Positions 1 to 59,355 of a stretch of 59,355 nt of DNA are shown piece after piece. The notes beneath the pieces are model-generated. The model saw only the letters and a list, made by a program, of their open reading frames with translations. It ran no database searches and was not told the DNA's origin. Source of the DNA: Segetibacter sp. GTDB lineage: Bacteria > Bacteroidota > Bacteroidia > Chitinophagales > Chitinophagaceae. The DNA lies in the NCBI GenBank assembly GCA_028288485.1, contig JAQBNO010000095.1:1-59355 (forward strand), written 5' to 3'. The translations under genes were made by a program, and so were the position numbers. Within the stretch, counting starts at the first letter, position 1, and each line of letters opens with the position of its first letter.

Positions 1-1
1 A

Positions 2-172
2 GAATGGTTAAGTGAAGAATTTAATAGGATTAAAAATACAGTATTGCCGGGAGATGGAATAATTTCAGGAAAGGGGGAAGCGACTGCGATGAAAGCTACA
101 GGTGAGAAAAGAGATGCCGATGAACGGATTGCGACCGTTCGAGCGGCTCAGGACGAACTGCTATGCTGCTAA
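2..172 (+). CDS. C-terminal fragment of an unidentified protein (cut by window edge)
   Basis: An open frame enters from the left edge and runs 56 codons to a TAA. The visible part begins EWLSEEFNRIK, is rich in charged residues, and ends in two cysteines (ELLCC). I do not recognise the family. Whether it is a real gene end or a chance frame cannot be decided without the upstream sequence. The following 140 bases contain no further gene. Confidence 0.3.
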   Translation, partial: EWLSEEFNRIKNTVLPGDGIISGKGEATAMKATGEKRDADERIATVRAAQDELLCC

Positions 173-315
173 AAGACTGTGAACCGCTTCAATGTATCGG
201 AGGCAAGTATGGTGCTCCTGGTACTGAAGCTGGTACACCCAAAGTTCTCATTATACGTACCTTATAGTAATAGGAGAGCAGTATATGTAAAAAAAATGTA
301 CAAAAGCTCATAAAT

Positions 316-355
316 AAAAAAGAGATGAACCGATTTTCATCCGCCCATCTCTTTT
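316..355 (-). terminator. Rho-independent terminator of the desaturase gene
   Basis: A perfect 10-bp inverted repeat, AAAAGAGATG (318-327) against CATCTCTTTT (346-355), has an 18-nt loop. Read on the minus strand the stem is followed by a T run. It lies 18 bases past the stop codon of the desaturase. Confidence 0.8.
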
Positions 356-372
356 AAAAAATCTGGTATAGT

Positions 373-1377
373 TTACACTTGTTCGGTCTCCACCATTTTT
401 ACGGCAGGAATAACAGGCTCTTTGGTAACTTTTACTTTGCCGCGGTTTGCACGGGCAACACGCGAATAAATTGAAATGTTTTTGTCGAATAAGAAACGGA
501 ATAGTAAACCCGTGTAAGAAGTATGATAACCGAGTGTATCGTAATAAGAACCTGCAATTTTTTTCACCTTTGGCAACCTGTTCCAGGCAACGGAAGGAAA
601 GTCGTGGTGTTCGTTATGGTAGCCAACATTCAGGTTAACAGTGTTTAAAGGACCGTAATAGCTCTTCGTTTCCTGGTCACCGTGCGTCAAGTAGTGCTCC
701 TGCACCCAGCGGGCACCTAAAGGATGAAGACCTACCGAGAAAAAGAAACCTGCCACAAGGTATACTGTACTTTTTGCGCCGAGGAAGTAAACGATAGCAA
801 CCATAAAGCTGAGCTGTATAACCCAGTTAATGATGGTCCATTTATCCCAGATCGCTATTTCCTTTAAACGGATCGGCCTCAGCAGTTGGAAAATCGGGTA
901 AAACAACAACCAAAGGGCTTTGCCGATACGTGAATTGTCGATCAGCCTTGCTTCCCACTGGTAAGGCATGTCAGCATCTAACTCTTCAACTCCCTGGAAG
1001 GAGTGGTGTTTAATGTGATATTTTTGGAAAGAAACTGAACTTGGAAAAACCAAAGGCAGGTTGGCAAGAATGCCCGACCAGGTATTTAAAGTTCTGTTCT
1101 TAAAAAGAAGGTTATGAGCACATTCATGAATACAAACAAAAAGTGTATGACAGGCAAATGCGCCAATTAAATAAGAAGCTAAAAAAATACCCCACCAGGG
1201 CGCATCCTTCAGCAAAACAGCTGTAGTAATCTGGACTGCTACACAAAGTAAAATGACGAGGATCGTGTAAGGGTTCCTCCCAATCAACGCCCTGATCTCA
1301 GGATGTTTTGTAATAATTTCTTTTGTGCGTTGTTTGTGTGGTTCACTTTCATTGGACCAAACGAAATTTTTTTCCAA
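373..1377 (-). CDS. Sphingolipid delta-4 desaturase-like fatty acid desaturase (DES1/DEGS type)
   Basis: This is a 334-residue integral membrane di-iron desaturase. The three histidine boxes are HECAH (84-88), HIKHH (121-125) and HNEHHDFP (254-261), set among several hydrophobic segments. The pattern matches eukaryotic dihydroceramide desaturases unusually well from memory. The N-terminus has a PH..R..EI..K.PEI run, the middle has ANLP followed by SF.KYH..HH, then a LHP motif and YYGPLN..N.GYHNEHHDFP, and the end has SxYSR. Established knowledge: this family introduces the 4,5-trans double bond of the sphingoid base, and Bacteroidota are among the bacteria that make sphingolipids. The exact bacterial substrate is inference; a general acyl desaturase is the alternative. 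The only start giving full length is a TTG; no ATG lies nearby in frame. It is transcribed alone, with a strong terminator just downstream. Confidence 0.8.
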   Translation of the reverse strand: MEKNFVWSNESEPHKQRTKEIITKHPEIRALIGRNPYTILVILLCVAVQITTAVLLKDAPWWGIFLASYLIGAFACHTLFVCIHECAHNLLFKNRTLNTWSGILANLPLVFPSSVSFQKYHIKHHSFQGVEELDADMPYQWEARLIDNSRIGKALWLLFYPIFQLLRPIRLKEIAIWDKWTIINWVIQLSFMVAIVYFLGAKSTVYLVAGFFFSVGLHPLGARWVQEHYLTHGDQETKSYYGPLNTVNLNVGYHNEHHDFPSVAWNRLPKVKKIAGSYYDTLGYHTSYTGLLFRFLFDKNISIYSRVARANRGKVKVTKEPVIPAVKMVETEQV

Positions 1378-1538
1378 GCTGCTTATGTATTTTGTTATGA
1401 AATTGGTTACAATTTATGTCGATATTGCTATTCAAAGTGCAATTCGTGCTGATTTTAAGGTGATTGAAAGGTTAAACAATCAGCTTTTTAAAACTAAACC
1501 ATTCGCCGTGTTACCTTTACCTGCTGTAGATCAACACC

Positions 1539-2597
1539 TTATGCCTCAACTTCCATCGTATTCTTATTAGCCAGTTGTCCGCAGGCAGCATCGATATCTT
1601 TGCCCCTGCTGCGACGAAGTCTTGCATTAACACGTGCCTTCGCCAGATGGTTCATAAATTTCTCTACCGTTTCTTCGTCAGGCTTCTGAAATGTAGCAGC
1701 GTCAATTGGATTGTACTCAATAATATTAACGAGGTCTGCGGGAACCTGGCGGTAGATCTTAATGAGTTCATCAGCGTCTTTAATGCTGTCATTAAAATTT
1801 TGAAACAGGATGTATTCAAAAGTTATCTCGTTTCCGGTTTGCTGATAGAAATAGTTGAGGGCTTCAATTAACGCCTTAATATTATTGCTTTCGTTGATTG
1901 GCATAATCTCGTTACGCTTTACATCGTTTGCTGCATGTAGGCTAAGCGCAAGGTTAAACCTCACCTTGTCATCCCCCAGTTGCCTGATCATTTTTGCCAC
2001 TCCTGCTGTCGAAACGGTTATGCGTCTCGGGCTCATTCCCAAACCTTCCGGAGAAGTTATTTTTTCAATTGCTTTCAATACATTTTTATAATTCAGCAAG
2101 GGTTCCCCCATGCCCATAAACACGATATTGCTGAGCTTTTTATTGTAAACCCTGTTTGCCTGCTGGTTAATTAAAACCACTTCATCGTAAATCTCGTCGA
2201 AATCGAGGTTACGTTTGCGTTCCATATACCCGGTAGCACAAAATTTACAGCTAAGGCTGCAGCCAATTTGTGAAGAAACGCAGGCAGTTTGGCGGTCATC
2301 TGTTGGTATTAAAACGCCTTCTGTAGCAAATCCTTCTTTTGTTTTAAACCGGCTTTTCACGGTTCCGTCTTCGCTGTATTGTGTAGTTTCTACCCGTAAT
2401 GCGGGTAGTGTAAAATGTTCGTTAAGTTTTACCCTCAATTCTTTGCTGAGGTTCGTCATAGCCTCAAAGCTATGCGCCTGCTTTAGCCACAGCCATTCAT
2501 ACACCTGTTTAGCCCGGAATTTTTTTTCGCCAATTTGTTCAAAATATTCTGTTATCTCTTCCAGGCTAAGGTGGCGTATATTCTTCGCTGATTTCAT
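1539..2597 (-). CDS. rlmN: 23S rRNA (adenine(2503)-C2)-methyltransferase RlmN
   Basis: A 352-residue radical SAM enzyme that methylates C2 of A2503 in 23S rRNA and A37 of some tRNAs. The iron-sulfur motif CSLSCKFC (about residues 113-120) and the conserved late cysteine (near residue 339, in AACGQ) are present, and GMGEPLLN follows as expected. Length and order match the family. I chose the ATG at 2597 (MKSAKN) over a TTG 36 bases upstream, because the promoter box TACCTTTG sits immediately before it and inside the longer frame. It appears monocistronic. Confidence 0.96.
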   Translation of the reverse strand: MKSAKNIRHLSLEEITEYFEQIGEKKFRAKQVYEWLWLKQAHSFEAMTNLSKELRVKLNEHFTLPALRVETTQYSEDGTVKSRFKTKEGFATEGVLIPTDDRQTACVSSQIGCSLSCKFCATGYMERKRNLDFDEIYDEVVLINQQANRVYNKKLSNIVFMGMGEPLLNYKNVLKAIEKITSPEGLGMSPRRITVSTAGVAKMIRQLGDDKVRFNLALSLHAANDVKRNEIMPINESNNIKALIEALNYFYQQTGNEITFEYILFQNFNDSIKDADELIKIYRQVPADLVNIIEYNPIDAATFQKPDEETVEKFMNHLAKARVNARLRRSRGKDIDAACGQLANKNTMEVEA

Positions 2598-2601
2598 TTT
2601 G

Positions 2602-2609
2602 CAAAGGTA
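2602..2609 (-). promoter_or_regulatory. -7 promoter box of rlmN
   Basis: On the minus strand TACCTTTG, a full match to the Bacteroidota -7 consensus TAnnTTTG, ends only four bases before the rlmN ATG. Transcription would start at or within a base or two of the start codon, giving a leaderless or nearly leaderless mRNA. Confidence 0.65.
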
Positions 2610-2732
2610 AGATAGCCGACTTCTACAAATCAATTCTAATATGTAAAGTTTTCTGAAATAGCGACCGTGGTGAGGGGGAAAGGAGAGATGGAAGATTTTT
2701 TTTGTGTGACAAGGCTAGAGAATATGAATTAT

Positions 2733-2760
2733 ACATTGTTGTGTCACTCACTTCAGCTGC
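2733..2760 (+). repeat. Dispersed intergenic repeat, GTGTCAC form with diverged tail
   Basis: ACATTGTTGTGTCACTCACT is shared with the other GTGTCAC copies in the window. The tail continues CAGCTGC instead of TGTAC, the same tail seen in the copy at 16380. It lies in the 520-base gap between rlmN and the next gene. Confidence 0.75.
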
Positions 2761-2842
2761 AAAACTACAATAAACAAGTTGACAGTTGTTAGTTGAACGT
2801 TTACAGAGGCAGGTTTTACTGCCATCTGTCATCCCACAACCG

Positions 2843-2913
2843 TCATCCCAACTCCACGGGTTGGCTCAGTTAGCCAAAGCTTCTGCCTTACACCGAGAGG
2901 GTCTGGAGCGGTT
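2843..2913 (+). other. tRNA-Val-like remnant (doubtful)
   Basis: The stretch GGCTCAGTTAGCC (D-arm-like, forming a GGCT/AGCC hairpin) is followed by TTCTGCCTTACAC and GAGAGGGTC. This resembles the D arm, anticodon loop with TAC, and variable region of bacterial tRNA-Val. The inner two pairs of the anticodon stem do not form, there is no T-arm GGTTCGAATCC, and no acceptor stem closes. At best it is a broken tRNA fragment. The rest of the 2598-3117 gap shows only the dispersed repeat and an AT-rich promoter-like stretch before 3118. Confidence 0.25.
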
Positions 2914-3117
2914 TTGTTATATCAGGCCTGGGCATTCGGGTACTATTCAAATAAAAGTTTTCGTGATTCATCCACTAATCACTAATTGTACATAAACTTT
3001 TAAATCTGCTGCATTAACTCTAATTCAAAAAAATGATTTTGCTATAATAATTCTTTTGAATTAAGCAAGTGTTTTTTTTGTTAATAATGGTATATATTTA
3101 AGTTAAAACTATATATC

Positions 3118-4419
3118 ATGAAAGTAAAACTTTTACAACTTTTTGCTTACGCGTCCTGTTTATGTTTGTTAACCTGGTCTTGTAAGAAAGAAGCCTTGGA
3201 TAATGTAGGTCTTCCACCGAATAGTGCAAATTTGACGGCGCCACCGCCCACACAGAGCTCAGGTGCGCGATCATCAAGGCTTATTGCTAAAGCGGGATCT
3301 ATTCCCAAGGTGGATGAATTCTCAGATTATCTTTCTAAGAGGATTGCGCGTGCCAGGTTAAATAAAAATGTAGTGGTGCCCAGCCAGTGCGGTCCTACTG
3401 CATTGGATAAAGTAATCGATAAATATTTTTCAAAGTTTGGTCCTCTTGAATTTGACTGGTTCTTTGAATACATAGTCATTAACCAGTTTTCGACACTAAT
3501 TGACGTTTCGAAACAGTATTTTGGAGCAAACGGGCAATACACCCCCGTTGTTGTAAAACACCAAAAAACTTTAGAACCTTTTTGGAAAATGTTTAATGAA
3601 ATAAAGATAAATGGTCAACACAACAGTACACTTAATAGTAGGGACAAAATAGCTGAGGTACTTATATATTTTTTTGGATTCCCCACTGCAGATGCTTATG
3701 CTTTTGCAAATGAAATGATAGCTATCAACATAATAAGTCCTGTATTTATAGAAACGCCCTTACTTTCGTTTGACGCATTTGCTACTACGAACGAATTTAT
3801 TCCTCTTGATGCGGATCTTATAGTGTTGAGTGATGGAATAATAGAAGCGCTTTCCGAGACAGGTATTGGAAGTAACGTAGTTGTTGGAGGTGTTTTGTCG
3901 CACGAGTGGGGACACCAGGTCCAATTCAATTACTCTAAAAAATGGTATGGTGTTGAATTAGGTGCATGGCCCTCTACCCCTGATTTTACCCGGTTCACTG
4001 AAATGGAGGCGGACTGTTTTTCGGGTTATTATTTAACCCATAATAAAGGAGCCCAATATAACTGGAGACAAATTGCACAGTTTTTATATTTATTCTATAC
4101 CATCGGCGATTGCGCGTTTACTGATCCGGGTCATCATGGTACTCCTAATCAGAGATTTGCAGCCTCAAGATTGGGATTTTTAATTGCGGAACTGACATTT
4201 CCGAGATCTAAAGTACTTTCTGCAGACCAGGTTCACGAGCTTTATTCGGCTGGCTACGATCATATTATAAAGAATAGTATCAACTTGAAACAGGCATTGG
4301 CGCGTTTGAAAACAGAGGAACTAAAAGCAATATTTGCGAAGATCGTAATTCGTAAAACAGAATTACAATCTATTGCCAATGGCAGCATTGATAAAAACAC
4401 TATAGAGAACCTGAGGTAA
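3118..4419 (+). CDS. Lipoprotein zinc metallopeptidase (YpfJ-like)
   Basis: A 433-residue exported lipoprotein. The signal peptide ends at cysteine 22 (LTWSC), followed by a proline/serine-rich linker to about residue 60. The zinc site HEWGH (about 262-266) is preceded by GVLS. A downstream EMEADCFSGYY (about 295) supplies the likely third ligand, and HHGTPNQR (about 338-345) resembles the HGTS.QR motif of the YpfJ neutral zinc metallopeptidase family. It probably acts as a surface or periplasmic protease, but the substrate is unknown. A short AT-rich region precedes the start, and a bidirectional terminator follows. It has no operon partner. Confidence 0.75.
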   Translation: MKVKLLQLFAYASCLCLLTWSCKKEALDNVGLPPNSANLTAPPPTQSSGARSSRLIAKAGSIPKVDEFSDYLSKRIARARLNKNVVVPSQCGPTALDKVIDKYFSKFGPLEFDWFFEYIVINQFSTLIDVSKQYFGANGQYTPVVVKHQKTLEPFWKMFNEIKINGQHNSTLNSRDKIAEVLIYFFGFPTADAYAFANEMIAINIISPVFIETPLLSFDAFATTNEFIPLDADLIVLSDGIIEALSETGIGSNVVVGGVLSHEWGHQVQFNYSKKWYGVELGAWPSTPDFTRFTEMEADCFSGYYLTHNKGAQYNWRQIAQFLYLFYTIGDCAFTDPGHHGTPNQRFAASRLGFLIAELTFPRSKVLSADQVHELYSAGYDHIIKNSINLKQALARLKTEELKAIFAKIVIRKTELQSIANGSIDKNTIENLR

Positions 4420-4441
4420 TTGACCGGGTTTTAATATTTTG

Positions 4442-4477
4442 AAAAAGTTGTGCAGCACCAGCGGCACAACTTTTTTT
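4442..4477. terminator. Bidirectional terminator between convergent genes
   Basis: A 12-bp perfect stem, AAAAAGTTGTGC (4442-4453) against GCACAACTTTTT (4464-4475), has a 10-nt loop and a T run on each strand. It serves the plus-strand protease and the minus-strand small lipoprotein. Confidence 0.85.
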
Positions 4478-4505
4478 ATTGCTCTAACCGAATGTAATTA
4501 CGTAA

Positions 4506-4865
4506 TTAGTTTTTACCTCTCCCTTTGCTTTTATACTTTCCTCTTCCCCCCTTATCATAACCCCTACCAGATCTATATTCCCTGTTGTCATAAGAATCAT
4601 CCCTGTCGCGGTGGCCCCTGGAATATCTTTTTGCAGATTTGGAACCGTATATCTTTTTTGCCTGGCCCGGAGGCATGTTACGGGTATTTCCAATAACTCT
4701 TCCATTCCGGTCTATTACCGTTCCGTCCCTGGTTACTATAACGTCGTCATTCCTTCCGGTTGAGGGATAAGTTGGATATGGACTTGAACCGGGATAGGAT
4801 TGGTTGCTACAGCCCGTTAGGACAGCCAAAGCAGAGATGACGATGAGGCCGAGTAAGTTTTTCAT
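4506..4865 (-). CDS. Small basic lipoprotein with Gly/Arg/Lys-rich tail
   Basis: A 119-residue protein with a lipoprotein signal (lipobox LTGC, Cys 19) and a short linker rich in Pro, Ser and Tyr. A repeat-like middle segment reads VIVTRDGTVIDRNGRVIG. It ends in a strongly basic tail rich in Arg, Lys, Gly and Asp from about residue 75. Similar short lipoproteins occur in Chitinophagaceae and are sometimes labelled quinol oxidase subunit 4, a name with no functional support in this sequence. A role at the periplasmic face of the envelope is all that can be inferred. Confidence 0.7.
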   Translation of the reverse strand: MKNLLGLIVISALAVLTGCSNQSYPGSSPYPTYPSTGRNDDVIVTRDGTVIDRNGRVIGNTRNMPPGQAKKIYGSKSAKRYSRGHRDRDDSYDNREYRSGRGYDKGGRGKYKSKGRGKN

Positions 4866-5009
4866 GATAATTTTTAGCAGGGCAAAAACGAAAAGTGTGC
4901 CAGAAGGGAGCTTTTTAAAACTGCATATGTTAAATGAAAGGGATAATAAACCTCAAGTTACAGTTAGGTGAATGCTGGCAGATACCGAATTTTGCCTGTT
5001 GCTGAAAAC

Positions 5010-5037
5010 GTGATTCAGTACATATTACTGAAATCAC
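5010..5037. repeat. Inverted repeat in intergenic space
   Basis: GTGATTCAGTA (5010-5020) faces TACTGAAATCAC (5026-5037), complementary over 11 of 12 positions with one bulged base. No T run follows, so it is more likely an operator or a decayed repeat than a terminator. The rest of 4866-5147 holds nothing I recognise. Confidence 0.4.
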
Positions 5038-5147
5038 CTCCAAAGGAGTCTTTAGACAAAGGGATCCATTTCGGATAACGATGTTAAATAAACATCTCTA
5101 TTGATCACCAAAAAAACCGATTTAAGATTGTTTTCATCACGCATCTA

Positions 5148-6488
5148 TCACATTTTTGACACTTTTGGCAACCTGAAGCCGTTGTGGTACTCCTTCATAA
5201 GGTACTGCCTATTTATATCTTTATCGGTAAATGCATTTTTTGAATCATCCCATTGTAATTTTTGACCGCTTCTATAAGCGATATTTCCCATTTGTGCCAC
5301 CGTCGCTATATGAGCACCGGCCTGGATGGAACAATTCAGGTCTTCCATTTTGCGCGACTTAATTACGTTTACAAAGTTGACCATGTGCTTTTCGAGACCA
5401 TTGTCTGAAGATTTTACGAAGGGCTTACTTACTTTGTTTTTGCCCTGCCGCTCTTCTACCACTTCCCAGCCTTCACGGCTTAGGACCAGAGTTCCGTTAT
5501 TACCGATGTAAGCAATGCCATGTTCGCGATTATAAGGTCCGTTATTTATACCCATAGCCGAATCCCAGATCATATTAAAACCGTCGAATTCGTACATCGT
5601 GGTCAGCGTATCAGGCGTTTCCTGGAACAGCTCCGGATAAGCGTAACGGCCTCCTAAAGCAGAAACAGATGTTGGAATGGACGCTTTCATGCCAAGCAGG
5701 CCATAGTCTAATAGGTGCACACCCCAGTCGGTCATCAAGCCCCCGGCATAATCCCAGAACCATCGGAAATTAAAATGAAAGCGATTTGCATTAAATGCAC
5801 GGGTTGGGGCAGGGCCTAACCATGAAGCATAATCAACACCTGCCGGAGGCGCAGAGTCTGCAATTACAGATGCGGGTTTTGCCCAATCGAGGTAACACCA
5901 TACTTTAACCGTTCTGATATTTCCTAATTGCCCGCTATGCACAAAATCTACAGCATCTTTAAAATGCTGCTGGCTACGCTGCCATTGCCCCGCCTGAACA
6001 ACCTTATTGTATCGTTGTTGCGCCGTTACCATAGCCTGGCATTCTCCAATAGAATTCCCGACAGGCTTTTCTACATATACATCTTTTCCGGCTTCACACG
6101 CATGCGTCATCATTAATGCGTGCCAGTGATCTGGCGTACCAATGATCACCGCATCAATATCTTTTTGATCCAATAAACTCCGGTAATCGCTGTAAATCTT
6201 CACTTTTGAAGCGTCTACGTTCATTTTTCCCAGGTCAGCGATTCTTTTGCCGATAACGTTTTTGTCGACATCGCACACCGCTACCAGGTTAACTCCCGGC
6301 ACTTTCAATACTGCAGAAACGTCGGCCCAACCCATTCCGTTGATGCCTATAGCACCAACGTTAATTTGGTCCCCCGGCATTACGCGATTTTTGAAAATTG
6401 CAAATGCTTTGTTATTCGCAGCAGAAGCTAAAAATCCTCCACCCGTTAGCAAGGCAGCGTTTTGTAAAAATTTCCTACGGTTTGTCAT
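5148..6488 (-). CDS. Gfo/Idh/MocA family oxidoreductase with Tat signal
   Basis: A 446-residue NAD(P)-dependent oxidoreductase. A twin-arginine signal (RRKFLQ at residues 4-9, then a small-residue hydrophobic stretch ending near NNKAFA) indicates export in folded form. The Rossmann fold begins near residue 42 with INVGAIGINGMG, and the family motif EKPVGNS lies near residue 140. Secreted members in Bacteroidota usually act on sugars or sugar derivatives, some as glycosidases with a transient NAD cycle. No carbohydrate genes adjoin it, so the substrate is open. It reads as a single-gene unit. Confidence 0.88.
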   Translation of the reverse strand: MTNRRKFLQNAALLTGGGFLASAANNKAFAIFKNRVMPGDQINVGAIGINGMGWADVSAVLKVPGVNLVAVCDVDKNVIGKRIADLGKMNVDASKVKIYSDYRSLLDQKDIDAVIIGTPDHWHALMMTHACEAGKDVYVEKPVGNSIGECQAMVTAQQRYNKVVQAGQWQRSQQHFKDAVDFVHSGQLGNIRTVKVWCYLDWAKPASVIADSAPPAGVDYASWLGPAPTRAFNANRFHFNFRWFWDYAGGLMTDWGVHLLDYGLLGMKASIPTSVSALGGRYAYPELFQETPDTLTTMYEFDGFNMIWDSAMGINNGPYNREHGIAYIGNNGTLVLSREGWEVVEERQGKNKVSKPFVKSSDNGLEKHMVNFVNVIKSRKMEDLNCSIQAGAHIATVAQMGNIAYRSGQKLQWDDSKNAFTDKDINRQYLMKEYHNGFRLPKVSKM

Positions 6489-6646
6489 CGTTTCTGTTTT
6501 CAGTGCAGGCCAAAAAGGAAAGTACGGAGACCTGTGTAAATTCCTGCAAAAAAAAGATAGTCATGTAGATTAATTAAAAGCGCCTGATAATACAAGCGAC
6601 GGAGAAGCCATTTGAATTCGTTTTGTTCTTTGGGCAACAACATATT

Positions 6647-8011
6647 TTATTCAAATAACTCGTTAGGCAATTCCGTTTGTGCAATGATAGTTTGTTCTCC
6701 TGTGCTTAAGTTCTTAACTACACACTTTCCTTCCTGCAATTCTTTACTGCCAATAATAACAGCGTAAGAAATCCTTTTTTTATCAGCATATTTAAACTGC
6801 TTATCAAACTTTGCATTTTCATGATAGATCTCACATGCAATTCCCTTTTCTCTTAGCTGCTGCATTAGTAAGAAGGCAGCTTTGCTTTCCGCTTCTCCCA
6901 GGTTAAAGAAAAGGACTTTTGTACCTGTTTGCACTTCAGCAGGAAAAAGTTTCAGTTCTTCCATTACATCGTAAATTCTGTCGACCCCAAAACTTATTCC
7001 TACACCAGGAACATTTGGAACACCAAATAAGCCGGTTAAATCATCATATCTTCCACCACCGCCAATGCTACCAATTTGGACGGCTTTTGCTTTTATTTCG
7101 AAGATAATGCCCGTATAGTAGTTCAGTCCCCGGGCCAGGGTAAAGTCAGTTGACACTTGACTGGTTACAGATGAAGGAAGGAAGTTCAAGATGAATTCTA
7201 TCTCTTCAATTCCCTTTTTGCCTGTATCCAATTCGCCCATCATTATTTTTAAGGCTGCTATTTTTTCCTCCGTACTGCCACTGATTAAAAGATAATTTTC
7301 TATTGTTGTTACCTGGTTCGATGCTAAACCTCTTTGAGATAATTCTTCTTTTACTTTTTCCATCCCGATTTTATCCAGCTTGTCAATCGCGATAGTTATG
7401 TCTATCATTTTATCGGCACCACCACATAGTTCGGCTAAGGCCGCTAATATTTTCCGGCTGTTGATTCTTATTTCTACGTCTATTCCCAGCTTTTTAAACA
7501 CAGTGCTATATATACTTGTCAGTTCAACTTCATTTAACAAGCTGTTGCTGCCTACAACATCAGCATCGCATTGGTAAAACTCGCGGTATCTTCCTTTTTG
7601 GGGCCGGTCGGCCCGCCACACCGGTTGGACCTGGTATCTTTTGAAAGGTAATGTGAGTTGTCCAAAATTCATGGCTACATACCGGGCAAATGGAATGGTA
7701 AGATCATATCGCAATGCCCTTTCTGTAAGGCCCTTTATACTTTTTCCTTCAAGTATTTTGGCAAAATCTTCTTGAGCCTGTACATGTTTCGCGGGATTGT
7801 CTAAACCATTGTTAAGTATTTTGAAGATTAGTTTATCACCTTCCTCCCCATACTTTCCCATTAATGTGTCCAGGTTTTCCATTGCCGGAGTTTCCAACGG
7901 CTGAAAGCCATATAATTCAAACACAGAACGAATAGTGTTAAATATGTAATTGCGTTTTCCTACTACTTCTGCAGAGAAATCTCTTGTGCCTTGCGGTAAC
8001 GTCGGTTTCAT
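6647..8011 (-). CDS. hisS: Histidine--tRNA ligase
   Basis: A 454-residue class II aminoacyl-tRNA synthetase charging tRNA-His. Diagnostic elements are TLPQGTRDFSAE at the N-terminus, RYDLTIPFARYVAMN, the motif 2 region RPQKGRYREFYQCDAD, the histidine A motif ARGLNYYTG, GGGGRYDDL and motif 3 GISFGVDR. A C-terminal anticodon-binding domain follows (about 360-454). Length is normal for the family. A GTCCC-TAAA-GGGAC hairpin lies 11 bases upstream of the start, in the leader. Confidence 0.97.
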   Translation of the reverse strand: MKPTLPQGTRDFSAEVVGKRNYIFNTIRSVFELYGFQPLETPAMENLDTLMGKYGEEGDKLIFKILNNGLDNPAKHVQAQEDFAKILEGKSIKGLTERALRYDLTIPFARYVAMNFGQLTLPFKRYQVQPVWRADRPQKGRYREFYQCDADVVGSNSLLNEVELTSIYSTVFKKLGIDVEIRINSRKILAALAELCGGADKMIDITIAIDKLDKIGMEKVKEELSQRGLASNQVTTIENYLLISGSTEEKIAALKIMMGELDTGKKGIEEIEFILNFLPSSVTSQVSTDFTLARGLNYYTGIIFEIKAKAVQIGSIGGGGRYDDLTGLFGVPNVPGVGISFGVDRIYDVMEELKLFPAEVQTGTKVLFFNLGEAESKAAFLLMQQLREKGIACEIYHENAKFDKQFKYADKKRISYAVIIGSKELQEGKCVVKNLSTGEQTIIAQTELPNELFE

Positions 8012-8021
8012 GTTAAACCCA

Positions 8022-8035
8022 GTCCCTAAAGGGAC
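8022..8035. repeat. CCCTTTAGGG-type hairpin repeat in the hisS leader
   Basis: GTCCCTAAAGGGAC forms a 5-bp stem with a 4-nt loop. On the minus strand it reads GTCCCTTTAGGGAC, matching the hairpins at 24786-24797 and 26055-26066. It lies directly before the hisS start codon, so it is probably transcribed. Confidence 0.55.
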
Positions 8036-8071
8036 CTCTTGATTTTAAAATTTCGAAAAATTGTGTTTAGT

Positions 8072-8508
8072 TTAAACGCTTATAGAATCGTAACTTTTGA
8101 TAGTTGCCGCGTCTGCTTCGTCAATCATTTGGTATACCTTGTGAAATCTCTCTTCACCCGGTACCATGAGCCCTGAACTTCCTTGTTTACGGATATCATC
8201 GACTTTATCCTCCTCCATTATTTGCCTGCTATTTTTTATCAGGTCATGATAATTCTCTCGATCCGCAACATAGATCTTATCCAATTTTTACAGGTCATCC
8301 TGGTCAAAATGCCGCAATTGTTGTTGCAAATCTCTATTCCATAGCGCCTGGCCACTTTTAAGCGAATAATAATGAGGCACAGACCCAAGGTTATGGCCGA
8401 GAGTTCCTGCACTGTTTATTTCCTGATCCAGGGCCTGCTTTTTCTACCTTATCTCTTAACATACCTTCAGCTAAACGGCTTTCTGCATAAATTTCGGAGG
8501 TAAACCAT
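8072..8508 (-). pseudogene. Broken gene of unknown family
   Basis: Conceptual joining of frames gives a charged protein of about 143 residues. It begins at the ATG at 8508, shifts frame into a piece containing EIYAESRLAEGMLRDKVEK, shifts again near 8440 into QALDQEINSAGTLGHNLG, meets an in-frame TAA at about 8289, then continues in the same frame to SYDSISV. At least two frameshifts and one stop separate pieces that look coding. A good promoter box (TATCTTTG) remains upstream. I do not recognise the family. Confidence 0.5.
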
Positions 8509-8521
8509 TAAAATTCAGGCG

Positions 8522-8529
8522 CAAAGATA
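8522..8529 (-). promoter_or_regulatory. -7 promoter box of the broken gene
   Basis: TATCTTTG on the minus strand is a full TAnnTTTG match, 13 bases before the ATG at 8508. It suggests the pseudogene once had its own promoter. Confidence 0.5.
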
Positions 8530-9290
8530 AAGGAAGAAAGAATGGCGCAGAATGATGAATAGTGAACACTGGAAAGTGCTGTTTATTAAATCTAAAAAGG
8601 CGAAGTTGATTAAAAATCAATGGAGACTCATATCTCATTTTGAGAGGAGGAAGTGATTTACTTTCAGTTACATAACCTACTGGTACCATTTTTTTTCCTT
8701 TTTTAATGCTGACTGTAGTAGCTGCCGATGAACGAAATGCGACGCAACTATGTTTAATATTGTTAAAATGCCTGTCTCAAAAACATCTGTCTTAAATTGC
8801 GAAAGATTTTCCAGTTTCAAGACGCTTCGATAGTTGTCGCGGTCAATTAACTTTCTCTTATTTAAAAACTTTATGGATTTGGTTTCTCTTTGCATCTAAA
8901 GTAGAATCACCTGAATTTTTACCGGTGGTGAAAGAATTATTGTACAGGGAACAACTCGATAATATGGTGTGAATGTTGACCGAAAGTGGCGCGGTAATTG
9001 CCTCTGAAATAATAGAAATGGAAGAATTCGACACCTGCAATTATTGAAATTCTCAACTCAATTGAAACTGCAGAAAAAAAAAGATGAGTAAGGAATCTTT
9101 AGAAGCGTACCACAAGGAGTTTTAAAAAGATCGAATAATTATAAAAGGTCACAGAGAATTTTCAGCTTCAAATTGAAAAATAAAAACAGTATTATTGCCG
9201 GATTTTAACCCAATCCATTGATCTGGTATGAGTTAATAAGGCAATTTTCATTCGAAAAGTATTTATATTGCCAACGTTTAAACGGATATA
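8530..9290. other. Decayed coding region without an intact gene
   Basis: About 760 bases carry only short open stretches on both strands. Plus-strand pieces such as SPEFLPVVKELLYREQLDNMV and MSKESLEAYHKEF are each ended by stops within 10-25 codons. A minus-strand 72-codon frame at 8677-8895 runs through a dispersed repeat. This looks like relic coding DNA rather than designed regulatory sequence. No RNA gene is visible. Confidence 0.4.
8721..8754 (-). repeat. Dispersed intergenic repeat, GCGTCGC form with TTCGTTCATCG tail
   Basis: On the minus strand AACATAGTTGCGTCGCATTT is followed by CGTTCATCGGCAGC. It has the same core and tail as the copies at 16380, 24513 and 59020. It lies inside the decayed region. 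Confidence 0.8.
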
Positions 9291-9524
9291 ATGGAAAACG
9301 ACTACAGGGAGAAAAGAAGCAGGAGTTATGGAACAATGCGGTCAGTAATGGATTACACGATGGGTGTATTATATCTTGCAGGCGCATTTTTCCTTTTTTT
9401 TGCTGAAAGTTTTGGTTTTGAAATGCAAAGCTTTGACAGAACATTCCGATTTATCTTTGGAGCGATATGCGGGGTTTATGGTATCTGGAGAATTTACAGG
9501 GGTTATAAGAAAGATTATTTTTAG
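9291..9524 (+). CDS. Small two-helix membrane protein
   Basis: A 77-residue protein. A charged, Arg-rich N-terminus (about 1-18) precedes two hydrophobic segments at about 20-40 (VLYLAGAFFLFFA) and 50-66 (IFGAICGVYGIWRIY), and a basic cytosolic tail ends the protein. The frame ends two bases before the next start, so it is co-transcribed with the PstS-like lipoprotein and probably works with it at the inner membrane. From memory, comparable small proteins sit between TonB-system genes and PstS-like genes in other Bacteroidota. Function is unknown. Confidence 0.75.
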   Translation: MENDYREKRSRSYGTMRSVMDYTMGVLYLAGAFFLFFAESFGFEMQSFDRTFRFIFGAICGVYGIWRIYRGYKKDYF

Positions 9525-9526
9525 AC

Positions 9527-10447
9527 ATGAAGAAATGGACAATTTTACTGGCAGGAATAAGCTTACTACTTGGCGGGTGCAACAATGATTCAACAAGCAA
9601 CAAAGCTTCTGATCCCTTGGCTAATAATACACTTCGGATTAGTGTTGATGAAAGTTTTCAACCTGTTATGGCAGAGCAGCTGAAGGTGTTTGAATCGGCA
9701 TATCCTGAAGTAAAGGTAATTGCCGAATATAAACCTGAAGCAGAGTGTATTCGTGACCTGGAAAAAGATAGCACAAAAGTTATTATTATTTCAAGGGAAC
9801 TAAGCCGTGATGAAACAAAATATTTCGATGCCAAAATTGAGTTTAAGCCTGAATTCGCCCGATTAGCCAAAGATGCAGTTGTAGTTGTTGTAAACGCAAA
9901 CAGCCCTGATTCGATTTTCACTGTTCCGGAAATTAAAGATCTTCTGGCTGGTAAAGGAAATAGAAATTTAAATGTTGCGATCGATGGAAATACTGCTACC
10001 AGTACTGTTCGATATTTAAGAGACTCCGTTTTGCAAGGTGCAGGTTTCGGTAAAAATATCACAGGGGCTAAAAGTAGTGCCGATCTGATTAATTATATTG
10101 CCACCACGACAGGTGCTGTAGGCTTTGTTGGCATTAGCTGGATGACGAACCCGCAGAGCAAAGAGCAGGAGCAGGCTTTGACAAAAGTTAAAATGGCTTT
10201 AATTCAATGTAAAAATTGCGATAAGAATGTGTTTGCTAAACCCTCGCAACAAACAATAACATTTGACCAATACCCTTTGGTACGGGGATTGTATTACGTG
10301 CTCAAAGAAAACTACGCCGGTTTAGGATCAAGGTTTGTACAATTTCTCTCCACTGAAAGAGGACAATTAATATTTCGAAGAGCTTTACTGGTTCCAGCAA
10401 GAATAGGATTTAACCGGAGAACCACAAACATTAAAGAAAGTGAATAA
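9527..10447 (+). CDS. PstS-like substrate-binding lipoprotein
   Basis: A 306-residue lipoprotein (lipobox LLGGC, Cys 18) with a periplasmic binding protein fold of the phosphate-binding PBP-like type. The opening strand (TLRISVDESFQPVM) and the later DAVVVVVNANSP and SSADLINYIATTTGAVGF are typical. No PstA, PstB or PstC lies nearby, so classical phosphate import is doubtful; a sensing or envelope role linked to the TonB system is a guess. It follows the small membrane protein by two bases and slightly precedes the TPR gene's true start, forming a three-gene operon. Confidence 0.8.
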   Translation: MKKWTILLAGISLLLGGCNNDSTSNKASDPLANNTLRISVDESFQPVMAEQLKVFESAYPEVKVIAEYKPEAECIRDLEKDSTKVIIISRELSRDETKYFDAKIEFKPEFARLAKDAVVVVVNANSPDSIFTVPEIKDLLAGKGNRNLNVAIDGNTATSTVRYLRDSVLQGAGFGKNITGAKSSADLINYIATTTGAVGFVGISWMTNPQSKEQEQALTKVKMALIQCKNCDKNVFAKPSQQTITFDQYPLVRGLYYVLKENYAGLGSRFVQFLSTERGQLIFRRALLVPARIGFNRRTTNIKESE

Positions 10448-10472
10448 AAAACAACATCAAAAACTAAGACAC

Positions 10473-12152
10473 ATGAAGAAACTAACGACTTTGCTTTTAG
10501 CGTTTTTGTTTACAGGTAAGCTGTTGATAGCACAGACCGCTGATGAAGGCCGGAAGAGCTTATATTATGGACGAACAACGACTGCAAAGCAAACATTGGA
10601 AAAAGCCGTAGCTGCTAATCCAAAAAATGCAGAAGCGATTTACTGGTTAGGTCAGACATATTTAGGCATGGAGGATATCGCCGGGGCAAAAAAGGTGTAC
10701 CAGGATGCATTAACCGCCGGCGTTAACGAACCGCTTGTTTGGGTAGGTATGGGTCATGTTGAGACCTTGGAAGGTAAAAAAGACGCTGCCCGCCAACGTT
10801 TTGAAGCTGCTATTACAGCCACTACAAAGAAGAAAAAAGAAGACGTAAATATCCTAAATGCCATTGGCCGTGCAAATGCTGATGGTGCTGCCAACATCGG
10901 AGATCCTGCTTACGCCATAGAAAAATTAAAAAGAGCAGCTGAACTTGATCCTACCAACGCAGACGTATTTGTAAATCTGGGCATGAATTACCTGAAATTA
11001 GGACCCGATCAGGGTGGTAACGCTTATGAAGCTTATACCAATGCTCTAAAAGCAGATCCAAATAATGCAAAGGCTAAATTTCGCCTTGGTAAAATTTTTG
11101 AAAGCCAGGGGAATACCGACAGGTTTTTAGAATATTATAATACGGCAGTAACAGGAGACCAGGCTTATGCACCAGCATACCTGGAATTGTATGATTACTA
11201 TGCCAATCGTGACGTAAATAAAGCCAAAGAGTACCTTGAAAAGTACATCGCAAATTCAGATAAAGATTGTAGCACAGATGCAGCTTATGCTGATTATCTT
11301 TTCCGCGCGGGTAAATACCAGGAGTCGCTTGAAAGGGCGAAAGCAATGGAAAGTGGTCAATGCAAAAACTTCCCTGGCTTAAAAGTTATCTATGCATACA
11401 ACTACGATAGGTTAGGCGATAGTTTACAAGCGAGAACAAATTTGGAGTCTTATTTGGCTACCGTTCCTGCAGAAAAAGTGAAACCAGCTATCTATGAGTT
11501 TGCAGGTAACCTTTTACTTAAGTTTCCCGGCCAGTCTGCTTTAGCAACCTCATACTTAGAAAAAGCCATGAACGCAGATACAGTTCCTGCAAACAGGATT
11601 AAATATATAAACACTATTGCTGAATCATTAGGTAAAGCGGGTGCTTATGGCGAGCAGTTGAATTGGTACCGTAAGCTCGCTGCAGTTAAGCCAGAGTTAA
11701 GCAACCGCGATTTGTATCTTTATGCTGATGCTGCTATCAGGGCCAACAACTTTGCGGCGGCCGACAGTATAAGCAGGCTTTACATTCAGAAGTACCCCGA
11801 CCAGGAGTATGGTTACTCTTTGCTTGTTCGTGGTGCTAAAGCCGCTGACTCAACAGGAGCCGGACCCTTTGACGAAATTCAACAATACATTGATTTCTTA
11901 ACCCAGCAGGATGCCGCAAAAAATGCTTCAAAAATAAAAAGCCAGCTTTATTATGTAGCCTCTACAGCAGCTGACAAAATGAAGGATTATCCAAAAGCGT
12001 TGGATGCTGTAAATAAAATTCTTGCAGTTGATCCTGCTGACTCTTTCGCAACACAGGCAAAACCTGTATTGGAAAGAGCGGTAAACGGGAAAAGTGCAGG
12101 TGACGGTGGAACTCCTAAAAAGACCACCACCCCGCCAAGAAGAACTAAGTAA
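10473..12152 (+). CDS. Exported TPR-repeat protein
   Basis: A 559-residue protein with a Sec signal peptide (MKKLTTLLLAFLF to about residue 21, ending LIAQ). It is followed by many tetratricopeptide repeats, visible as units such as AAANPKNAEAIYWLGQTYLG, AAELDPTNADVFVNLGMNYL and ALKADPNNAKAKFRLGKIFE. It ends in a short Pro/Thr/Lys tail. It is likely a periplasmic scaffold. A GTG 33 bases upstream would overlap the preceding gene; the ATG at 10473 is preferred because it starts the signal peptide. It is the last gene of the operon. Confidence 0.85.
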   Translation: MKKLTTLLLAFLFTGKLLIAQTADEGRKSLYYGRTTTAKQTLEKAVAANPKNAEAIYWLGQTYLGMEDIAGAKKVYQDALTAGVNEPLVWVGMGHVETLEGKKDAARQRFEAAITATTKKKKEDVNILNAIGRANADGAANIGDPAYAIEKLKRAAELDPTNADVFVNLGMNYLKLGPDQGGNAYEAYTNALKADPNNAKAKFRLGKIFESQGNTDRFLEYYNTAVTGDQAYAPAYLELYDYYANRDVNKAKEYLEKYIANSDKDCSTDAAYADYLFRAGKYQESLERAKAMESGQCKNFPGLKVIYAYNYDRLGDSLQARTNLESYLATVPAEKVKPAIYEFAGNLLLKFPGQSALATSYLEKAMNADTVPANRIKYINTIAESLGKAGAYGEQLNWYRKLAAVKPELSNRDLYLYADAAIRANNFAAADSISRLYIQKYPDQEYGYSLLVRGAKAADSTGAGPFDEIQQYIDFLTQQDAAKNASKIKSQLYYVASTAADKMKDYPKALDAVNKILAVDPADSFATQAKPVLERAVNGKSAGDGGTPKKTTTPPRRTK

Positions 12153-12166
12153 ACTTTTCTTTTCTT

Positions 12167-12200
12167 AAAAACTCCCCGTTATTTTTAACGGGGAGTTTTT
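12167..12200 (+). terminator. Strong rho-independent terminator
   Basis: A perfect 14-bp stem, AAAAACTCCCCGTT (12167-12180) and AACGGGGAGTTTTT (12187-12200), has a 6-nt loop and a T run. It closes the TPR operon and separates it from nuoA. Confidence 0.92.
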
Positions 12201-12251
12201 ATTTTACGTAATCTGATGAGAGTTCTTATTTTTACATCGAAAATTCAATAC

Positions 12252-12647
12252 ATGTACTTTTTAGATGCTGCTGTTAACGAGGTAAGTTCTTCTGCAAATT
12301 ATTTTCCAATCGGGCTCCAGTTCCTGTTTGCCATAGGCTTTATAGCGGTAATGATGGGTGCTACTCACTTGATGGGTCCTAAGAGAAGTACAAACGACAA
12401 GCTTCAGAATTTTGAAAGCGGTATTGAAGCCGTTGGAAATGCACGCCAACCTATGGCAGTAAAGTATTTCCTGGTTGCCATCCTTTTTGTATTGTTCGAT
12501 GTAGAAGTAATCTTTTTCTACCCTTATGCTGTCAACTTTCGAGAATTAGGTTGGAGTGGATTTGGCGCCGTGGCAATGTTCGTAGGGTTTTTTCTTGCAG
12601 GGTTTTTCTACATCATTAAGAAAGGTGCGCTACAATGGGAAGATTAG
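12252..12647 (+). CDS. nuoA: NADH-quinone oxidoreductase subunit A
   Basis: A 131-residue membrane subunit of respiratory complex I with three transmembrane helices (about 18-38, 69-91 and 99-120). It has the conserved loop NFESGIE between helices 1 and 2, and FDVEVIFFYPYA at helix 2. I chose ATG 12252 (MYFLDAAV) over the ATG 36 bases upstream: the shorter form fits the family and leaves room for a TATTTTTA promoter-like box just before. It is first in the nuo locus but is separated from nuoB by 467 bases. Confidence 0.93.
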   Translation: MYFLDAAVNEVSSSANYFPIGLQFLFAIGFIAVMMGATHLMGPKRSTNDKLQNFESGIEAVGNARQPMAVKYFLVAILFVLFDVEVIFFYPYAVNFRELGWSGFGAVAMFVGFFLAGFFYIIKKGALQWED

Positions 12648-12990
12648 TTTTTTACTAGTATTTTTTGACCATCCTTAGATTAAATATTATACATCGTTAT
12701 CCGAATTGATTCCTTTGGTGATCTCACTTCCTTCTGTACTACCAACCATTGTTCATCTTCCAAATACGCCAAACATTATTGTTTACACGCCTGCTTGTTA
12801 ATTAGGAACTGCGAAAACGATAGGAGCGGTCTGGGGGCAATATGGGCGTGATATATTCTCCTTGCATACAAAAGAGTAATCTGGAACTTTTTTTGCATAA
12901 CATAATTCATTATTCAGTTCTTTTCAATTTTAGCAAAAACAAGCAGCTGGAAATTATTATAATGGAAGGTGAATGTGTTGAATGATTTAT

Positions 12991-13019
12991 TTGAAATTCA
13001 TGCACTTGTCCTACTTTTG
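12991..13019 (+). promoter_or_regulatory. Promoter for nuoB and downstream genes
   Basis: A TTG at 12991-12993 and TACTTTTG at 13012-13019 match the Bacteroidota -33/-7 arrangement with 18 bases between them. Transcription would start near 13024, leaving about a 90-nt leader before nuoB. The remainder of the 12648-13114 gap shows no gene, repeat or terminator. Confidence 0.65.
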
Positions 13020-13114
13020 CGGCCTAGCATGAGCGCCTTTTGGCTTTTACACTTTTAATAAGATAAATTTGTGCGTTTTTGGTTATTTTGAGGAGTATTT
13101 AAATCAGACAAATT

Positions 13115-13678
13115 ATGGCTCGTCCGGTAAGATTTCAAACACACGTTAAGGAGTTGGAAGCTCCCGAAAGTTATATGGGTGAAGGTTTTATGGCTACATC
13201 TTTCGATAAAATTATAGGATTGGCTCGTAAAAACTCTATGTGGCCTTTACCCTTTGCAACAAGTTGCTGTGGTATCGAATTTATGGCAACAATGGGTTCC
13301 CATTACGACTTATCTCGTTTTGGTAGTGAAAGGCTGGGCTTCTCTCCCCGCCAATGTGATTTGTTGATGGTAATGGGGACAATTGCGAAAAAAATGGCGC
13401 CAATAGTTAAGCAGGTTTACCTGCAAATGGCAGAACCTCGTTGGGTAATGGCCGTCGGCGCATGTGCATGCTCAGGAGGTATTTTTGATTCTTATAGTGT
13501 ACTCCAGGGGATCGACCAGGTGGTACCAGTAGATGTTTATGTGCCAGGTTGTCCTCCACGCCCCGAAGCAATTATTGACGGGGTATTACGCATCCAGGAC
13601 CTGGTGCACAACGAAAGCCTGCGTCGGAGAAATGGTGATCAATACAAGTTGCTGATGGAAAGCTACGGAATACAGTAA
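13115..13678 (+). CDS. nuoB: NADH-quinone oxidoreductase subunit B
   Basis: A 187-residue peripheral-arm subunit carrying the N2 [4Fe-4S] cluster, which hands electrons to quinone. Ligand cysteines C51, C52, C117 and C146 (in TSCCGIEF, GACAC and VPGCPPRPE) are all present at the spacing known for NuoB. It is expressed from the promoter at 12991-13019 and followed by nuoC after a 92-base gap. Confidence 0.97.
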   Translation: MARPVRFQTHVKELEAPESYMGEGFMATSFDKIIGLARKNSMWPLPFATSCCGIEFMATMGSHYDLSRFGSERLGFSPRQCDLLMVMGTIAKKMAPIVKQVYLQMAEPRWVMAVGACACSGGIFDSYSVLQGIDQVVPVDVYVPGCPPRPEAIIDGVLRIQDLVHNESLRRRNGDQYKLLMESYGIQ

Positions 13679-13770
13679 ATGTTTAGTTGGAGAATTTGAA
13701 CTTTTGAAGACGGCAGATTTTTAAATGGCCTGTTTGAATGTTCGAATTATGTAATTTTCAAACTCTATAG

Positions 13771-14358
13771 ATGGTTTTAACTAACGAACGTATAAAAGAA
13801 CGTTTACAAGAAAAATTCGGAGAAGCAGTGGGGGTGTTTGAGGAGCCATACGGCATGCTAACTTTTACGGCTGCCGCCGAAATGAATATGAAAGTAATGC
13901 AATTCCTATTCGACGACGAGGAGTTGCGTTTTCAATTTCTTACAGACCTCTGCGCAGTGCATTACCCTGAAAGGATAGGAGAAGAACTTGCTGTTGTCTA
14001 TCATTTGCATAACCTCGTAGATAATGTTCGTATAAGGTTTAAAGCATTTATTCCTGTTGCACATCCTGATATTTTTACTGCCACCAGCTTATACGAAGCT
14101 GCCAATTGGATGGAAAGAGAGACCTATGATTTCTATGGTGTAAATTTCCTCGGTCACCCTAACCTCAAAAGAATTTTGAACGTTGAGGAGATGGATTACT
14201 TTCCGATGAGGAAAGAGTTTCCTTTAGAGGACCAATCAAGAATTGATAAAGATGACGAGATGTTTGGAAGGGGTGGAGATCTTGATTACGGAAATAAAAG
14301 GTCGGAAAACGCTGCAACTACAATTAATGAAGCAGATAAAGATCGCACATGGCAATAG
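13771..14358 (+). CDS. nuoC: NADH-quinone oxidoreductase subunit C
   Basis: A 195-residue peripheral-arm (30 kDa) subunit. Its signature ERETYDFYGVNFLGHPNLKR, with the following YFPMRKEFPLE, is complete. It is separate from NuoD, unlike the NuoCD fusion of enterobacteria. The gap to nuoD is filled by a broken Uma2 gene. Confidence 0.96.
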   Translation: MVLTNERIKERLQEKFGEAVGVFEEPYGMLTFTAAAEMNMKVMQFLFDDEELRFQFLTDLCAVHYPERIGEELAVVYHLHNLVDNVRIRFKAFIPVAHPDIFTATSLYEAANWMERETYDFYGVNFLGHPNLKRILNVEEMDYFPMRKEFPLEDQSRIDKDDEMFGRGGDLDYGNKRSENAATTINEADKDRTWQ

Positions 14359-14364
14359 TATTAT

Positions 14365-15009
14365 ATGGACAGTGTTTTGAAAGACATATTAGACTGGCCA
14401 AAATTGCCCGACTATGTAAATGAGTTGCAGCAATATTTGCTTTTGGAAGAAGCAAAAACAAATGTTTTTTTTTGAACATGTTTGAGATGATAAAAAGGCG
14501 GAATTTATTAACGGAGAAATAATATGTTCTTCGCCTGCAAGAGAAAAACATACGGTGGTGATAGCCAATCTAAGTGGCATATTTCAACAGTTTGCAAGAA
14601 AGTATAAACGAGGCGTAGTAAGAGGCGAAAAATTACTTATAAAACTGCGACGTAAGATTTTGAGCCGGATATATGTTTTTTTCCCAAAGAAGTCGCCGAT
14701 ACTTTTAACGACGATACCATGTTTTTTCCTGCGCCGGATGTGATAGTTAAAGTGTTGAGTGAAAGTACTTAAAAGAGGGATAGAGGAATTGAGTTTGCCG
14801 ATTATACGTAGAATGGAGTTAAGGAATATTGGCTGATAGATTATAAAAAAGGTTTTATTGAGCAATATTTTTTGGAGAATGATGTTTTCATTTTATCTGA
14901 AAAGGTGCAGCATGGAACAATTCATGGCGGGGTTTTAGAAGGACTTGAAATTCCATTACAAGCGATTTTTGATGAGGTTGAAAATGAAAAGTTTCTTGGA
15001 ACAATTTGA
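14365..15009 (+). pseudogene. Broken Uma2-family endonuclease gene inside the nuo operon
   Basis: Joined frames give a Uma2 (PF05685, restriction-like PD-(D/E)XK fold) protein. Its order is MDSVLKDILDWPKLPDYVNE, then AEFINGEIICSSPAREKHTVV with ANLSGIF, then EPDICFFPKEVADTF, PAPDVIVKVLSEST, KRDRGIEFADYT, GVKEYWLID and a C-terminus at about 15009. At least two frameshifts (near 14475 and 14655) and two in-frame stops (after LSEST and after ADYT) disable it. All segments of the family remain in order, so decay is fairly recent. Confidence 0.8.
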
Positions 15010-15026
15010 GGTGTAAACTACTGTCT

Positions 15027-15068
15027 ATGTGAGCGACCCTACCCGTCCCGCTTACGGAATCGATGTTA
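15027..15068 (-). repeat. Possible diverged copy of the dispersed repeat with internal insert
   Basis: TGTGAGCGAC at one end and ATCGATGTT at the other match the outer parts of the minus-oriented repeat. The 20 bases between (CCTACCCGTC onward) are GC-rich and unrelated to the usual core. The layout resembles the expanded copies at 24710 and 53790. The match is weak. Confidence 0.35.
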
Positions 15069-15078
15069 AATAGAATTA

Positions 15079-15096
15079 TTCCGATAGGTATCGGAA
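15079..15096. repeat. Small hairpin TTCCGAT-AGGT-ATCGGAA before nuoD
   Basis: A perfect 7-bp stem with a 4-nt loop ends 22 bases before the nuoD start. No T run follows, so it is not a terminator. Confidence 0.5.
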
Positions 15097-15118
15097 CTGA
15101 CTACATAAAAAATAAAGA

Positions 15119-16348
15119 ATGTCTCTTGTAGAACATCATAAAAATCTTCCCGTCGGAAGTATTGAAAAGACCACCACCACGTTAAACCTGGGTCCTACTC
15201 ACCCGGCAACACATGGCGTGTTCCAAAACATATTGGAAGTTGATGGTGAAAGAATAGTGGATGCAGAACAAACGGTGGGTTACATTCATCGTGCATTTGA
15301 AAAAATTGCAGAACGCAGGCCTTTATACCAAATCACGCCGTTAACCGACAGGTTGAATTACTGCAGCAGCCCAATTAATAATATGGGATGGCATATGACC
15401 TGCGAAAAACTTTTAGGTATTTCGTTGCCTAAAAGGGTGGAGTATCTCCGCGTAATAATAATGGAGCTCGCACGTATAGCCGACCACCTTATTTGCAACT
15501 CGGTTGTTGGCGTAGATACCGGTGCTTTTACCGGTTTTTTATATGTAATGCAATACCGTGAGTTGATTTATGAAATTTGGGAAGAAGTGTGCGGCTCGCG
15601 GCTTACCACGAATATTGGCCGTATTGGTGGCTTCGAAAGAAACTTTAATGATATAGCCTTTAGAAAGCTCGAAAAGTTTTTGAACGAGTATCCAAAGGTG
15701 CTGAAAGAGTTTGAAAACCTATTCAATCGCAACCGTATTTTCATGGAGCGTACTCAAGGTGTTGGCGGAATCGCAGCTGAAAGAGCGCTTAATTATGGTT
15801 TCACTGGCCCAAACCTACGGGCAGCAGGTGTTGATTATGATGTTCGTGTTCATTCTCCTTACAGCAGCTACGAGGATTTTGAATTTGAAGTCCCGGTAGG
15901 GAAGACAGGTGATGTGTACGACCGCTTTTTGGTGCGTAACGACGAGATGTGGCAGTCGATGAATATAATTCGCCAGGCCTACCAGAAAGTGCAGGAGTTT
16001 AAAGGAAAGGATGCTGAAGTATTTCATGCCGATGTTCCTGAATACTACCTACCCGAAAAGAAAGACGTGTATACAAAAATGGAAGCCCTTATCTATCACT
16101 TTAAGATAATAATGGGTGAAACTGATATTCCTGTTGGTGAAGTATATCATAGTGTTGAAGGCGGTAATGGCGAGCTTGGTTTTTACCTGATCAGTGATGG
16201 TGGACGTACTCCTTACCGTTTGCATTTCCGCAGACCATGTTTTATTTATTACCAGGCATACACCGAGTTAATAAAGGGCAGTATGTTAAGTGACGCGATT
16301 ATTTGTATGAGTTCCCTTAACCTGATTGCGGGTGAAATGGATGGATAA
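15119..16348 (+). CDS. nuoD: NADH-quinone oxidoreductase subunit D
   Basis: A 409-residue 49-kDa subunit that forms the quinone-binding cavity with NuoB. Typical blocks are LNLGPTHPATHGVFQN (about 23-38), IHRAFEKIAE, DRLNYCSSP, RIADHLICN, GRIGGFERN and the C-terminal SLNLIAGEMDG. The full family length is kept despite the pseudogene and repeats just upstream. Confidence 0.97.
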   Translation: MSLVEHHKNLPVGSIEKTTTTLNLGPTHPATHGVFQNILEVDGERIVDAEQTVGYIHRAFEKIAERRPLYQITPLTDRLNYCSSPINNMGWHMTCEKLLGISLPKRVEYLRVIIMELARIADHLICNSVVGVDTGAFTGFLYVMQYRELIYEIWEEVCGSRLTTNIGRIGGFERNFNDIAFRKLEKFLNEYPKVLKEFENLFNRNRIFMERTQGVGGIAAERALNYGFTGPNLRAAGVDYDVRVHSPYSSYEDFEFEVPVGKTGDVYDRFLVRNDEMWQSMNIIRQAYQKVQEFKGKDAEVFHADVPEYYLPEKKDVYTKMEALIYHFKIIMGETDIPVGEVYHSVEGGNGELGFYLISDGGRTPYRLHFRRPCFIYYQAYTELIKGSMLSDAIICMSSLNLIAGEMDG

Positions 16349-16379
16349 TTTTGGTACAGGCCGAAGTTCCTTGGTTGGT

Positions 16380-16413
16380 CATCGTTGCGTCGCATTTCGT
16401 TCATCAGCTGCAA
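16380..16413 (+). repeat. Dispersed intergenic repeat, GCGTCGC form with TTCGTTCATC tail
   Basis: CATCGTTGCGTCGCATTTCG is followed by TTCATCAGCTGCAA, in the nuoD-nuoE gap. The CAGCTGC end is shared with the copy at 2733. Confidence 0.85.
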
Positions 16414-16481
16414 TTCTATATGGCTTTTTCCTTAGTCGGGTAGTTTGCAGTTATAGTTTAAAAAAGTAATCGTAAGAGATA

Positions 16482-16985
16482 ATGTCGTTACAGTTTTCAG
16501 AACAAAGTTTATCAAAAGTGCAGGAGATGATTGCACGTTACCCGGAAGGAAAACAAAAAAGTGCCTTAATTCCTGTTCTTCATTTGGCGCAGGATGAATT
16601 TGGAGGCTGGCTCGATGTTCCTGTAATGGATTATGTGGCCACCTTACTGAATATCACGCCGATTGAAGTGTATGAAGTAGCTACTTTTTATAGTATGTAT
16701 AACATGAAGCCGGTGGGCAGGTACCTTTTTGAAGTGTGCCAAACAGGTCCTTGTATGCTTAGAGGAAGTGATGACATCATTAATTATATAAAGACCAGGC
16801 TTGGAATTAGTGTGGGCGAAACTACGCCCGATGGCTTATTTACTTTAAAAGCTGTAGAGTGTTTAGGCGCCTGTGGTTATGCCCCTATGATGCAGTTAGG
16901 AAAGCACTACCGCGAACATTTAACGCCCGAAAAAGTAGATGAGATCATTGAAGAATGCAGGAAACTTTCTGCTATAAATAATTAA
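16482..16985 (+). CDS. nuoE: NADH-quinone oxidoreductase subunit E
   Basis: A 167-residue thioredoxin-fold subunit with the N1a [2Fe-2S] cluster. Ligands C86, C91 (CQTGPC), C127 and C131 (CLGACGYAP) are all present. It works with NuoF in NADH dehydrogenation at the tip of the peripheral arm. An unrelated DUF4440 gene follows after 12 bases. Confidence 0.96.
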   Translation: MSLQFSEQSLSKVQEMIARYPEGKQKSALIPVLHLAQDEFGGWLDVPVMDYVATLLNITPIEVYEVATFYSMYNMKPVGRYLFEVCQTGPCMLRGSDDIINYIKTRLGISVGETTPDGLFTLKAVECLGACGYAPMMQLGKHYREHLTPEKVDEIIEECRKLSAINN

Positions 16986-16997
16986 ATCAATCTTATT

Positions 16998-17438
16998 ATG
17001 AAGCAAATCCTTGTTTTATTACTAGCGACCTCACTTACCATCCCAGGTTTTGCCCAATCTTCAGGTAAGGAAGGCGAAGTATGGGTAAGAGTGGAAGCGT
17101 TAAATAAAGCTATATTCGAAGCAAAGGACAGTGCAGCAATCAATGAACTGGTAGCGGACGGTGTTACTTATGGTCACTCCACCGGGCTTGTCGAAGATAA
17201 GCCCACTATGATTCGTAACGCGGTGGCGAACGAAGAGGTTTATTCAAATCTAACTTCGGAAAGGCTGGTGACGGTGGATGCAGGAAAGGCAATAGTGGTT
17301 CGGTATATTTTAAGAGCCTCTACAATAAAAGCCGGAAGTCCTTCGTCTTTGAATATTAGTATTATGCAGGTATGGGCAAAGGACAAAGGCAAGTGGCGTT
17401 TGTTTGCACGGCAGGCTGTAAAAGTTAATCCTAAATAA
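16998..17438 (+). CDS. Exported DUF4440/NTF2-like protein
   Basis: A 146-residue protein with a Sec signal (MKQILVLLLATSLTIPGFAQ) and an NTF2/SnoaL-like fold typical of DUF4440. It has an N-terminal helix with VEALNKAIFEAKD, then VADGVTYGHSTGLVEDKP, and an ending MQVWAKDKGKWRLFARQAVKV. Members bind or transform small molecules, but many have no known role. Its position 12 bases after nuoE implies co-transcription. It is not a complex I subunit and is not expected within a nuo operon. Confidence 0.8.
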   Translation: MKQILVLLLATSLTIPGFAQSSGKEGEVWVRVEALNKAIFEAKDSAAINELVADGVTYGHSTGLVEDKPTMIRNAVANEEVYSNLTSERLVTVDAGKAIVVRYILRASTIKAGSPSSLNISIMQVWAKDKGKWRLFARQAVKVNPK

Positions 17439-17446
17439 CTTTTAAA

Positions 17447-17831
17447 ATGAAACTAACTCCATACATCCACTTCCAGCGAAGGGCTGAGGGAGCGATGAAT
17501 TTTACGCCGCGACTTTCGACCGAAGTATTGATATTAAAAGGTATGGTGACCGTGCAATGCCAGCCGTTGAAGATTACCTACAAAAGGTTTTACATGCACG
17601 ATTGGTTTTTGGAGAAAACAGGATTCTGATTTCTGGTACTTTCAAAGGAAACGAAGTATCTACAAATGGTAACATACAATTATCTGTTGAAATAACTGAA
17701 GCAGGTGAAATTGATGAAGTGTTTAATAAAATGGCCGAAGGTGGAACCGTTAGAATGCCGTTACAGGATAGCTTTTGGGAGCAAGGTTTGGAATGCTGAA
17801 AGATAAGTTTGGGGTGAGCCGGAAGGCGTAA
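17447..17831 (+). pseudogene. Frameshifted VOC/PhnB-like glyoxalase-fold gene
   Basis: The start MKLTPYIHFQ and following bases encode a VOC domain only if frames are joined. After about 17475 the second frame gives EFYAATFDRSIDIKRYGD, then MPAVEDYLQKVLHARLVFGE, GTFKGNEVSTNGNIQLSVEI and GGTVRMPLQDSFW. A missing base near 17778 then breaks the conserved GARFGMLKDKFGV end, which is readable in the third frame to a TAA at 17829. This matches PhnB-like proteins in order and length, so it is a recent double-frameshift pseudogene, or sequencing error if the assembly is poor. Confidence 0.75.
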
Positions 17832-17898
17832 AAATGTTAATGGAAGATTTTGAGGAATTGTGTAAGTGTTTTTAAAGCAAATTGAATAGAGATAAAAA

Positions 17899-17923
17899 GT
17901 ACAAGTGTGCGACGCAACGATGT
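17899..17923 (-). repeat. Dispersed intergenic repeat, GCGTCGC form
   Basis: On the minus strand ACATCGTTGCGTCGCACACT is followed by TGTAC. Full-length copy between the VOC pseudogene and nuoF. Confidence 0.9.
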
Positions 17924-17981
17924 ACTCTAGAATGGAAAAAGCTGACTAACAAAAAATATTAAAAAAGTCGATGTAGGGCTT

Positions 17982-19328
17982 ATGAAATTATTAATAGATA
18001 AAGCAAATATTGAGGGCATCCGGTTTTATAAAGCATACCGTGAAAATGGTGGATATGCATCTGTAGAAAAGGCTTTTAAAATGTCTCCGGCAGATATTGT
18101 GGAAGAGATTAAAAAAAGTGGTTTACGAGGGAGGGGAGGTGCAGGATTTCCTACAGGAATGAAATGGAGTTTTCTTGCAAAGCCTGAGGGAGTTCCCCGT
18201 TACCTTGTTTGTAATGCCGACGAGAGTGAACCGGGCACCTTTAAAGACCGGTACCTGATGGAGTTTTTACCCCACCTTTTAATAGAAGGTTTAATCGTTT
18301 CATCTTTCGCACTAGGTAGCAACAGGACCTATATCTACATCAGGGGCGAATATGCCTGGATTACTGATATTCTTGAACATGCCATTGCTGAGGCGAATGA
18401 CAACGGCTGGCTTGGTAAAAATATATTAGGAACCGGCTTTGATTGCCAGATCTATGTACAGCGTGGTGCTGGTGCATACATTTGCGGCGAAGAGACGGCT
18501 CTAATTGAAAGCCTGGAAGGTAAAAGAGGTAATCCAAGAATTAAACCGCCATTTCCGGCTATTAAAGGTTTGTGGGATTCGCCTACGGTAGTAAACAACG
18601 TGGAAACGTTAGCTGCAGTAGTGCCTATCATTAATATGGGTGGAATGGAGTATGCTAAAATTGGAATGGGTAAATCAACAGGAACAAAATTGATCAGCGC
18701 CTGCGGAAATATTAATAAGCCCGGTGTGTATGAGATTGATATGACCATCAGCGTTGAAGAGTTTATTTATAGTGATGAATATTGTGGTGGTATTCCGAAT
18801 GGGAAAAGATTGAAAGCTTGTATTCCCGGTGGTTCTTCAGTGCCTATTTTACCTGCAAACCTTCTACTAAAAACCGCCAAAGGTGAAACACGGCTAATGA
18901 ATTATGAAAGCCTTTCCGACGGCGGTTTTGCAACAGGAAGTATGATGGGATCCGGGGGATTTATTGTTTTGGACGAGGACCAATGTATTGTTCGTCATAC
19001 ACTAACGTTGGCCCGTTTCTATCACCACGAAAGTTGTGGTCAATGCAGCCCATGCAGGGAAGGTACTGGCTGGATGAAACGCGTTTTGTATAATCTCGAA
19101 TACGGTAAGGGTAAGTTGAGCGATATTGATCTTTTGTGGGACATTCAAAGAAAAATTGAAGGAAATACGATCTGTCCGTTAGGGGATGCAGCCGCTTGGC
19201 CGGTTGCAGCAGCAATCCGGCACTTCAGAGACGAGTTTGAATGGCATGTATTAAATCCTGAAGAAAGCCAGGTTCGGAATTTTGGTTTAGCGCATTATGC
19301 TGATCAACTCGAAACCTTAACAGCATAA
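17982..19328 (+). CDS. nuoF: NADH-quinone oxidoreductase subunit F
   Basis: A 448-residue subunit that binds NADH and FMN and carries the N3 [4Fe-4S] cluster. FMN/NADH motifs are GLRGRGGAGFPTGMKW (about 45-60), NADESEPGTFKDR and GAGAYICGEETAL. Cluster ligands are in ESCGQCSPCREG (about 350-361) and NTICPLGD (about C398). Complete. It begins 58 bases after a dispersed repeat, and two glycosyltransferase genes follow before nuoG. Confidence 0.97.
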   Translation: MKLLIDKANIEGIRFYKAYRENGGYASVEKAFKMSPADIVEEIKKSGLRGRGGAGFPTGMKWSFLAKPEGVPRYLVCNADESEPGTFKDRYLMEFLPHLLIEGLIVSSFALGSNRTYIYIRGEYAWITDILEHAIAEANDNGWLGKNILGTGFDCQIYVQRGAGAYICGEETALIESLEGKRGNPRIKPPFPAIKGLWDSPTVVNNVETLAAVVPIINMGGMEYAKIGMGKSTGTKLISACGNINKPGVYEIDMTISVEEFIYSDEYCGGIPNGKRLKACIPGGSSVPILPANLLLKTAKGETRLMNYESLSDGGFATGSMMGSGGFIVLDEDQCIVRHTLTLARFYHHESCGQCSPCREGTGWMKRVLYNLEYGKGKLSDIDLLWDIQRKIEGNTICPLGDAAAWPVAAAIRHFRDEFEWHVLNPEESQVRNFGLAHYADQLETLTA

Positions 19329-19334
19329 AATCTA

Positions 19335-20438
19335 ATGAAGGTTCGTAAAGTTTTCATTTCTCATAGTTGGACAGATGTTGGCGTTAATATTCAAACGAAA
19401 GCTGTAGCAAAAAAACTTTCAGAAAATTATGAAGTTATTTTCTTGTCTCAAGCAAGAATAGGTGCACCGGTTATCCAGGAAAATAAAAATCTAAGGGTGA
19501 TTGAATGGCCCCATAAAAGGCCGAACACCCTAAAAGACTTTTTTTTTGCTTGTAAACAAATAATAAAAGAAAAACCCGATGCCTTTATAGTACATTTTGG
19601 AGCGACAAATGTATCTATGTTAGCATCATGGCTGCTTAGGGTTAACTATCGAATTTGCTGGATGCATACACTTTCAGGCCAGTTTTATTCAGATAAAGAT
19701 GATGAAAAAGTTGCGAGGAGGAATGTGGATAAAAGGAGGTGGGTCTATAGCCTGGCGACAAATGTGATTGTTTTAAATGAGTATGGTAGAAGGGATGCAA
19801 AAGAGGGCTATAAAATACCGGAAAAAAAGATCTTTAAAATTTACAATGGCATTTACCCGATACCTATGGCCACGCACCGGCAGGAAGGTGTAAAGTCGAT
19901 CAGGTTTATTGGTAGGCTCGATAAAAGCAAAGGATTAGATGTTGTTTTAGAGGCTTTTGCAAGACTGTCAACAGGCAGAGAGGATGTACGTTTAGATATT
20001 GCAGGTGCAGGTCCTGAACTTGAACTGCTGACGACTTGGATCATAGAACACAAACTTGAAGATAAAATAACCTATCACGGTTATTTTACCGATTATGAGC
20101 AGTCCCGAAAATTCATTTCTGAAGCTTATTGTCTTATAGTTCCCAGCCGCATTGATAATTTTCCAACCGTTATCCTCGAAGCACTTTCTGCTGCGGTGCC
20201 CGTTATTGGATCTGACGTTGCGGGTATTCCTGACATGATTGAAAATAACAAAGACGGTTATTTGGTGGAGGTCGGGAATATTCCGGCTTTTGCAAATGCA
20301 ATATTGTCATTGGTTGACAATGAAGGATTAAGAAATGAACTGGGTAAACAGGCCAAAGAAAATTTTGAAACAAAATTCAGCATGGATCAGCATGTGAAAA
20401 ATGTTGAAGGTTTTATGATGGGTTTGTTCAAAGATTAA
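19335..20438 (+). CDS. GT4-family glycosyltransferase (first of tandem pair)
   Basis: A 367-residue GT-B glycosyltransferase, cytosolic or membrane-associated. The C-terminal donor-binding half carries IRFIGRLDKSKGLDVVLEAF (about 188-207) and the motif EALSAAVPVIGSDVAGIPDMI (about 278-298), with the second Glu of the family near residue 278. It begins 6 bases after nuoF stops, hence is co-transcribed. About half of the N-terminal domain matches the next glycosyltransferase (HSWTDVGV versus HNWSDISV; RPNTLKDFFFACK versus RPTGIKDFLFAVK). Donor and acceptor are unknown; a cell-surface polysaccharide or glycolipid is likely. Confidence 0.85.
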   Translation: MKVRKVFISHSWTDVGVNIQTKAVAKKLSENYEVIFLSQARIGAPVIQENKNLRVIEWPHKRPNTLKDFFFACKQIIKEKPDAFIVHFGATNVSMLASWLLRVNYRICWMHTLSGQFYSDKDDEKVARRNVDKRRWVYSLATNVIVLNEYGRRDAKEGYKIPEKKIFKIYNGIYPIPMATHRQEGVKSIRFIGRLDKSKGLDVVLEAFARLSTGREDVRLDIAGAGPELELLTTWIIEHKLEDKITYHGYFTDYEQSRKFISEAYCLIVPSRIDNFPTVILEALSAAVPVIGSDVAGIPDMIENNKDGYLVEVGNIPAFANAILSLVDNEGLRNELGKQAKENFETKFSMDQHVKNVEGFMMGLFKD

Positions 20439-20499
20439 AATAAGGGTCATAAAAAGTAACTTTTTGTAGCCAGGCCTGTAATACTACTTTAAGGCTTTA

Positions 20500-20519
20500 C
20501 TTGCGTCGCACTCTTGTAC
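20500..20519 (+). repeat. Dispersed intergenic repeat, GCGTCGC form, 5' end trimmed
   Basis: CTTGCGTCGCACTCTTGTAC keeps the core and tail but has lost the ACATCG start. It lies between the two glycosyltransferases. Confidence 0.8.
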
Positions 20520-20595
20520 TGTTTTATCCATATTCAGCGAATTCAGGCTAGTATTAATGTTTTTATTTATTTATCCTGGTTAAGTTAAAATTGAT

Positions 20596-21699
20596 GTGTT
20601 GTTAAAAGATAAAACAATATTTATTGCCCACAACTGGTCCGACATTTCTGTTTGTCAGCAGTCAAAAGCTTTGGCATTTGCACTATCAGAAAATAACAAC
20701 GTATTTTTCCTGAATGCAAAAAAGAATTTAGCACGACCTCAACGAATTAATCAACGACTCGAGGTACTAAATTGGCCTGGTAAAAGGCCAACAGGTATAA
20801 AGGATTTTTTATTTGCTGTAAAGTTGGTACGTAAGCATAAACCTGACATTATCGTTGTTAACTTTGCGGCGACCGATATCCTGCTTGTTGTTTCGTGGAT
20901 GTTTTCCGTCAAAATACGGGTCTGTTATTTTCATACCATGGTTGAACAGCATATTGAAGATAAAGGATACCTTTCTTTTAGGCAGCGTTTTAATATTTGG
21001 CGTAAATCATATATTTATAAAAAGGCGACTCATATGTTACCTGTTTCTACTGCTTCTAAGAAAGACTTTATTAGATACTTTCGCGGAATTGACACAAAGA
21101 AGGTGCACGTTTTCGCGAATGCTTTAGCCGATACTAACCAGGTTAATAAAAGCGATGGGCAGTTAATAGGTTTTATCGGGCGGTTAGACAGGTCGAAAGG
21201 GGTAGACATTTTGATTGAGGCTTTTGTAAAAGTTGCTGTCTTGTTACCTTCAGTACGATTGGTCATTGCGGGAAAAGGGGTTCTGGAGGAAGAACTGAAA
21301 GCTATGATAAAACTGGCCGGAATAGAAGATAAAGTAGAATGGCGGGGAGGTATTGCTTATACCGAAGTACTGAAGTTTGTTTCTTGTCTTAGCTTTCTAG
21401 TGGTTCCAAGCCGGATGGACAATCTGCCTACGGTAGTTCTGGAAGCTTTTTCAACCTGTACACCTGTAATAGGTGCAAAAACAGGTGGAATTCCAGACAT
21501 GATTGAAGACGGGTTTAACGGAAGGCTATTTGAGCGTGAAAATGTGGATGACCTGGTAGTGAAAATGAAAAGTTTATTAGATGATGAAGTTGACAGGAAA
21601 AGAATGGGTGAAAATGCAAGAAAAACTTTTAAAGAAAAATATTGTATCGATCAGTTGCCCCAACGGTTTGAAAATTTGTTAGAAGGTACAATGAATTAA
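20596..21699 (+). CDS. GT4-family glycosyltransferase (second of tandem pair)
   Basis: A 367-residue paralogue of the preceding gene, the same length, with LIGFIGRLDRSKGVDILIEAF and VLEAFSTCTPVIGAKTGGIPDMI in the donor domain. No ATG gives the conserved N-terminus; the start is GTG at 20596 or TTG at 20599 (LLKDKTIFIAHNWSD). The 157-base spacer from its twin contains a trimmed repeat. Thirteen bases separate its stop from the nuoG start, so expression of nuoG may depend on readthrough across both. The pair most likely arose by tandem duplication followed by strong divergence. Confidence 0.83.
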   Translation: MLLKDKTIFIAHNWSDISVCQQSKALAFALSENNNVFFLNAKKNLARPQRINQRLEVLNWPGKRPTGIKDFLFAVKLVRKHKPDIIVVNFAATDILLVVSWMFSVKIRVCYFHTMVEQHIEDKGYLSFRQRFNIWRKSYIYKKATHMLPVSTASKKDFIRYFRGIDTKKVHVFANALADTNQVNKSDGQLIGFIGRLDRSKGVDILIEAFVKVAVLLPSVRLVIAGKGVLEEELKAMIKLAGIEDKVEWRGGIAYTEVLKFVSCLSFLVVPSRMDNLPTVVLEAFSTCTPVIGAKTGGIPDMIEDGFNGRLFERENVDDLVVKMKSLLDDEVDRKRMGENARKTFKEKYCIDQLPQRFENLLEGTMN

Positions 21700-21712
21700 A
21701 ATTTTGGAATTA

Positions 21713-22822
21713 ATGTCTGAACAAAAACAATTATTTAAAGTAACCATAGACAACATCACCATTGAAGTGGAGCCGGGAACGAGTATTCTTTTGGCGGCCC
21801 GGAAAATAGGAGGTGATGTTACACCGCCTGCCATGTGCTTTTACAGCAAATTAAAGGGTAGCGGGGGAAAATGTCGTACGTGTTTGGTAGAGGTGGCAGC
21901 AGGTTCAACTGCCGACCCCCGGCCAATGCCGAAACTGGTAGCAAGCTGCCGCACCAACGTAATGGATGGAATGGTAGTTAAAAGCATCACCAGCGAAAAA
22001 GTTATTGAGGCAAGGAAAGGTGTAGTTGAATTCTTATTATTAAATCACCCTTTAGATTGCCCGATCTGCGACCAGGCGGGCGAGTGCCATTTGCAGGACC
22101 TCAGTTACGAACACGGCCGCGAAGATACCCGGTACGAATTTCAGCGCCGATTGTTTGAAAGAGAAGATATCGGGCCTTACATTCAATTGCATATGACACG
22201 ATGCATACTTTGCTATCGTTGTACATATATTGCCGACCAGATCACTGATACCCGCGTGCATGGTATTCTTGACCGCGGTGAACATGCACAAATCAGTACT
22301 TATATTTCCAAAGCCATTGATAATGACTTTAGCGGAAATATGATTGATGTTTGCCCTGTAGGAGCACTTACTGATAGAACATTCCGGTTTAAAAACAGGG
22401 TATGGTTTTTAAAACCAGTAGATGCACACCGCGACTGCGATAAGTGTTGCGGTCGCGTTACTTTGTGGAACCGTGGTAACGACGTCTTCCGGGTTACGGC
22501 AAGAAAAGATGAATGGGGCGAAGTAGAAGATGCACCTGACGGTAAGCCGGGATGGATCTGTAATACCTGCCGGTTCGATAAAAAGAAAACCAGCGACTGG
22601 ATTATAGAAGGCCCGCGGAAAATCAAAAGGCATTCAGTTATTTCTGCCGGCCATTATGAAGGCGTTAAAAGACCTCATGAAACAATTGCGAATGTGATGG
22701 GTGGCCGTCAGCCGAAACTACTAATGGACATTCATTCAGTTAGCGAGGTAAATAAGCCTTCAGTTCATTTGAATGCAATTGAAGGTCCGGCAACGGGGGA
22801 AGTTTTTGAAAAAGAAAAATGA
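21713..22822 (+). CDS. nuoG: NADH-quinone oxidoreductase subunit G, short form
   Basis: A 369-residue iron-sulfur subunit. The [2Fe-2S] ligands C42, C54, C57 and C79 lie in the ferredoxin domain. H112, C116, C119 and C125 (HPLDCPICDQAGEC) serve the next cluster. C164, C167 and C170 plus a later DVCPVGAL serve the third. The large C-terminal molybdopterin-oxidoreductase domain of the E. coli protein (about 900 residues) is absent, as is usual in Bacteroidota. ATG 21713 is chosen over a TTG nine bases upstream. Its TGA overlaps (ATGA) the start of a short toxin-antitoxin remnant. Confidence 0.93.
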   Translation: MSEQKQLFKVTIDNITIEVEPGTSILLAARKIGGDVTPPAMCFYSKLKGSGGKCRTCLVEVAAGSTADPRPMPKLVASCRTNVMDGMVVKSITSEKVIEARKGVVEFLLLNHPLDCPICDQAGECHLQDLSYEHGREDTRYEFQRRLFEREDIGPYIQLHMTRCILCYRCTYIADQITDTRVHGILDRGEHAQISTYISKAIDNDFSGNMIDVCPVGALTDRTFRFKNRVWFLKPVDAHRDCDKCCGRVTLWNRGNDVFRVTARKDEWGEVEDAPDGKPGWICNTCRFDKKKTSDWIIEGPRKIKRHSVISAGHYEGVKRPHETIANVMGGRQPKLLMDIHSVSEVNKPSVHLNAIEGPATGEVFEKEK

Positions 22823-22914
22823 TAACAGGAATAATAAGAAATAAAGTGTTTTGGCTGAAGTTAAAGATGACTACGCCTTTTAGAGAAGTAAAAAAAGATG
22901 GAGTCGTTTTATGA
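22819..22914 (+). pseudogene. C-terminal remnant of an MNT-type nucleotidyltransferase antitoxin
   Basis: A 31-codon frame ending TTPFREVKKDGVVL matches the conserved C-terminal strand of minimal nucleotidyltransferases (typically TPFY..V.KDGI.L) that neutralise HEPN toxins. The NTase core with GSxxRG is missing. Its ATG overlaps the nuoG stop as ATGA, and its own stop overlaps the HEPN start as ATGA, so ribosomes could pass along all three frames. The deletion must have removed the N-terminal two thirds of the gene and joined the rest to nuoG. Confidence 0.6.
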
Positions 22915-23287
22915 CGGAAAGTAGACGAGATATAATCGAATACAGATCAAAAAGAAGTAATGAAACTTTTAAAGAAGCTTTATTACTTTTTCAAGCCGGC
23001 CCTTTTAATGCCGTTGTAAATCGACTCTATTTTGCAGCCTATTACACTGTTTCTGCTTTACTTTATAAAGGTGAAGCTTTTAGTAAAACTCATTCAGGTT
23101 TAAAAACTCTATTTCATCTTAATTATATTAAAACCAACAAGCTGTCCACCGAAAATGCCAAAATTATAAAGACTTATTCGATAACAGGCAGGACGGAGAC
23201 GATTGAGATTGTATAGTATTTGCTAAAGAAGACGTTCAGCCATTAATTGAAAAAACAAAAAAACTGATTAACGAAAAAAGAAATTAA
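22911..23287 (+). pseudogene. Frameshifted HEPN-domain toxin remnant
   Basis: The first 90 or so codons are intact HEPN (PF05168): RRDIIEYRSKRSNETFKEAL, then FNAVVNRLYFAAYYTVSALL and KTHSGLKTLFHLNYIKTNKL. A frameshift near 23175 takes the natural frame out of the conserved ending LFDNRQDGD, which continues in another frame, meets a TGA, and goes on to VFAKEDVQPLIEKTKKLINE with a TAA at 23285. The active reading gives a 101-residue truncated protein. Such HEPN proteins are RNases or kin paired with MNT antitoxins. Probably inactive. Confidence 0.75.
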
Positions 23288-23294
23288 TAAACGA

Positions 23295-24353
23295 ATGATT
23301 TTTTTACAGATTGACATCGCTTTACTGGTAGAAAAACTTGTTTTAATAGGTGCTATCATAACCGCTTCACTCGTGATAGCTATGTATTCAACCTACGGCG
23401 AACGTAAAGTAGCTGCTATTTTGCAGGATCGGAAGGGACCGAACCGCGCAGGTCCGTTTGGGATTTTACAACCGCTTGCCGATGGAGGTAAGCTTTTTTT
23501 TAAGGAAGAAATTATCCCTAATACTTCGAGTAAGCTATTGTTTATTTTAGGTCCGTGTCTGGCAATGTTAACGGCAATGATGACGAGTGCAGTAATTCCA
23601 TGGGGTAACGAAATTCATTTTACCTTATTTGGAGCCGATCGTCATATTCCTTTGCAAATTGCTGATATTAACATCGGCATGCTTTTCATCTTTGGCGTTG
23701 TTAGTACAGGCGTGTATGGAATTATGATCGGTGGTTGGGCAAGTAACAATAAGTTCTCTTTAATGGCGGCCATGCGCGGTGCATCGCAAGTTATCAGCTA
23801 TGAACTTGCCATGGGACTTTCTTTCATTGCTTTGTTAATGCTGACAGGCTCCCTTAGCATGAAAACAATCGTGGAGCAGCAAATACAAGGCGGAGTATGG
23901 AACATATTCTACCAGCCTTTAGGTTTTCTGATCTTTCTTGTTTGTGCTTTTGCAGAGTGTAACCGCGCCCCATTCGACCTATCGGAGGCCGAAAATGAAT
24001 TGAACTTTGGTTATCACCAGGAGTATTCGAGCATGAAACTGGGCTTTTACCTGTTTGCTGAATACATCAACATGTTCATCAGCAGCGTTATTATGGCTAC
24101 TCTTTATTTTGGTGGTTACGATATGCCTTTTGTAAACGAAGCCGCCCTTCCTGTTAACATAGCGGCAATTATTGGAATAGTCGCATTGCTCGGTAAAGCC
24201 TTCATTTTTATTTTCATATTTATGTGGGTTCGCTGGACGCTACCACGTTTTCGCTACGACCAACTAATGAACCTTGGATGGAAATCGCTAATTCCACTTG
24301 CATTGGTAAATATGTTTATTACTGGTGCCGTTATCTTGTGGAGGCAAGGATAG
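23295..24353 (+). CDS. nuoH: NADH-quinone oxidoreductase subunit H
   Basis: A 352-residue, eight-helix membrane subunit linking the quinone site to the proton-pumping arm. Signature elements are the YGERKVAAILQDRKGPNR loop (about 29-46), GILQPLADGGKLFFKEE, and AECNRAPFDLSEAENELNFG (about 217-236). It starts seven bases after the HEPN remnant ends. Confidence 0.97.
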   Translation: MIFLQIDIALLVEKLVLIGAIITASLVIAMYSTYGERKVAAILQDRKGPNRAGPFGILQPLADGGKLFFKEEIIPNTSSKLLFILGPCLAMLTAMMTSAVIPWGNEIHFTLFGADRHIPLQIADINIGMLFIFGVVSTGVYGIMIGGWASNNKFSLMAAMRGASQVISYELAMGLSFIALLMLTGSLSMKTIVEQQIQGGVWNIFYQPLGFLIFLVCAFAECNRAPFDLSEAENELNFGYHQEYSSMKLGFYLFAEYINMFISSVIMATLYFGGYDMPFVNEAALPVNIAAIIGIVALLGKAFIFIFIFMWVRWTLPRFRYDQLMNLGWKSLIPLALVNMFITGAVILWRQG

Positions 24354-24512
24354 AAGCCCCTGCAAACCTTTCCTAAGGGGGAGGCTTATGAGAGTGTGCT
24401 GTTGCGGAGGCTGAAATTGAACCGCAAGTGGAGGGGGGATTTATGCATTAATTACTTTTTCTATTGTTTGTTTAAAAACTGTTTTTGGTACAAGCGAAAT
24501 CGCTCCGGTTAA

Positions 24513-24544
24513 ACATCGTTGCGTCGCATTTCGTTCATCGGTAG
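24513..24544 (+). repeat. Dispersed intergenic repeat, GCGTCGC form with TTCGTTCATCG tail
   Basis: ACATCGTTGCGTCGCATTTC is followed by GTTCATCGGTAG. Nearly identical over the first 28 bases to the copies at 16380 and 59020. Confidence 0.88.
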
Positions 24545-24709
24545 TAAGGATATTAAACAAGGAGTATATTAAAGTTCTTCGATTTATAGTTGAAAATTGA
24601 GAATCGAATATTAAGGTTTTAGCTGTAGTTCGGTCCATTAAATGCTTGATGATCTATTTTCAATGTTCAATTTGGCGAGTGAAAATTTAAAACTGAACAA
24701 GCGTTGTTA

Positions 24710-24743
24710 GTACAAGTCACCCCCGCCGTGGCGGGAACAATGT
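24710..24743 (-). repeat. Dispersed repeat with core replaced by a GC hairpin
   Basis: Read on the plus strand, GTACAAGT at one end and AACAATGT at the other are the exact outer parts of the minus-oriented repeat. The usual core between them is replaced by CACCCCCGCCGTGGCGGG, which forms a CCCGC-CGTG-GCGGG hairpin. Confidence 0.65.
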
Positions 24744-24785
24744 AGAGAAAAGATAGAATGCCTGCGAACAATAATGTATTCAAAG

Positions 24786-24797
24786 TCCCTTTAGGGA
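24786..24797. repeat. CCCTTTAGGG-type hairpin repeat
   Basis: TCCCTTTAGGGA forms a 4-bp stem with a TTTA loop. It is the same unit as in the hisS leader and before nuoK. Confidence 0.5.
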
Positions 24798-24896
24798 TTT
24801 AGGGTAATAAATAAAGTTGGTGGGTAAGGAGTAGAAAAATATTTTTGCAAACCTTTTAAATAAGCTGTTGGTCTTAATTTGACCAGCATTTATAAT

Positions 24897-25445
24897 ATGC
24901 AACCGTTAACAAAAAAAGTAAAACAAGTAGAACGAAAGCCCATGAGCTTCCTGGAAAGGCTATACCTTCCGGCAATTTTCAAGGGCATGGCTATTACGTT
25001 TAGTCATATATTTAAGAAAGTACCTACCGTAAGTTACCCGGAAGAAAAACGTCCGTTTGCAAAAGTATGGCGTGGATTACACGTATTGAACCGGGATGAA
25101 GAAGGTCGCGAACGTTGTACTGCGTGTGGCTTGTGTGCGCTGGCTTGCCCCGCAGAAGCAATAACAATGGAGGCGGCAGAAAGAAAAAGAGGAGAGGAAA
25201 ATTTGTACCGTGAAGAGAGATATGCAGCAAAGTATGAGGTAAATATGTTGCGTTGTATCTTCTGTGGTTTGTGTGAAGAAGCTTGCCCTAAAGATGCCGT
25301 TTATTTGAGTGAAACATTTGCGCCTGCTAATTACCAGCGCAAGGGATTTATATATGGTAAAGAAGAGTTGTTGATACCTAACCCGCTTACTCAACCCGAA
25401 GAATATGAAAAGGCAAAAGGGGAACGAGCACCGACAACACACTAA
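24897..25445 (+). CDS. nuoI: NADH-quinone oxidoreductase subunit I
   Basis: A 182-residue ferredoxin-like subunit with the N6a and N6b [4Fe-4S] clusters. The two motifs are CTACGLCALACP (C74, 77, 80, 84) and CIFCGLCEEACP (C120, 123, 126, 130). ATG 24897 is preferred to a TTG 18 bases upstream. A long charged insert lies between the two motifs. The next gene starts 24 bases on. Confidence 0.96.
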   Translation: MQPLTKKVKQVERKPMSFLERLYLPAIFKGMAITFSHIFKKVPTVSYPEEKRPFAKVWRGLHVLNRDEEGRERCTACGLCALACPAEAITMEAAERKRGEENLYREERYAAKYEVNMLRCIFCGLCEEACPKDAVYLSETFAPANYQRKGFIYGKEELLIPNPLTQPEEYEKAKGERAPTTH

Positions 25446-25469
25446 TACCAGACATACTAACCGCAACTA

Positions 25470-25973
25470 ATGAGTACGATTGAAATTTTATTTTGGTTCC
25501 TGTCTGCCCTGGCACTTTTAGGTGCTACGATGGTTTTAATAAGTAAAAATCCTGTTCACAGTATTCTGTGGCTTATAATAGTATTCTTCGCGATTTCCGG
25601 GCATTATGTTTTGTTGAATGCTCAATTTCTTGCAATAGTCAATCTTATTGTTTATGCCGGTGCTATCATGGTGCTGTTCCTGTTTGTTGTGATGCTCATG
25701 AACTTAAACAGTGATTCTGAACCAAAGAAAAACAACCGGTTGAAGATGGCTGGAGTAATTTCAGGAGGCTGCCTCATGCTTATTATGATCGATGTGGTAA
25801 GGAGCGCTTCTGAAATGCAGAAAGCTACGGCAATGCTGAAAGAAGGAAATATTGGTTTGATCAGAACTTTGGGAATGGCATTGTTTAAAGACTACGTGGT
25901 ACCTTTTGAAATAAGCAGTGTTTTGTTTTTAAGTGCAATGGTAGGTGCAGTGGTGATAGGGAAGAAGGATTAA
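25470..25973 (+). CDS. nuoJ: NADH-quinone oxidoreductase subunit J
   Basis: A 167-residue membrane subunit with five predicted helices. The conserved third-helix stretch LIVYAGAIMVLFLFVVMLM (about 59-77) is intact. It sits at the joint between the arms of complex I. A hairpin-rich 98-base spacer separates it from nuoK. Confidence 0.95.
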   Translation: MSTIEILFWFLSALALLGATMVLISKNPVHSILWLIIVFFAISGHYVLLNAQFLAIVNLIVYAGAIMVLFLFVVMLMNLNSDSEPKKNNRLKMAGVISGGCLMLIMIDVVRSASEMQKATAMLKEGNIGLIRTLGMALFKDYVVPFEISSVLFLSAMVGAVVIGKKD

Positions 25974-25994
25974 TTCCCGGTTCCGAAGCGGGAA
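25974..25994. repeat. Hairpin TTCCCG/CGGGAA after nuoJ
   Basis: A perfect 6-bp stem with a 9-nt loop (GTTCCGAAG) lies directly after the nuoJ stop, followed by ACCGGGCGG. No T run follows. It is a dispersed-hairpin-like element rather than a terminator. Confidence 0.5.
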
Positions 25995-26054
25995 TACCGG
26001 GCGGTTACAAAAAATATTTTTAACAACTACATCTATTCGATGTGGCTTAAATAG

Positions 26055-26066
26055 CCCCTTTAGGGG
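26055..26066. repeat. CCCTTTAGGG-type hairpin repeat before nuoK
   Basis: CCCCTTTAGGGG (4-bp stem, TTTA loop) is followed by GTTGGGGTG and then the nuoK start, 12 bases on. Confidence 0.55.
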
Positions 26067-26077
26067 TTGGGGTGTCT

Positions 26078-26413
26078 ATGCCAATAACATATTATATAAC
26101 ACTGTCGGTCGTTTTGTTTTGCATCGGGGTCGTAGGAGTACTTACGCGCCGGAATGCGATCATTATATTTATGTGTGTTGAGCTGATGCTCAATGCTGTT
26201 AACCTAATGTTGGTGGCTTTTTCGAAAATGCACAATGGAAATGCAATTGCATCGGCTCCTAATTCCACTGTTGGCATCGACGGGCAGCTATTCGTGTTTT
26301 TTATCATGGTAGTGGCTGCAGCCGAAGTTTGCGTTGGTCTTTCCATTATTGTTATGATGTACAGGAATACGCATTCGGTAGACGTAAATTTCTTAAATAG
26401 ATTGAAAAATTAG
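26078..26413 (+). CDS. nuoK: NADH-quinone oxidoreductase subunit K
   Basis: A 111-residue, three-helix membrane subunit. The conserved glutamate-bearing helix [19 protein letters not shown] (about 34-52) and the third-helix [13 protein letters not shown] are present. ATG 26078 (MPITYYI) is taken as the start; a GTG six bases upstream would lie in the hairpin repeat tail. Confidence 0.95.
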
Positions 26414-26424
26414 CCACTCACCGG

Positions 26425-26444
26425 CTCTCCCCCGCAGGGGAGAG
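26425..26444. repeat. Hairpin CTCTCCCC/GGGGAGAG between nuoK and nuoL
   Basis: A perfect 8-bp stem with a CGCA loop begins 12 bases after the nuoK stop. It is not followed by a T run. Confidence 0.65.
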
Positions 26445-26485
26445 AGAAGGAAGGAGGTATTGTAAATTAAAAATATTCCTATACT

Positions 26486-26502
26486 CCTCCCCTCCGGGGA
26501 GG
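26486..26502. repeat. Hairpin CCTCCCC/GGGGAGG before nuoL
   Basis: A perfect 7-bp stem with a TCC loop, then TTGGGAGGGGGTTCACT and the nuoL ATG. The purine-rich tail resembles a Shine-Dalgarno site but also resembles the tail after the hairpin before nuoK. Confidence 0.6.
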
Positions 26503-26519
26503 TTGGGAGGGGGTTCACT

Positions 26520-28442
26520 ATGAGCAAACTTGTTTATCTGGTACCATTGTTTCCTTTGATAGGCTTTCTTATCAATGGATTGGGTCGTAAAATACTCTCA
26601 AAATCGTTGATGGGCCTCATTGGCTGTGGTGTTATACTTGCATCCTTTGCCGTTAGTCTTGGTATTTTTTTCGAGGTAAAACAAGATGGCTTTCAACCCC
26701 AGGTGATCACCTTATTTGAATTTATCAAGCTTCCTGCTTTCACCATACCTTTTGCTTTCCAGGTCGACCAGCTATCATCTTTATTCTTATTAATTATTAC
26801 CGGTGTCGGTTTTCTTATTCATGTGTATTCAACTGCTTACATGCAGGAAGAAGAGGATGAGCATTATGGCCGGTATTTCTCTTACCTTAACCTGTTTGTT
26901 TTCTCGATGTTGCTGTTGGTGCTGGGTGCCAACTATGTTATCATGTTTATTGGCTGGGAAGGAGTAGGGCTTTGTTCGTACCTGTTGATCGGTTTCTGGT
27001 TTAAAAACAATAACTATAACTACGCAGCTCGCAAGGCTTTTGTTATGAACCGCATTGGTGACCTGGGCTTTTTACTGGCTGTGTTCTGGATACTGGGTAA
27101 GCTTGGAACAGTCAATTATTCTGATGTTTTTGCAAACGCTTCAACCTTCAGCACTTTCGAAGTAACAGCTATTACATTATTGTTATTTGTAGGCGCTATG
27201 GGTAAAAGTGCTCAAATTCCTTTGTATACCTGGCTGCCCGATGCGATGGCCGGTCCGACCCCTGTATCTGCACTGATACATGCTGCAACCATGGTTACCG
27301 CCGGTATTTATATGATCGTTAGAAGTAACGTGTTATATAACATGGCTCCGGTTACACAAACTGTTGTCGCCGTAATCGGCCTCGCGACAGCTTTCCTTGC
27401 GGCTACAATAGCATTAAAGCAAAACGACATCAAAAAAGTATTGGCTTACTCAACAGTTAGCCAGTTGGGATATATGTTTTTAGGTTTAGGCGTCGGTGCC
27501 TATACAGGCGCGGTTTTTCATGTAATGACACATGCTTTCTTTAAAGCCTTATTGTTCCTTGGCGCCGGTAGTGTTATTCATGCCATGCATCACGAGCAGG
27601 ATATACGTAGCATGGGCGGACTAAAGAAATACCTTCCAATCACGCATATTACCTTTTTGCTGGCTTGCCTTGCAATATCAGGAATTCCGCCTTTTAGTGG
27701 CTTTTTTAGTAAAGATGAAATACTGGCTGCAGCATATGAGCATAATAAAGTATTGTGGGTGGTAGGAGTTATTACCGCAGGAATGACCGCCTTTTATATG
27801 TTCCGGTTATACGCGATGACTTTCCTCGGTCAGTTTCGCGGAACTCACGAGCAGGAACATCACCTGCACGAAAGTCCATCCGCAATGACCATTCCTTTAA
27901 TCATTTTGGCCATCTTGAGTGTTGTAGGTGGTTTTGTTGGTATTCCCGAAGTTTTCGCGCCGAATGCACATGCACTTGAACATTTTCTTTCACCCGTTAT
28001 TGCTAAGTCTTCTGAAGCCGCTCATGGTTTGGATCATGGAACAGAATATATGCTCATGGGCGTTTCTGTTGGTCTTGCCGTGATCGCCATTATTTATGCC
28101 TGGACACGCTTTAGCAAAAAGCCTGAAATAGCAGAACCTCAAGGCGCAGGAAAATTCTTTGCAGAAAAATGGTATGTCGACGAACTCTACGATGCAATTG
28201 TAGCCAGACCGTTATTGGCGATGGCCAATTTCTTCAAAAATGTGATAGAAAAGAGTGGAATTGATGGTATTGTAAACGGCGTAGGACGGGGAGTAAATTA
28301 TGCAGGAAGACAAATTCGCTTGATGCAAAGCGGCCAGGTAGGAAATTATATCCTGCTAATGGTACTAAGCATGGTACTGATGATCATCCTCGTGTTCTAC
28401 GGTAATAATTTAAATCCTATCCTAAACTATTTCTCTAAATAA
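26520..28442 (+). CDS. nuoL: NADH-quinone oxidoreductase subunit L
   Basis: A 640-residue antiporter-like proton-pumping subunit at the distal end of the membrane arm. Conserved blocks are FIGWEGVGLCSYLLIGFW (about 142-159), MGKSAQIPLYTWLPDAMAGPTPVSAL, IHAATMVTAGIYM and YSTVSQLGYMFLGLG. The long C-terminal lateral helix region is also present. It begins 17 bases after a GC hairpin. Confidence 0.97.
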   Translation: MSKLVYLVPLFPLIGFLINGLGRKILSKSLMGLIGCGVILASFAVSLGIFFEVKQDGFQPQVITLFEFIKLPAFTIPFAFQVDQLSSLFLLIITGVGFLIHVYSTAYMQEEEDEHYGRYFSYLNLFVFSMLLLVLGANYVIMFIGWEGVGLCSYLLIGFWFKNNNYNYAARKAFVMNRIGDLGFLLAVFWILGKLGTVNYSDVFANASTFSTFEVTAITLLLFVGAMGKSAQIPLYTWLPDAMAGPTPVSALIHAATMVTAGIYMIVRSNVLYNMAPVTQTVVAVIGLATAFLAATIALKQNDIKKVLAYSTVSQLGYMFLGLGVGAYTGAVFHVMTHAFFKALLFLGAGSVIHAMHHEQDIRSMGGLKKYLPITHITFLLACLAISGIPPFSGFFSKDEILAAAYEHNKVLWVVGVITAGMTAFYMFRLYAMTFLGQFRGTHEQEHHLHESPSAMTIPLIILAILSVVGGFVGIPEVFAPNAHALEHFLSPVIAKSSEAAHGLDHGTEYMLMGVSVGLAVIAIIYAWTRFSKKPEIAEPQGAGKFFAEKWYVDELYDAIVARPLLAMANFFKNVIEKSGIDGIVNGVGRGVNYAGRQIRLMQSGQVGNYILLMVLSMVLMIILVFYGNNLNPILNYFSK

Positions 28443-28462
28443 ACTGCAGGTAAATATAAAGT

Positions 28463-29896
28463 ATGACCACTGTTTTATTAATTGTTGTTCCTTTACTCAC
28501 AGGCTTGCTGTCTTTCTTTATAAAAGAAGAAAGGAGTGCAAAAGCATGGGCTTTGTTAAGTGCAGTTGTTACACTTGCGATTTCCCTCATCACACTTTTT
28601 CAACACGGCAGTTCAGTTTCCTTCGATGCTTCGTGGTTACCTATGTTAAGTAGCCGTTTTTCTGTTTCTTTAGACGGAATGGGGAAAATGCTTACACTTT
28701 TAACTGCGGTTTCTTTCCCTGTTATTTTTGCATCAACATATAATAACAAGTATAAAAGTCCGAATGCATTTTACGGGTTTATGTTACTTACCCAGGCCGG
28801 TTTGATGGGTGTATTCTGTGCAACGGATCTGTTACTGTTTTACTTCTTCTGGGAACTTGCGCTGATCCCCGCCTATTTTCTTTGTTCTAAATGGGGGGGT
28901 GAAAAAAGAATCGCAGTTACTTTTAAATTCTTCATCTATACCTTTTTAGGTTCACTACTAATGCTCGTGGGTATTTTATATGTGAATTTTAAAACACCGG
29001 GTCATTCTTTTGCGATATCGGCGTTGCAGAATTTAAGTTTAACAACAGGTGAAGAAAACTTTGTTTTCTGGTTATTCTTTATCGCCTTTGCTATAAAAAT
29101 GCCTGTATTTCCTTTTCACACCTGGCAGCCGGATACGTATGAACAAAGCCCCACTGCAGTAACAATGGTACTAAGCGGCGTTATGGTGAAAATGGGCGTG
29201 TTTGGTGTAGTTAGGTGGCTTTTACCAATGTTTCCAAACGCTTCTGTAAGAATGGCGGATGTAATAATGATTATGGCCGTTGTCGGAATGATTTACACGA
29301 GTCTTATAGCAATCAGGCAGGATGATATGAAAAGATTGATTGCCTATTCCTCCATTGCTCACATAGGTTTAATGGCGGCGAGCCTGTTTACAGGAAGTGC
29401 TGTAGGAATACAGGGCGTACTTTTTCAGATGTTTGCGCACGGCGTAAATATCATTGGGTTATGGATTGTGGTAGATGTTATTGAACAACAAACAGGAACC
29501 CGTAAATTAAGCGAGTTGGGCGGGCTCGCACAGAAAGCGCCAACCCTGGCAATATTGTTTGTTGTTATGGCTTTTGCCAATATAGCGCTCCCTTTAACCA
29601 ATTCGTTTGTTGGCGAGTTCCTCATGTTTAACAGCGTTTTCCAGCGAAGTGTTATCTTGGGCGGTGTTGCAGGTATCAGTATCATACTTGCTGCTGTGTA
29701 CACTTTATGGATGGTGCAAAAGATATTTTATGGTGAACTAACCGGCAAACAAAATTATGAGATCAACGTCCCGGTTAACACACAGCTAATGCTGGGTGTT
29801 TTGGTAGCAGTGGTGCTGATTTTTGGAGTTTTTCCACAGCCAATGCTCAACCTTACCAACGATACTGTTACAAAAATTAGTGCACAAATAAAATAG
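28463..29896 (+). CDS. nuoM: NADH-quinone oxidoreductase subunit M
   Basis: A 477-residue antiporter-like subunit. The helix 5 motif FFWELALIPAYFL (about 129-141) holds the conserved Glu. KMPVFPFHTWQPDTYEQSP and YSSIAHIGLMAASLF follow. Length is normal. It is spaced 20 bases after nuoL. Confidence 0.97.
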   Translation: MTTVLLIVVPLLTGLLSFFIKEERSAKAWALLSAVVTLAISLITLFQHGSSVSFDASWLPMLSSRFSVSLDGMGKMLTLLTAVSFPVIFASTYNNKYKSPNAFYGFMLLTQAGLMGVFCATDLLLFYFFWELALIPAYFLCSKWGGEKRIAVTFKFFIYTFLGSLLMLVGILYVNFKTPGHSFAISALQNLSLTTGEENFVFWLFFIAFAIKMPVFPFHTWQPDTYEQSPTAVTMVLSGVMVKMGVFGVVRWLLPMFPNASVRMADVIMIMAVVGMIYTSLIAIRQDDMKRLIAYSSIAHIGLMAASLFTGSAVGIQGVLFQMFAHGVNIIGLWIVVDVIEQQTGTRKLSELGGLAQKAPTLAILFVVMAFANIALPLTNSFVGEFLMFNSVFQRSVILGGVAGISIILAAVYTLWMVQKIFYGELTGKQNYEINVPVNTQLMLGVLVAVVLIFGVFPQPMLNLTNDTVTKISAQIK

Positions 29897-29918
29897 CAGG
29901 CAGAATCAAGGTTTACTT

Positions 29919-31286
29919 ATGAATACGATTATACTTTCGGCGATTTTTGGGGTGGTAATGATGTTTTCTGGCATTTTTATACATAACCGTTCTGCTTATA
30001 AACATATAGCAGCTGCAGCCCTATTGGTGTTACTCGTATTTAATGTTAGTGAAGGCAATGGATTTTCCCTAATAAATGTTGACGTAAAATATTTTCTTCA
30101 TTTCGAAAAGTTCGGGCTGTTATTTAATAGCATCTGTATTTTCTCCACTCTAGTATATGTAATGCTTAGCGGAAAGGAAATTGAAAAAGTGGGAAACAAT
30201 GTTGCCGAATCATATGCTTTGATATTTTTTGTTTTGTGCGGCGTTGGTATAGTTACTTCTTACACCAATTTACTCATGTTATTTATAGGTATCGAGGTTC
30301 TGTCTATTCCATTATACGTTCTAACGGGCAGCGATAAAAGAAATTTGAAGGGAAATGAGGCGTCCTTGAAGTATTTTTTAATGGGCTCATTTTCTACCGG
30401 TATCCTACTGATGGGTATTGCGTTGTTGTATGGTACAGCAGGTACTTTTTTGATTGAACACAATGGTACCCGTATGCTTTCTTACCTTGAAGCATTGGGA
30501 TTGGTGCTGCTTTTTATCGCCTTATCTTTCAAGGTCTCTGCCGCCCCCTTTCACTTTTGGACCCCTGACGTTTACGACGGCGCACCCGCTGTGTTTACCT
30601 CTTTTATGGCTACGGTTGTAAAGGTTGCAGGTTTTGCGGCTTTTATAAGGTTGTTCGAAGCACGTACAGGAACTATGGGAAGCCAGACTGATCGTCTTAT
30701 TGGAATAGTGATCGTTCTAACTTTGGCCTTTGGAAATCTAACTGCGGTTTTCCAGCAAAGCGTTAAAAGAATGCTTGCTTATTCAAGTATTGCACAGGCA
30801 GGTTTTATGATGTTTGCAATATTTGCTGTAAACGATACAGCCAAGGAAGGACTACTTCTTTATGCTGCCGCTTATTGCCTCTCTACTATAGGGATATTTG
30901 CCGTGCTTGCAAAAATGGAAGATATGACCCTGGAAGGTTTTAACGGTCTTGCAAAGTCCCAACCGTTAATAGCAGCTTTGGTTACTATCTTTTTTCTCTC
31001 CCTTGCAGGGATTCCTTTAACCGCCGGCTTTTTTGCAAAGTATTACATGCTTGCAGCTATGGTAAAAACCGGTAATTATATTGGCCTTGTTGTAATCGGC
31101 GTTTTGTTTGCAGCGGTTAGCGTTTATTACTATTTCAAGGTCATACAGGCGATGTATTTTAAAGATGGAGATATTGTTCTTGCTCCGGTTACTTCCGGCT
31201 TCAAATATTTATTGTTGGGGGTTGCTGTAATAATCGTAGTGTTGGGAGTTTATCCCAATGCACTTCTCAGTCTTCTCTATTTCTAG
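29919..31286 (+). CDS. nuoN: NADH-quinone oxidoreductase subunit N
   Basis: A 455-residue antiporter-like subunit and the last gene of the nuo locus. Conserved blocks are FIGIEVLSIPLYVL (about 121-134), KVSAAPFHFWTPDVYDGAP, YSSIAQAGFMMFAI and LAGIPLTAGFFAKYYM. No clear terminator follows within 60 bases; a dispersed repeat lies 57 bases downstream. Confidence 0.97.
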   Translation: MNTIILSAIFGVVMMFSGIFIHNRSAYKHIAAAALLVLLVFNVSEGNGFSLINVDVKYFLHFEKFGLLFNSICIFSTLVYVMLSGKEIEKVGNNVAESYALIFFVLCGVGIVTSYTNLLMLFIGIEVLSIPLYVLTGSDKRNLKGNEASLKYFLMGSFSTGILLMGIALLYGTAGTFLIEHNGTRMLSYLEALGLVLLFIALSFKVSAAPFHFWTPDVYDGAPAVFTSFMATVVKVAGFAAFIRLFEARTGTMGSQTDRLIGIVIVLTLAFGNLTAVFQQSVKRMLAYSSIAQAGFMMFAIFAVNDTAKEGLLLYAAAYCLSTIGIFAVLAKMEDMTLEGFNGLAKSQPLIAALVTIFFLSLAGIPLTAGFFAKYYMLAAMVKTGNYIGLVVIGVLFAAVSVYYYFKVIQAMYFKDGDIVLAPVTSGFKYLLLGVAVIIVVLGVYPNALLSLLYF

Positions 31287-31342
31287 CCTCACTTAATATT
31301 TAGGTTTTGATTTTTTTGGCGCAAGCATTATAATAAGTGTTG

Positions 31343-31368
31343 AACATCGTTGTGTCACTCACTTGTAC
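31343..31368 (+). repeat. Dispersed intergenic repeat, GTGTCAC form
   Basis: AACATCGTTGTGTCACTCAC is followed by TTGTAC; a full-length copy. The rest of the 31287-31712 gap shows no gene. A TATCTTTA box near 31686 may be the promoter of the next gene. Confidence 0.9.
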
Positions 31369-31712
31369 CTTTCGATCGGTATGCAGCCTCTCCCTAAATT
31401 ATTATAGTTATTCAGCCCATTATAGTAGGTGACTGTAAGAAAGAAAACTTTAGTTTGCACAAATAAAATCAGGGGCGATTTTTAAATACTTAATTAATCA
31501 ATCTCCCTGAAACTTAATGGAACAGTGAAGGTTCCGGATCGGCTCTTGAACACTTAATAAAGCCAAAATCGAGCAGCGACTTTGTTTCCCTCGTCATATT
31601 TAATCATCGAAAGCAGGGCTCAAAGCTAATCCTTCCTGTATTTACTGTTTATTTTCATCGCCCTATTCTTCCTTGCGCTTCTTTCTTATCTTTAGTTATT
31701 AAGCTAGTTATT

Positions 31713-32993
31713 ATGGGCATGAAAAATTCCGACATTTTATCATTGTCTTACAGAACGGTTAAAAGCAATAAATTAAGAACGGGAATTACAGTTGCCATTA
31801 TTGCTTTTGGAATCATGGCTTTGATCGGCATTATAACAGCCATCCAGGCCATGAACCAGAGTTTGAAAGAAAGCTTTTCGACTCTGGGAGCCAATGCCTT
31901 TACCCTGCGTTTTAAGGAGAGAAATATCAATATAGGGGGTAACAACAGCAATGTGTCAAAGTCGAAGAAGGGCCAAAAACGTAACAAGAATTCGAATGTT
32001 GGAAAAGTTATTACTTATACCCAGGCCAAATTATTTAAAGAAAACTACAAATTTCCTTCTTTGGTGGGCTTGCAGTTGTCGGGGCCCAATTCTCAAATTG
32101 CCAAGTACGGAAATAAGGAAACAAACCCGGTGGTTCGTATCACCGGTGGTGACGAAAATTTCCTTTTAATTAATGGATTTAGTTTGCAATCGGGCCGCAA
32201 CTTCAGTAGGTTAGATGTAGAGACAGGGCGAAACGTTTGTTTGTTGGGAAGTGATGTGGCGAAAAAGCTATTCCCTAAGAACCAGGAAGCGTCTGTAGAT
32301 AAGATTATAAGAATTGCAAATATTCCTTACCGTGTAATTGGTTTATTAAAATCGAAAGGCAGCAGCCCGTTTATGCAAATGGATAAGGTGGTAGTCAGCA
32401 GTTATACGAATGTGAGGCGATTGCCTAATGCCGGGTCTTCGTATACGATCAATGTCATGGTGAATGATATTACTCGCCTCGAGCCTGCCATTGGTGAAGC
32501 GACGGGAACGTTTCGAGCGATACGAAGGTTGGATTTAAAGGACAATGAAAACTTCTTTATTGATAAAAGTGATAGCATTGCTGAAACAATGATTGGCCTG
32601 TTGGGAAGTATTTCGGGTTCTGCGGGAGCAATTGGTTTAATAACGCTGATAGGTGCTGCAATAGGACTTATGAATATTATGCTCGTGGCGGTAACGGAAA
32701 GAACCAAAGAAGTTGGACTGATCAAAGCGTTGGGTGGTACACGAAAAAGCATAAGAAACCAGTTTCTCTATGAATCTATTATTATTAGCCTACTAGGCGC
32801 TTTTTTCGGAATAATACTGGGTGTATTGATTGGAAACCTCTTTTCAATGGTTTTGGGAACAGGGTTTGTGGTGCCATGGGGTTGGGTAGTAACAGGAATA
32901 ATCATCTGTAGTATAGTAGGATTAACCGCAGGCCTGTGGCCGGCAATTAAGGCGTCTAAATTAGACCCGATAGTAGCACTGAGGTACGAGTAG
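31713..32993 (+). CDS. ABC transporter permease (MacB/FtsX type)
   Basis: A 426-residue protein with one N-terminal helix (about 22-46), a large periplasmic MacB-like domain (about 47-290), and three C-terminal helices in the FtsX domain (about 300-420). The conserved VAVTERTKEVGLIKALGGTRKSI precedes the second helix, and the end reads KASKLDPIVALRYE. A low-complexity Lys/Asn/Ser stretch (about 77-95) is unusual for the family. No ATPase or membrane-fusion partner is adjacent, so its ATPase must be encoded elsewhere. Likely role: lipoprotein or small-molecule export. Confidence 0.88.
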   Translation: MGMKNSDILSLSYRTVKSNKLRTGITVAIIAFGIMALIGIITAIQAMNQSLKESFSTLGANAFTLRFKERNINIGGNNSNVSKSKKGQKRNKNSNVGKVITYTQAKLFKENYKFPSLVGLQLSGPNSQIAKYGNKETNPVVRITGGDENFLLINGFSLQSGRNFSRLDVETGRNVCLLGSDVAKKLFPKNQEASVDKIIRIANIPYRVIGLLKSKGSSPFMQMDKVVVSSYTNVRRLPNAGSSYTINVMVNDITRLEPAIGEATGTFRAIRRLDLKDNENFFIDKSDSIAETMIGLLGSISGSAGAIGLITLIGAAIGLMNIMLVAVTERTKEVGLIKALGGTRKSIRNQFLYESIIISLLGAFFGIILGVLIGNLFSMVLGTGFVVPWGWVVTGIIICSIVGLTAGLWPAIKASKLDPIVALRYE

Positions 32994-33100
32994 ATGAGGT
33001 AAACTTTACAGCTGGAACCGGGAAGCAGGAGATAGAAAGCAGGAGATAGGAGGTAACAAGAGAAGAAAACAATATCGAAGAAGTAGAATATTGATTGTCG

Positions 33101-33126
33101 GTACAAGGGAGTGACACAACGATGTT
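33101..33126 (-). repeat. Dispersed intergenic repeat, GTGTCAC form
   Basis: On the minus strand AACATCGTTGTGTCACTCCC is followed by TTGTAC. It lies just before the convergent terminator. Confidence 0.9.
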
Positions 33127-33167
33127 CGGGGAAGTGCCCTACGCCTGTAACCAAATAAAATAAATTA

Positions 33168-33196
33168 AAAAGCCCGGTAGTATTTGCCGGGCTATT
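33168..33196 (-). terminator. Terminator of the large metalloprotease gene
   Basis: AGCCCGG (33171-33177) pairs with CCGGGCT (33187-33193). Read on the minus strand the stem ends in a T run. It lies about 24 bases past the stop codon. Confidence 0.8.
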
Positions 33197-33216
33197 AATA
33201 TATCAAAGTTTTGCAG

Positions 33217-35775
33217 TTATCTCTTCGGGTCAAGAGCTTCTTTAATTCTTTCCTTAAGATCTATCAAATGAATCTTACTCATCTTGTCAGTTGTTCCTGC
33301 AATAGCGTTAGTCACTTGCATTTTTAGTTCGCCTAACTGCAACCGGGCAATAGCCGGAATATCAGTGCGGCTTAGTTCGCTTGACGATAAAGAATTACTT
33401 CTGCCGAACGATATAGTAAACCCCGAACTAGAGGGGTTTAAAAAGTTGTTCAACTTATCTACATAATTCTTTTGCAACCTGCGCCTGTAACTATCAATGG
33501 GTTGCTTAGTTTTTAACTCAGTAAATAAGCCGTTTTGAACGTCGTTAAACAATTCAAGTGCGCTGTATGCTTTAGTGGCTCCAAACCGCTCAGTCGACTC
33601 CTGCATGCGGTGTAACCTATCTGAGTTCAATAAATTATTTAAGGCTGTCTCCTGCACCGTAGCTACAGGATCTGTTTCACCCGGATTATTAATCCTGTTC
33701 CAGGTTTTTTTGTCCATTAACCATGTTGGCGTTTTAAACGCCTGGTTTTGAAGAAAAGCTACCGCTTCGCGTTGTTTACTTTTTGGAGTTACTTCATACA
33801 CCGGCTCACCCTGAAACGATGTTTTAATTGTTTCATAAACACCGCCAATATTTGCGGTAACGTGCCCCATGTACCTGCGATATTGCCCTATTAATTGGGT
33901 ATACATTTCATCAATATTTTCATTCTGGTCAACATCTTCTTTTGTCCAGTCTGATAAATTCTTTAAAATGAATTTCAGGTTTTTGATTCCGTAAGCGCTC
34001 GCAATCATCGCATTATCTCCCAAATCTTCGCTTAAATTTCGGGGATCGCTTGTATTGCCAAATTCGTAAGTACCAAAATAAGTACGTGGATTTGAGCTAA
34101 GAGTTTTAATAATAAGTTTATTACTGGTAGCTTTTTGTTCCACTTCTGTATTTCCGGGTATGTACCCATAACCCCATTGAATCGCCCACTTATCGTACTC
34201 GCCAATACGCGGAAATAAACCTTTATCTGAAATTTGATCTTCCGGTTGCGCTACGTAATTAAAACGGGCGAAGTCCATGATTGACGCTGTATGTCCATTA
34301 GCTTCTACCCAAGCTTTATCACGTAATTTTTCAACCGCCGTTGTGCTGCTGTTACCCATGTTGTGCCTCAGTCCAAGAGTATGTCCTACTTCGTGAGAAG
34401 AAACAACCCGGATTAGCTGCCCCATTAGCGAATCATCGAATTTCATTTTCCTTGCCTTAGGATCTACAGCAGCAGCCTGGATCATATACCAGTCGTGCAC
34501 TAATTTCATTACGTTGTGATACCAGCCGATATGACTTTCTAAAATTTCACCGCTACGTGGATCATGAACTTCAGGACCATAGGCATTTTCAACATCGGAA
34601 GCGAAGTATCTCAATACAGAATATCGCGCATCTTCGAGGCTCATGCTGGGGTCGTTGGCCGGCCATTCTTTCCCCGAGATTGCATTTTTGAAACCCGCTT
34701 TTTCAAAAGCGATGTTCCAGTCATTGATTCCTTGAATTAAATAACTTCTCCATTTTTTTGGTGTTGCCGGGTCGATATAATAGACGATCGGTTTTTTGGG
34801 TTCTACCACTTCCCCTCGTTTCCATTTTTCGACGTCTTCAGCTTTAGGTTCTAATCTCCATCGAATAGCGAAAGTATTGGTTTCAACCCGGTGCTGTTCG
34901 TCGGTAAATGCAGTAAAACGATCGGCAAAAAAGCCGACTCTTCTATCCCAATATCTTACTTTCATTGGAATCGCCGGTAAAAGAATCATCGAAGTGTTTA
35001 ATTCAATCGTAACTGCTCCCGCTGCATTAGCTGCGGGCACTATTGCACCTGGCAATGAGAAAATGCCTCCTAAGGAAGGGCTGGAGTTAAAAGTTTTTAC
35101 TGTTCTTACTTCAACATTGATAGGAAATGATTTGATGGTCTCAATATAAGACCTGTCGTTTGCTAATGAAGAAAGATTAAAGCTCCTTTTTGAAGATTGG
35201 CTTAAGCTTACGACCTGGTTGTCTCCTTTAAAGTAATCAGTGACGTCGAAGATTACAGACGAAGAATCTTTGCCAAAAGCGGCAATAGGAAAGGCAGCGG
35301 CGATAGGGTTTAAGTTAGAATTATTTACCGCGGTTGATATCGCATTACTTGAATCTGAAGTATTAACGAGAGTAATAACTCTCATAAACACGTTATTGGA
35401 TGGGCCTTTTTCAAAGGCTATCGTTTGTTCGTTGGTTTCTTCACCTCCATACGTAGGTCGTCCTGAGCCGCTATTTGCTGGTACTTTCACATACCTTGTT
35501 ACAGCCATTATTTCGCGGTTTAAAATACTGTCCGGAACCTCGAAATAATATTTCTCCTCCACCTTGTGAACAGTAAATAAGCCTTTTTGTGTAACTGCTT
35601 TTGAAGTTATTACATCTTTATAAGGTTTCGGTCCCGGCTTTTGGCCAAATAAAAAACCGGCAGGTGCAGGAGCAGTACTGTCGGCTTTTTTTGCAGGTAC
35701 AGTGGTTGGTCTTCTCTGCGCAATAACTGCAGTTGAAAGAGCCGAGACCACCAACATCAAAACAAGTTTGTGCAT
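33217..35775 (-). CDS. Exported zinc-dependent metalloprotease (DUF5117/DUF4953 type)
   Basis: An 852-residue protein with a Sec signal peptide (about 1-19, ending IAQ). The N-terminal two-domain region of the DUF5118/DUF5117 kind is recognisable by KGLFTVHKVEEKYYFEVPDS and RYWDRRVGFFADRF. The metzincin zinc site HEVGHTLGLRHN (near residue 460) contains all three histidines. Long secreted proteases of this type are common in Bacteroidota; natural substrates are unknown. It is a single gene with its own terminator. The 35776-36126 gap upstream is AT-rich and shows no gene or repeat. Confidence 0.88.
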   Translation of the reverse strand: MHKLVLMLVVSALSTAVIAQRRPTTVPAKKADSTAPAPAGFLFGQKPGPKPYKDVITSKAVTQKGLFTVHKVEEKYYFEVPDSILNREIMAVTRYVKVPANSGSGRPTYGGEETNEQTIAFEKGPSNNVFMRVITLVNTSDSSNAISTAVNNSNLNPIAAAFPIAAFGKDSSSVIFDVTDYFKGDNQVVSLSQSSKRSFNLSSLANDRSYIETIKSFPINVEVRTVKTFNSSPSLGGIFSLPGAIVPAANAAGAVTIELNTSMILLPAIPMKVRYWDRRVGFFADRFTAFTDEQHRVETNTFAIRWRLEPKAEDVEKWKRGEVVEPKKPIVYYIDPATPKKWRSYLIQGINDWNIAFEKAGFKNAISGKEWPANDPSMSLEDARYSVLRYFASDVENAYGPEVHDPRSGEILESHIGWYHNVMKLVHDWYMIQAAAVDPKARKMKFDDSLMGQLIRVVSSHEVGHTLGLRHNMGNSSTTAVEKLRDKAWVEANGHTASIMDFARFNYVAQPEDQISDKGLFPRIGEYDKWAIQWGYGYIPGNTEVEQKATSNKLIIKTLSSNPRTYFGTYEFGNTSDPRNLSEDLGDNAMIASAYGIKNLKFILKNLSDWTKEDVDQNENIDEMYTQLIGQYRRYMGHVTANIGGVYETIKTSFQGEPVYEVTPKSKQREAVAFLQNQAFKTPTWLMDKKTWNRINNPGETDPVATVQETALNNLLNSDRLHRMQESTERFGATKAYSALELFNDVQNGLFTELKTKQPIDSYRRRLQKNYVDKLNNFLNPSSSGFTISFGRSNSLSSSELSRTDIPAIARLQLGELKMQVTNAIAGTTDKMSKIHLIDLKERIKEALDPKR

Positions 35776-36126
35776 AGATTTATGTATATCTTATAAGCGC
35801 GTGAAGTTAAAGTAAGCAGTTTTGCTAAAATCGTTAAAATGAGTGCAAAACGAACCAAATTGCAGTAAAAAGAAAAAATCTTTTAAATTTATTTTGCAAA
35901 ATTTTTCGGCAACAAGATTGGCTGGTGCTGGCCTGAAAGTTGCTACCGTACTACGTTATAGTATATTAACAATATTGGTTTCTTTAAATATTTTTAATAA
36001 ATTGTAGGATTAAATAAAATATTTTGCGGTCTCCTTTCATTGTTAAGTCATAATTTTCATTAGAATTGTGGAACAAATTCTTTAACTATTTTTTTAAACA
36101 AATTCCTAAACACAAAAAATTGAATC

Positions 36127-36984
36127 ATGGCGGAAACTAAACCAACTGCAACAGTAAAAAGCTCAACTTCGGTTCAGCCAAAAAAATCAGGAAATTCTAT
36201 TTCGTGGATTGCGCCTTTAGCTTGTATTATTTTAGGTTACGTTCTTTGGCGTTTTGTGATTGGAGCTGATGCGAACTTTACGGCTCCTGATAAGGCAGGT
36301 GGATTTTGGCCCCAGCACGAAGGTCCAAAAAGTGCTCTTTCGCGGATGTATGAAGGCGGGATTATTGTACCTATTTTAATTGGTTGCTTCCTAATTGTTT
36401 TGACTTTTGTTATTGAACGATTTCTTACCGTATCAAAAGCCGCCGGCAGTGGCAGTATTACCGAATTTATTCGCAAAGTACAGTTTCACCTTGCCAACAA
36501 AGATGTTGACAAAGCAATTGCAGAATGCGACAAGCAAAAAGGTTCTGTTGGAAACGTAATGAAAGCTGGTCTTCGTAAATACAAGGAAATGATCGTTAAC
36601 ACTGAATTAGATACCGATCAAAAAGTATTAAATATTCAAAAAGAAGTGGAAGAAGCAACGGCTCTTGAGTTACCAATGCTTGAAAAAAATCTTGTATTTC
36701 TTTCGACAATTGCATCGGTAGCAACTTTGCTCGGTTTGTTAGGTACTGTGGTAGGTATGATTAAATCGTTCTCTTCATTAGGCGAAAGTGGTGGTGCAGA
36801 AGCTTCTCAAAAATTGTCACAAGGTATCTCTGAGGCCTTGTATAATACAGCCTTGGGAATCGGTACTTCAGCTATCGCTATTATCATGTATAATGTATTT
36901 ACAACAAGAATTGACGGTATCACCTATGGTATTGATGAGTCTGGTTTCACGTTAACGCAGAGTTTTGCTGCCAATTATAAATAA
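36127..36984 (+). CDS. exbB: MotA/TolQ/ExbB proton channel family protein
   Basis: A 285-residue inner-membrane protein forming the proton channel pentamer that powers TonB. A cytosolic tail of about 25 residues is followed by helix 1 (about 28-46) and helix 2 (about 76-95). A long cytosolic domain and helices 3 and 4 (about 190-215 and 235-260, with ATLLGLLGTVVGMIKSF) complete it. The first of four co-oriented genes with short spacers. Confidence 0.92.
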   Translation: MAETKPTATVKSSTSVQPKKSGNSISWIAPLACIILGYVLWRFVIGADANFTAPDKAGGFWPQHEGPKSALSRMYEGGIIVPILIGCFLIVLTFVIERFLTVSKAAGSGSITEFIRKVQFHLANKDVDKAIAECDKQKGSVGNVMKAGLRKYKEMIVNTELDTDQKVLNIQKEVEEATALELPMLEKNLVFLSTIASVATLLGLLGTVVGMIKSFSSLGESGGAEASQKLSQGISEALYNTALGIGTSAIAIIMYNVFTTRIDGITYGIDESGFTLTQSFAANYK

Positions 36985-37049
36985 TTCGAACTTTTTTGTG
37001 GAAAGTGACAAATTCGGCATCTTAATAAAATCGAACTAAAATCTAAATA

Positions 37050-37721
37050 ATGTCAAGACCCAAAATTGCCCGAAAAAGTACTGCGGTTGACATGACCGCG
37101 ATGTGTGACGTGGCTTTCCTGTTATTATCATTTTTCATTCTTACTGCTAAACCAAAGTCGTCAGAAAATATCACAGTAGAAACTCCAAGTTCGGTATCTT
37201 CTAAAGTAGCTCCCGAAAAAGACGTGACATTAGTTAGCATCACCAAAGACGGAAAAGTTTTTCTTTCGATGGATAACCCGGAAGTGAAGGAAGAGGTGGC
37301 AAACCAAATCAATGCAAATAATGGCGCGAGTCTCTCACCTGCTGATATTGCTGCCTTCAAAAAAGCCGAGTTTTTTGGTACGCCTATATCACAACTCAAA
37401 TCCTTTCTCCAGGTTCCTGCAGACAGGCTGAAGTCTGATCTGTTACCCGGAATACCTGCAATCGATACCCTTCACAACGAAATGGTTGATTGGATGAAAG
37501 CAATAGTTGCTGCCCACGCCAGTACAGGTGCTAAAATAAACATCCTGCTGAAGGGCGATAACCTTGCTAAATATCCGACTTTTAAAAACGTAATCACGGC
37601 TTTTAAAAAGAGCGAACAGTTTAAGTTTCAAATGGTAACTAATGCCGAAGGTGTTCCTGAAGGAACTGACCTTTGGAGAAAGTACATGAGGGGAGAAACC
37701 AACACTGCTGCTGAAGAATAA
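37050..37721 (+). CDS. exbD: ExbD/TolR family protein (first copy)
   Basis: A 223-residue single-pass protein. The essential intramembrane aspartate is in MTAMCDVAFLLLSFFIL (about 15-31). The periplasmic domain is longer than in E. coli ExbD (141 residues), with an insert of about 60 residues around FKKAEFFGTPISQLKSFL. It works with ExbB in proton-driven energisation of TonB. Two ExbD proteins per system are normal in Bacteroidota and probably form a heterodimer. Confidence 0.9.
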   Translation: MSRPKIARKSTAVDMTAMCDVAFLLLSFFILTAKPKSSENITVETPSSVSSKVAPEKDVTLVSITKDGKVFLSMDNPEVKEEVANQINANNGASLSPADIAAFKKAEFFGTPISQLKSFLQVPADRLKSDLLPGIPAIDTLHNEMVDWMKAIVAAHASTGAKINILLKGDNLAKYPTFKNVITAFKKSEQFKFQMVTNAEGVPEGTDLWRKYMRGETNTAAEE

Positions 37722-37767
37722 CAACAGTTACTATTAATTTTTTTTCTAACTAAATAAACTTTTTGAT

Positions 37768-38310
37768 ATGGCAGAAATGGATACCTCCGGTGGCGGTGGT
37801 CATAAAAAAGGACCCGGAGTCAAAAAGGCAAAAAAAGCATCAACGAGGGTTGATCTTACACCCATGGTTGATCTTGGTTTTCTACTGATCACTTTCTTTA
37901 TTTTTACAACCACTATTAGTCAACCTACGGCAATGAAACTCTTCCTGCCTAAGGACACTGACAAACCGGAAGAGCAAAATAAGGCAAAGGAAAGTGGTGC
38001 ATTAACCTTGTTGTTGGGTAAAAACAATAATGTTTATTACTACGAGGGTCAGCTGGCGGAGCAAGGTGCAAACTTTCAAAGTAGTACCATGAAGAAGGTC
38101 AGGGATATAATAATAAACAAAAAGAGATCTACTCCCAAAGATGATCTTGTTATTGTTATTAAACCAAGCGAAGAGTCTACTTATAAAGATGTAGTAGACA
38201 TCCTTGACGAAATGACTATAAATGATATTACCCGTTATGCTTTGGTAGATATCAGTGATGTTGAAGGTCAGTTGGTCAAAATAACCGATACAAATGGTGG
38301 CGCAAAGTAA
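37768..38310 (+). CDS. exbD: ExbD/TolR family protein (second copy)
   Basis: A 180-residue single-pass protein with a Gly/Lys-rich cytosolic start, the aspartate motif VDLTPMVDLGFLLITFFIF (about 28-46), and a compact periplasmic domain. It is the second ExbD of the operon, 46 bases after the first and 44 bases before tonB. Confidence 0.9.
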   Translation: MAEMDTSGGGGHKKGPGVKKAKKASTRVDLTPMVDLGFLLITFFIFTTTISQPTAMKLFLPKDTDKPEEQNKAKESGALTLLLGKNNNVYYYEGQLAEQGANFQSSTMKKVRDIIINKKRSTPKDDLVIVIKPSEESTYKDVVDILDEMTINDITRYALVDISDVEGQLVKITDTNGGAK

Positions 38311-38354
38311 AATTGACTTTCATAATACATCTAAACTTTTAAAGACTTTAAACA

Positions 38355-39194
38355 ATGGACACTAACCAAATCATGAAAGCCGATATTCTTGATCTCATCT
38401 TCGAGGGGAAGAACAAGGATTACGGTGCATATGAACTGCGGAAAACATATAACCGACGGGTCATGATCGCCATCGGTGGTATGGCCATCGCTTGTCTGTT
38501 ATTTTTCCTTAGCCAGGTGCTGGCAAATGACAACGATGAGGACAAGAACAAAATAATTGTTCAGGACGTGCAATTAGAGGATATTAAGAAGGCAGAGGAA
38601 AAGAAGCCCGAACCTCCTCCTCCTCCGCCGCCGCCGAAGCCTGAGCCACCAAAAGTGGAGATTACTAAATTCACCCCTCCTAAAATTGTTAAGGATGAGG
38701 AAGTGAAAGAACCCCCACCTCCGGTTGAAAAGCTTGAAGAAACAAAAATTGGTACCATTAACCAGGAGGGTAAAAAAGACGAAGGCTTTGTTGCCCCTCC
38801 GGTTGAAGAAAAAGGTACTGGCGTAGTTGAGGCTCCAAAAAAAGTAGAGGAAGACTACGATAAGGTATTTACTAAAGTAGAAAAGGAAGCAAAGTTTCCC
38901 GGCGGCCCTGATGGATGGCGCAAGTACCTTGAGAGAAACTTAAATGCTAACGTAGCCGCAGATGACGGTGCACCAATGGGTAATTATACTGTAAAAGTTC
39001 AGTTCATTGTTGATAAGGAAGGTTCAATCAGTAACGTACAGGCAATTGAAGTTCCAAAGGCCTGTCCAAGTTGCGGACCTGAAGCAGTGAAAGTTATTAA
39101 GAAAGGTCCAAAATGGGAGCCTGCGGTTCAAAATGGTAGAAATGTTATTTACCAGGCTATCCAATACGTAACGTTCCAGGTTGCAGAACAGTAA
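38355..39194 (+). CDS. tonB: Energy transducer TonB
   Basis: A 279-residue protein with one transmembrane helix (about 35-52), preceded by the Bacteroidota-type cytosolic start KADILDLIFEGKNKDYGAYE. A proline-rich spacer follows (about 81-130, PEPPPPPPPPKPEPP). The C-terminal TonB domain (about 180-279) includes VKVQFIVDKEGSISNVQAIE and WEPAVQNGR. It carries energy to outer-membrane receptors; no receptor lies in this window. Confidence 0.93.
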   Translation: MDTNQIMKADILDLIFEGKNKDYGAYELRKTYNRRVMIAIGGMAIACLLFFLSQVLANDNDEDKNKIIVQDVQLEDIKKAEEKKPEPPPPPPPPKPEPPKVEITKFTPPKIVKDEEVKEPPPPVEKLEETKIGTINQEGKKDEGFVAPPVEEKGTGVVEAPKKVEEDYDKVFTKVEKEAKFPGGPDGWRKYLERNLNANVAADDGAPMGNYTVKVQFIVDKEGSISNVQAIEVPKACPSCGPEAVKVIKKGPKWEPAVQNGRNVIYQAIQYVTFQVAEQ

Positions 39195-39203
39195 AACATT
39201 GAA

Positions 39204-39255
39204 GATGTATAAATTAAAAGTCCTCCCTTCGTGGAGGATTTTTAATTTATACATC
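39204..39255. terminator. Very long inverted repeat terminator after tonB
   Basis: Arms of 23 bases, GATGTATAAATTAAAAGTCC plus TCC (39204-39226) and its complement at 39233-39255, differ at one position that would form a G-U pair in RNA. The loop is CTTCGT. The GC-rich inner stem followed by TTTTTAATTT makes it a terminator. The arms extend well past what termination needs. Confidence 0.9.
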
Positions 39256-39304
39256 GTTCTGAAAAAGTCGGTTGACTTTTGTACCGGGTTTTGAAACAAT
39301 TCTC

Positions 39305-39330
39305 AACATCGTTGTGTCACTCCCTTGTAC
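39305..39330 (+). repeat. Dispersed intergenic repeat, GTGTCAC form
   Basis: AACATCGTTGTGTCACTCCC is followed by TTGTAC. Full-length copy, same TCCC variant as at 33101. Confidence 0.9.
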
Positions 39331-39465
39331 TTTTGCAACACTAAAGCATCTTTTTCCGTATTGTATAGTATCGAAATTAGTTGTAAAGCGTTGTGCACTT
39401 TCTTATACTTTATGTGTAAGGCAGGTAAATAAGAATTATTTAAACAATTTAGCAGGTTTATAGAA

Positions 39466-40848
39466 ATGCTCGGAAAACTGTCAGGCTGGGATGACACAAT
39501 TGTTGCGCTTGCCACTCCGCAGGGCATAGGCGCTATTGGCGTTGTAAGAGTAAGTGGAAAGGATGCCATTAGTATTGTTAATGAAGTATTCCCTTCAAAA
39601 GATCTTGCTAAGCAACCGTCACATACCCTTCATGTAGGTATGGTTGTTCAAAATACGATTCCTATTGACCAGGTAGTAATTTCTTTATTTAAAGCACCGT
39701 CGTCGTATACAGGTGAAAATGTGGTGGAAATATCTTCCCACGGCTCGCCTTATATATTGGAAAGAATAATTGGTGCAATTACACAGGAAGGTGCACGATT
39801 AGCTAAACCGGGAGAATTCACGCAAAGAGCATTCTTAAACGGAAAGCTTGATCTTACACAGGCCGAAGCAGTTGCTGATTTAATATCGAGTAATACTGAA
39901 ACCAGCCGGAGACACGCCTTACAAAATATACGCGGTGGTTTTTCTTCGATTCTTAAAGAACTAAGGGATCAATTATTAAGCTTTTCAGCTTTGATAGAAC
40001 TGGAGCTAGACTTTAGCCAGGAAGACGTTGAGTTTGCCGATAGAAGCAGGCTGACAAAAATTATTAATGGCGCAGAACACACAACTGCTGATTTGCTGGC
40101 TTCTTTTGCTCTTGGAAATGTAATTAAGAATGGTGTACAGGTTGCTATAATTGGAAAGCCAAATGCAGGTAAGTCGACACTATTAAATACCCTTTTGAAC
40201 GAAAACAGGGCTATTGTAAGCGAGATTGCAGGCACTACAAGGGATACAATTGAGGAAGTGCTGAATATTGATGGAATTTTATTTCGTTTAATTGATACTG
40301 CCGGTATAAGAGCTCACTCGCATGATGTTATTGAAAGTATTGGAATAGCGAAGAGCCTGGAGAAAATGGTACAGGCTGATGTGGTAATATACCTGTTTGA
40401 TGTAAACGAAATTTCTTCCGAGGAACTCCAGGTAGTTATCCACGAAATGCAGGAAAAGAATATTCACCACCTGTTAGTAGGAAATAAAATCGACCTGAGT
40501 ACAGAGGAAATACTTGCCGCCAAGTTCTCTAATATTAAGGTGTTATACATGTCGGCGGGTAACAAAAAAAATGTGGAGGTATTAAAGCAAAGGCTTGTTG
40601 ATGAAGTGATCGGAGGGAAACTGAAAGCAGAGAGCACCGTTGTGACAAACGCACGACATTATGAAGCTTTGCGACTGGTTCATCAATCCCTGCTTGATAT
40701 TCAACAAGCAATGCAGCTTGCTATTTCAGGGGATCTTTTGTCGCTGGATATACGAAGATGTCTGCATTATTTAGGGGAGATCACAGGCGAGATCACAAAT
40801 GAAGACCAGTTGGATTATATTTTTAGCAAGTTCTGTATCGGAAAGTAA
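39466..40848 (+). CDS. mnmE: tRNA modification GTPase MnmE
   Basis: A 460-residue GTPase that with MnmG installs the 5-carboxymethylaminomethyl group on U34 of several tRNAs. The N-terminal folate-binding domain has DTIVALATPQGIGAIGVVRVSG. The G domain carries IIGKPNAGKSTLLN (about 225-238), EIAGTTRDTIEE, DTAGIR and GNKID. The C-terminus ends FCIGK, retaining the catalytic cysteine. It stands alone between repeats. Confidence 0.97.
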   Translation: MLGKLSGWDDTIVALATPQGIGAIGVVRVSGKDAISIVNEVFPSKDLAKQPSHTLHVGMVVQNTIPIDQVVISLFKAPSSYTGENVVEISSHGSPYILERIIGAITQEGARLAKPGEFTQRAFLNGKLDLTQAEAVADLISSNTETSRRHALQNIRGGFSSILKELRDQLLSFSALIELELDFSQEDVEFADRSRLTKIINGAEHTTADLLASFALGNVIKNGVQVAIIGKPNAGKSTLLNTLLNENRAIVSEIAGTTRDTIEEVLNIDGILFRLIDTAGIRAHSHDVIESIGIAKSLEKMVQADVVIYLFDVNEISSEELQVVIHEMQEKNIHHLLVGNKIDLSTEEILAAKFSNIKVLYMSAGNKKNVEVLKQRLVDEVIGGKLKAESTVVTNARHYEALRLVHQSLLDIQQAMQLAISGDLLSLDIRRCLHYLGEITGEITNEDQLDYIFSKFCIGK

Positions 40849-41020
40849 CTACCCAGAACTAAACGTCCTCTTTCAGTTCGACACATTTTTCTTATTGCTT
40901 TGATCCCTTTTAAAAGAAGACGGGATGAGGTAGGCTGTATTGAAAAAAGAGTTTTCAAACGCAGAAGAAATTTCTTAACTGCTTTCAAAAACTCTTTCCT
41001 GTTAAATTCAATTACCCCAG

Positions 41021-41040
41021 GTACAAGTGTGCGACGCAAC
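41021..41040 (-). repeat. Dispersed intergenic repeat, GCGTCGC form, 5' end trimmed
   Basis: On the minus strand GTTGCGTCGCACACTTGTAC, lacking the ACATC start. In the mnmE downstream gap. Confidence 0.85.
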
Positions 41041-41095
41041 AAAAGATCCAGATAAATTAAATGCGGGTACCAAAAGAATATCACTCAACTCCCTA

Positions 41096-41941
41096 TCATT
41101 TAAGCTTCTTAAGAAATTCCAGGCTTAGGGGTATCTGTTCAACTGCCTTTGGTGATTCGTCTTCTATGAAGTAGTGTTTGATGCCGATTTTTTTAGCCTC
41201 TTTCATGATTTCGGCTATACCAACATCACCTTGCCCGAGAACTACGTTTGTTTCATCCGGTGCACGGCCTTCCTGGTTGCCCGGAGTACCTGGCTGGCGG
41301 TCTTTTAAATGTAACATAAGAAAACGATCGGGATATTTTTTGAGTAACGAAACAGGATCCTGGCCGGGGTGCTTCACCCAAAAAACATCCATCTCAAAAT
41401 TCACATATCGGGGGTCGGTGTTCTTTACCATATAGTCGAATTGCGTTCCATCTTCGTGTGGTCTGAATTCGTACCCATGGGGATGGTAACAAAACTTCAA
41501 ACCGTTTTCACTAAGCACTTTGCCTGCTGCATTAAAAACATCTATCGCCTTATTTAACTCAGCCTGGGTGAAGTCGCCTTCTTTGTGCGGCACCCAGGCG
41601 CACATGATATACTTCGCTCCAAATACTTTGGCCTTGTCAGCCACCGCTTGCGGGTCCTTTTCTAATTCGTCAAATCCCGCTCCATGACTTACCATCTCCA
41701 GGTTGTTTTGCTTCAACAGCTTCTTATACTCTTCTACCGGCAAACCATAAGTACCGCCACCTTCTATTTGCTTTATCTTCCACCCTTTTATTTTAGCAAG
41801 GGTTCCCGGAACATCAGTTTTAAACTCGTTTCGTAAACTATACAATTGCAACCCGATCTCCTGGGCAAACACGGAAGCACCCGAAATAAATAGTGTTATG
41901 CTTAAAACAAAAAGCCGGTTAAAAGTTGGTTTAATTTTCAT
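41096..41941 (-). CDS. Exported sugar phosphate isomerase/epimerase-like TIM-barrel protein
   Basis: A 281-residue protein with a Sec signal (about 1-24, ending VFAQ), then a xylose-isomerase-like AP2-type TIM barrel. It begins GLQLYSLRNEF, with ICAWVPH-type metal-site strands, CYHPHGYEFRP, FEMDVFWVKHPGQDP, MLHLKDRQPG and FIEDESP. His, Glu and Asp residues on the successive strands fit a divalent-metal isomerase. Such exported forms are frequent in Bacteroidota, but substrates are rarely known. The start at 41941 is taken because it opens the signal peptide; the open frame extends 105 bases further upstream. Confidence 0.85.
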   Translation of the reverse strand: MKIKPTFNRLFVLSITLFISGASVFAQEIGLQLYSLRNEFKTDVPGTLAKIKGWKIKQIEGGGTYGLPVEEYKKLLKQNNLEMVSHGAGFDELEKDPQAVADKAKVFGAKYIMCAWVPHKEGDFTQAELNKAIDVFNAAGKVLSENGLKFCYHPHGYEFRPHEDGTQFDYMVKNTDPRYVNFEMDVFWVKHPGQDPVSLLKKYPDRFLMLHLKDRQPGTPGNQEGRAPDETNVVLGQGDVGIAEIMKEAKKIGIKHYFIEDESPKAVEQIPLSLEFLKKLK

Positions 41942-42093
41942 TATAAGTTTTTGCTTTTTTACAATTGAAGGCTGTAATAATATTAGTGTAAACTGAAAGT
42001 GGTTTTCGTTAACAAGGATTGAATGTAGTGAAAATCTTGATTGCAATAAACAAACAGTGCCGGTACCTCGTGTTTTTAAATGTTTTGCTTAAA

Positions 42094-44943
42094 CTATAGT
42101 GCCTTTTCGGTATTCGACACAGTATTTTCGGGATTTAAAACAGCCTTGATGTAATTGTTCATATTAAAGTACTTTTTTGCACTTTCCTGAAGATCTTGTA
42201 CTGTTAATGCCGATGCCTGCTTTGAATACTGTAAGATCCAACTCGGGTCGGTTCTGTCTATCCACGCAGCGCTCAGTGATTGAAGCCAATAGTCATTTTG
42301 TTTTAACTGGTCTTCGTTTTGCTTCTTTATGGTCTCTTTGATTTTGTCTAAATTTTTCTGGTCGATACCTTTTTCCTGCGCATTTTTAATCATCTCAAAA
42401 AAGGCGCTGCTCAACTTCTCTACATTCTCCGGTCCGCATGGCACGCTTGCACTGATCGAATAATGGTTATAAGGCCTCATAATAAGACCGCCGCGTATAT
42501 TGGCTGTATAAACACCGCCCATTTCTTCCCTCAGTTTTTCAATCATCTGGATATTCAACACATCTAAAAGCACTCTTAATTTTAAGTTTTCCAGGTTAGA
42601 GAAGGGCGTTTCCCCGGTAAATATTATATTCAGAAAGCTTTGTTTGGCTGTGCCTTTGTTAATGTTTGCTTCAACAACTCCTTTAACCGGCCGAAGACCT
42701 TCATCTGCAAACTTGTTTTCCTTCTTTTTAGAAGGAAGGCTTCCCAAATAAGTCGCCAGTAAAGGTTTAAACTTGTTAACGTCTATATTTCCTACAAAAG
42801 TGAAATGCAAACCATGAACGTTGCTAAAAGTTTCCTTGTAAATGCTGAAAGACCGGTCGAGGTTTAATTTGTCATAGTCGGATGCCTTTGGCAACCCACC
42901 TGCCCATGGATTATTATTGTATTGTATCTTAGCTACAGTGTCGAAGAAATAATTGCGCGGATTTGCACTTAAATTTTTTATAAACCCTTTCTCTGTATTG
43001 ATGTAAGAATTGAATGCCTGGACATCTTTTCGGGGTTCAGTTAAGTACAGGTAAGTAAGTTGCAGAAAAGTTTCCAGGTCTTTTGCACTGCTCGTGCCTT
43101 CAATGCCCTCTTCATAAGCATTAAAATAAGGATGTACATTCACTGTTTTACCCGCCAGGAATTTTCCTAAATCTATCCGCGACATATTTTTCACCCCCAT
43201 GGTATTTACAAGTACTGCAGCTTTCTCTGCATTTTGCTTATCTGCAAGGCCAAATCTACGGCTGCCTCCCCACCTCCATGAATCCATTTGTATATCATCA
43301 TTTTTAAATTCGGTTGGCTTTAGCGTAACTGTAATTCCGTTACTGAGCGTAAGATCAGTGGTACCCAATGCTGCGTTCTTCTTTTCACTGATTATTTTAC
43401 CGGGTGTTGGCTTTTTATCCATTAGTGCAGTGGCAACCGCTTTTTCCTGGTAAGGTTTAACGGGCAGTTTATGAGCATCTGCTACCAATGTTAATAATTG
43501 GTTGTTTCCCGGCAGCTGGGCGGCGTTCTTTTCAGGTGCAAGCAACATAGCGAGTTTGCCCTGTGTTGTTTCCATTTTTTTGGAAACAGCGTTTATTTCT
43601 GCCAGTGTTATTGTTGGTAATACTTGTTTTATAAAAGCATACCGGTTAGTAATACCAATTATAGGTGAGCCTGTTAAATAGTTATTGACGTACTCCTGCA
43701 CAAAGCGGGCCGATTCCGTTTTGTCTTTGTCTTCAAAGGCATTGGTAGTCTGGTTCATTAAACTACTTTTCGCCCTGTCTAACTCGGTTTGAAGAAAGCC
43801 GTATTTTCTAACACTCTGGGTTGTATTTATTAAAGCATCAATGGCTGTTTTAGGAGGTTTATCGCCAATAGCAGCTATAGAAAAAAAAGAGCGGTAACCC
43901 CTGATGAAGTTTTGGAATGCAGTACTGCCAAACAGGAAAGGAGGGTCGGGCTGTTGGCTAAGTTCGTTCAGCCGCTGATTGATTAACGAATTAAACAGGT
44001 TCTCGACAATTGTTTCCCTGTAGGCGGCCCACGTATCAATTGGTTTTGCCGGTTCAATAGAATTGAAGACCTGCAGAATGTTAATGGTCTGTTCTTTATC
44101 GGTAAGCACCAGGCCCACATCCTGCTTTCTTTCAGCAATAGAAATAATTGCAGGCCGCGGTCTGGCCTGAGGTGGATTTTGGAACCCGCTGAAATGTTTC
44201 ACAATTTGTTGTTCAGCCAATTGCGGATCGATATCGCCCACTACAACTACAGCCATTAAATCGGGACGATACCAGGTTTTATAAAACCTGATTAAAGCTT
44301 CCGGCGTAAAGTTTTGTAAAATACTGTCTTTTCCTATGGGAAGACGTGAAGAATATAGTGAGCCGTTAAATAACTCAGGGTAAAATTTCTTACCCATTCG
44401 TTCGTTTGCACCTTTTCCTGACCTCGATTCTTCGAGCACAACGCCACGCTCTTTATTTATTTCGGCAGTATCAAGCGTTGCATTGCCTGCCCAGTCTGCG
44501 AGAATGGTAAAACCAGTATCAATTTTTCCAGGCGCATCAGTTGGTATTGGAAGAATGTAAACCGTTTCATCAAAGCCCGTATAGGCGTTCAGGTCTGCAC
44601 CAAATTTTACACCTATTGATTGAAGGTAACTGACCAGTTCATTTTTCTGAAAATGTTTCGACCCGTTAAAGTTCATATGTTCCAGCATGTGCGCCAGCCC
44701 TTGCTGGTCAGGATCCTCTAAAACGGAGCCTGCATTTACGACTAAGCGAAGCTGAACTTTTTTCTCCGGCTTTGTATTTTTCCTAATATAATAGGTTAAG
44801 CCGTTTGGCAGCTTACCAATTTTTACATCAGGATCAGGCTTTAATGTAGTAGTAAGCTCAAATTGCGAAAAACAAAATGGGGCAAAGAATAATGAACAAA
44901 GCAATAGCAGCAAATGACTAGCGGAAGTGTTTGTTTTTTTCAT
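42094..44943 (-). CDS. M16 family zinc metallopeptidase (pitrilysin/insulinase)
   Basis: A 949-residue exported peptidase with a signal peptide (about 1-26). The inverted zinc motif HMLEH (residues 85-89) and the third-ligand region EINKERGVVLEE (about 161-172) are intact in the N-terminal domain. Three further M16-type domains follow, the second half inactive as usual. It degrades peptides, probably in the periplasm. Single gene. Confidence 0.92.
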   Translation of the reverse strand: MKKTNTSASHLLLLLCSLFFAPFCFSQFELTTTLKPDPDVKIGKLPNGLTYYIRKNTKPEKKVQLRLVVNAGSVLEDPDQQGLAHMLEHMNFNGSKHFQKNELVSYLQSIGVKFGADLNAYTGFDETVYILPIPTDAPGKIDTGFTILADWAGNATLDTAEINKERGVVLEESRSGKGANERMGKKFYPELFNGSLYSSRLPIGKDSILQNFTPEALIRFYKTWYRPDLMAVVVVGDIDPQLAEQQIVKHFSGFQNPPQARPRPAIISIAERKQDVGLVLTDKEQTINILQVFNSIEPAKPIDTWAAYRETIVENLFNSLINQRLNELSQQPDPPFLFGSTAFQNFIRGYRSFFSIAAIGDKPPKTAIDALINTTQSVRKYGFLQTELDRAKSSLMNQTTNAFEDKDKTESARFVQEYVNNYLTGSPIIGITNRYAFIKQVLPTITLAEINAVSKKMETTQGKLAMLLAPEKNAAQLPGNNQLLTLVADAHKLPVKPYQEKAVATALMDKKPTPGKIISEKKNAALGTTDLTLSNGITVTLKPTEFKNDDIQMDSWRWGGSRRFGLADKQNAEKAAVLVNTMGVKNMSRIDLGKFLAGKTVNVHPYFNAYEEGIEGTSSAKDLETFLQLTYLYLTEPRKDVQAFNSYINTEKGFIKNLSANPRNYFFDTVAKIQYNNNPWAGGLPKASDYDKLNLDRSFSIYKETFSNVHGLHFTFVGNIDVNKFKPLLATYLGSLPSKKKENKFADEGLRPVKGVVEANINKGTAKQSFLNIIFTGETPFSNLENLKLRVLLDVLNIQMIEKLREEMGGVYTANIRGGLIMRPYNHYSISASVPCGPENVEKLSSAFFEMIKNAQEKGIDQKNLDKIKETIKKQNEDQLKQNDYWLQSLSAAWIDRTDPSWILQYSKQASALTVQDLQESAKKYFNMNNYIKAVLNPENTVSNTEKAL

Positions 44944-45080
44944 GTAAGGGAAGGATTAATTATTTGTAATATAATATTAATCCTTTTGCGGGCGAAGAAA
45001 TTGTGATAAAATATATACAATACCGGTAAGCTGTAGGGCCTTTTTTATTTTATGGACCCGTCATTTTTGCTACTATGAAT

Positions 45081-45104
45081 CATTGTTGCGTCGCACATTT
45101 GTAC
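45081..45104 (+). repeat. Dispersed intergenic repeat, GCGTCGC form
   Basis: CATTGTTGCGTCGCACATTT is followed by GTAC, in the 388-base gap between the M16 peptidase and the acyltransferase, which holds no gene. Confidence 0.88.
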
Positions 45105-45261
45105 TGGTGAGCACAATGGCGACAGACAACGGACGACTGAGAGAATGGCAAAGCGAATGTTTGCGGAATGCTATAGTCAATAGTTAATAGTCCATAGATC
45201 ATAGTAAGAACTATTTTTCACGTTTGATTTTTCACTTTTTCCTTCCCGCTCAATTTCCTAC

Positions 45262-45286
45262 TACAAGTTGCAGTGAGTGACACAAC
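45262..45286 (-). repeat. Dispersed intergenic repeat, GTGTCAC form with short insert
   Basis: On the minus strand GTTGTGTCACTCACTGCAAC is followed by TTGTA. A GCAAC insertion separates core and tail. It faces the copy at 45081 in opposite orientation, 158 bases apart. Confidence 0.75.
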
Positions 45287-45331
45287 CGGGGTTGAATAAA
45301 GGACTAATGCCGGTTACATAAAATGCATTTC

Positions 45332-46498
45332 TTAAAAACCTCGTCCCCCTGTTGCCAATTTATAAAACCGGGGAAATAGTTTTCGTAACAAGACCCCGGC
45401 AGCTATGCAAGTGGATAGTATCAATACCGGTAACGTCATATAGATGAGTAAACGGTAATTGGGAATGTCTCGGAAATAAATAAAAGCAAGACGTGTAGTA
45501 TAATGAATTAAAGGAACGTGTAGGGCAAAAATGATAAATGAAAAAGACGAGGCCCACTGAAACCATTTTTTTTCAATAAGCCATTGCACCACTGTATCGG
45601 ATCCAAACCAGACAGCAAGAATGCCGGCACCAATCGAAATATCGTGCAAAACGTAGAGAATAAAAAAAGTGGAAGAATTTTCAGGATCCAGCTCAAAGGC
45701 CATAAAAGTTTTAATAACACTGATGCCAAGAAAAAACAGCCAGCTCAAATAGTAACTAAACCAGTCAGGCTTTTTATGAATAGGAAAATTACTTTTGTTA
45801 AGCCAAACACCCAATGAAAAGAAAAAAAGGCCCTGGCCCTCAATAAACATGAAACTAAAGATGGTATGCCAGAATGAAAAAACAAGGGCGAACCAGGCCG
45901 TCGCATACTTTGTGGCAGCCCATTTTATTACAGGATAAAGGGCATTATAAATAAACAAACTGCGAATAAACCATAAATGAAAAGCGGGTGGTCTTACTGC
46001 CCACCGGTATAATACTCCTCCCCAGCCAATTTCGTTATAGGGCCGGTTATCGCCGAGCTGGTCCAACTTCGAATCTCTCACGGCCTGTGCAGTAACAGGG
46101 AATTGTTGCCATAAGTAGGTTATAAATATGCCTGCGGCGCTCCAGATAAAAAAGGGGATGATTAAGGTTTTAAAGCGCCTTCTTATTCGTTGGGGGTAGG
46201 GTATTTTATCTTGTAAAGCAAATATATAACCCGAGATGATAAACAACATGGGAATGCGAAACCGCAACGCCCCATTGGCAAGAAAATACTCAGTGAATGT
46301 GGTAAATGTAAGCGATTCGTGAACGGTGCTGAAAGGTGTTAAATAAGTATCGTTAAGGTTATAACCATGCACAAACAATAAGAATGTGATGCAGACAAAA
46401 GTAAAAAACCTGAACTTCTGGCTAAGAAAACGGTTTAGGTTTATAGTCGAGGTGTCCCAAGTCCTCTTGCTTGCTAAACTTTCTGTTTGGGCGAACAC
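45332..46498 (-). CDS. Acyltransferase family 3 membrane protein
   Basis: A 388-residue polytopic protein with about ten hydrophobic segments. The family hallmark is at the N-terminus: LFVHGYNL (the usual H in the first helix) and FRIPMLFIISGYIFALQ. RIRRRFKTLIIPFFIWS follows. Such enzymes acylate surface sugars or lipids at the inner membrane. The start is a GTG at 46498, 21 bases after the kinase gene stops, so the two are co-transcribed. Acceptor unknown. Confidence 0.85.
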   Translation of the reverse strand: MFAQTESLASKRTWDTSTINLNRFLSQKFRFFTFVCITFLLFVHGYNLNDTYLTPFSTVHESLTFTTFTEYFLANGALRFRIPMLFIISGYIFALQDKIPYPQRIRRRFKTLIIPFFIWSAAGIFITYLWQQFPVTAQAVRDSKLDQLGDNRPYNEIGWGGVLYRWAVRPPAFHLWFIRSLFIYNALYPVIKWAATKYATAWFALVFSFWHTIFSFMFIEGQGLFFFSLGVWLNKSNFPIHKKPDWFSYYLSWLFFLGISVIKTFMAFELDPENSSTFFILYVLHDISIGAGILAVWFGSDTVVQWLIEKKWFQWASSFSFIIFALHVPLIHYTTRLAFIYFRDIPNYRLLIYMTLPVLILSTCIAAGVLLRKLFPRFYKLATGGRGF

Positions 46499-46519
46499 TT
46501 CAATATCTGATTTGAATTT

Positions 46520-49500
46520 TTATAAAATAGGTATTACCAGCCTTACCGTTGTTCCTTCACCTTTCTTTGATTGTATAGTTACTTTTCCATTCATATTTTC
46601 CGCTCTTTTTGTCATGTTGCCCAAACCATTGCCATCTGCTTCAGTGAGGTCAAACCCTACGCCATCATCTTTTACCAACAGTATTATTTTTTTATTTTGC
46701 ATGGTTAGCTCCATGAATACTTTGCTGGCTCGCGAATATTTTGCAGCATTGTTTACCGCTTCTTTGAACACCAAAAAGAAATCTCTTCGTGCCTCCATAT
46801 TCAGCTTCACATCTTCCACTTCTTCATCTACCTTAAAATCAAAATCAATTTCTTTTGCTTCCAGTACATTAGTTGCAAATTCCCGCATGCGTGCTGTGAT
46901 TTTCTGCATGCTATCGTTGCTGGGCTTAATACTCCATACAATATCATCCATCGCGTCCATCATGCGTTCGCTGTATTCACTTATTTTAGCCAGGTACTCA
47001 CTCGTTTTTTCTGAATTGTCTTTCATCTTGGTAGTAGCCATCGAACTGAGTATGTTAATGGTGCTAAGGGTACTTCCCATATCGTCGTGCAGGTCTCTAG
47101 CTACCCTGTTTCTTAAGGTTTCTACTGCCAGCAACCGGTTAACACGCATCTCATGCACTTCGTAAATAATTAGTGCAACCAGGAACATTACACAACTGAC
47201 GAACCACCAGGTTTGCCAGAAAGGAGGTTTTATATTAATCGTAAGTTCTGTAACGTTTGAAGAACGCATGCCTTCAATATTTTCGCAATAAATTTTGAAA
47301 ACATACTTACCTGGAGGTAGTAAGGAGAAGTTAACATAGTAAGACCTGTCTGCCTTCATCCAGTCTTTATTGATACCCTCCATCTTATAGTAATAGGTAA
47401 GTTTATCTCTCTGTTTATAACTGAGCGATGCAAAGTAGACGGTAAAAGAATTCTGATCGTGCTGAAGCTTTACTAATGGCTGCTTCATTAATGAATCGAC
47501 TGGTAAGAACTGGTCGAAGATTTTAAAGTCGGTGATAGTAACATCCAGGGGTTTTTGGGTGGTCGAGAATATCGAAGGGTTCAACATTACAACTGCATTG
47601 CTTCCACCAAAAATAATAAAGTCATCATGGGTAACGTAGTCGGCCGCAATAGCCTGCTCTGCAAGCACAACACCATCTTTACGTCCGTAGGGAGTAATGT
47701 GATTATTGTTAGGATTGTACCTGGACAATCCATTACTTGTGATCATCCATAAGAAACCGCGTTTATCCATTCGCAACCTTGAAACTGTATTGGAAGGTAG
47801 TCCGTCTTCATATTTAACAACCCTTACTTTCCTCGTTTTCTTATCGATAAAGTGCAATGCCCCAGCTGCAAAAACAATCTGGTTATTTTGTAACTGTTCT
47901 ATATCCATTCCGGTATTGCTGTATAAACTGTTTGGTCCGTTTTCCGTAGTATAATGTTGAAGTACTTTCCCGTCGTACGGATTTATTGCATATAATCCTC
48001 TTTCACGTGTAGCAAGCCATAGCCATCCCTGGTTATCAAAAAATATTTTATAAATAATAGTACCAATATCGTATACAACGGTAAACTTGTTATTGCTCCA
48101 TTTCAAGAGCCTTCCACCGGCGGTTCCTATCCACATTTGTCCTAGCTTATCTTCTGCTATATAGCGAATTAGGCCGTTGTTAAGCTCAGGAGGATGGACG
48201 TACCGGGTTGTTTTTTTTTCGGGGTTATGTATCATCAGCACCCCGTTATTGCAGCCGATCCAGATATCGCCCGACGCTGATTGCTTACACATGCTCCAGG
48301 TTTGCAGCGTAGCTGATTTTAACAGTGCGGGCCAGGTGGCGGGAGGAGGTTGATTACGAACATAATTTTCGGTTTTATGCAAAAACCTGTTTGTTGATTT
48401 TATGCCCGAACTTATTGTGCTAAACCAAAGGTCGCCGGTAGGAAGTTCAAGGATATCTGTAATAGATACAGGTGCATTTTTGTTATTAAAAGTAAAGTTT
48501 ATTATAGAGGAGTTTGCGCTGCCGGTTGCAGTATAGTAGATGCCGTTGTTGGTGGCTATCCAGATATTGCCATCTTTATCTTCCATTAACTGGAAGACAG
48601 ATTCATAATCGATCGAAATATTTGGATTTTCAGCTGTGCTTTTTGTGTAGTTAAAACGCGCAGAATTTTTGTCGTAGATCAGGAGAGCGTTCAAACCGTA
48701 AATCCAGAATTCTCCTTGTTTGCTTTCATAAAAATATTTGTATTCGCTCGAGCCCGGGCTTCCATAGTTTAAGCCAATCGTATCTTTATGTAAATAAGAG
48801 CTTCCCGTACTGTCAAGGCAATACCTGTATTGTATACCATTTGCCCAGGTAGGAAAGGCAAATAACCAAATGCGTTTTTGCCTGTCGACGTATACCTGCG
48901 AAACTCCGTTCTGCACAACTTCATTTTCTAAAACAGCCAGTTTCCGCGGGTTATTTCGTTTGTACCACATTTGCCTGCTTCTTTTATCATAGATACACAG
49001 GCCACTATCGCACGCAAACCAATACTGTTGTTTCCCCGTATTTTCGTAAACACCGTATAAATTCACAGTCCATCCAACAGGAAATGGAAATGGACGATTG
49101 TCATTAAAGGTGTTTTCCTTTTTGTTATAGTGCAAGATGTCATAACCTTGTACATTCAGGTAAATTTCACCGTCCGAGTCTTTCCACAAGCGTAACTCCG
49201 ACCTGGGAGGAATTTTTTTAGCAGGTTTAAGTGCTACTTTTTTGTATATAAATGTAGTGGGATCAAAAAGGCCGAACTCACGCAGGGTAAATATGCCCAG
49301 TATAAGTTTTCCATTATCAGCAGGAAGTATTTGTGAGATACGGGGAAACAGCAGCTCGTCGCTGCCCGGTTTTGAAACACTGATCTCAATAAATTTACTG
49401 CCATCGAAACGTTGCAGTCCATTTGCGGTTCCTACCCATATAAATCCCTTCTCATCCTGGTATAAGCTGGTAACATGGTTACTTGCAAGGCCAATGCCGT

Positions 49501-49594
49501 CTTCGGTGCTTATATGGGTAAATGCAAAGCCTTGCTGCGCTAAAACAGGTTTGTATAATATAAGCAGCAGTATAATTATGTGTAGCCCTCTCAT
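46520..49594 (-). CDS. Two-component propeller sensor histidine kinase, no receiver domain
   Basis: A 1024-residue protein with a signal sequence (about 1-19). Two seven-bladed Reg_prop beta-propellers follow (about 20-690, with repeated blades such as DEKGFIWVGTANGLQRFDG and DKDGNIWIATNNGIYY). Then come a Y_Y_Y domain (about 705-770), one transmembrane helix (about 777-797), a HisKA_3 dimerisation domain with the phosphorylated His in RDLHDDMGSTLS (near 835), and a HATPase_c domain ending at 1024. It lacks the receiver and AraC parts of hybrid kinases, and no response regulator is adjacent. Ligand unknown; glycan sensing is typical of the class. Confidence 0.92.
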   Translation of the reverse strand: MRGLHIIILLLILYKPVLAQQGFAFTHISTEDGIGLASNHVTSLYQDEKGFIWVGTANGLQRFDGSKFIEISVSKPGSDELLFPRISQILPADNGKLILGIFTLREFGLFDPTTFIYKKVALKPAKKIPPRSELRLWKDSDGEIYLNVQGYDILHYNKKENTFNDNRPFPFPVGWTVNLYGVYENTGKQQYWFACDSGLCIYDKRSRQMWYKRNNPRKLAVLENEVVQNGVSQVYVDRQKRIWLFAFPTWANGIQYRYCLDSTGSSYLHKDTIGLNYGSPGSSEYKYFYESKQGEFWIYGLNALLIYDKNSARFNYTKSTAENPNISIDYESVFQLMEDKDGNIWIATNNGIYYTATGSANSSIINFTFNNKNAPVSITDILELPTGDLWFSTISSGIKSTNRFLHKTENYVRNQPPPATWPALLKSATLQTWSMCKQSASGDIWIGCNNGVLMIHNPEKKTTRYVHPPELNNGLIRYIAEDKLGQMWIGTAGGRLLKWSNNKFTVVYDIGTIIYKIFFDNQGWLWLATRERGLYAINPYDGKVLQHYTTENGPNSLYSNTGMDIEQLQNNQIVFAAGALHFIDKKTRKVRVVKYEDGLPSNTVSRLRMDKRGFLWMITSNGLSRYNPNNNHITPYGRKDGVVLAEQAIAADYVTHDDFIIFGGSNAVVMLNPSIFSTTQKPLDVTITDFKIFDQFLPVDSLMKQPLVKLQHDQNSFTVYFASLSYKQRDKLTYYYKMEGINKDWMKADRSYYVNFSLLPPGKYVFKIYCENIEGMRSSNVTELTINIKPPFWQTWWFVSCVMFLVALIIYEVHEMRVNRLLAVETLRNRVARDLHDDMGSTLSTINILSSMATTKMKDNSEKTSEYLAKISEYSERMMDAMDDIVWSIKPSNDSMQKITARMREFATNVLEAKEIDFDFKVDEEVEDVKLNMEARRDFFLVFKEAVNNAAKYSRASKVFMELTMQNKKIILLVKDDGVGFDLTEADGNGLGNMTKRAENMNGKVTIQSKKGEGTTVRLVIPIL

Positions 49595-49604
49595 GCAGGT
49601 ACTA

Positions 49605-49612
49605 CAAAACTA
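49605..49612 (-). promoter_or_regulatory. -7 promoter box of the kinase gene
   Basis: TAGTTTTG on the minus strand matches TAnnTTTG and ends 10 bases before the ATG, giving a leader of only a few bases. Confidence 0.55.
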
Positions 49613-50101
49613 ATAATTGTACTGAATTTAATAGAACCGATAATCAAAACCGCATGTTTATGTGGTGCATTTATTTTATACATAACATCTTATTTTGGAA
49701 GAGAGTTATAACTACAAAAGGCTCGGAAGGCTGTTTAAAATTAAGTGAAAACTGCCGGTAGAAAATAAAAAACTGTGTATGAAATGATAGTAACACGTTT
49801 TTATTGCCACGGGAGCTGTTTTTCCATCATTTCCGAATCATTGATTTTTAAAAAAATTGTTTTTTAGCCAGTGAGTAGTAGTATGAGTTGCGACACTTTA
49901 CTACATGTTTATATTGATTTTTTTATTGCCAATGCTGCTGACAGTAACGTTTCCATATTACTTACAAATCCTTTGAAGTAAAAAAGCTACAAATTGCATT
50001 GCCGGTAATTCTTTTAATACTGGCATTTTTTAAAAATCAACTCGCCCTTGATACGATATTTGTAATCAAATCCTTTTTTACGCAACCAACTAAAAAATCA
50101 A
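49613..50101. other. AT-rich intergenic region without a gene
   Basis: This 489-base spacer between divergent genes shows no open frame, hairpin terminator or dispersed repeat. A GATATTTG near 50058 is one base off the -7 consensus and may serve the GH16 gene. Confidence 0.5.
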
Positions 50102-50998
50102 ATGAAATATCCGAATCGATTTTCGTGGTTTAAGATTGCCTCTTTTGTGTTTATTCCGGCTTTTATTCAATGTTCCTCTTCTCTAAAAAGTACAAAAAGT
50201 AACCCGCCGGCGGAAACAGTCTTTTTTGATGACTTTTCAGGAGCTTCCCTGGACCGTTCAAAATGGAATCTTCATGTAACCGGGCAGGCATATAATGACG
50301 AGCAGCAGGCGTACATCGATTCTTCAGCTACCATATATACAGTAAAAGGTAATGCAGCAGAAGGTGCATCGAACGGAGCACTTGTCATCCATCCTAGGTT
50401 TTCCCCCGGCTTCATAACCGCCGATGGTAAGAAATTCGATTTTCTATCAAGCCGTATTCATACAAAGGGCAAGTTTGATTTTACGTATGGAACTGCTGCC
50501 GCCCGTATAAAGATGCCAGAAGGAAAAGGTTTATGGCCTGCGTGGTGGCTACTGGGGAATGGCGACTGGCCCGGTTCGGGGGAAATTGATATAATGGAAT
50601 TTGTCGGCGAAAGTGAATGGATCAATTCTGCAATTCATGGTCCCGGTTACTCAGGAAATACGCCCTTTGTAAAAAGAGATTCTTCGTTTATATCAAATCC
50701 CGTAACCAACTGGCATATTTATTCTGTCGATTGGACGCCCGACAGTCTGATTTTTAAAGTGGATGGCAGGGCATTCTACACGGTAACAAAAGCAATGATA
50801 CAGAAATACGGGAAGTGGACATTTGACATACCAAAGCACCTGATCCTGAATTTTGCATTAGGTGGCAGTTATCCTGGTGGCGTCAATAATATAAAACAAC
50901 CTTATTTTGGCCTTCCTGCATCTACCGTTGATTTAATTAAAGAAGGAAAAATTAAACTATTAGTAGATTGGGTAAGCGTAACAAAAAGTAAGAAGTAA
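50102..50998 (+). CDS. GH16 family beta-glucanase-like lipoprotein
   Basis: A 298-residue secreted lipoprotein (lipobox near IQCS). The GH16 jelly-roll catalytic domain contains the retaining-enzyme motif GEIDIMEFVG (about 159-168), with E160 nucleophile and E165 acid/base. WPAWWLL before it and HIYSVDW after it are typical. It likely cleaves laminarin or a mixed beta-glucan. It is followed by a DUF2961 enzyme in the same orientation, 57 bases on, with no SusC/SusD pair. Confidence 0.92.
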   Translation: MKYPNRFSWFKIASFVFIPAFIQCSSSLKSTKSNPPAETVFFDDFSGASLDRSKWNLHVTGQAYNDEQQAYIDSSATIYTVKGNAAEGASNGALVIHPRFSPGFITADGKKFDFLSSRIHTKGKFDFTYGTAAARIKMPEGKGLWPAWWLLGNGDWPGSGEIDIMEFVGESEWINSAIHGPGYSGNTPFVKRDSSFISNPVTNWHIYSVDWTPDSLIFKVDGRAFYTVTKAMIQKYGKWTFDIPKHLILNFALGGSYPGGVNNIKQPYFGLPASTVDLIKEGKIKLLVDWVSVTKSKK

Positions 50999-51064
50999 TT
51001 ATCGGTTAGCCTGTTTTTGTTTCTTTTTTAATTTTAGCTTGTTTAATAAATTAAAATGCTCCAT

Positions 51065-52237
51065 ATGAAAAATGTTTTATTAGTTGTATGCCTCTTTTCC
51101 GTATATCAACTAACTGCACAGCAAAAATTCGATGGGCTGGAAATGAGCATGTCTAATTTGTCGCGCCTCAGCGATGCTAAGACAAGGTCGATAAGCCCGG
51201 AAAACTTTACAGGCGAAAAAGGCAGAGGGGGAATGGCGCATCCCGTAAACGACACCGGCAGGCGCAATCAAGCCAATGCATGGTATGCAGCCCAGGACCT
51301 GGGGCAGGGTTGGAAAGTAAATCCCTTCATCGAGATCAAAGGCAGGGAAACTTTTACGATCGCAGAAATAGACGGCTCCGGGGCTATTCAACATATTTGG
51401 ATGACGCCGACCGGTAACTGGCGTTTTTCTATTATTCGCTTTTATTGGGATGATGAAACAACACCTTCAATCGAGGTACCTGTTGGAGATTTTTTTGGGA
51501 TGGCTTTTAATGAGTACGCTCAGATGAACTCCATGGCTGTTACCGTTAACCCCGGCAGTGCTTTCAACTGCTATTGGAAAATGCCTTTCAGAAAGAAGGC
51601 CAGGATCACTATGGAAAACCTTAATAAGGATCCGATGCGTCTCTACTACCAGGTCGATTATACACTAACAGATGTCGGTAACGACGAAGCATATCTGCAT
51701 GCACAATTCAGGCGTTCAAATCCTACAACCGGCTCTCTTCATACCATGGTTGACGGTATTAAAGGAAAAGGACAATACGTGGGTACTTACATGGCGTGGA
51801 ATGTAAATAACAATGCCTGGTGGGGCGAAGGAGAGGTCAAGTTCTATATGGATGGCGACACAAAGTTCCCCACTATAAATGGCACTGGTGCCGAAGACTA
51901 TTTCTGTGGATCTTACAACTTCGAAAACGCCAAGACAAAACAGTACCAGGAGTTTTCTACTCCGTTTGCAGGCATGCACCAGGTGATCCGACCTAATGGC
52001 TTGTATTTATCTCAGCAGGCTTTTGGTATGTACCGCTGGCACATTCTTGATCCTGTCCGGTTCGAAAGCGATCTAAAAATAACTATACAGGATCTTGGCT
52101 GGAGGCACGATTGGCGTTATTATCCTCAAAAGTCCGATATTTCATCGGTCGTGTTTTGGTACCAGCGTGAACCCCATGCACCGTTTCCAAAACTTCCTTC
52201 TAAAGACGATTTGGAAATTCCTAAGTGGGACAGGTAG
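51065..52237 (+). CDS. DUF2961 protein (GH172-like glycoside hydrolase)
   Basis: A 390-residue exported protein (signal to about residue 18, LTAQ). Its beta-jelly-roll domain holds the DUF2961 signatures: the RNQANAWYAAQDLG region, GSGAIQHIWMT, RFYWDDETTPSIEVPVGDFFG (quoted here to show the W-DD pair and PVGDFFG), and NGTGAEDYFCGSYNF. Established knowledge: GH172 enzymes of this family act on fructofuranose or arabinofuranose linkages and assemble as oligomers. An ATG nine bases upstream is also possible. Grouped with GH16 and a DUF6786-like gene as a small glycan locus. Confidence 0.88.
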   Translation: MKNVLLVVCLFSVYQLTAQQKFDGLEMSMSNLSRLSDAKTRSISPENFTGEKGRGGMAHPVNDTGRRNQANAWYAAQDLGQGWKVNPFIEIKGRETFTIAEIDGSGAIQHIWMTPTGNWRFSIIRFYWDDETTPSIEVPVGDFFGMAFNEYAQMNSMAVTVNPGSAFNCYWKMPFRKKARITMENLNKDPMRLYYQVDYTLTDVGNDEAYLHAQFRRSNPTTGSLHTMVDGIKGKGQYVGTYMAWNVNNNAWWGEGEVKFYMDGDTKFPTINGTGAEDYFCGSYNFENAKTKQYQEFSTPFAGMHQVIRPNGLYLSQQAFGMYRWHILDPVRFESDLKITIQDLGWRHDWRYYPQKSDISSVVFWYQREPHAPFPKLPSKDDLEIPKWDR

Positions 52238-52317
52238 TTGAAGCTTATCAACAATCTATCGGTTTAAAAAATTTATACGAGATAGTTATTTGGAGACTAT
52301 CTGACTAACTCTTTTCG

Positions 52318-52342
52318 ACATCGTTGTGTCACTCACTTGTAC
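52318..52342 (+). repeat. Dispersed intergenic repeat, GTGTCAC form
   Basis: ACATCGTTGTGTCACTCACT is followed by TGTAC. Full-length copy. Confidence 0.92.
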
Positions 52343-52445
52343 TTGTAGAATTTCTATTCGCCAGACATTCATTCAATATTTGTGAAAACTTATAAACCCG
52401 AGCTGCAAAAAGCTTTAAACTACAAGCAACTAAAACGAAAGATTT

Positions 52446-53696
52446 ATGAGATTAATGTCTAAAGTTTACCTGCGCTCCCTTGTAATAAGTTTTATTATGT
52501 TGTCCTGTAACAATGAAAGCAAGCAGGATGATAAGAAAAATGAAGACATGAAACCCTATAAGCAAGGATCTTTTGGCTACGACCTTAATTTTCTGCAACA
52601 GCACGATAGTGTAGTCGTTTTAAAAGCGGAAGGTGAAGACGCACAGGTGATTGTTTCACCAAAATACCAGGCAAAAGTATTTACATCAACGGCGGCAGGC
52701 AACGATGGTGAAAGCTTCGGGTGGATCAACTACAAAGCCTTCACTGCCCCTGTCGATTCACACATGAATGCCTATGGCGGAGAAAACAGGTTGTGGTTAG
52801 GACCTGAAGGAGGCATCTATTCTCTTTTTTTCAAGAAAGGCGACAGCATGGTTTTTAATAACTGGAAAACCCCCGCACCAATTGATACCGAAAGCTGGAA
52901 AGTATCTATAAAAAACCGGCGGTCAGTTACAATGACCAAAGATATTCAACTAGTAAATTTTGCCGGAACAGAACTGCAATTATCTGTTGTAAGAACGATT
53001 GCTATAATCGCAAAAGATGCAATAACGAGGCGATTAGGTTTAACCCTTGAAAATTCAGTAAAAGTTGTAGGTTACCAAACATCAAACTCTTTAACAAACA
53101 AAGGCAAGCAGGAATGGAACGAAAAAACAGGCATGCCCTGCGTTTGGATACTCGATATGTTCAAACCGTCCGCCAAAACAGCGATCGTACTTCCGTATCA
53201 CACTGACGTGGTTGATAAAGGAAGTAAAGCCGCCACTACCGATTACTTTGGAGAAATTCCTGCAGATAGGTTGAAGTATAACAACGGTATATTGTTATTT
53301 AAAGCCGATGGTAAAAAACGCGGTAAGTTGGGCCTCACACCAAAACGTGCAAAACCGATGGCGGGTAGTTTCGATGCAGAAAAGAATATTCTTACCATCA
53401 CCATGTTCGATGTCGATCCTAATGGCAAATATCTCAACCAGGAATGGAATACAACCAGGCCTCCCTTTAGCGGGGATGCAGTGAACGCCTACAACGATGG
53501 CCCGTTAGAAGATGGAAGCCAGATGGGACCCTTTTATGAAATTGAAAGTGTATCTCCTGCCGCCTTTCTTCAACCGGGCGCCTCACTTAATCACAATCAT
53601 GCAGTATTTCATTTTACCGGTAACGAACAGGAACTTGATAAGATTGCCACAAAAGTACTTGGCATTTCACTAGAGGATATTATAAAAGCATTTTAA
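52446..53696 (+). CDS. DUF6786-like lipoprotein, galactose-mutarotase-like fold
   Basis: A 416-residue lipoprotein (lipobox IMLSC, Cys 21). Long beta-rich sequence with NRLWLGPEGGIYSLFF (about 110-125) and a conserved ending NDGPLEDGSQMGPFYEIES near residue 350 resembles DUF6786 or aldose-epimerase-like families. No catalytic residues can be assigned with confidence. Its position after the GH172-like gene suggests carbohydrate handling. It begins about 104 bases after a dispersed repeat. Confidence 0.75.
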   Translation: MRLMSKVYLRSLVISFIMLSCNNESKQDDKKNEDMKPYKQGSFGYDLNFLQQHDSVVVLKAEGEDAQVIVSPKYQAKVFTSTAAGNDGESFGWINYKAFTAPVDSHMNAYGGENRLWLGPEGGIYSLFFKKGDSMVFNNWKTPAPIDTESWKVSIKNRRSVTMTKDIQLVNFAGTELQLSVVRTIAIIAKDAITRRLGLTLENSVKVVGYQTSNSLTNKGKQEWNEKTGMPCVWILDMFKPSAKTAIVLPYHTDVVDKGSKAATTDYFGEIPADRLKYNNGILLFKADGKKRGKLGLTPKRAKPMAGSFDAEKNILTITMFDVDPNGKYLNQEWNTTRPPFSGDAVNAYNDGPLEDGSQMGPFYEIESVSPAAFLQPGASLNHNHAVFHFTGNEQELDKIATKVLGISLEDIIKAF

Positions 53697-53789
53697 TTGA
53701 TTGTAAAAGCATACAGGTGAGAAGCAAATATTAAACTTATAGCACCTGGGTTTTTACAAGTACTAAGTGAAGAGAAAACATATTCTTCA

Positions 53790-53841
53790 GTACAAGTGCC
53801 CACCCGCTGAAGCCGTTCCGACGGGAGTGACACAACAATGC
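53790..53841 (-). repeat. Dispersed repeat, GTGTCAC form with 26-base insert
   Basis: Plus strand: GTACAAGT, then a GC-rich insert with CCCGC and CGACGGG, then GAGTGACACAACAATG. The two halves of a normal copy are kept, split by the insert. It lies between the DUF6786-like gene and hemW. Confidence 0.75.
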
Positions 53842-53873
53842 TCATTTAATATTCTCGGTCGGTCCCCAAATTT

Positions 53874-54998
53874 TTACATTATAAACAGGTCTGCTGCGAT
53901 TCCGTCGGCAAGTAATTTCCCTTGCATGGTGGTTTTCAGATAGTGGTTTTCAATGGTCAGATGCGCATTTGTAACATGAGGTCGTGCAGTTTTTATTAAA
54001 TAGTCATAAATGTCTTTTCCAAACTCTTGTTGTACCTTTTGTAATGACAGGCCTTCCATTGTTCGCAGGCTTGTCATTATATACTCGTTCAGTTGTTGCT
54101 CAGGCGTTAATAGTTCTACTTCAAAGGGTACAATTCCTTTTGCCAGGCTTTGTATATATAAAGCATTATTAGCAATGTTCCATTGGCGGCTAAAACCGTT
54201 AAAAGAGTGTGCGGAAGGACCTAAGCCTATATAGCGTTTCCCCTGCCAGTAACTGCTGTTGTGTTTGCTTCTAAAGCCGGGTTTGGCAAAATTTGAAATT
54301 TCGTAATGGTCGTATCCCGCTTTATTCATCCATAACATTAAGAGCTCAAAATGCCGCGCTTGTTTTTCAGGATCAACATCAGCCAGCGATTTTTGCTTTA
54401 TTAACGTGTCCAGCGCAGTTTTAGGTTCAACAGTTAGCGCATAGCACGAAAGGTGAGGGATTTGTAAAGCGAAGGCAGTATCCACATTTTTCTTCCAGTT
54501 GTCGTCGGTCAGGCCGGGCGTACCATAAATTAAGTCGATAGTAAGGTTATTGAAACCGGCTTCTTTTGCCAGCCCGATACAATCAATCGACTGGCTAGCA
54601 TTATGAGCACGGTTCATCCATTGAAGATCTTCCTGGAAAAATGACTGAATCCCGATGCTTAAACGGTTAACACCCGTATTTTTCCATTCCGCCAGTTTCT
54701 CCAGATTTATATCATCGGGATTCGCTTCCACAGTAATTTCAGCGTCATTCTCAACTATAAAGTGCTTCTGCAATTGAGTAAGAATGCGATTTATATCTGC
54801 AGAAGGAAGAATAGATGGCGTGCCGCCGCCAAAATAAATGGTTGAAACAGGCTCAGAAAGATAATTTTTCTGAAGCTCGATTTCCTGCAACAGGCTTATT
54901 ACAAAACTTTCCTGAAGCCTTGTCGAGGTAGAAAAATGGAAGTTGCAATAGTGGCAGGCTTTCCTGCAAAAAGGGATATGAATATAAACACCTGCCAT
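53874..54998 (-). CDS. hemW: Radical SAM family heme chaperone HemW
   Basis: A 374-residue cytosolic protein. MAGVYIHIPFCRKACHYCNF gives the radical SAM cysteines C11, C15 and C18, with the HemW-specific extra Cys-type context (CNF following). GGGTPS, GVNRLSIGIQSF and DLIYGTPGL follow at typical places. HemW-type proteins carry heme rather than making coproporphyrin oxidations; older annotations as HemN are wrong for this motif. It diverges from the Omp85 gene with only 33 bases between start codons. Confidence 0.93.
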   Translation of the reverse strand: MAGVYIHIPFCRKACHYCNFHFSTSTRLQESFVISLLQEIELQKNYLSEPVSTIYFGGGTPSILPSADINRILTQLQKHFIVENDAEITVEANPDDINLEKLAEWKNTGVNRLSIGIQSFFQEDLQWMNRAHNASQSIDCIGLAKEAGFNNLTIDLIYGTPGLTDDNWKKNVDTAFALQIPHLSCYALTVEPKTALDTLIKQKSLADVDPEKQARHFELLMLWMNKAGYDHYEISNFAKPGFRSKHNSSYWQGKRYIGLGPSAHSFNGFSRQWNIANNALYIQSLAKGIVPFEVELLTPEQQLNEYIMTSLRTMEGLSLQKVQQEFGKDIYDYLIKTARPHVTNAHLTIENHYLKTTMQGKLLADGIAADLFIM

Positions 54999-55031
54999 GT
55001 AAGCCGGAACTTTTGTAAACTTGTTGAAATA

Positions 55032-56828
55032 ATGACGGCAAAGTTAACCAGATATAAGTTTAAAGAAGTGTTGGCGGTGTTAATGTACATCGGCTCTTTC
55101 GCCACAGGGTCTGCTCAAAATAGCCACCGCCTTATTATTCGCCCCGTAGATAAAGACAGCATTTTTATTGCACGTAATCTAGGGCTGGTTACTTCATTCC
55201 GTACCCCAGTAGAATGTAATAATTATATAAACCAATTGCCGTTTTTATTACAGGCGAAGGGCTTTATTTCGGCGTCTGTTGATAGTATTATTCCCAATGA
55301 CGATCAAACGATTATATATCTTTTTACCGGGGAGAAATTCCAATTGCTGAACCTGGAAATCCGAAGCCGGGATAAACCATACTTGCAGCACATAAGCTGG
55401 CAGAACAAGGCTTCCAAGGGAAAGCAGTTGCAATTTTCAGATTACCAGGTCGTATCCGAAAAATTACTGGACTACTTTGAAAATAACGGGTATCCTTTTG
55501 CACGGGTAAACCTTGATAGCATTTCGCTGTCAAACGGGCAGATAGGAGCAGTGCTGAATATAGAAAAGGGCTATCCATACCGCCTTGATAGTGTTAGAAC
55601 GTACGGTCCGGCAAAAATTTCACGAAACTTTATTCACCATTACCTGAACATCGAAAGGGGCTCTTTGTACAATAAGTCTAAACTCGAAAAAATCGACCAG
55701 CGATTGCTCGAACTCCCCTACCTGGCGCAAACACAACCGTGGGACTTAACCATGCTAAATACAGGAAGCCATGTAAACCTGTACCTGCAATCGAAGAAAA
55801 GCAACCAGGTAAATGTACTGGCAGGTTTCCTGCCTTCAAATCAACAGTTGGGAGGTAAGTTGCTACTCACGGTAGACGCAAACCTGCAATTACAAAACGC
55901 TTTCGGGGGTGGCGAAACTTTTGGGATGGTATGGCAGCAAATACAACCTAAATCGCCTAGGTTACACTTGCAATACACCCAACCCTACATGTTCAATTCT
56001 TCCTTCGGTGTCGATTTTCTCTTTGACTTGTTTAAAAGAGATTCATCGTTTCTGAACATCAACGGGCAGTTGGGCTTGTTGTACATGGTCTCGCCTAATA
56101 AAACCGGGAAAGTTAGTTTGCAGTCTCAACGAACAAATGTGTTGGAAATAGACACTTTTAGAATCAAGGCATCTAAGCGATTACCAGACCTCGCAGATGT
56201 AAGTTCGCTAAATCTGGGAGTCGATTATGATGTAACAAATACCAACTACAAGTTCAATCCACAACGCGGAAGTGAACTAACGATGTCGATAGCTGCGGGT
56301 AATAAAACCATCAGGAAGAATACAACCATAACCCAGATCAAGGACGCTTCGTTTGATTATAACCGTTTGTACGACTCTGTTAAATTAAAAACTTACCAAT
56401 TGAGATTTAAGGCTAAAGCTGCTCATTATTTCAAGGTAGGAAAGCAAACAGTATTAAAAACAGCCGTAAATGGCGGTTGGTACGAAAGCCCAAGTTATTT
56501 CAGGAACGAATTATTCCAGGTCGGAGGTTACCGGTTACTCCGGGGATTTGACGAAGAAAGCATTTATGCAAACCGGTATATTGTTGGTACAGTAGAGTAC
56601 CGGTACCTGGTTGGCATTAATTCTAACTTTTTTGTTTTTTCAGATTTTGGTGTTAGTAATAACCGCATTATTAAGCAATCAAATAGTTATCTGGGAGCCG
56701 GTGTGGGTCTTTCTTTGGAAACCAAAGGAGGTATTTTTAATGTAAGTTTTGCTGCAGGCAAACGTAACGACCTTAATTTCGACATAAAGCAATCAAAGAT
56801 ACACTTCGGGTACGTTAGTATATTCTAA
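55032..56828 (+). CDS. Omp85/BamA-TamA family outer-membrane protein
   Basis: A 598-residue exported protein with a signal-like start (hydrophobic stretch to about residue 28). POTRA-like repeats occupy about 35-230 (for example NGYPFARVNLDSISLS). A C-terminal 16-strand surface-antigen barrel contains the lock motif VGGYRLLRGFDEES (about 525-538) and ends with aromatic residues (FGYVSIF). It is an outer-membrane assembly or secretion barrel; too short and single-copy in context to be BamA itself. ATG 55032 is preferred over an upstream ATG that would overlap hemW. Confidence 0.85.
   Translation: MTAKLTRYKFKEVLAVLMYIGSFATGSAQNSHRLIIRPVDKDSIFIARNLGLVTSFRTPVECNNYINQLPFLLQAKGFISASVDSIIPNDDQTIIYLFTGEKFQLLNLEIRSRDKPYLQHISWQNKASKGKQLQFSDYQVVSEKLLDYFENNGYPFARVNLDSISLSNGQIGAVLNIEKGYPYRLDSVRTYGPAKISRNFIHHYLNIERGSLYNKSKLEKIDQRLLELPYLAQTQPWDLTMLNTGSHVNLYLQSKKSNQVNVLAGFLPSNQQLGGKLLLTVDANLQLQNAFGGGETFGMVWQQIQPKSPRLHLQYTQPYMFNSSFGVDFLFDLFKRDSSFLNINGQLGLLYMVSPNKTGKVSLQSQRTNVLEIDTFRIKASKRLPDLADVSSLNLGVDYDVTNTNYKFNPQRGSELTMSIAAGNKTIRKNTTITQIKDASFDYNRLYDSVKLKTYQLRFKAKAAHYFKVGKQTVLKTAVNGGWYESPSYFRNELFQVGGYRLLRGFDEESIYANRYIVGTVEYRYLVGINSNFFVFSDFGVSNNRIIKQSNSYLGAGVGLSLETKGGIFNVSFAAGKRNDLNFDIKQSKIHFGYVSIF
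55039..55046 (-). promoter_or_regulatory. -7 promoter box of hemW inside the divergent gene
   Basis: TAACTTTG on the minus strand is a full -7 match. It lies within the third to fifth codons of the plus-strand Omp85 gene, so hemW's promoter overlaps its neighbour's coding start. The predicted hemW leader is about 35 bases. Confidence 0.6.
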
Positions 56829-56886
56829 ATGGGGCCGTACCCCTGGTTGTTTAAGTAATATTTTTTTCGCTGTCAGTTCACTGAGA

Positions 56887-56894
56887 TATTTTTG
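56887..56894 (+). promoter_or_regulatory. -7 promoter box before the DUF4271 gene
   Basis: TATTTTTG matches TAnnTTTG and lies 18 bases before the TTG start codon. Confidence 0.55.
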
Positions 56895-56912
56895 CCGCAA
56901 TAATCCGCCTCA

Positions 56913-57977
56913 TTGAAAAAACTGTTTTTAATATTATTGTTATGTTTTACCGGTTACAGTGCTCTTGCTCAAAGAGATACTGTTATACAGCCACCACCAA
57001 CAGATACCGGTAAACCAACCCTGCGGCCGGCAGTTAAAAGGACAGTAAGAAGAATCGCCGTTATTGATACTTTGAAACGAAGACTCGCCGATGATTCTAC
57101 CCGTGTAGCCGATAGTCTTGCAAGAGCAGATTCTGTAAATCCTGCCATTTTAGATTCCGCAGTCGCTTTACCTTCTCCTGTAAAAAAGACTGCTCAACCG
57201 GTAACTGCTCAACCGGTAATTGTAAAGAAACCCTTTGACTCTTTTTATAAAAAGTTGTTAGACAATCCCTTTCTTCGAACAACAGCAAAACCTATTTATT
57301 TGATCATTAATGAACGGGAAAGACAATCGAAAGATGAAATGTTTTACCTGCTGTTAGGCTTATTGGCTTTTCTGGGTTTTGTAAAGCTTATTTTCAGCCG
57401 CTATTTTACCAATGTGTTCCGGTTATTCTTCCAGCCTTCGTTTCGTCAAAAGCAAACCCGCGAGCAATTGTTGCAAAGCCGGCTTCCATCTTTATTGCTC
57501 AATTTATTTTTCATATTTTCAGGCGGTGCTTATGTTTCTTTTTTGATTGCCTATTACAACCTTACTCATCTCGATTTCTGGTTGATCTTGTTATACAGTT
57601 CATCGGCTCTAATGCTGTTGTATGCTGGTAAGTTCATTATTTTATCTTTTGCCGGTTGGGTATTTAATGTTAAAGAAGCTACTAATACCTATATTTTTTC
57701 AGTGTATCACATCAATAAAATCATCGGGGTTATTCTTATTCCGTTTACCCTCATTATCGCGTTTTCTCAGCCACTTATTATTAACATTTCTATTACTATA
57801 TCGCTTTTACTCATATTACTGCTGTTTATCTACCGGTACCTCGTGTCTTACAGTTCTGTTCGCAGAGACTTAAAAGTCAGCGGATTACATTTTTTCTTTT
57901 ACATTTGTGCCTTCGAAATAATCCCCCTTTTACTGATTTACAAGACCTTAATTAATTATTTGGACAATAGTCTTTAA
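56913..57977 (+). CDS. DUF4271 membrane protein
   Basis: A 354-residue protein with a signal peptide (about 1-18, ALAQ). A Thr/Pro/Ala linker with repeated ADS and TAQPV units reaches about residue 105, followed by about seven transmembrane helices (from about 142 to the end). DUF4271 members are typical of Bacteroidota and often stand before hemD, as here, but their function is unknown. The start must be TTG at 56913, since no in-frame ATG precedes the signal peptide. Its TAA stop is part of the hemD -7 box. Confidence 0.85.
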   Translation: MKKLFLILLLCFTGYSALAQRDTVIQPPPTDTGKPTLRPAVKRTVRRIAVIDTLKRRLADDSTRVADSLARADSVNPAILDSAVALPSPVKKTAQPVTAQPVIVKKPFDSFYKKLLDNPFLRTTAKPIYLIINERERQSKDEMFYLLLGLLAFLGFVKLIFSRYFTNVFRLFFQPSFRQKQTREQLLQSRLPSLLLNLFFIFSGGAYVSFLIAYYNLTHLDFWLILLYSSSALMLLYAGKFIILSFAGWVFNVKEATNTYIFSVYHINKIIGVILIPFTLIIAFSQPLIINISITISLLLILLLFIYRYLVSYSSVRRDLKVSGLHFFFYICAFEIIPLLLIYKTLINYLDNSL

Positions 57978-57982
57978 TTTTG
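57975..57982 (+). promoter_or_regulatory. -7 promoter box of hemD overlapping the upstream stop codon
   Basis: TAATTTTG is a full TAnnTTTG match whose first three bases are the stop codon of the DUF4271 gene; 21 bases separate it from the hemD ATG. Confidence 0.55.
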
Positions 57983-58003
57983 CATTAAATACAGAATATC
58001 AGC

Positions 58004-58801
58004 ATGGTTAAAAACGGGGCAATTTCCGGTACTGCCGGAAAGAATGTGAAAAAAATTCTAATAACGCAACCTAAACCTGAAAATGACAGGTCACCGTATT
58101 TTGAGCTTGCAAAGAAATATAATATAGACCTGGTTTTTCACCCATTCATACGACTTGAAGGTATACCTGCAAAAGAATTTAGAAAACAAAAAATTGATAT
58201 TTCCTACTATTCCGCGGTAGTGTTTACCAGCCGTAATGCGATAGATCACTTTTTTAGGATTTGCGAAGAAATGAAGGTTACGATCAGCCAGGATACAAAA
58301 TATTTTTGTATAACAGAGGCCGTTGCTTTGTACCTGCAAAAATTTATCCTGTACCGCAAACGAAAAGTTTTTTATGGTGCCGATGGTACTAACAAAAGCA
58401 TGTTTGATGTAATTAACAAACATAAGGAGAACGAAAAGTTCTTATACGTTTGCAGCGAAAACCAGCAGGATAACGAAATTGTAAACTGGCTAAAAAACAA
58501 TAAATGTGAATTTGCCCTGGCATTTATGTACCGCACCGTCAGCAACGATATTGGTTCTGTGATGGAATCTCGGTTTGATGTTATTTGTTTTTTTACTCCG
58601 TCAGGCGTGAAAAGCCTCTTTGATAATATTCCAACTTTTGCCCAGGAAGAGACCCTCATTGGTGCTTTCGGAAATAATACTTCTAAGGCAGTGGAAGAGT
58701 CGGGTTTAAACCTGGAAATCAAGGCTCCTTTACCCGAGGCGCCAAGTATGGTCGCGGCCCTTGAACAATTTTTGTCTGCGGCGGCAAAGAATAGGCAATA
58801 A
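58004..58801 (+). CDS. hemD: Uroporphyrinogen-III synthase
   Basis: A 265-residue cytosolic enzyme that cyclises hydroxymethylbilane in heme biosynthesis. ILITQPKPENDRSPYFELA opens the two-domain fold. YSAVVFTSRNAIDHFF (about 67-82), then FFTPSGVKSLFDN (about 197-209) and FGNNTSKAVEESG (about 223-235), are the conserved substrate-cleft segments. Low sequence conservation is normal in this family. Confidence 0.88.
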   Translation: MVKNGAISGTAGKNVKKILITQPKPENDRSPYFELAKKYNIDLVFHPFIRLEGIPAKEFRKQKIDISYYSAVVFTSRNAIDHFFRICEEMKVTISQDTKYFCITEAVALYLQKFILYRKRKVFYGADGTNKSMFDVINKHKENEKFLYVCSENQQDNEIVNWLKNNKCEFALAFMYRTVSNDIGSVMESRFDVICFFTPSGVKSLFDNIPTFAQEETLIGAFGNNTSKAVEESGLNLEIKAPLPEAPSMVAALEQFLSAAAKNRQ

Positions 58802-59355
58802 TCCGGAAAATTTTAATAAAGTAGCTTATAAATAGTTGTACAACTATAAACTGAATTAGTTGAAATCGGCGCTTGTGCCTCAACCTATAGAAGCATTATC
58901 TTTTCTTCTATTGATAGCTAACCTCTCACCATCCAGGTGATTTTATAAATAAATCACTCGTTCTTGCTGCTAATAATGTTTAGTGTTTTTTTGATCCTGG
59001 CTCTATCGCCCCGATGGAGCATTGTTGCGTCGCATTTCGTTCATCGTTAGTTACTTCCCGCAGCATTTATATTTTCAAATAATTTTATTGTTCCCCGGCT
59101 CCGAGACTCGAAGTGGGACGCAAGAGACCTTAGGGGGCGGCGCACAAACCATGCAATATGAGCTTTTAGTGCCATCATTTATAGCTCAAGCCGCGGCTTC
59201 GTTGTTGCAACGGGCTCTCCCGCTTGCCATCGGCACTTTGTTTCTGAAGCCGCTTCGCTGGTTTCAGTCCAGAACCTCGCTACGCCTTCGCTTGCCACCA
59301 ATCCGGCTGATGTCCGTTATGCAATACCTGTTGTAAGAAGCGAATATTATAACAC
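58802..59355. other. Intergenic end of window with repeat and GC-rich scrap
   Basis: No intact gene is seen in these 554 bases. The AT-rich half holds one dispersed repeat. From about 59090 to 59310 the composition becomes clearly GC-richer, with broken frames on both strands. This may be a relic of foreign DNA or of a longer repeat cut by the window edge. Confidence 0.4.
59020..59050 (+). repeat. Dispersed intergenic repeat, GCGTCGC form with TTCGTTCATCG tail
   Basis: CATTGTTGCGTCGCATTTCG is followed by TTCATCGTTAG; matches the copies at 8721, 16380 and 24513. Confidence 0.88.

Follow-up and report, generated by a model that had tools for sequence, protein, structure and literature searches.

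Why do short repeats with similar ends lie on both strands in the gaps between the genes of a Segetibacter-like genome, what moves them, and do they act on the chromosome that carries them? The question arises from a single stretch of 59,355 nt, hereafter the window, in which the initial annotation listed 15 copies and compared their layout to REP elements moved by a RAYT-type Y1 transposase.

Structure of the repeat and its copies in the window

The repeat, or an evident relative of it, is present at all 15 listed sites. With a cut-off of 11 bits and matrices trained partly on the window itself, a PWM scan of the window returns 15 matches and none in a reversed control; the matches are 14 of the 15 listed sites plus a weaker degenerate copy at 121-140, and the copy at 53790 is missed because a hairpin interrupts its core. 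The ten-base cores GTTGTGTCAC and GTTGCGTCGC occur 14 times, whereas 60 dinucleotide shuffles average 0.12 occurrences and never exceed 1. Moreover, all 15 PWM matches lie in gaps, as had been proposed, according to a rough ORF call made with our own codon-score caller rather than an annotation.

The unit is longer than the roughly 25 bp originally described. It spans about 85 bp and consists of a T-tract with an ACC-R-GC block, a spacer of about 17 bp, a 20 bp core and a loose 3′ block, where the T-tract and ACC-R-GC block sit 23-38 bp upstream of the core at a near-fixed distance. The core has two coupled subfamilies (GTG and GCG), and its invariant part is the middle, GTTG followed by TGTCACTC or CGTCGCAC. 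The two sequences first taken as shared ends, ACATCGTT and CTTGTAC, are indeed present as the usual shoulders of this middle, but four copies end in ATTTCGTTCATC instead; these form the GCGb variant of the GCG subfamily. Hairpins of differing sequence can interrupt the core with both arms retained, and there is a long-hairpin subfamily (ACATCGTTATCC...CCTTTGGTGATCTCACTTCC). Folding of the consensus alignment yields 0 to -1.1 kcal/mol, with at most a 3 bp mini-hairpin and no conserved stable fold, so that single-strand recognition of the core is something we infer only. Rfam models have no match in the window at the gathering threshold. The tetranucleotides CGTC/TGTC happen to lie inside both cores.

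The GCGb copies are at 8729-8748 (minus strand, 46.6 bits, ATTTCGTTCATC end), 16384-16403 (plus, 43.9 bits), 24518-24537 (plus, 49.7 bits), which has the identical site and orientation in Segetibacter aerophilus (L081), and 59024-59043 (plus, 47.2 bits); the degenerate copy at 121-140 (minus, 18.0 bits) is GCGb-like. GCG cores are found at 17899-17918 (minus, 40.2 bits), missing from the syntenic L081 gap (182 versus 61 bp), at 20500-20519 (plus, CTTGCGTCGCAC, 33.1 bits), at 41021-41040 downstream of mnmE (minus, 38.2 bits) and at 45085-45104 (plus, 32.1 bits), the left arm of a close inverted pair whose right arm is a GTG core at 45267-45286 (minus, 36.7 bits). The other GTG cores are at 2738-2757 (plus, 34.2 bits), with a T-tract upstream and CTTCAGC as its right end; at 31349-31368 downstream of nuoN (plus, 37.0 bits), common to L081 and missing from L083 (gaps of 426 versus 60 bp); at 33101-33120 (minus, 31.5 bits), also common to L081; at 39311-39330 upstream of mnmE (plus, 34.5 bits); and at 52323-52342 (plus, 37.4 bits). 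The hairpin-interrupted copy at 53790-53840 (minus) reads GTTGTGTCACT, hairpin, ACTTGTAC. Three further interrupted or partial copies were recognised by sequence beyond the original list: a partial long-hairpin copy at 5056-5084 (minus), a long-hairpin copy at 12691-12739 (plus) and a hairpin-interrupted copy at 24710-24742 (minus, CATTGTT-CCCGCCACGGCGGG-GGTGACTTGTAC). In L081, the gap matching this last copy contains a minus-strand GTG copy without interruption, which follows the corresponding plus-strand copy.

Abundance across the Chitinophagaceae

The repeat is far from chance level: GTTGYGTYRCNNNNTTGTAC has 582 exact occurrences in the 6.375 Mb Segetibacter-like genome of the window (G000) and none when read backwards, so the density of the window is that of the genome and not a local feature. 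With two mismatches allowed, the same genome has 1,075 copies, compared with 26 in the control. Across the family, 63 of 147 genomes contain the exact core and 84 contain no exact copy, with a maximum of 1,330 (G141); the two-mismatch maximum is 2,400 copies in a 5.5 Mb genome (control 30). With up to 2,400 copies in 5.5 Mb, the repeat would rank among the more densely spread short-repeat systems of bacteria. Occurrence is patchy, with congeners having 0 and 117 copies, which is awkward for an important host function.

The mismatch histogram of G058 peaks at zero (199, 68, 23, 17 and 24 sites with 0-4 mismatches; control 0, 0, 0, 1 and 2), and G000 keeps some tail at 3 and 4 mismatches (21 and 29 sites), partly from the ATTTCGTTCATC subfamily. 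A plasmid search with one copy as query gave no match, and two exact scans of 2.9 million viral contigs gave 16 and 12 stretches. In the papers searched, no report of this repeat appeared for Chitinophagaceae or Segetibacter, and the core strings were unmatched there.

Position relative to genes

Between 93 and 98% of the PWM-found copies lie in intergenic gaps, most commonly at gene 3′ ends. In particular, a copy is present in 40 of 78 (G000), 57 of 65 (G141) and 60 of 72 (G058) convergent gaps that measure at least 100 bp, compared with 23 of 88, 44 of 89 and 57 of 117 divergent gaps, respectively. In tandem gaps, copy orientation is weakly linked to gene direction (60:24, 66:52 and 82:59), and co-directional genes do not bring co-directional copies at short range. 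Individual copies follow ordinary terminators.

Strand-specific spacing

In three genomes (G000 and, from a single genus, G141 and G058), copies in the same orientation keep clear of one another within about 1.5-3 kb; opposite-orientation copies show no mutual avoidance in any of the three. Among pairs closer than 2 kb in different gaps, same- versus opposite-orientation counts are 3 to 69 in G058, 40 to 100 in G141 and 5 to 18 in G000, and of 2,000 context-preserving orientation shuffles, 0 (G058), 0 (G141) and 7 (G000) reach the value seen at 1-2 kb. Per-strand spacing is also regular, with a coefficient of variation of 0.46-0.60 compared with 0.86-0.91 for random gaps (0 of 500 in each case), lower than that of all 436, 142 and 72 control 6-mers. 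Homologous deletion between neighbouring copies was considered as the cause and rejected: mixed-subfamily pairs are excluded too (among same-orientation pairs, 0 of 3 in G058 and 17 of 40 in G141 are mixed), a result that speaks against simple homologous deletion. The distance of about 2 kb kept between same-direction copies in these three genomes hints at an action of each copy on a single strand.

Close pairs (<500 bp) are predominantly convergent, at 88 versus 9 in G141, 37 versus 6 in G058 and 19 versus 4 in G000. In G141, inverted pairs favour spacings of 63 and 70 bp (11 and 9 of 73 pairs below 150 bp, tandem array excluded); these spacings are not preferred in G058 or G000. G070 was sampled as a fourth genome: among the first 100 of its 329 places, neighbours at 0.5-2 kb share an orientation in 3 cases and differ in 5, and no exclusion is visible, although the sample is thin and the repeat there is a dialect. 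In G141, a 2.58 kb periodicity that resembled a chromosome-wide lattice was traced to one tandem array of paralogous genes (249,630-304,303), and, unless stated otherwise, later G141 statistics omit 245-306 kb, which removes 41 of 418 copies. A separate rule of preferred plus/minus spacing at 1.5-2.0 and 2.5-3.0 kb did not survive; the same-orientation exclusion remains.

Gain, loss and conservation between relatives

Comparison of G141 with G058 reveals the empty sites that were looked for. Four gaps are 58-119 bp shorter in the relative (G141/G058 lengths of 125/6, 125/42, 79/21 and 152/47 bp), and units of about 85-120 bp were gained or lost between genes as blocks. Further, of 17 copy-bearing G141 gaps with a syntenic counterpart in G058, 13 have a copy in that counterpart as well, 10 with an identical orientation string. 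Across 20 orthologous pairs, the core is identical at 358 of 400 positions, while the flanks share 67% and 63% identity; random element pairs share 63% and 60%, and the flanks of these shared copies are therefore near saturation. Outside the 20 bp core, which is conserved, the unit drifts. Shared sites with equal divergence in relatives had been named as an argument against mobility: most of the sites compared are indeed shared, but the core there has been kept instead of diverging to the same degree, so mere ancient debris does not describe the family.

Three of 17 orthologous G141/G058 copies switched subfamily while retaining the copy and its orientation. Single copies are as conserved as paired ones, with mean mismatches of 0.89 and 0.90 in G141, 0.73 and 0.65 in G058, and 0.85 and 0.60 in G000, where only 5 are paired. 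G058 also contains three direct copies at 112 bp spacing, a local tandem expansion, which implies that close same-strand copies are not always removed.

Search for a mobilising enzyme

Searches with Pfam Y1_Tnp and NCBIfam NF047646 did not find a mover. RAYT-type proteins (NF047646) are present in the family, G141 included, but they are equally frequent with or without the repeat: of the 33 genomes having 10 or more exact copies, 26 encode them, as do 88 of the 114 others, with all RAYT subtypes pooled. The NF047646 search found none in G024 (146 exact copies) or G072 (62). Pfam Y1_Tnp has no match in G141 at E<=1e-3 (best 0.00116), and an early conclusion from this model alone that G141 lacks any Y1 protein was overturned by NF047646 and a looser threshold. 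In G000, there are seven weak NF047646 matches, the best with an E of 2.0e-9 and far from the curated cut-off.

The fetched loci do not show the repeat closely framing a Y1 gene, an arrangement that the initial annotation had suggested looking for. Among 32 loci from the Y1/RAYT searches (L009, L010 and L289-L318, some without a real Y1 gene and leaving out the weak G000 NF047646 matches), none has copies within 250 bp on both sides. Three (L010, L297 and L298) are flanked by copies left and right, at distances of roughly 290 to 1,080 bp; at L010, one of two Y1 loci of the window's own genome, one copy lies about 1 kb away on each side.

Explanations for the repeat

The account we favour, at somewhat less than an even chance, is a REP-like dispersed element derived by insertion, whose core is now under selection as a putative strand-specific site. 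A putative enzyme acting in trans would have mobilised a short unit, whose insertion multiplied the copies, and the core would now be kept by selection because a putative protein recognises it, probably on one strand, given the varied hairpins inside cores with retained arms and the strand-specific exclusion. The exclusion itself could arise if a close same-strand pair were cut out with the intervening DNA by a single-strand-acting (HUH-like) enzyme, or if close same-strand copies were redundant, each covering a couple of kb in a single direction. More tentatively, the copies may form a chromosome-wide, orientation-coded site system, in which each works on one strand and in one direction, reaching about 2 kb, the two strands are independently spaced, a dedicated putative protein keeps two site dialects, and the whole system is gained or lost across the family. 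If the exclusion holds in further genera, it would provide a quantitative signature, applicable to any genome, that separates one-strand-acting repeats from inert debris.

A somewhat unlikely alternative takes the repeat for a directional site on the chromosome that a conserved putative protein binds and that serves recombination, replication restart, nucleoid organisation or transcript insulation; selection would set spacing and core, and insertion would be no more than the way in which sites are gained. The conserved core between saturated flanks, the equal conservation of single and paired copies (with the few pairs of G000), the subfamily switches at constant orientation, the regular per-strand spacing and the multi-block consensus without a fold all fit such a site; the 84 genomes without an exact copy, sometimes in a copy-rich genus, do not, and no candidate protein emerged. 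The original proposal, a canonical REP/REPIN family with a RAYT as its mover, is improbable. Its layout is supported, as the repeat is short, dispersed, confined to gaps and present in hundreds of copies, with inverted pairs, subfamilies, a 3′-end preference, local tandem expansion and presence/absence between relatives, and the family has RAYT-type genes. RAYT-associated REPs, however, carry GT[AG]G at the base of a stable palindromic hairpin. REPINs are inverted doublets at fixed spacing whose singlets are less conserved, for which the repeat gives a mixed picture: spacings are favoured in G141 but not in G058 or G000, and singlets are equally conserved. The present repeat is an 85 bp composite consensus without GT[AG]G or a stable hairpin in the single unit, its single copies are not decayed, and it lacks RAYT association, as seen in copy number, in G024 and G072, in the distant copies at fetched loci and in the weak best match of its own genome. 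In the portion of PMC3116915 drawn on here, REPIN arms are 71 bp apart, compared with the 63 and 70 bp favoured in G141.

Very improbable is a motif like the DNA uptake sequences (USS/DUS), accumulated through biased natural transformation. Its hundreds to thousands of copies, family-wide patchiness, inverted pairs at gene ends and even spacing recall general traits of uptake sequences, which are abundant, paired at gene ends and evenly spaced in the parts of PMC1939737 and PMC7811141 consulted. In that part of PMC1939737, however, Haemophilus uptake is reported to be independent of motif orientation, so orientation-specific exclusion is not predicted, and uptake sequences are often within genes; the repeat lies almost entirely in gaps, and its longer unit arrives as a block of about 100 bp. 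Least probable of all are transcription terminators or 3′ mRNA stabilisers: the fuller convergent gaps favour them, but the intrinsic layout of a hairpin followed by a U-run is absent, since the T-tract precedes the core with no conserved hairpin before it, and copies follow gene direction only weakly in tandem gaps and not at all between co-directional genes at short range.

Other classes of element

Integron attC boxes read RYYYAAC/GTTRRRY, which the core does not fit, and the boxes of Bacteroidetes promoters do not fit either; both candidates were rejected. CGTC-tagged REPs (Di Nocera et al. 2013) are palindromic, have no known transposase and are reported from Bacteroidetes; in the portion of PMC3733652 used, their stems measure 8-9 bp and their loops 4-5 nt, and they carry a CCA tail. 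The consensus and fold of the repeat have no such stem, loop or tail. MITEs are defined by terminal inverted repeats, a target-site duplication and an autonomous partner. The repeat resembles bacterial MITEs in being non-coding and mobile-looking, with gap differences of 58-119 bp and, where two arms are opposed, a length of about 150 bp. The Y1 and RAYT searches yielded no autonomous partner; most copies are single arms, and the core is conserved long after the flanks are lost.

Abundance and genomic position of the element

The initial annotation described a dispersed repeat family with many copies, and the genome-wide count places it well above chance. In particular, the window's genome (G000; 6.375 Mb in 220 contigs) contains the exact core pattern GTTGYGTYRCNNNNTTGTAC 280 times in forward and 302 times in reverse orientation (582 copies), against 0 for the backwards control pattern. 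At least one exact core occurs in 63 of 147 Chitinophagaceae genomes, with zero backwards matches in all of them; counts are highest in G141 (1,330) and G058 (1,056), two genomes of one genus, followed by G000 (582), G063 (567) and G098 (363), a congener of the window's genome. The window's nuoN is most similar to that of Segetibacter aerophilus (82%), followed by that of Segetibacter sp. 3557_3 (76%), and the host is accordingly treated as Segetibacter-like. Exact counts within one genus may be all-or-none (0 versus 117 in genus g4; 62 versus 0 in g5). With two mismatches allowed, counts are 2,400 in G141 (control 30), 1,674 in G070 (21), 1,549 in G058 (24), 1,470 in G063 (19) and 1,075 in G000 (26). 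The rise in G070 from 227 exact cores to 1,674 points to a dialect, a motif variant dominant in this genus. Exact cores also appear in 28 stretches of IMG/VR viral contigs (L320-L347).

A scan with a position weight matrix at a cut-off of 11 bits located 195 elements in G000 (852 kb sampled), 418 in G141 (800 kb) and 338 in G058 (945 kb); the reversed control gave 0-1 hits in each sample. The proposed confinement to gaps between genes was borne out for most of them: 182/195 in G000, 369/377 in G141 once a tandem gene array was omitted, and 328/338 in G058. Among gaps of at least 100 bp, a copy was present in 40/78, 57/65 and 60/72 convergent gaps (G000, G141 and G058, respectively), in 92/248, 163/243 and 161/267 tandem gaps, and in 23/88, 44/89 and 57/117 divergent gaps.

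Anatomy of the element

Two core types prevail and mixed forms are almost absent. The 852 kb G000 sample holds GTTGCGTCGC 83 times, GTTGTGTCAC 73 times and GTTGTGTCGC once; in 400 kb of G141, the two main cores number 110 and 61, with GTTGCGTCAC and GTTGTGTTGC found 2 and 5 times. An ACC-R-GC block (about -28 to -23) and, further upstream, T-rich positions (-38 to -32) precede the core at near-fixed distances; on its 3′ side are GTTC and a TTATTCAGCA-like block, both weaker. A GCG variant ending in ATTTCGTTCATC occurs in 13-39 copies per sample. In alignment folding, a 3 bp mini-hairpin was the only conserved structure. In some G000 copies, a hairpin interrupts the core but leaves both arms in place, as at 8 of the 9 places in one G000 set and in about 6/7 of the G000 matches to a long-hairpin pattern, which has no match in the samples from G141 and G058. 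In the window, the copies at 24710 and 53790 are interrupted in this way; at the syntenic S. aerophilus locus (L081), the gap of the 24710 copy is occupied, in the same orientation, by an uninterrupted copy.

Gain, loss and core conservation

The element is gained or lost block-wise, and its core is retained. G141 and G058 have a median identity of 77% (reciprocal best hits) and share 40 syntenic gaps across the samples, where a copy is present in both genomes at 13, in G141 only at 4, in G058 only at 0 and in neither at 23. The four gaps with a copy in G141 only measure 125, 125, 79 and 152 bp when filled and 6, 42, 21 and 47 bp when empty, and the elements may have arisen by insertion. Orientation strings are equal in 10 of the 13 doubly filled gaps, and subfamilies are equal too in 8. 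In the window's region, L081 shares three of the four gaps in which a copy was scored; L083 shares 0/2 in matching orientation, and L084 shares 0/3.

Across 20 orthologous copies (17 from G141/G058 and 3 from the window and L081), identity is 358/400 in the core, 757/1126 in the left flank and 541/863 in the right flank, compared with 77%, 63% and 60% for random element pairs. Elements with 0 to 4 core mismatches number 199, 68, 23, 17 and 24 in G058, 170, 116, 31, 26 and 18 in G141, and 81, 43, 15, 21 and 29 in G000 (controls at most 3). The core is therefore retained while its flanks drift; subfamily switched in 3 of the 17 G141/G058 orthologues.

Spacing and orientation

Copies exclude one another in a strand-specific manner in G000, G141 and G058. 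Neighbours closer than 500 bp are convergent rather than divergent (88 versus 9 in G141, 37 versus 6 in G058, 19 versus 4 in G000), and pairs in separate gaps within 2 kb have the same versus opposite orientation in 3 versus 69 (G058), 40 versus 100 (G141) and 5 versus 18 (G000) cases. When orientations were permuted among single-copy gaps of equal gene context (2,000 trials), 0, 0 and 7 shuffles (G058, G141, G000) gave as few same-orientation pairs at 1-2 kb as were observed; at 0-1 kb, the G000 count was matched in 491 and is uninformative. The deficit extends to 2-3 kb in G058 (2/2,000) and G000 (15/2,000), but not in G141 (341/2,000).

Same-strand spacing has coefficients of variation of 0.60 (G000), 0.46 (G058) and 0.58 (G141), compared with 0.91, 0.90 and 0.86 for random gaps, which reached the element's value in 0/500 draws each; the 5% quantiles of the spacings are 2.8 kb (G000), 2.6 kb (G058) and 1.5 kb (G141). 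No intergenic 6-mer of similar number was equally regular (0/436, 0/142 and 0/72 in G000, G058 and G141), their lowest coefficients being 0.77, 0.81 and 0.84. Most of this regularity is accounted for by an exclusion zone, beyond which placement is near-random. Such spacing would be consistent with recognition of one strand of the element, which may now be used as a site. In G070, the rule is not visible among the first 100 of 329 places (about one fifth of its two-mismatch count), where neighbours 0.5-2 kb apart are 3 same and 5 opposite.

Candidate transposases

A Y1 or RAYT transposase as the mover, suggested by the initial annotation, finds no support here. The RAYT model NF047646 matches 114/147 genomes and is not enriched with element abundance (26/33 genomes with at least 10 exact copies versus 88/114 others); Y1_Tnp is present in 107/147, with two matches in G000. 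Among the loci fetched, no Y1 or RAYT gene is closely framed by element copies. The element's consensus matches neither the atypical structures of Bacteroidetes TnpA subclass 2.6 nor the CGTC REPs, described without a transposase, as given in excerpts of PMC6006769 and PMC3733652, respectively.

A short contig carries an intact IS200-like Y1 gene (L009:1489-1953; NF033573 match), followed at about 1955-2035 by two GTTGGGCTCTGCCCAAC-like palindromes; element copies are absent throughout this 2,040 bp locus. In the window's genome, a further Y1 gene is broken (L010:1490-1936) and has one element about 1 kb away on each side, in opposite orientations. RAYT-like proteins of about 170-215 aa and three sequence types occur in Chitinophagaceae (L305, L306, L307, L311-L315, L317 and L318); they are weak or missed with Pfam Y1_Tnp, and NF047646 matches 5 of the 5 scanned.

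Tandem arrays

The tandem array at G141:C1:249630-304303 (L203-L206) was interpreted as a series of paralogous genes. Every unit has element copies, and distances of about 2.5-2.6 kb from one convergent element pair to the next recur. On G058:C2 (L225, L220 and L226 joined), three direct GTG copies at 41126, 41238 and 41350 form a 112 bp tandem repeat immediately after a terminator-like hairpin; the counterpart gap in G141 holds one inverted pair.
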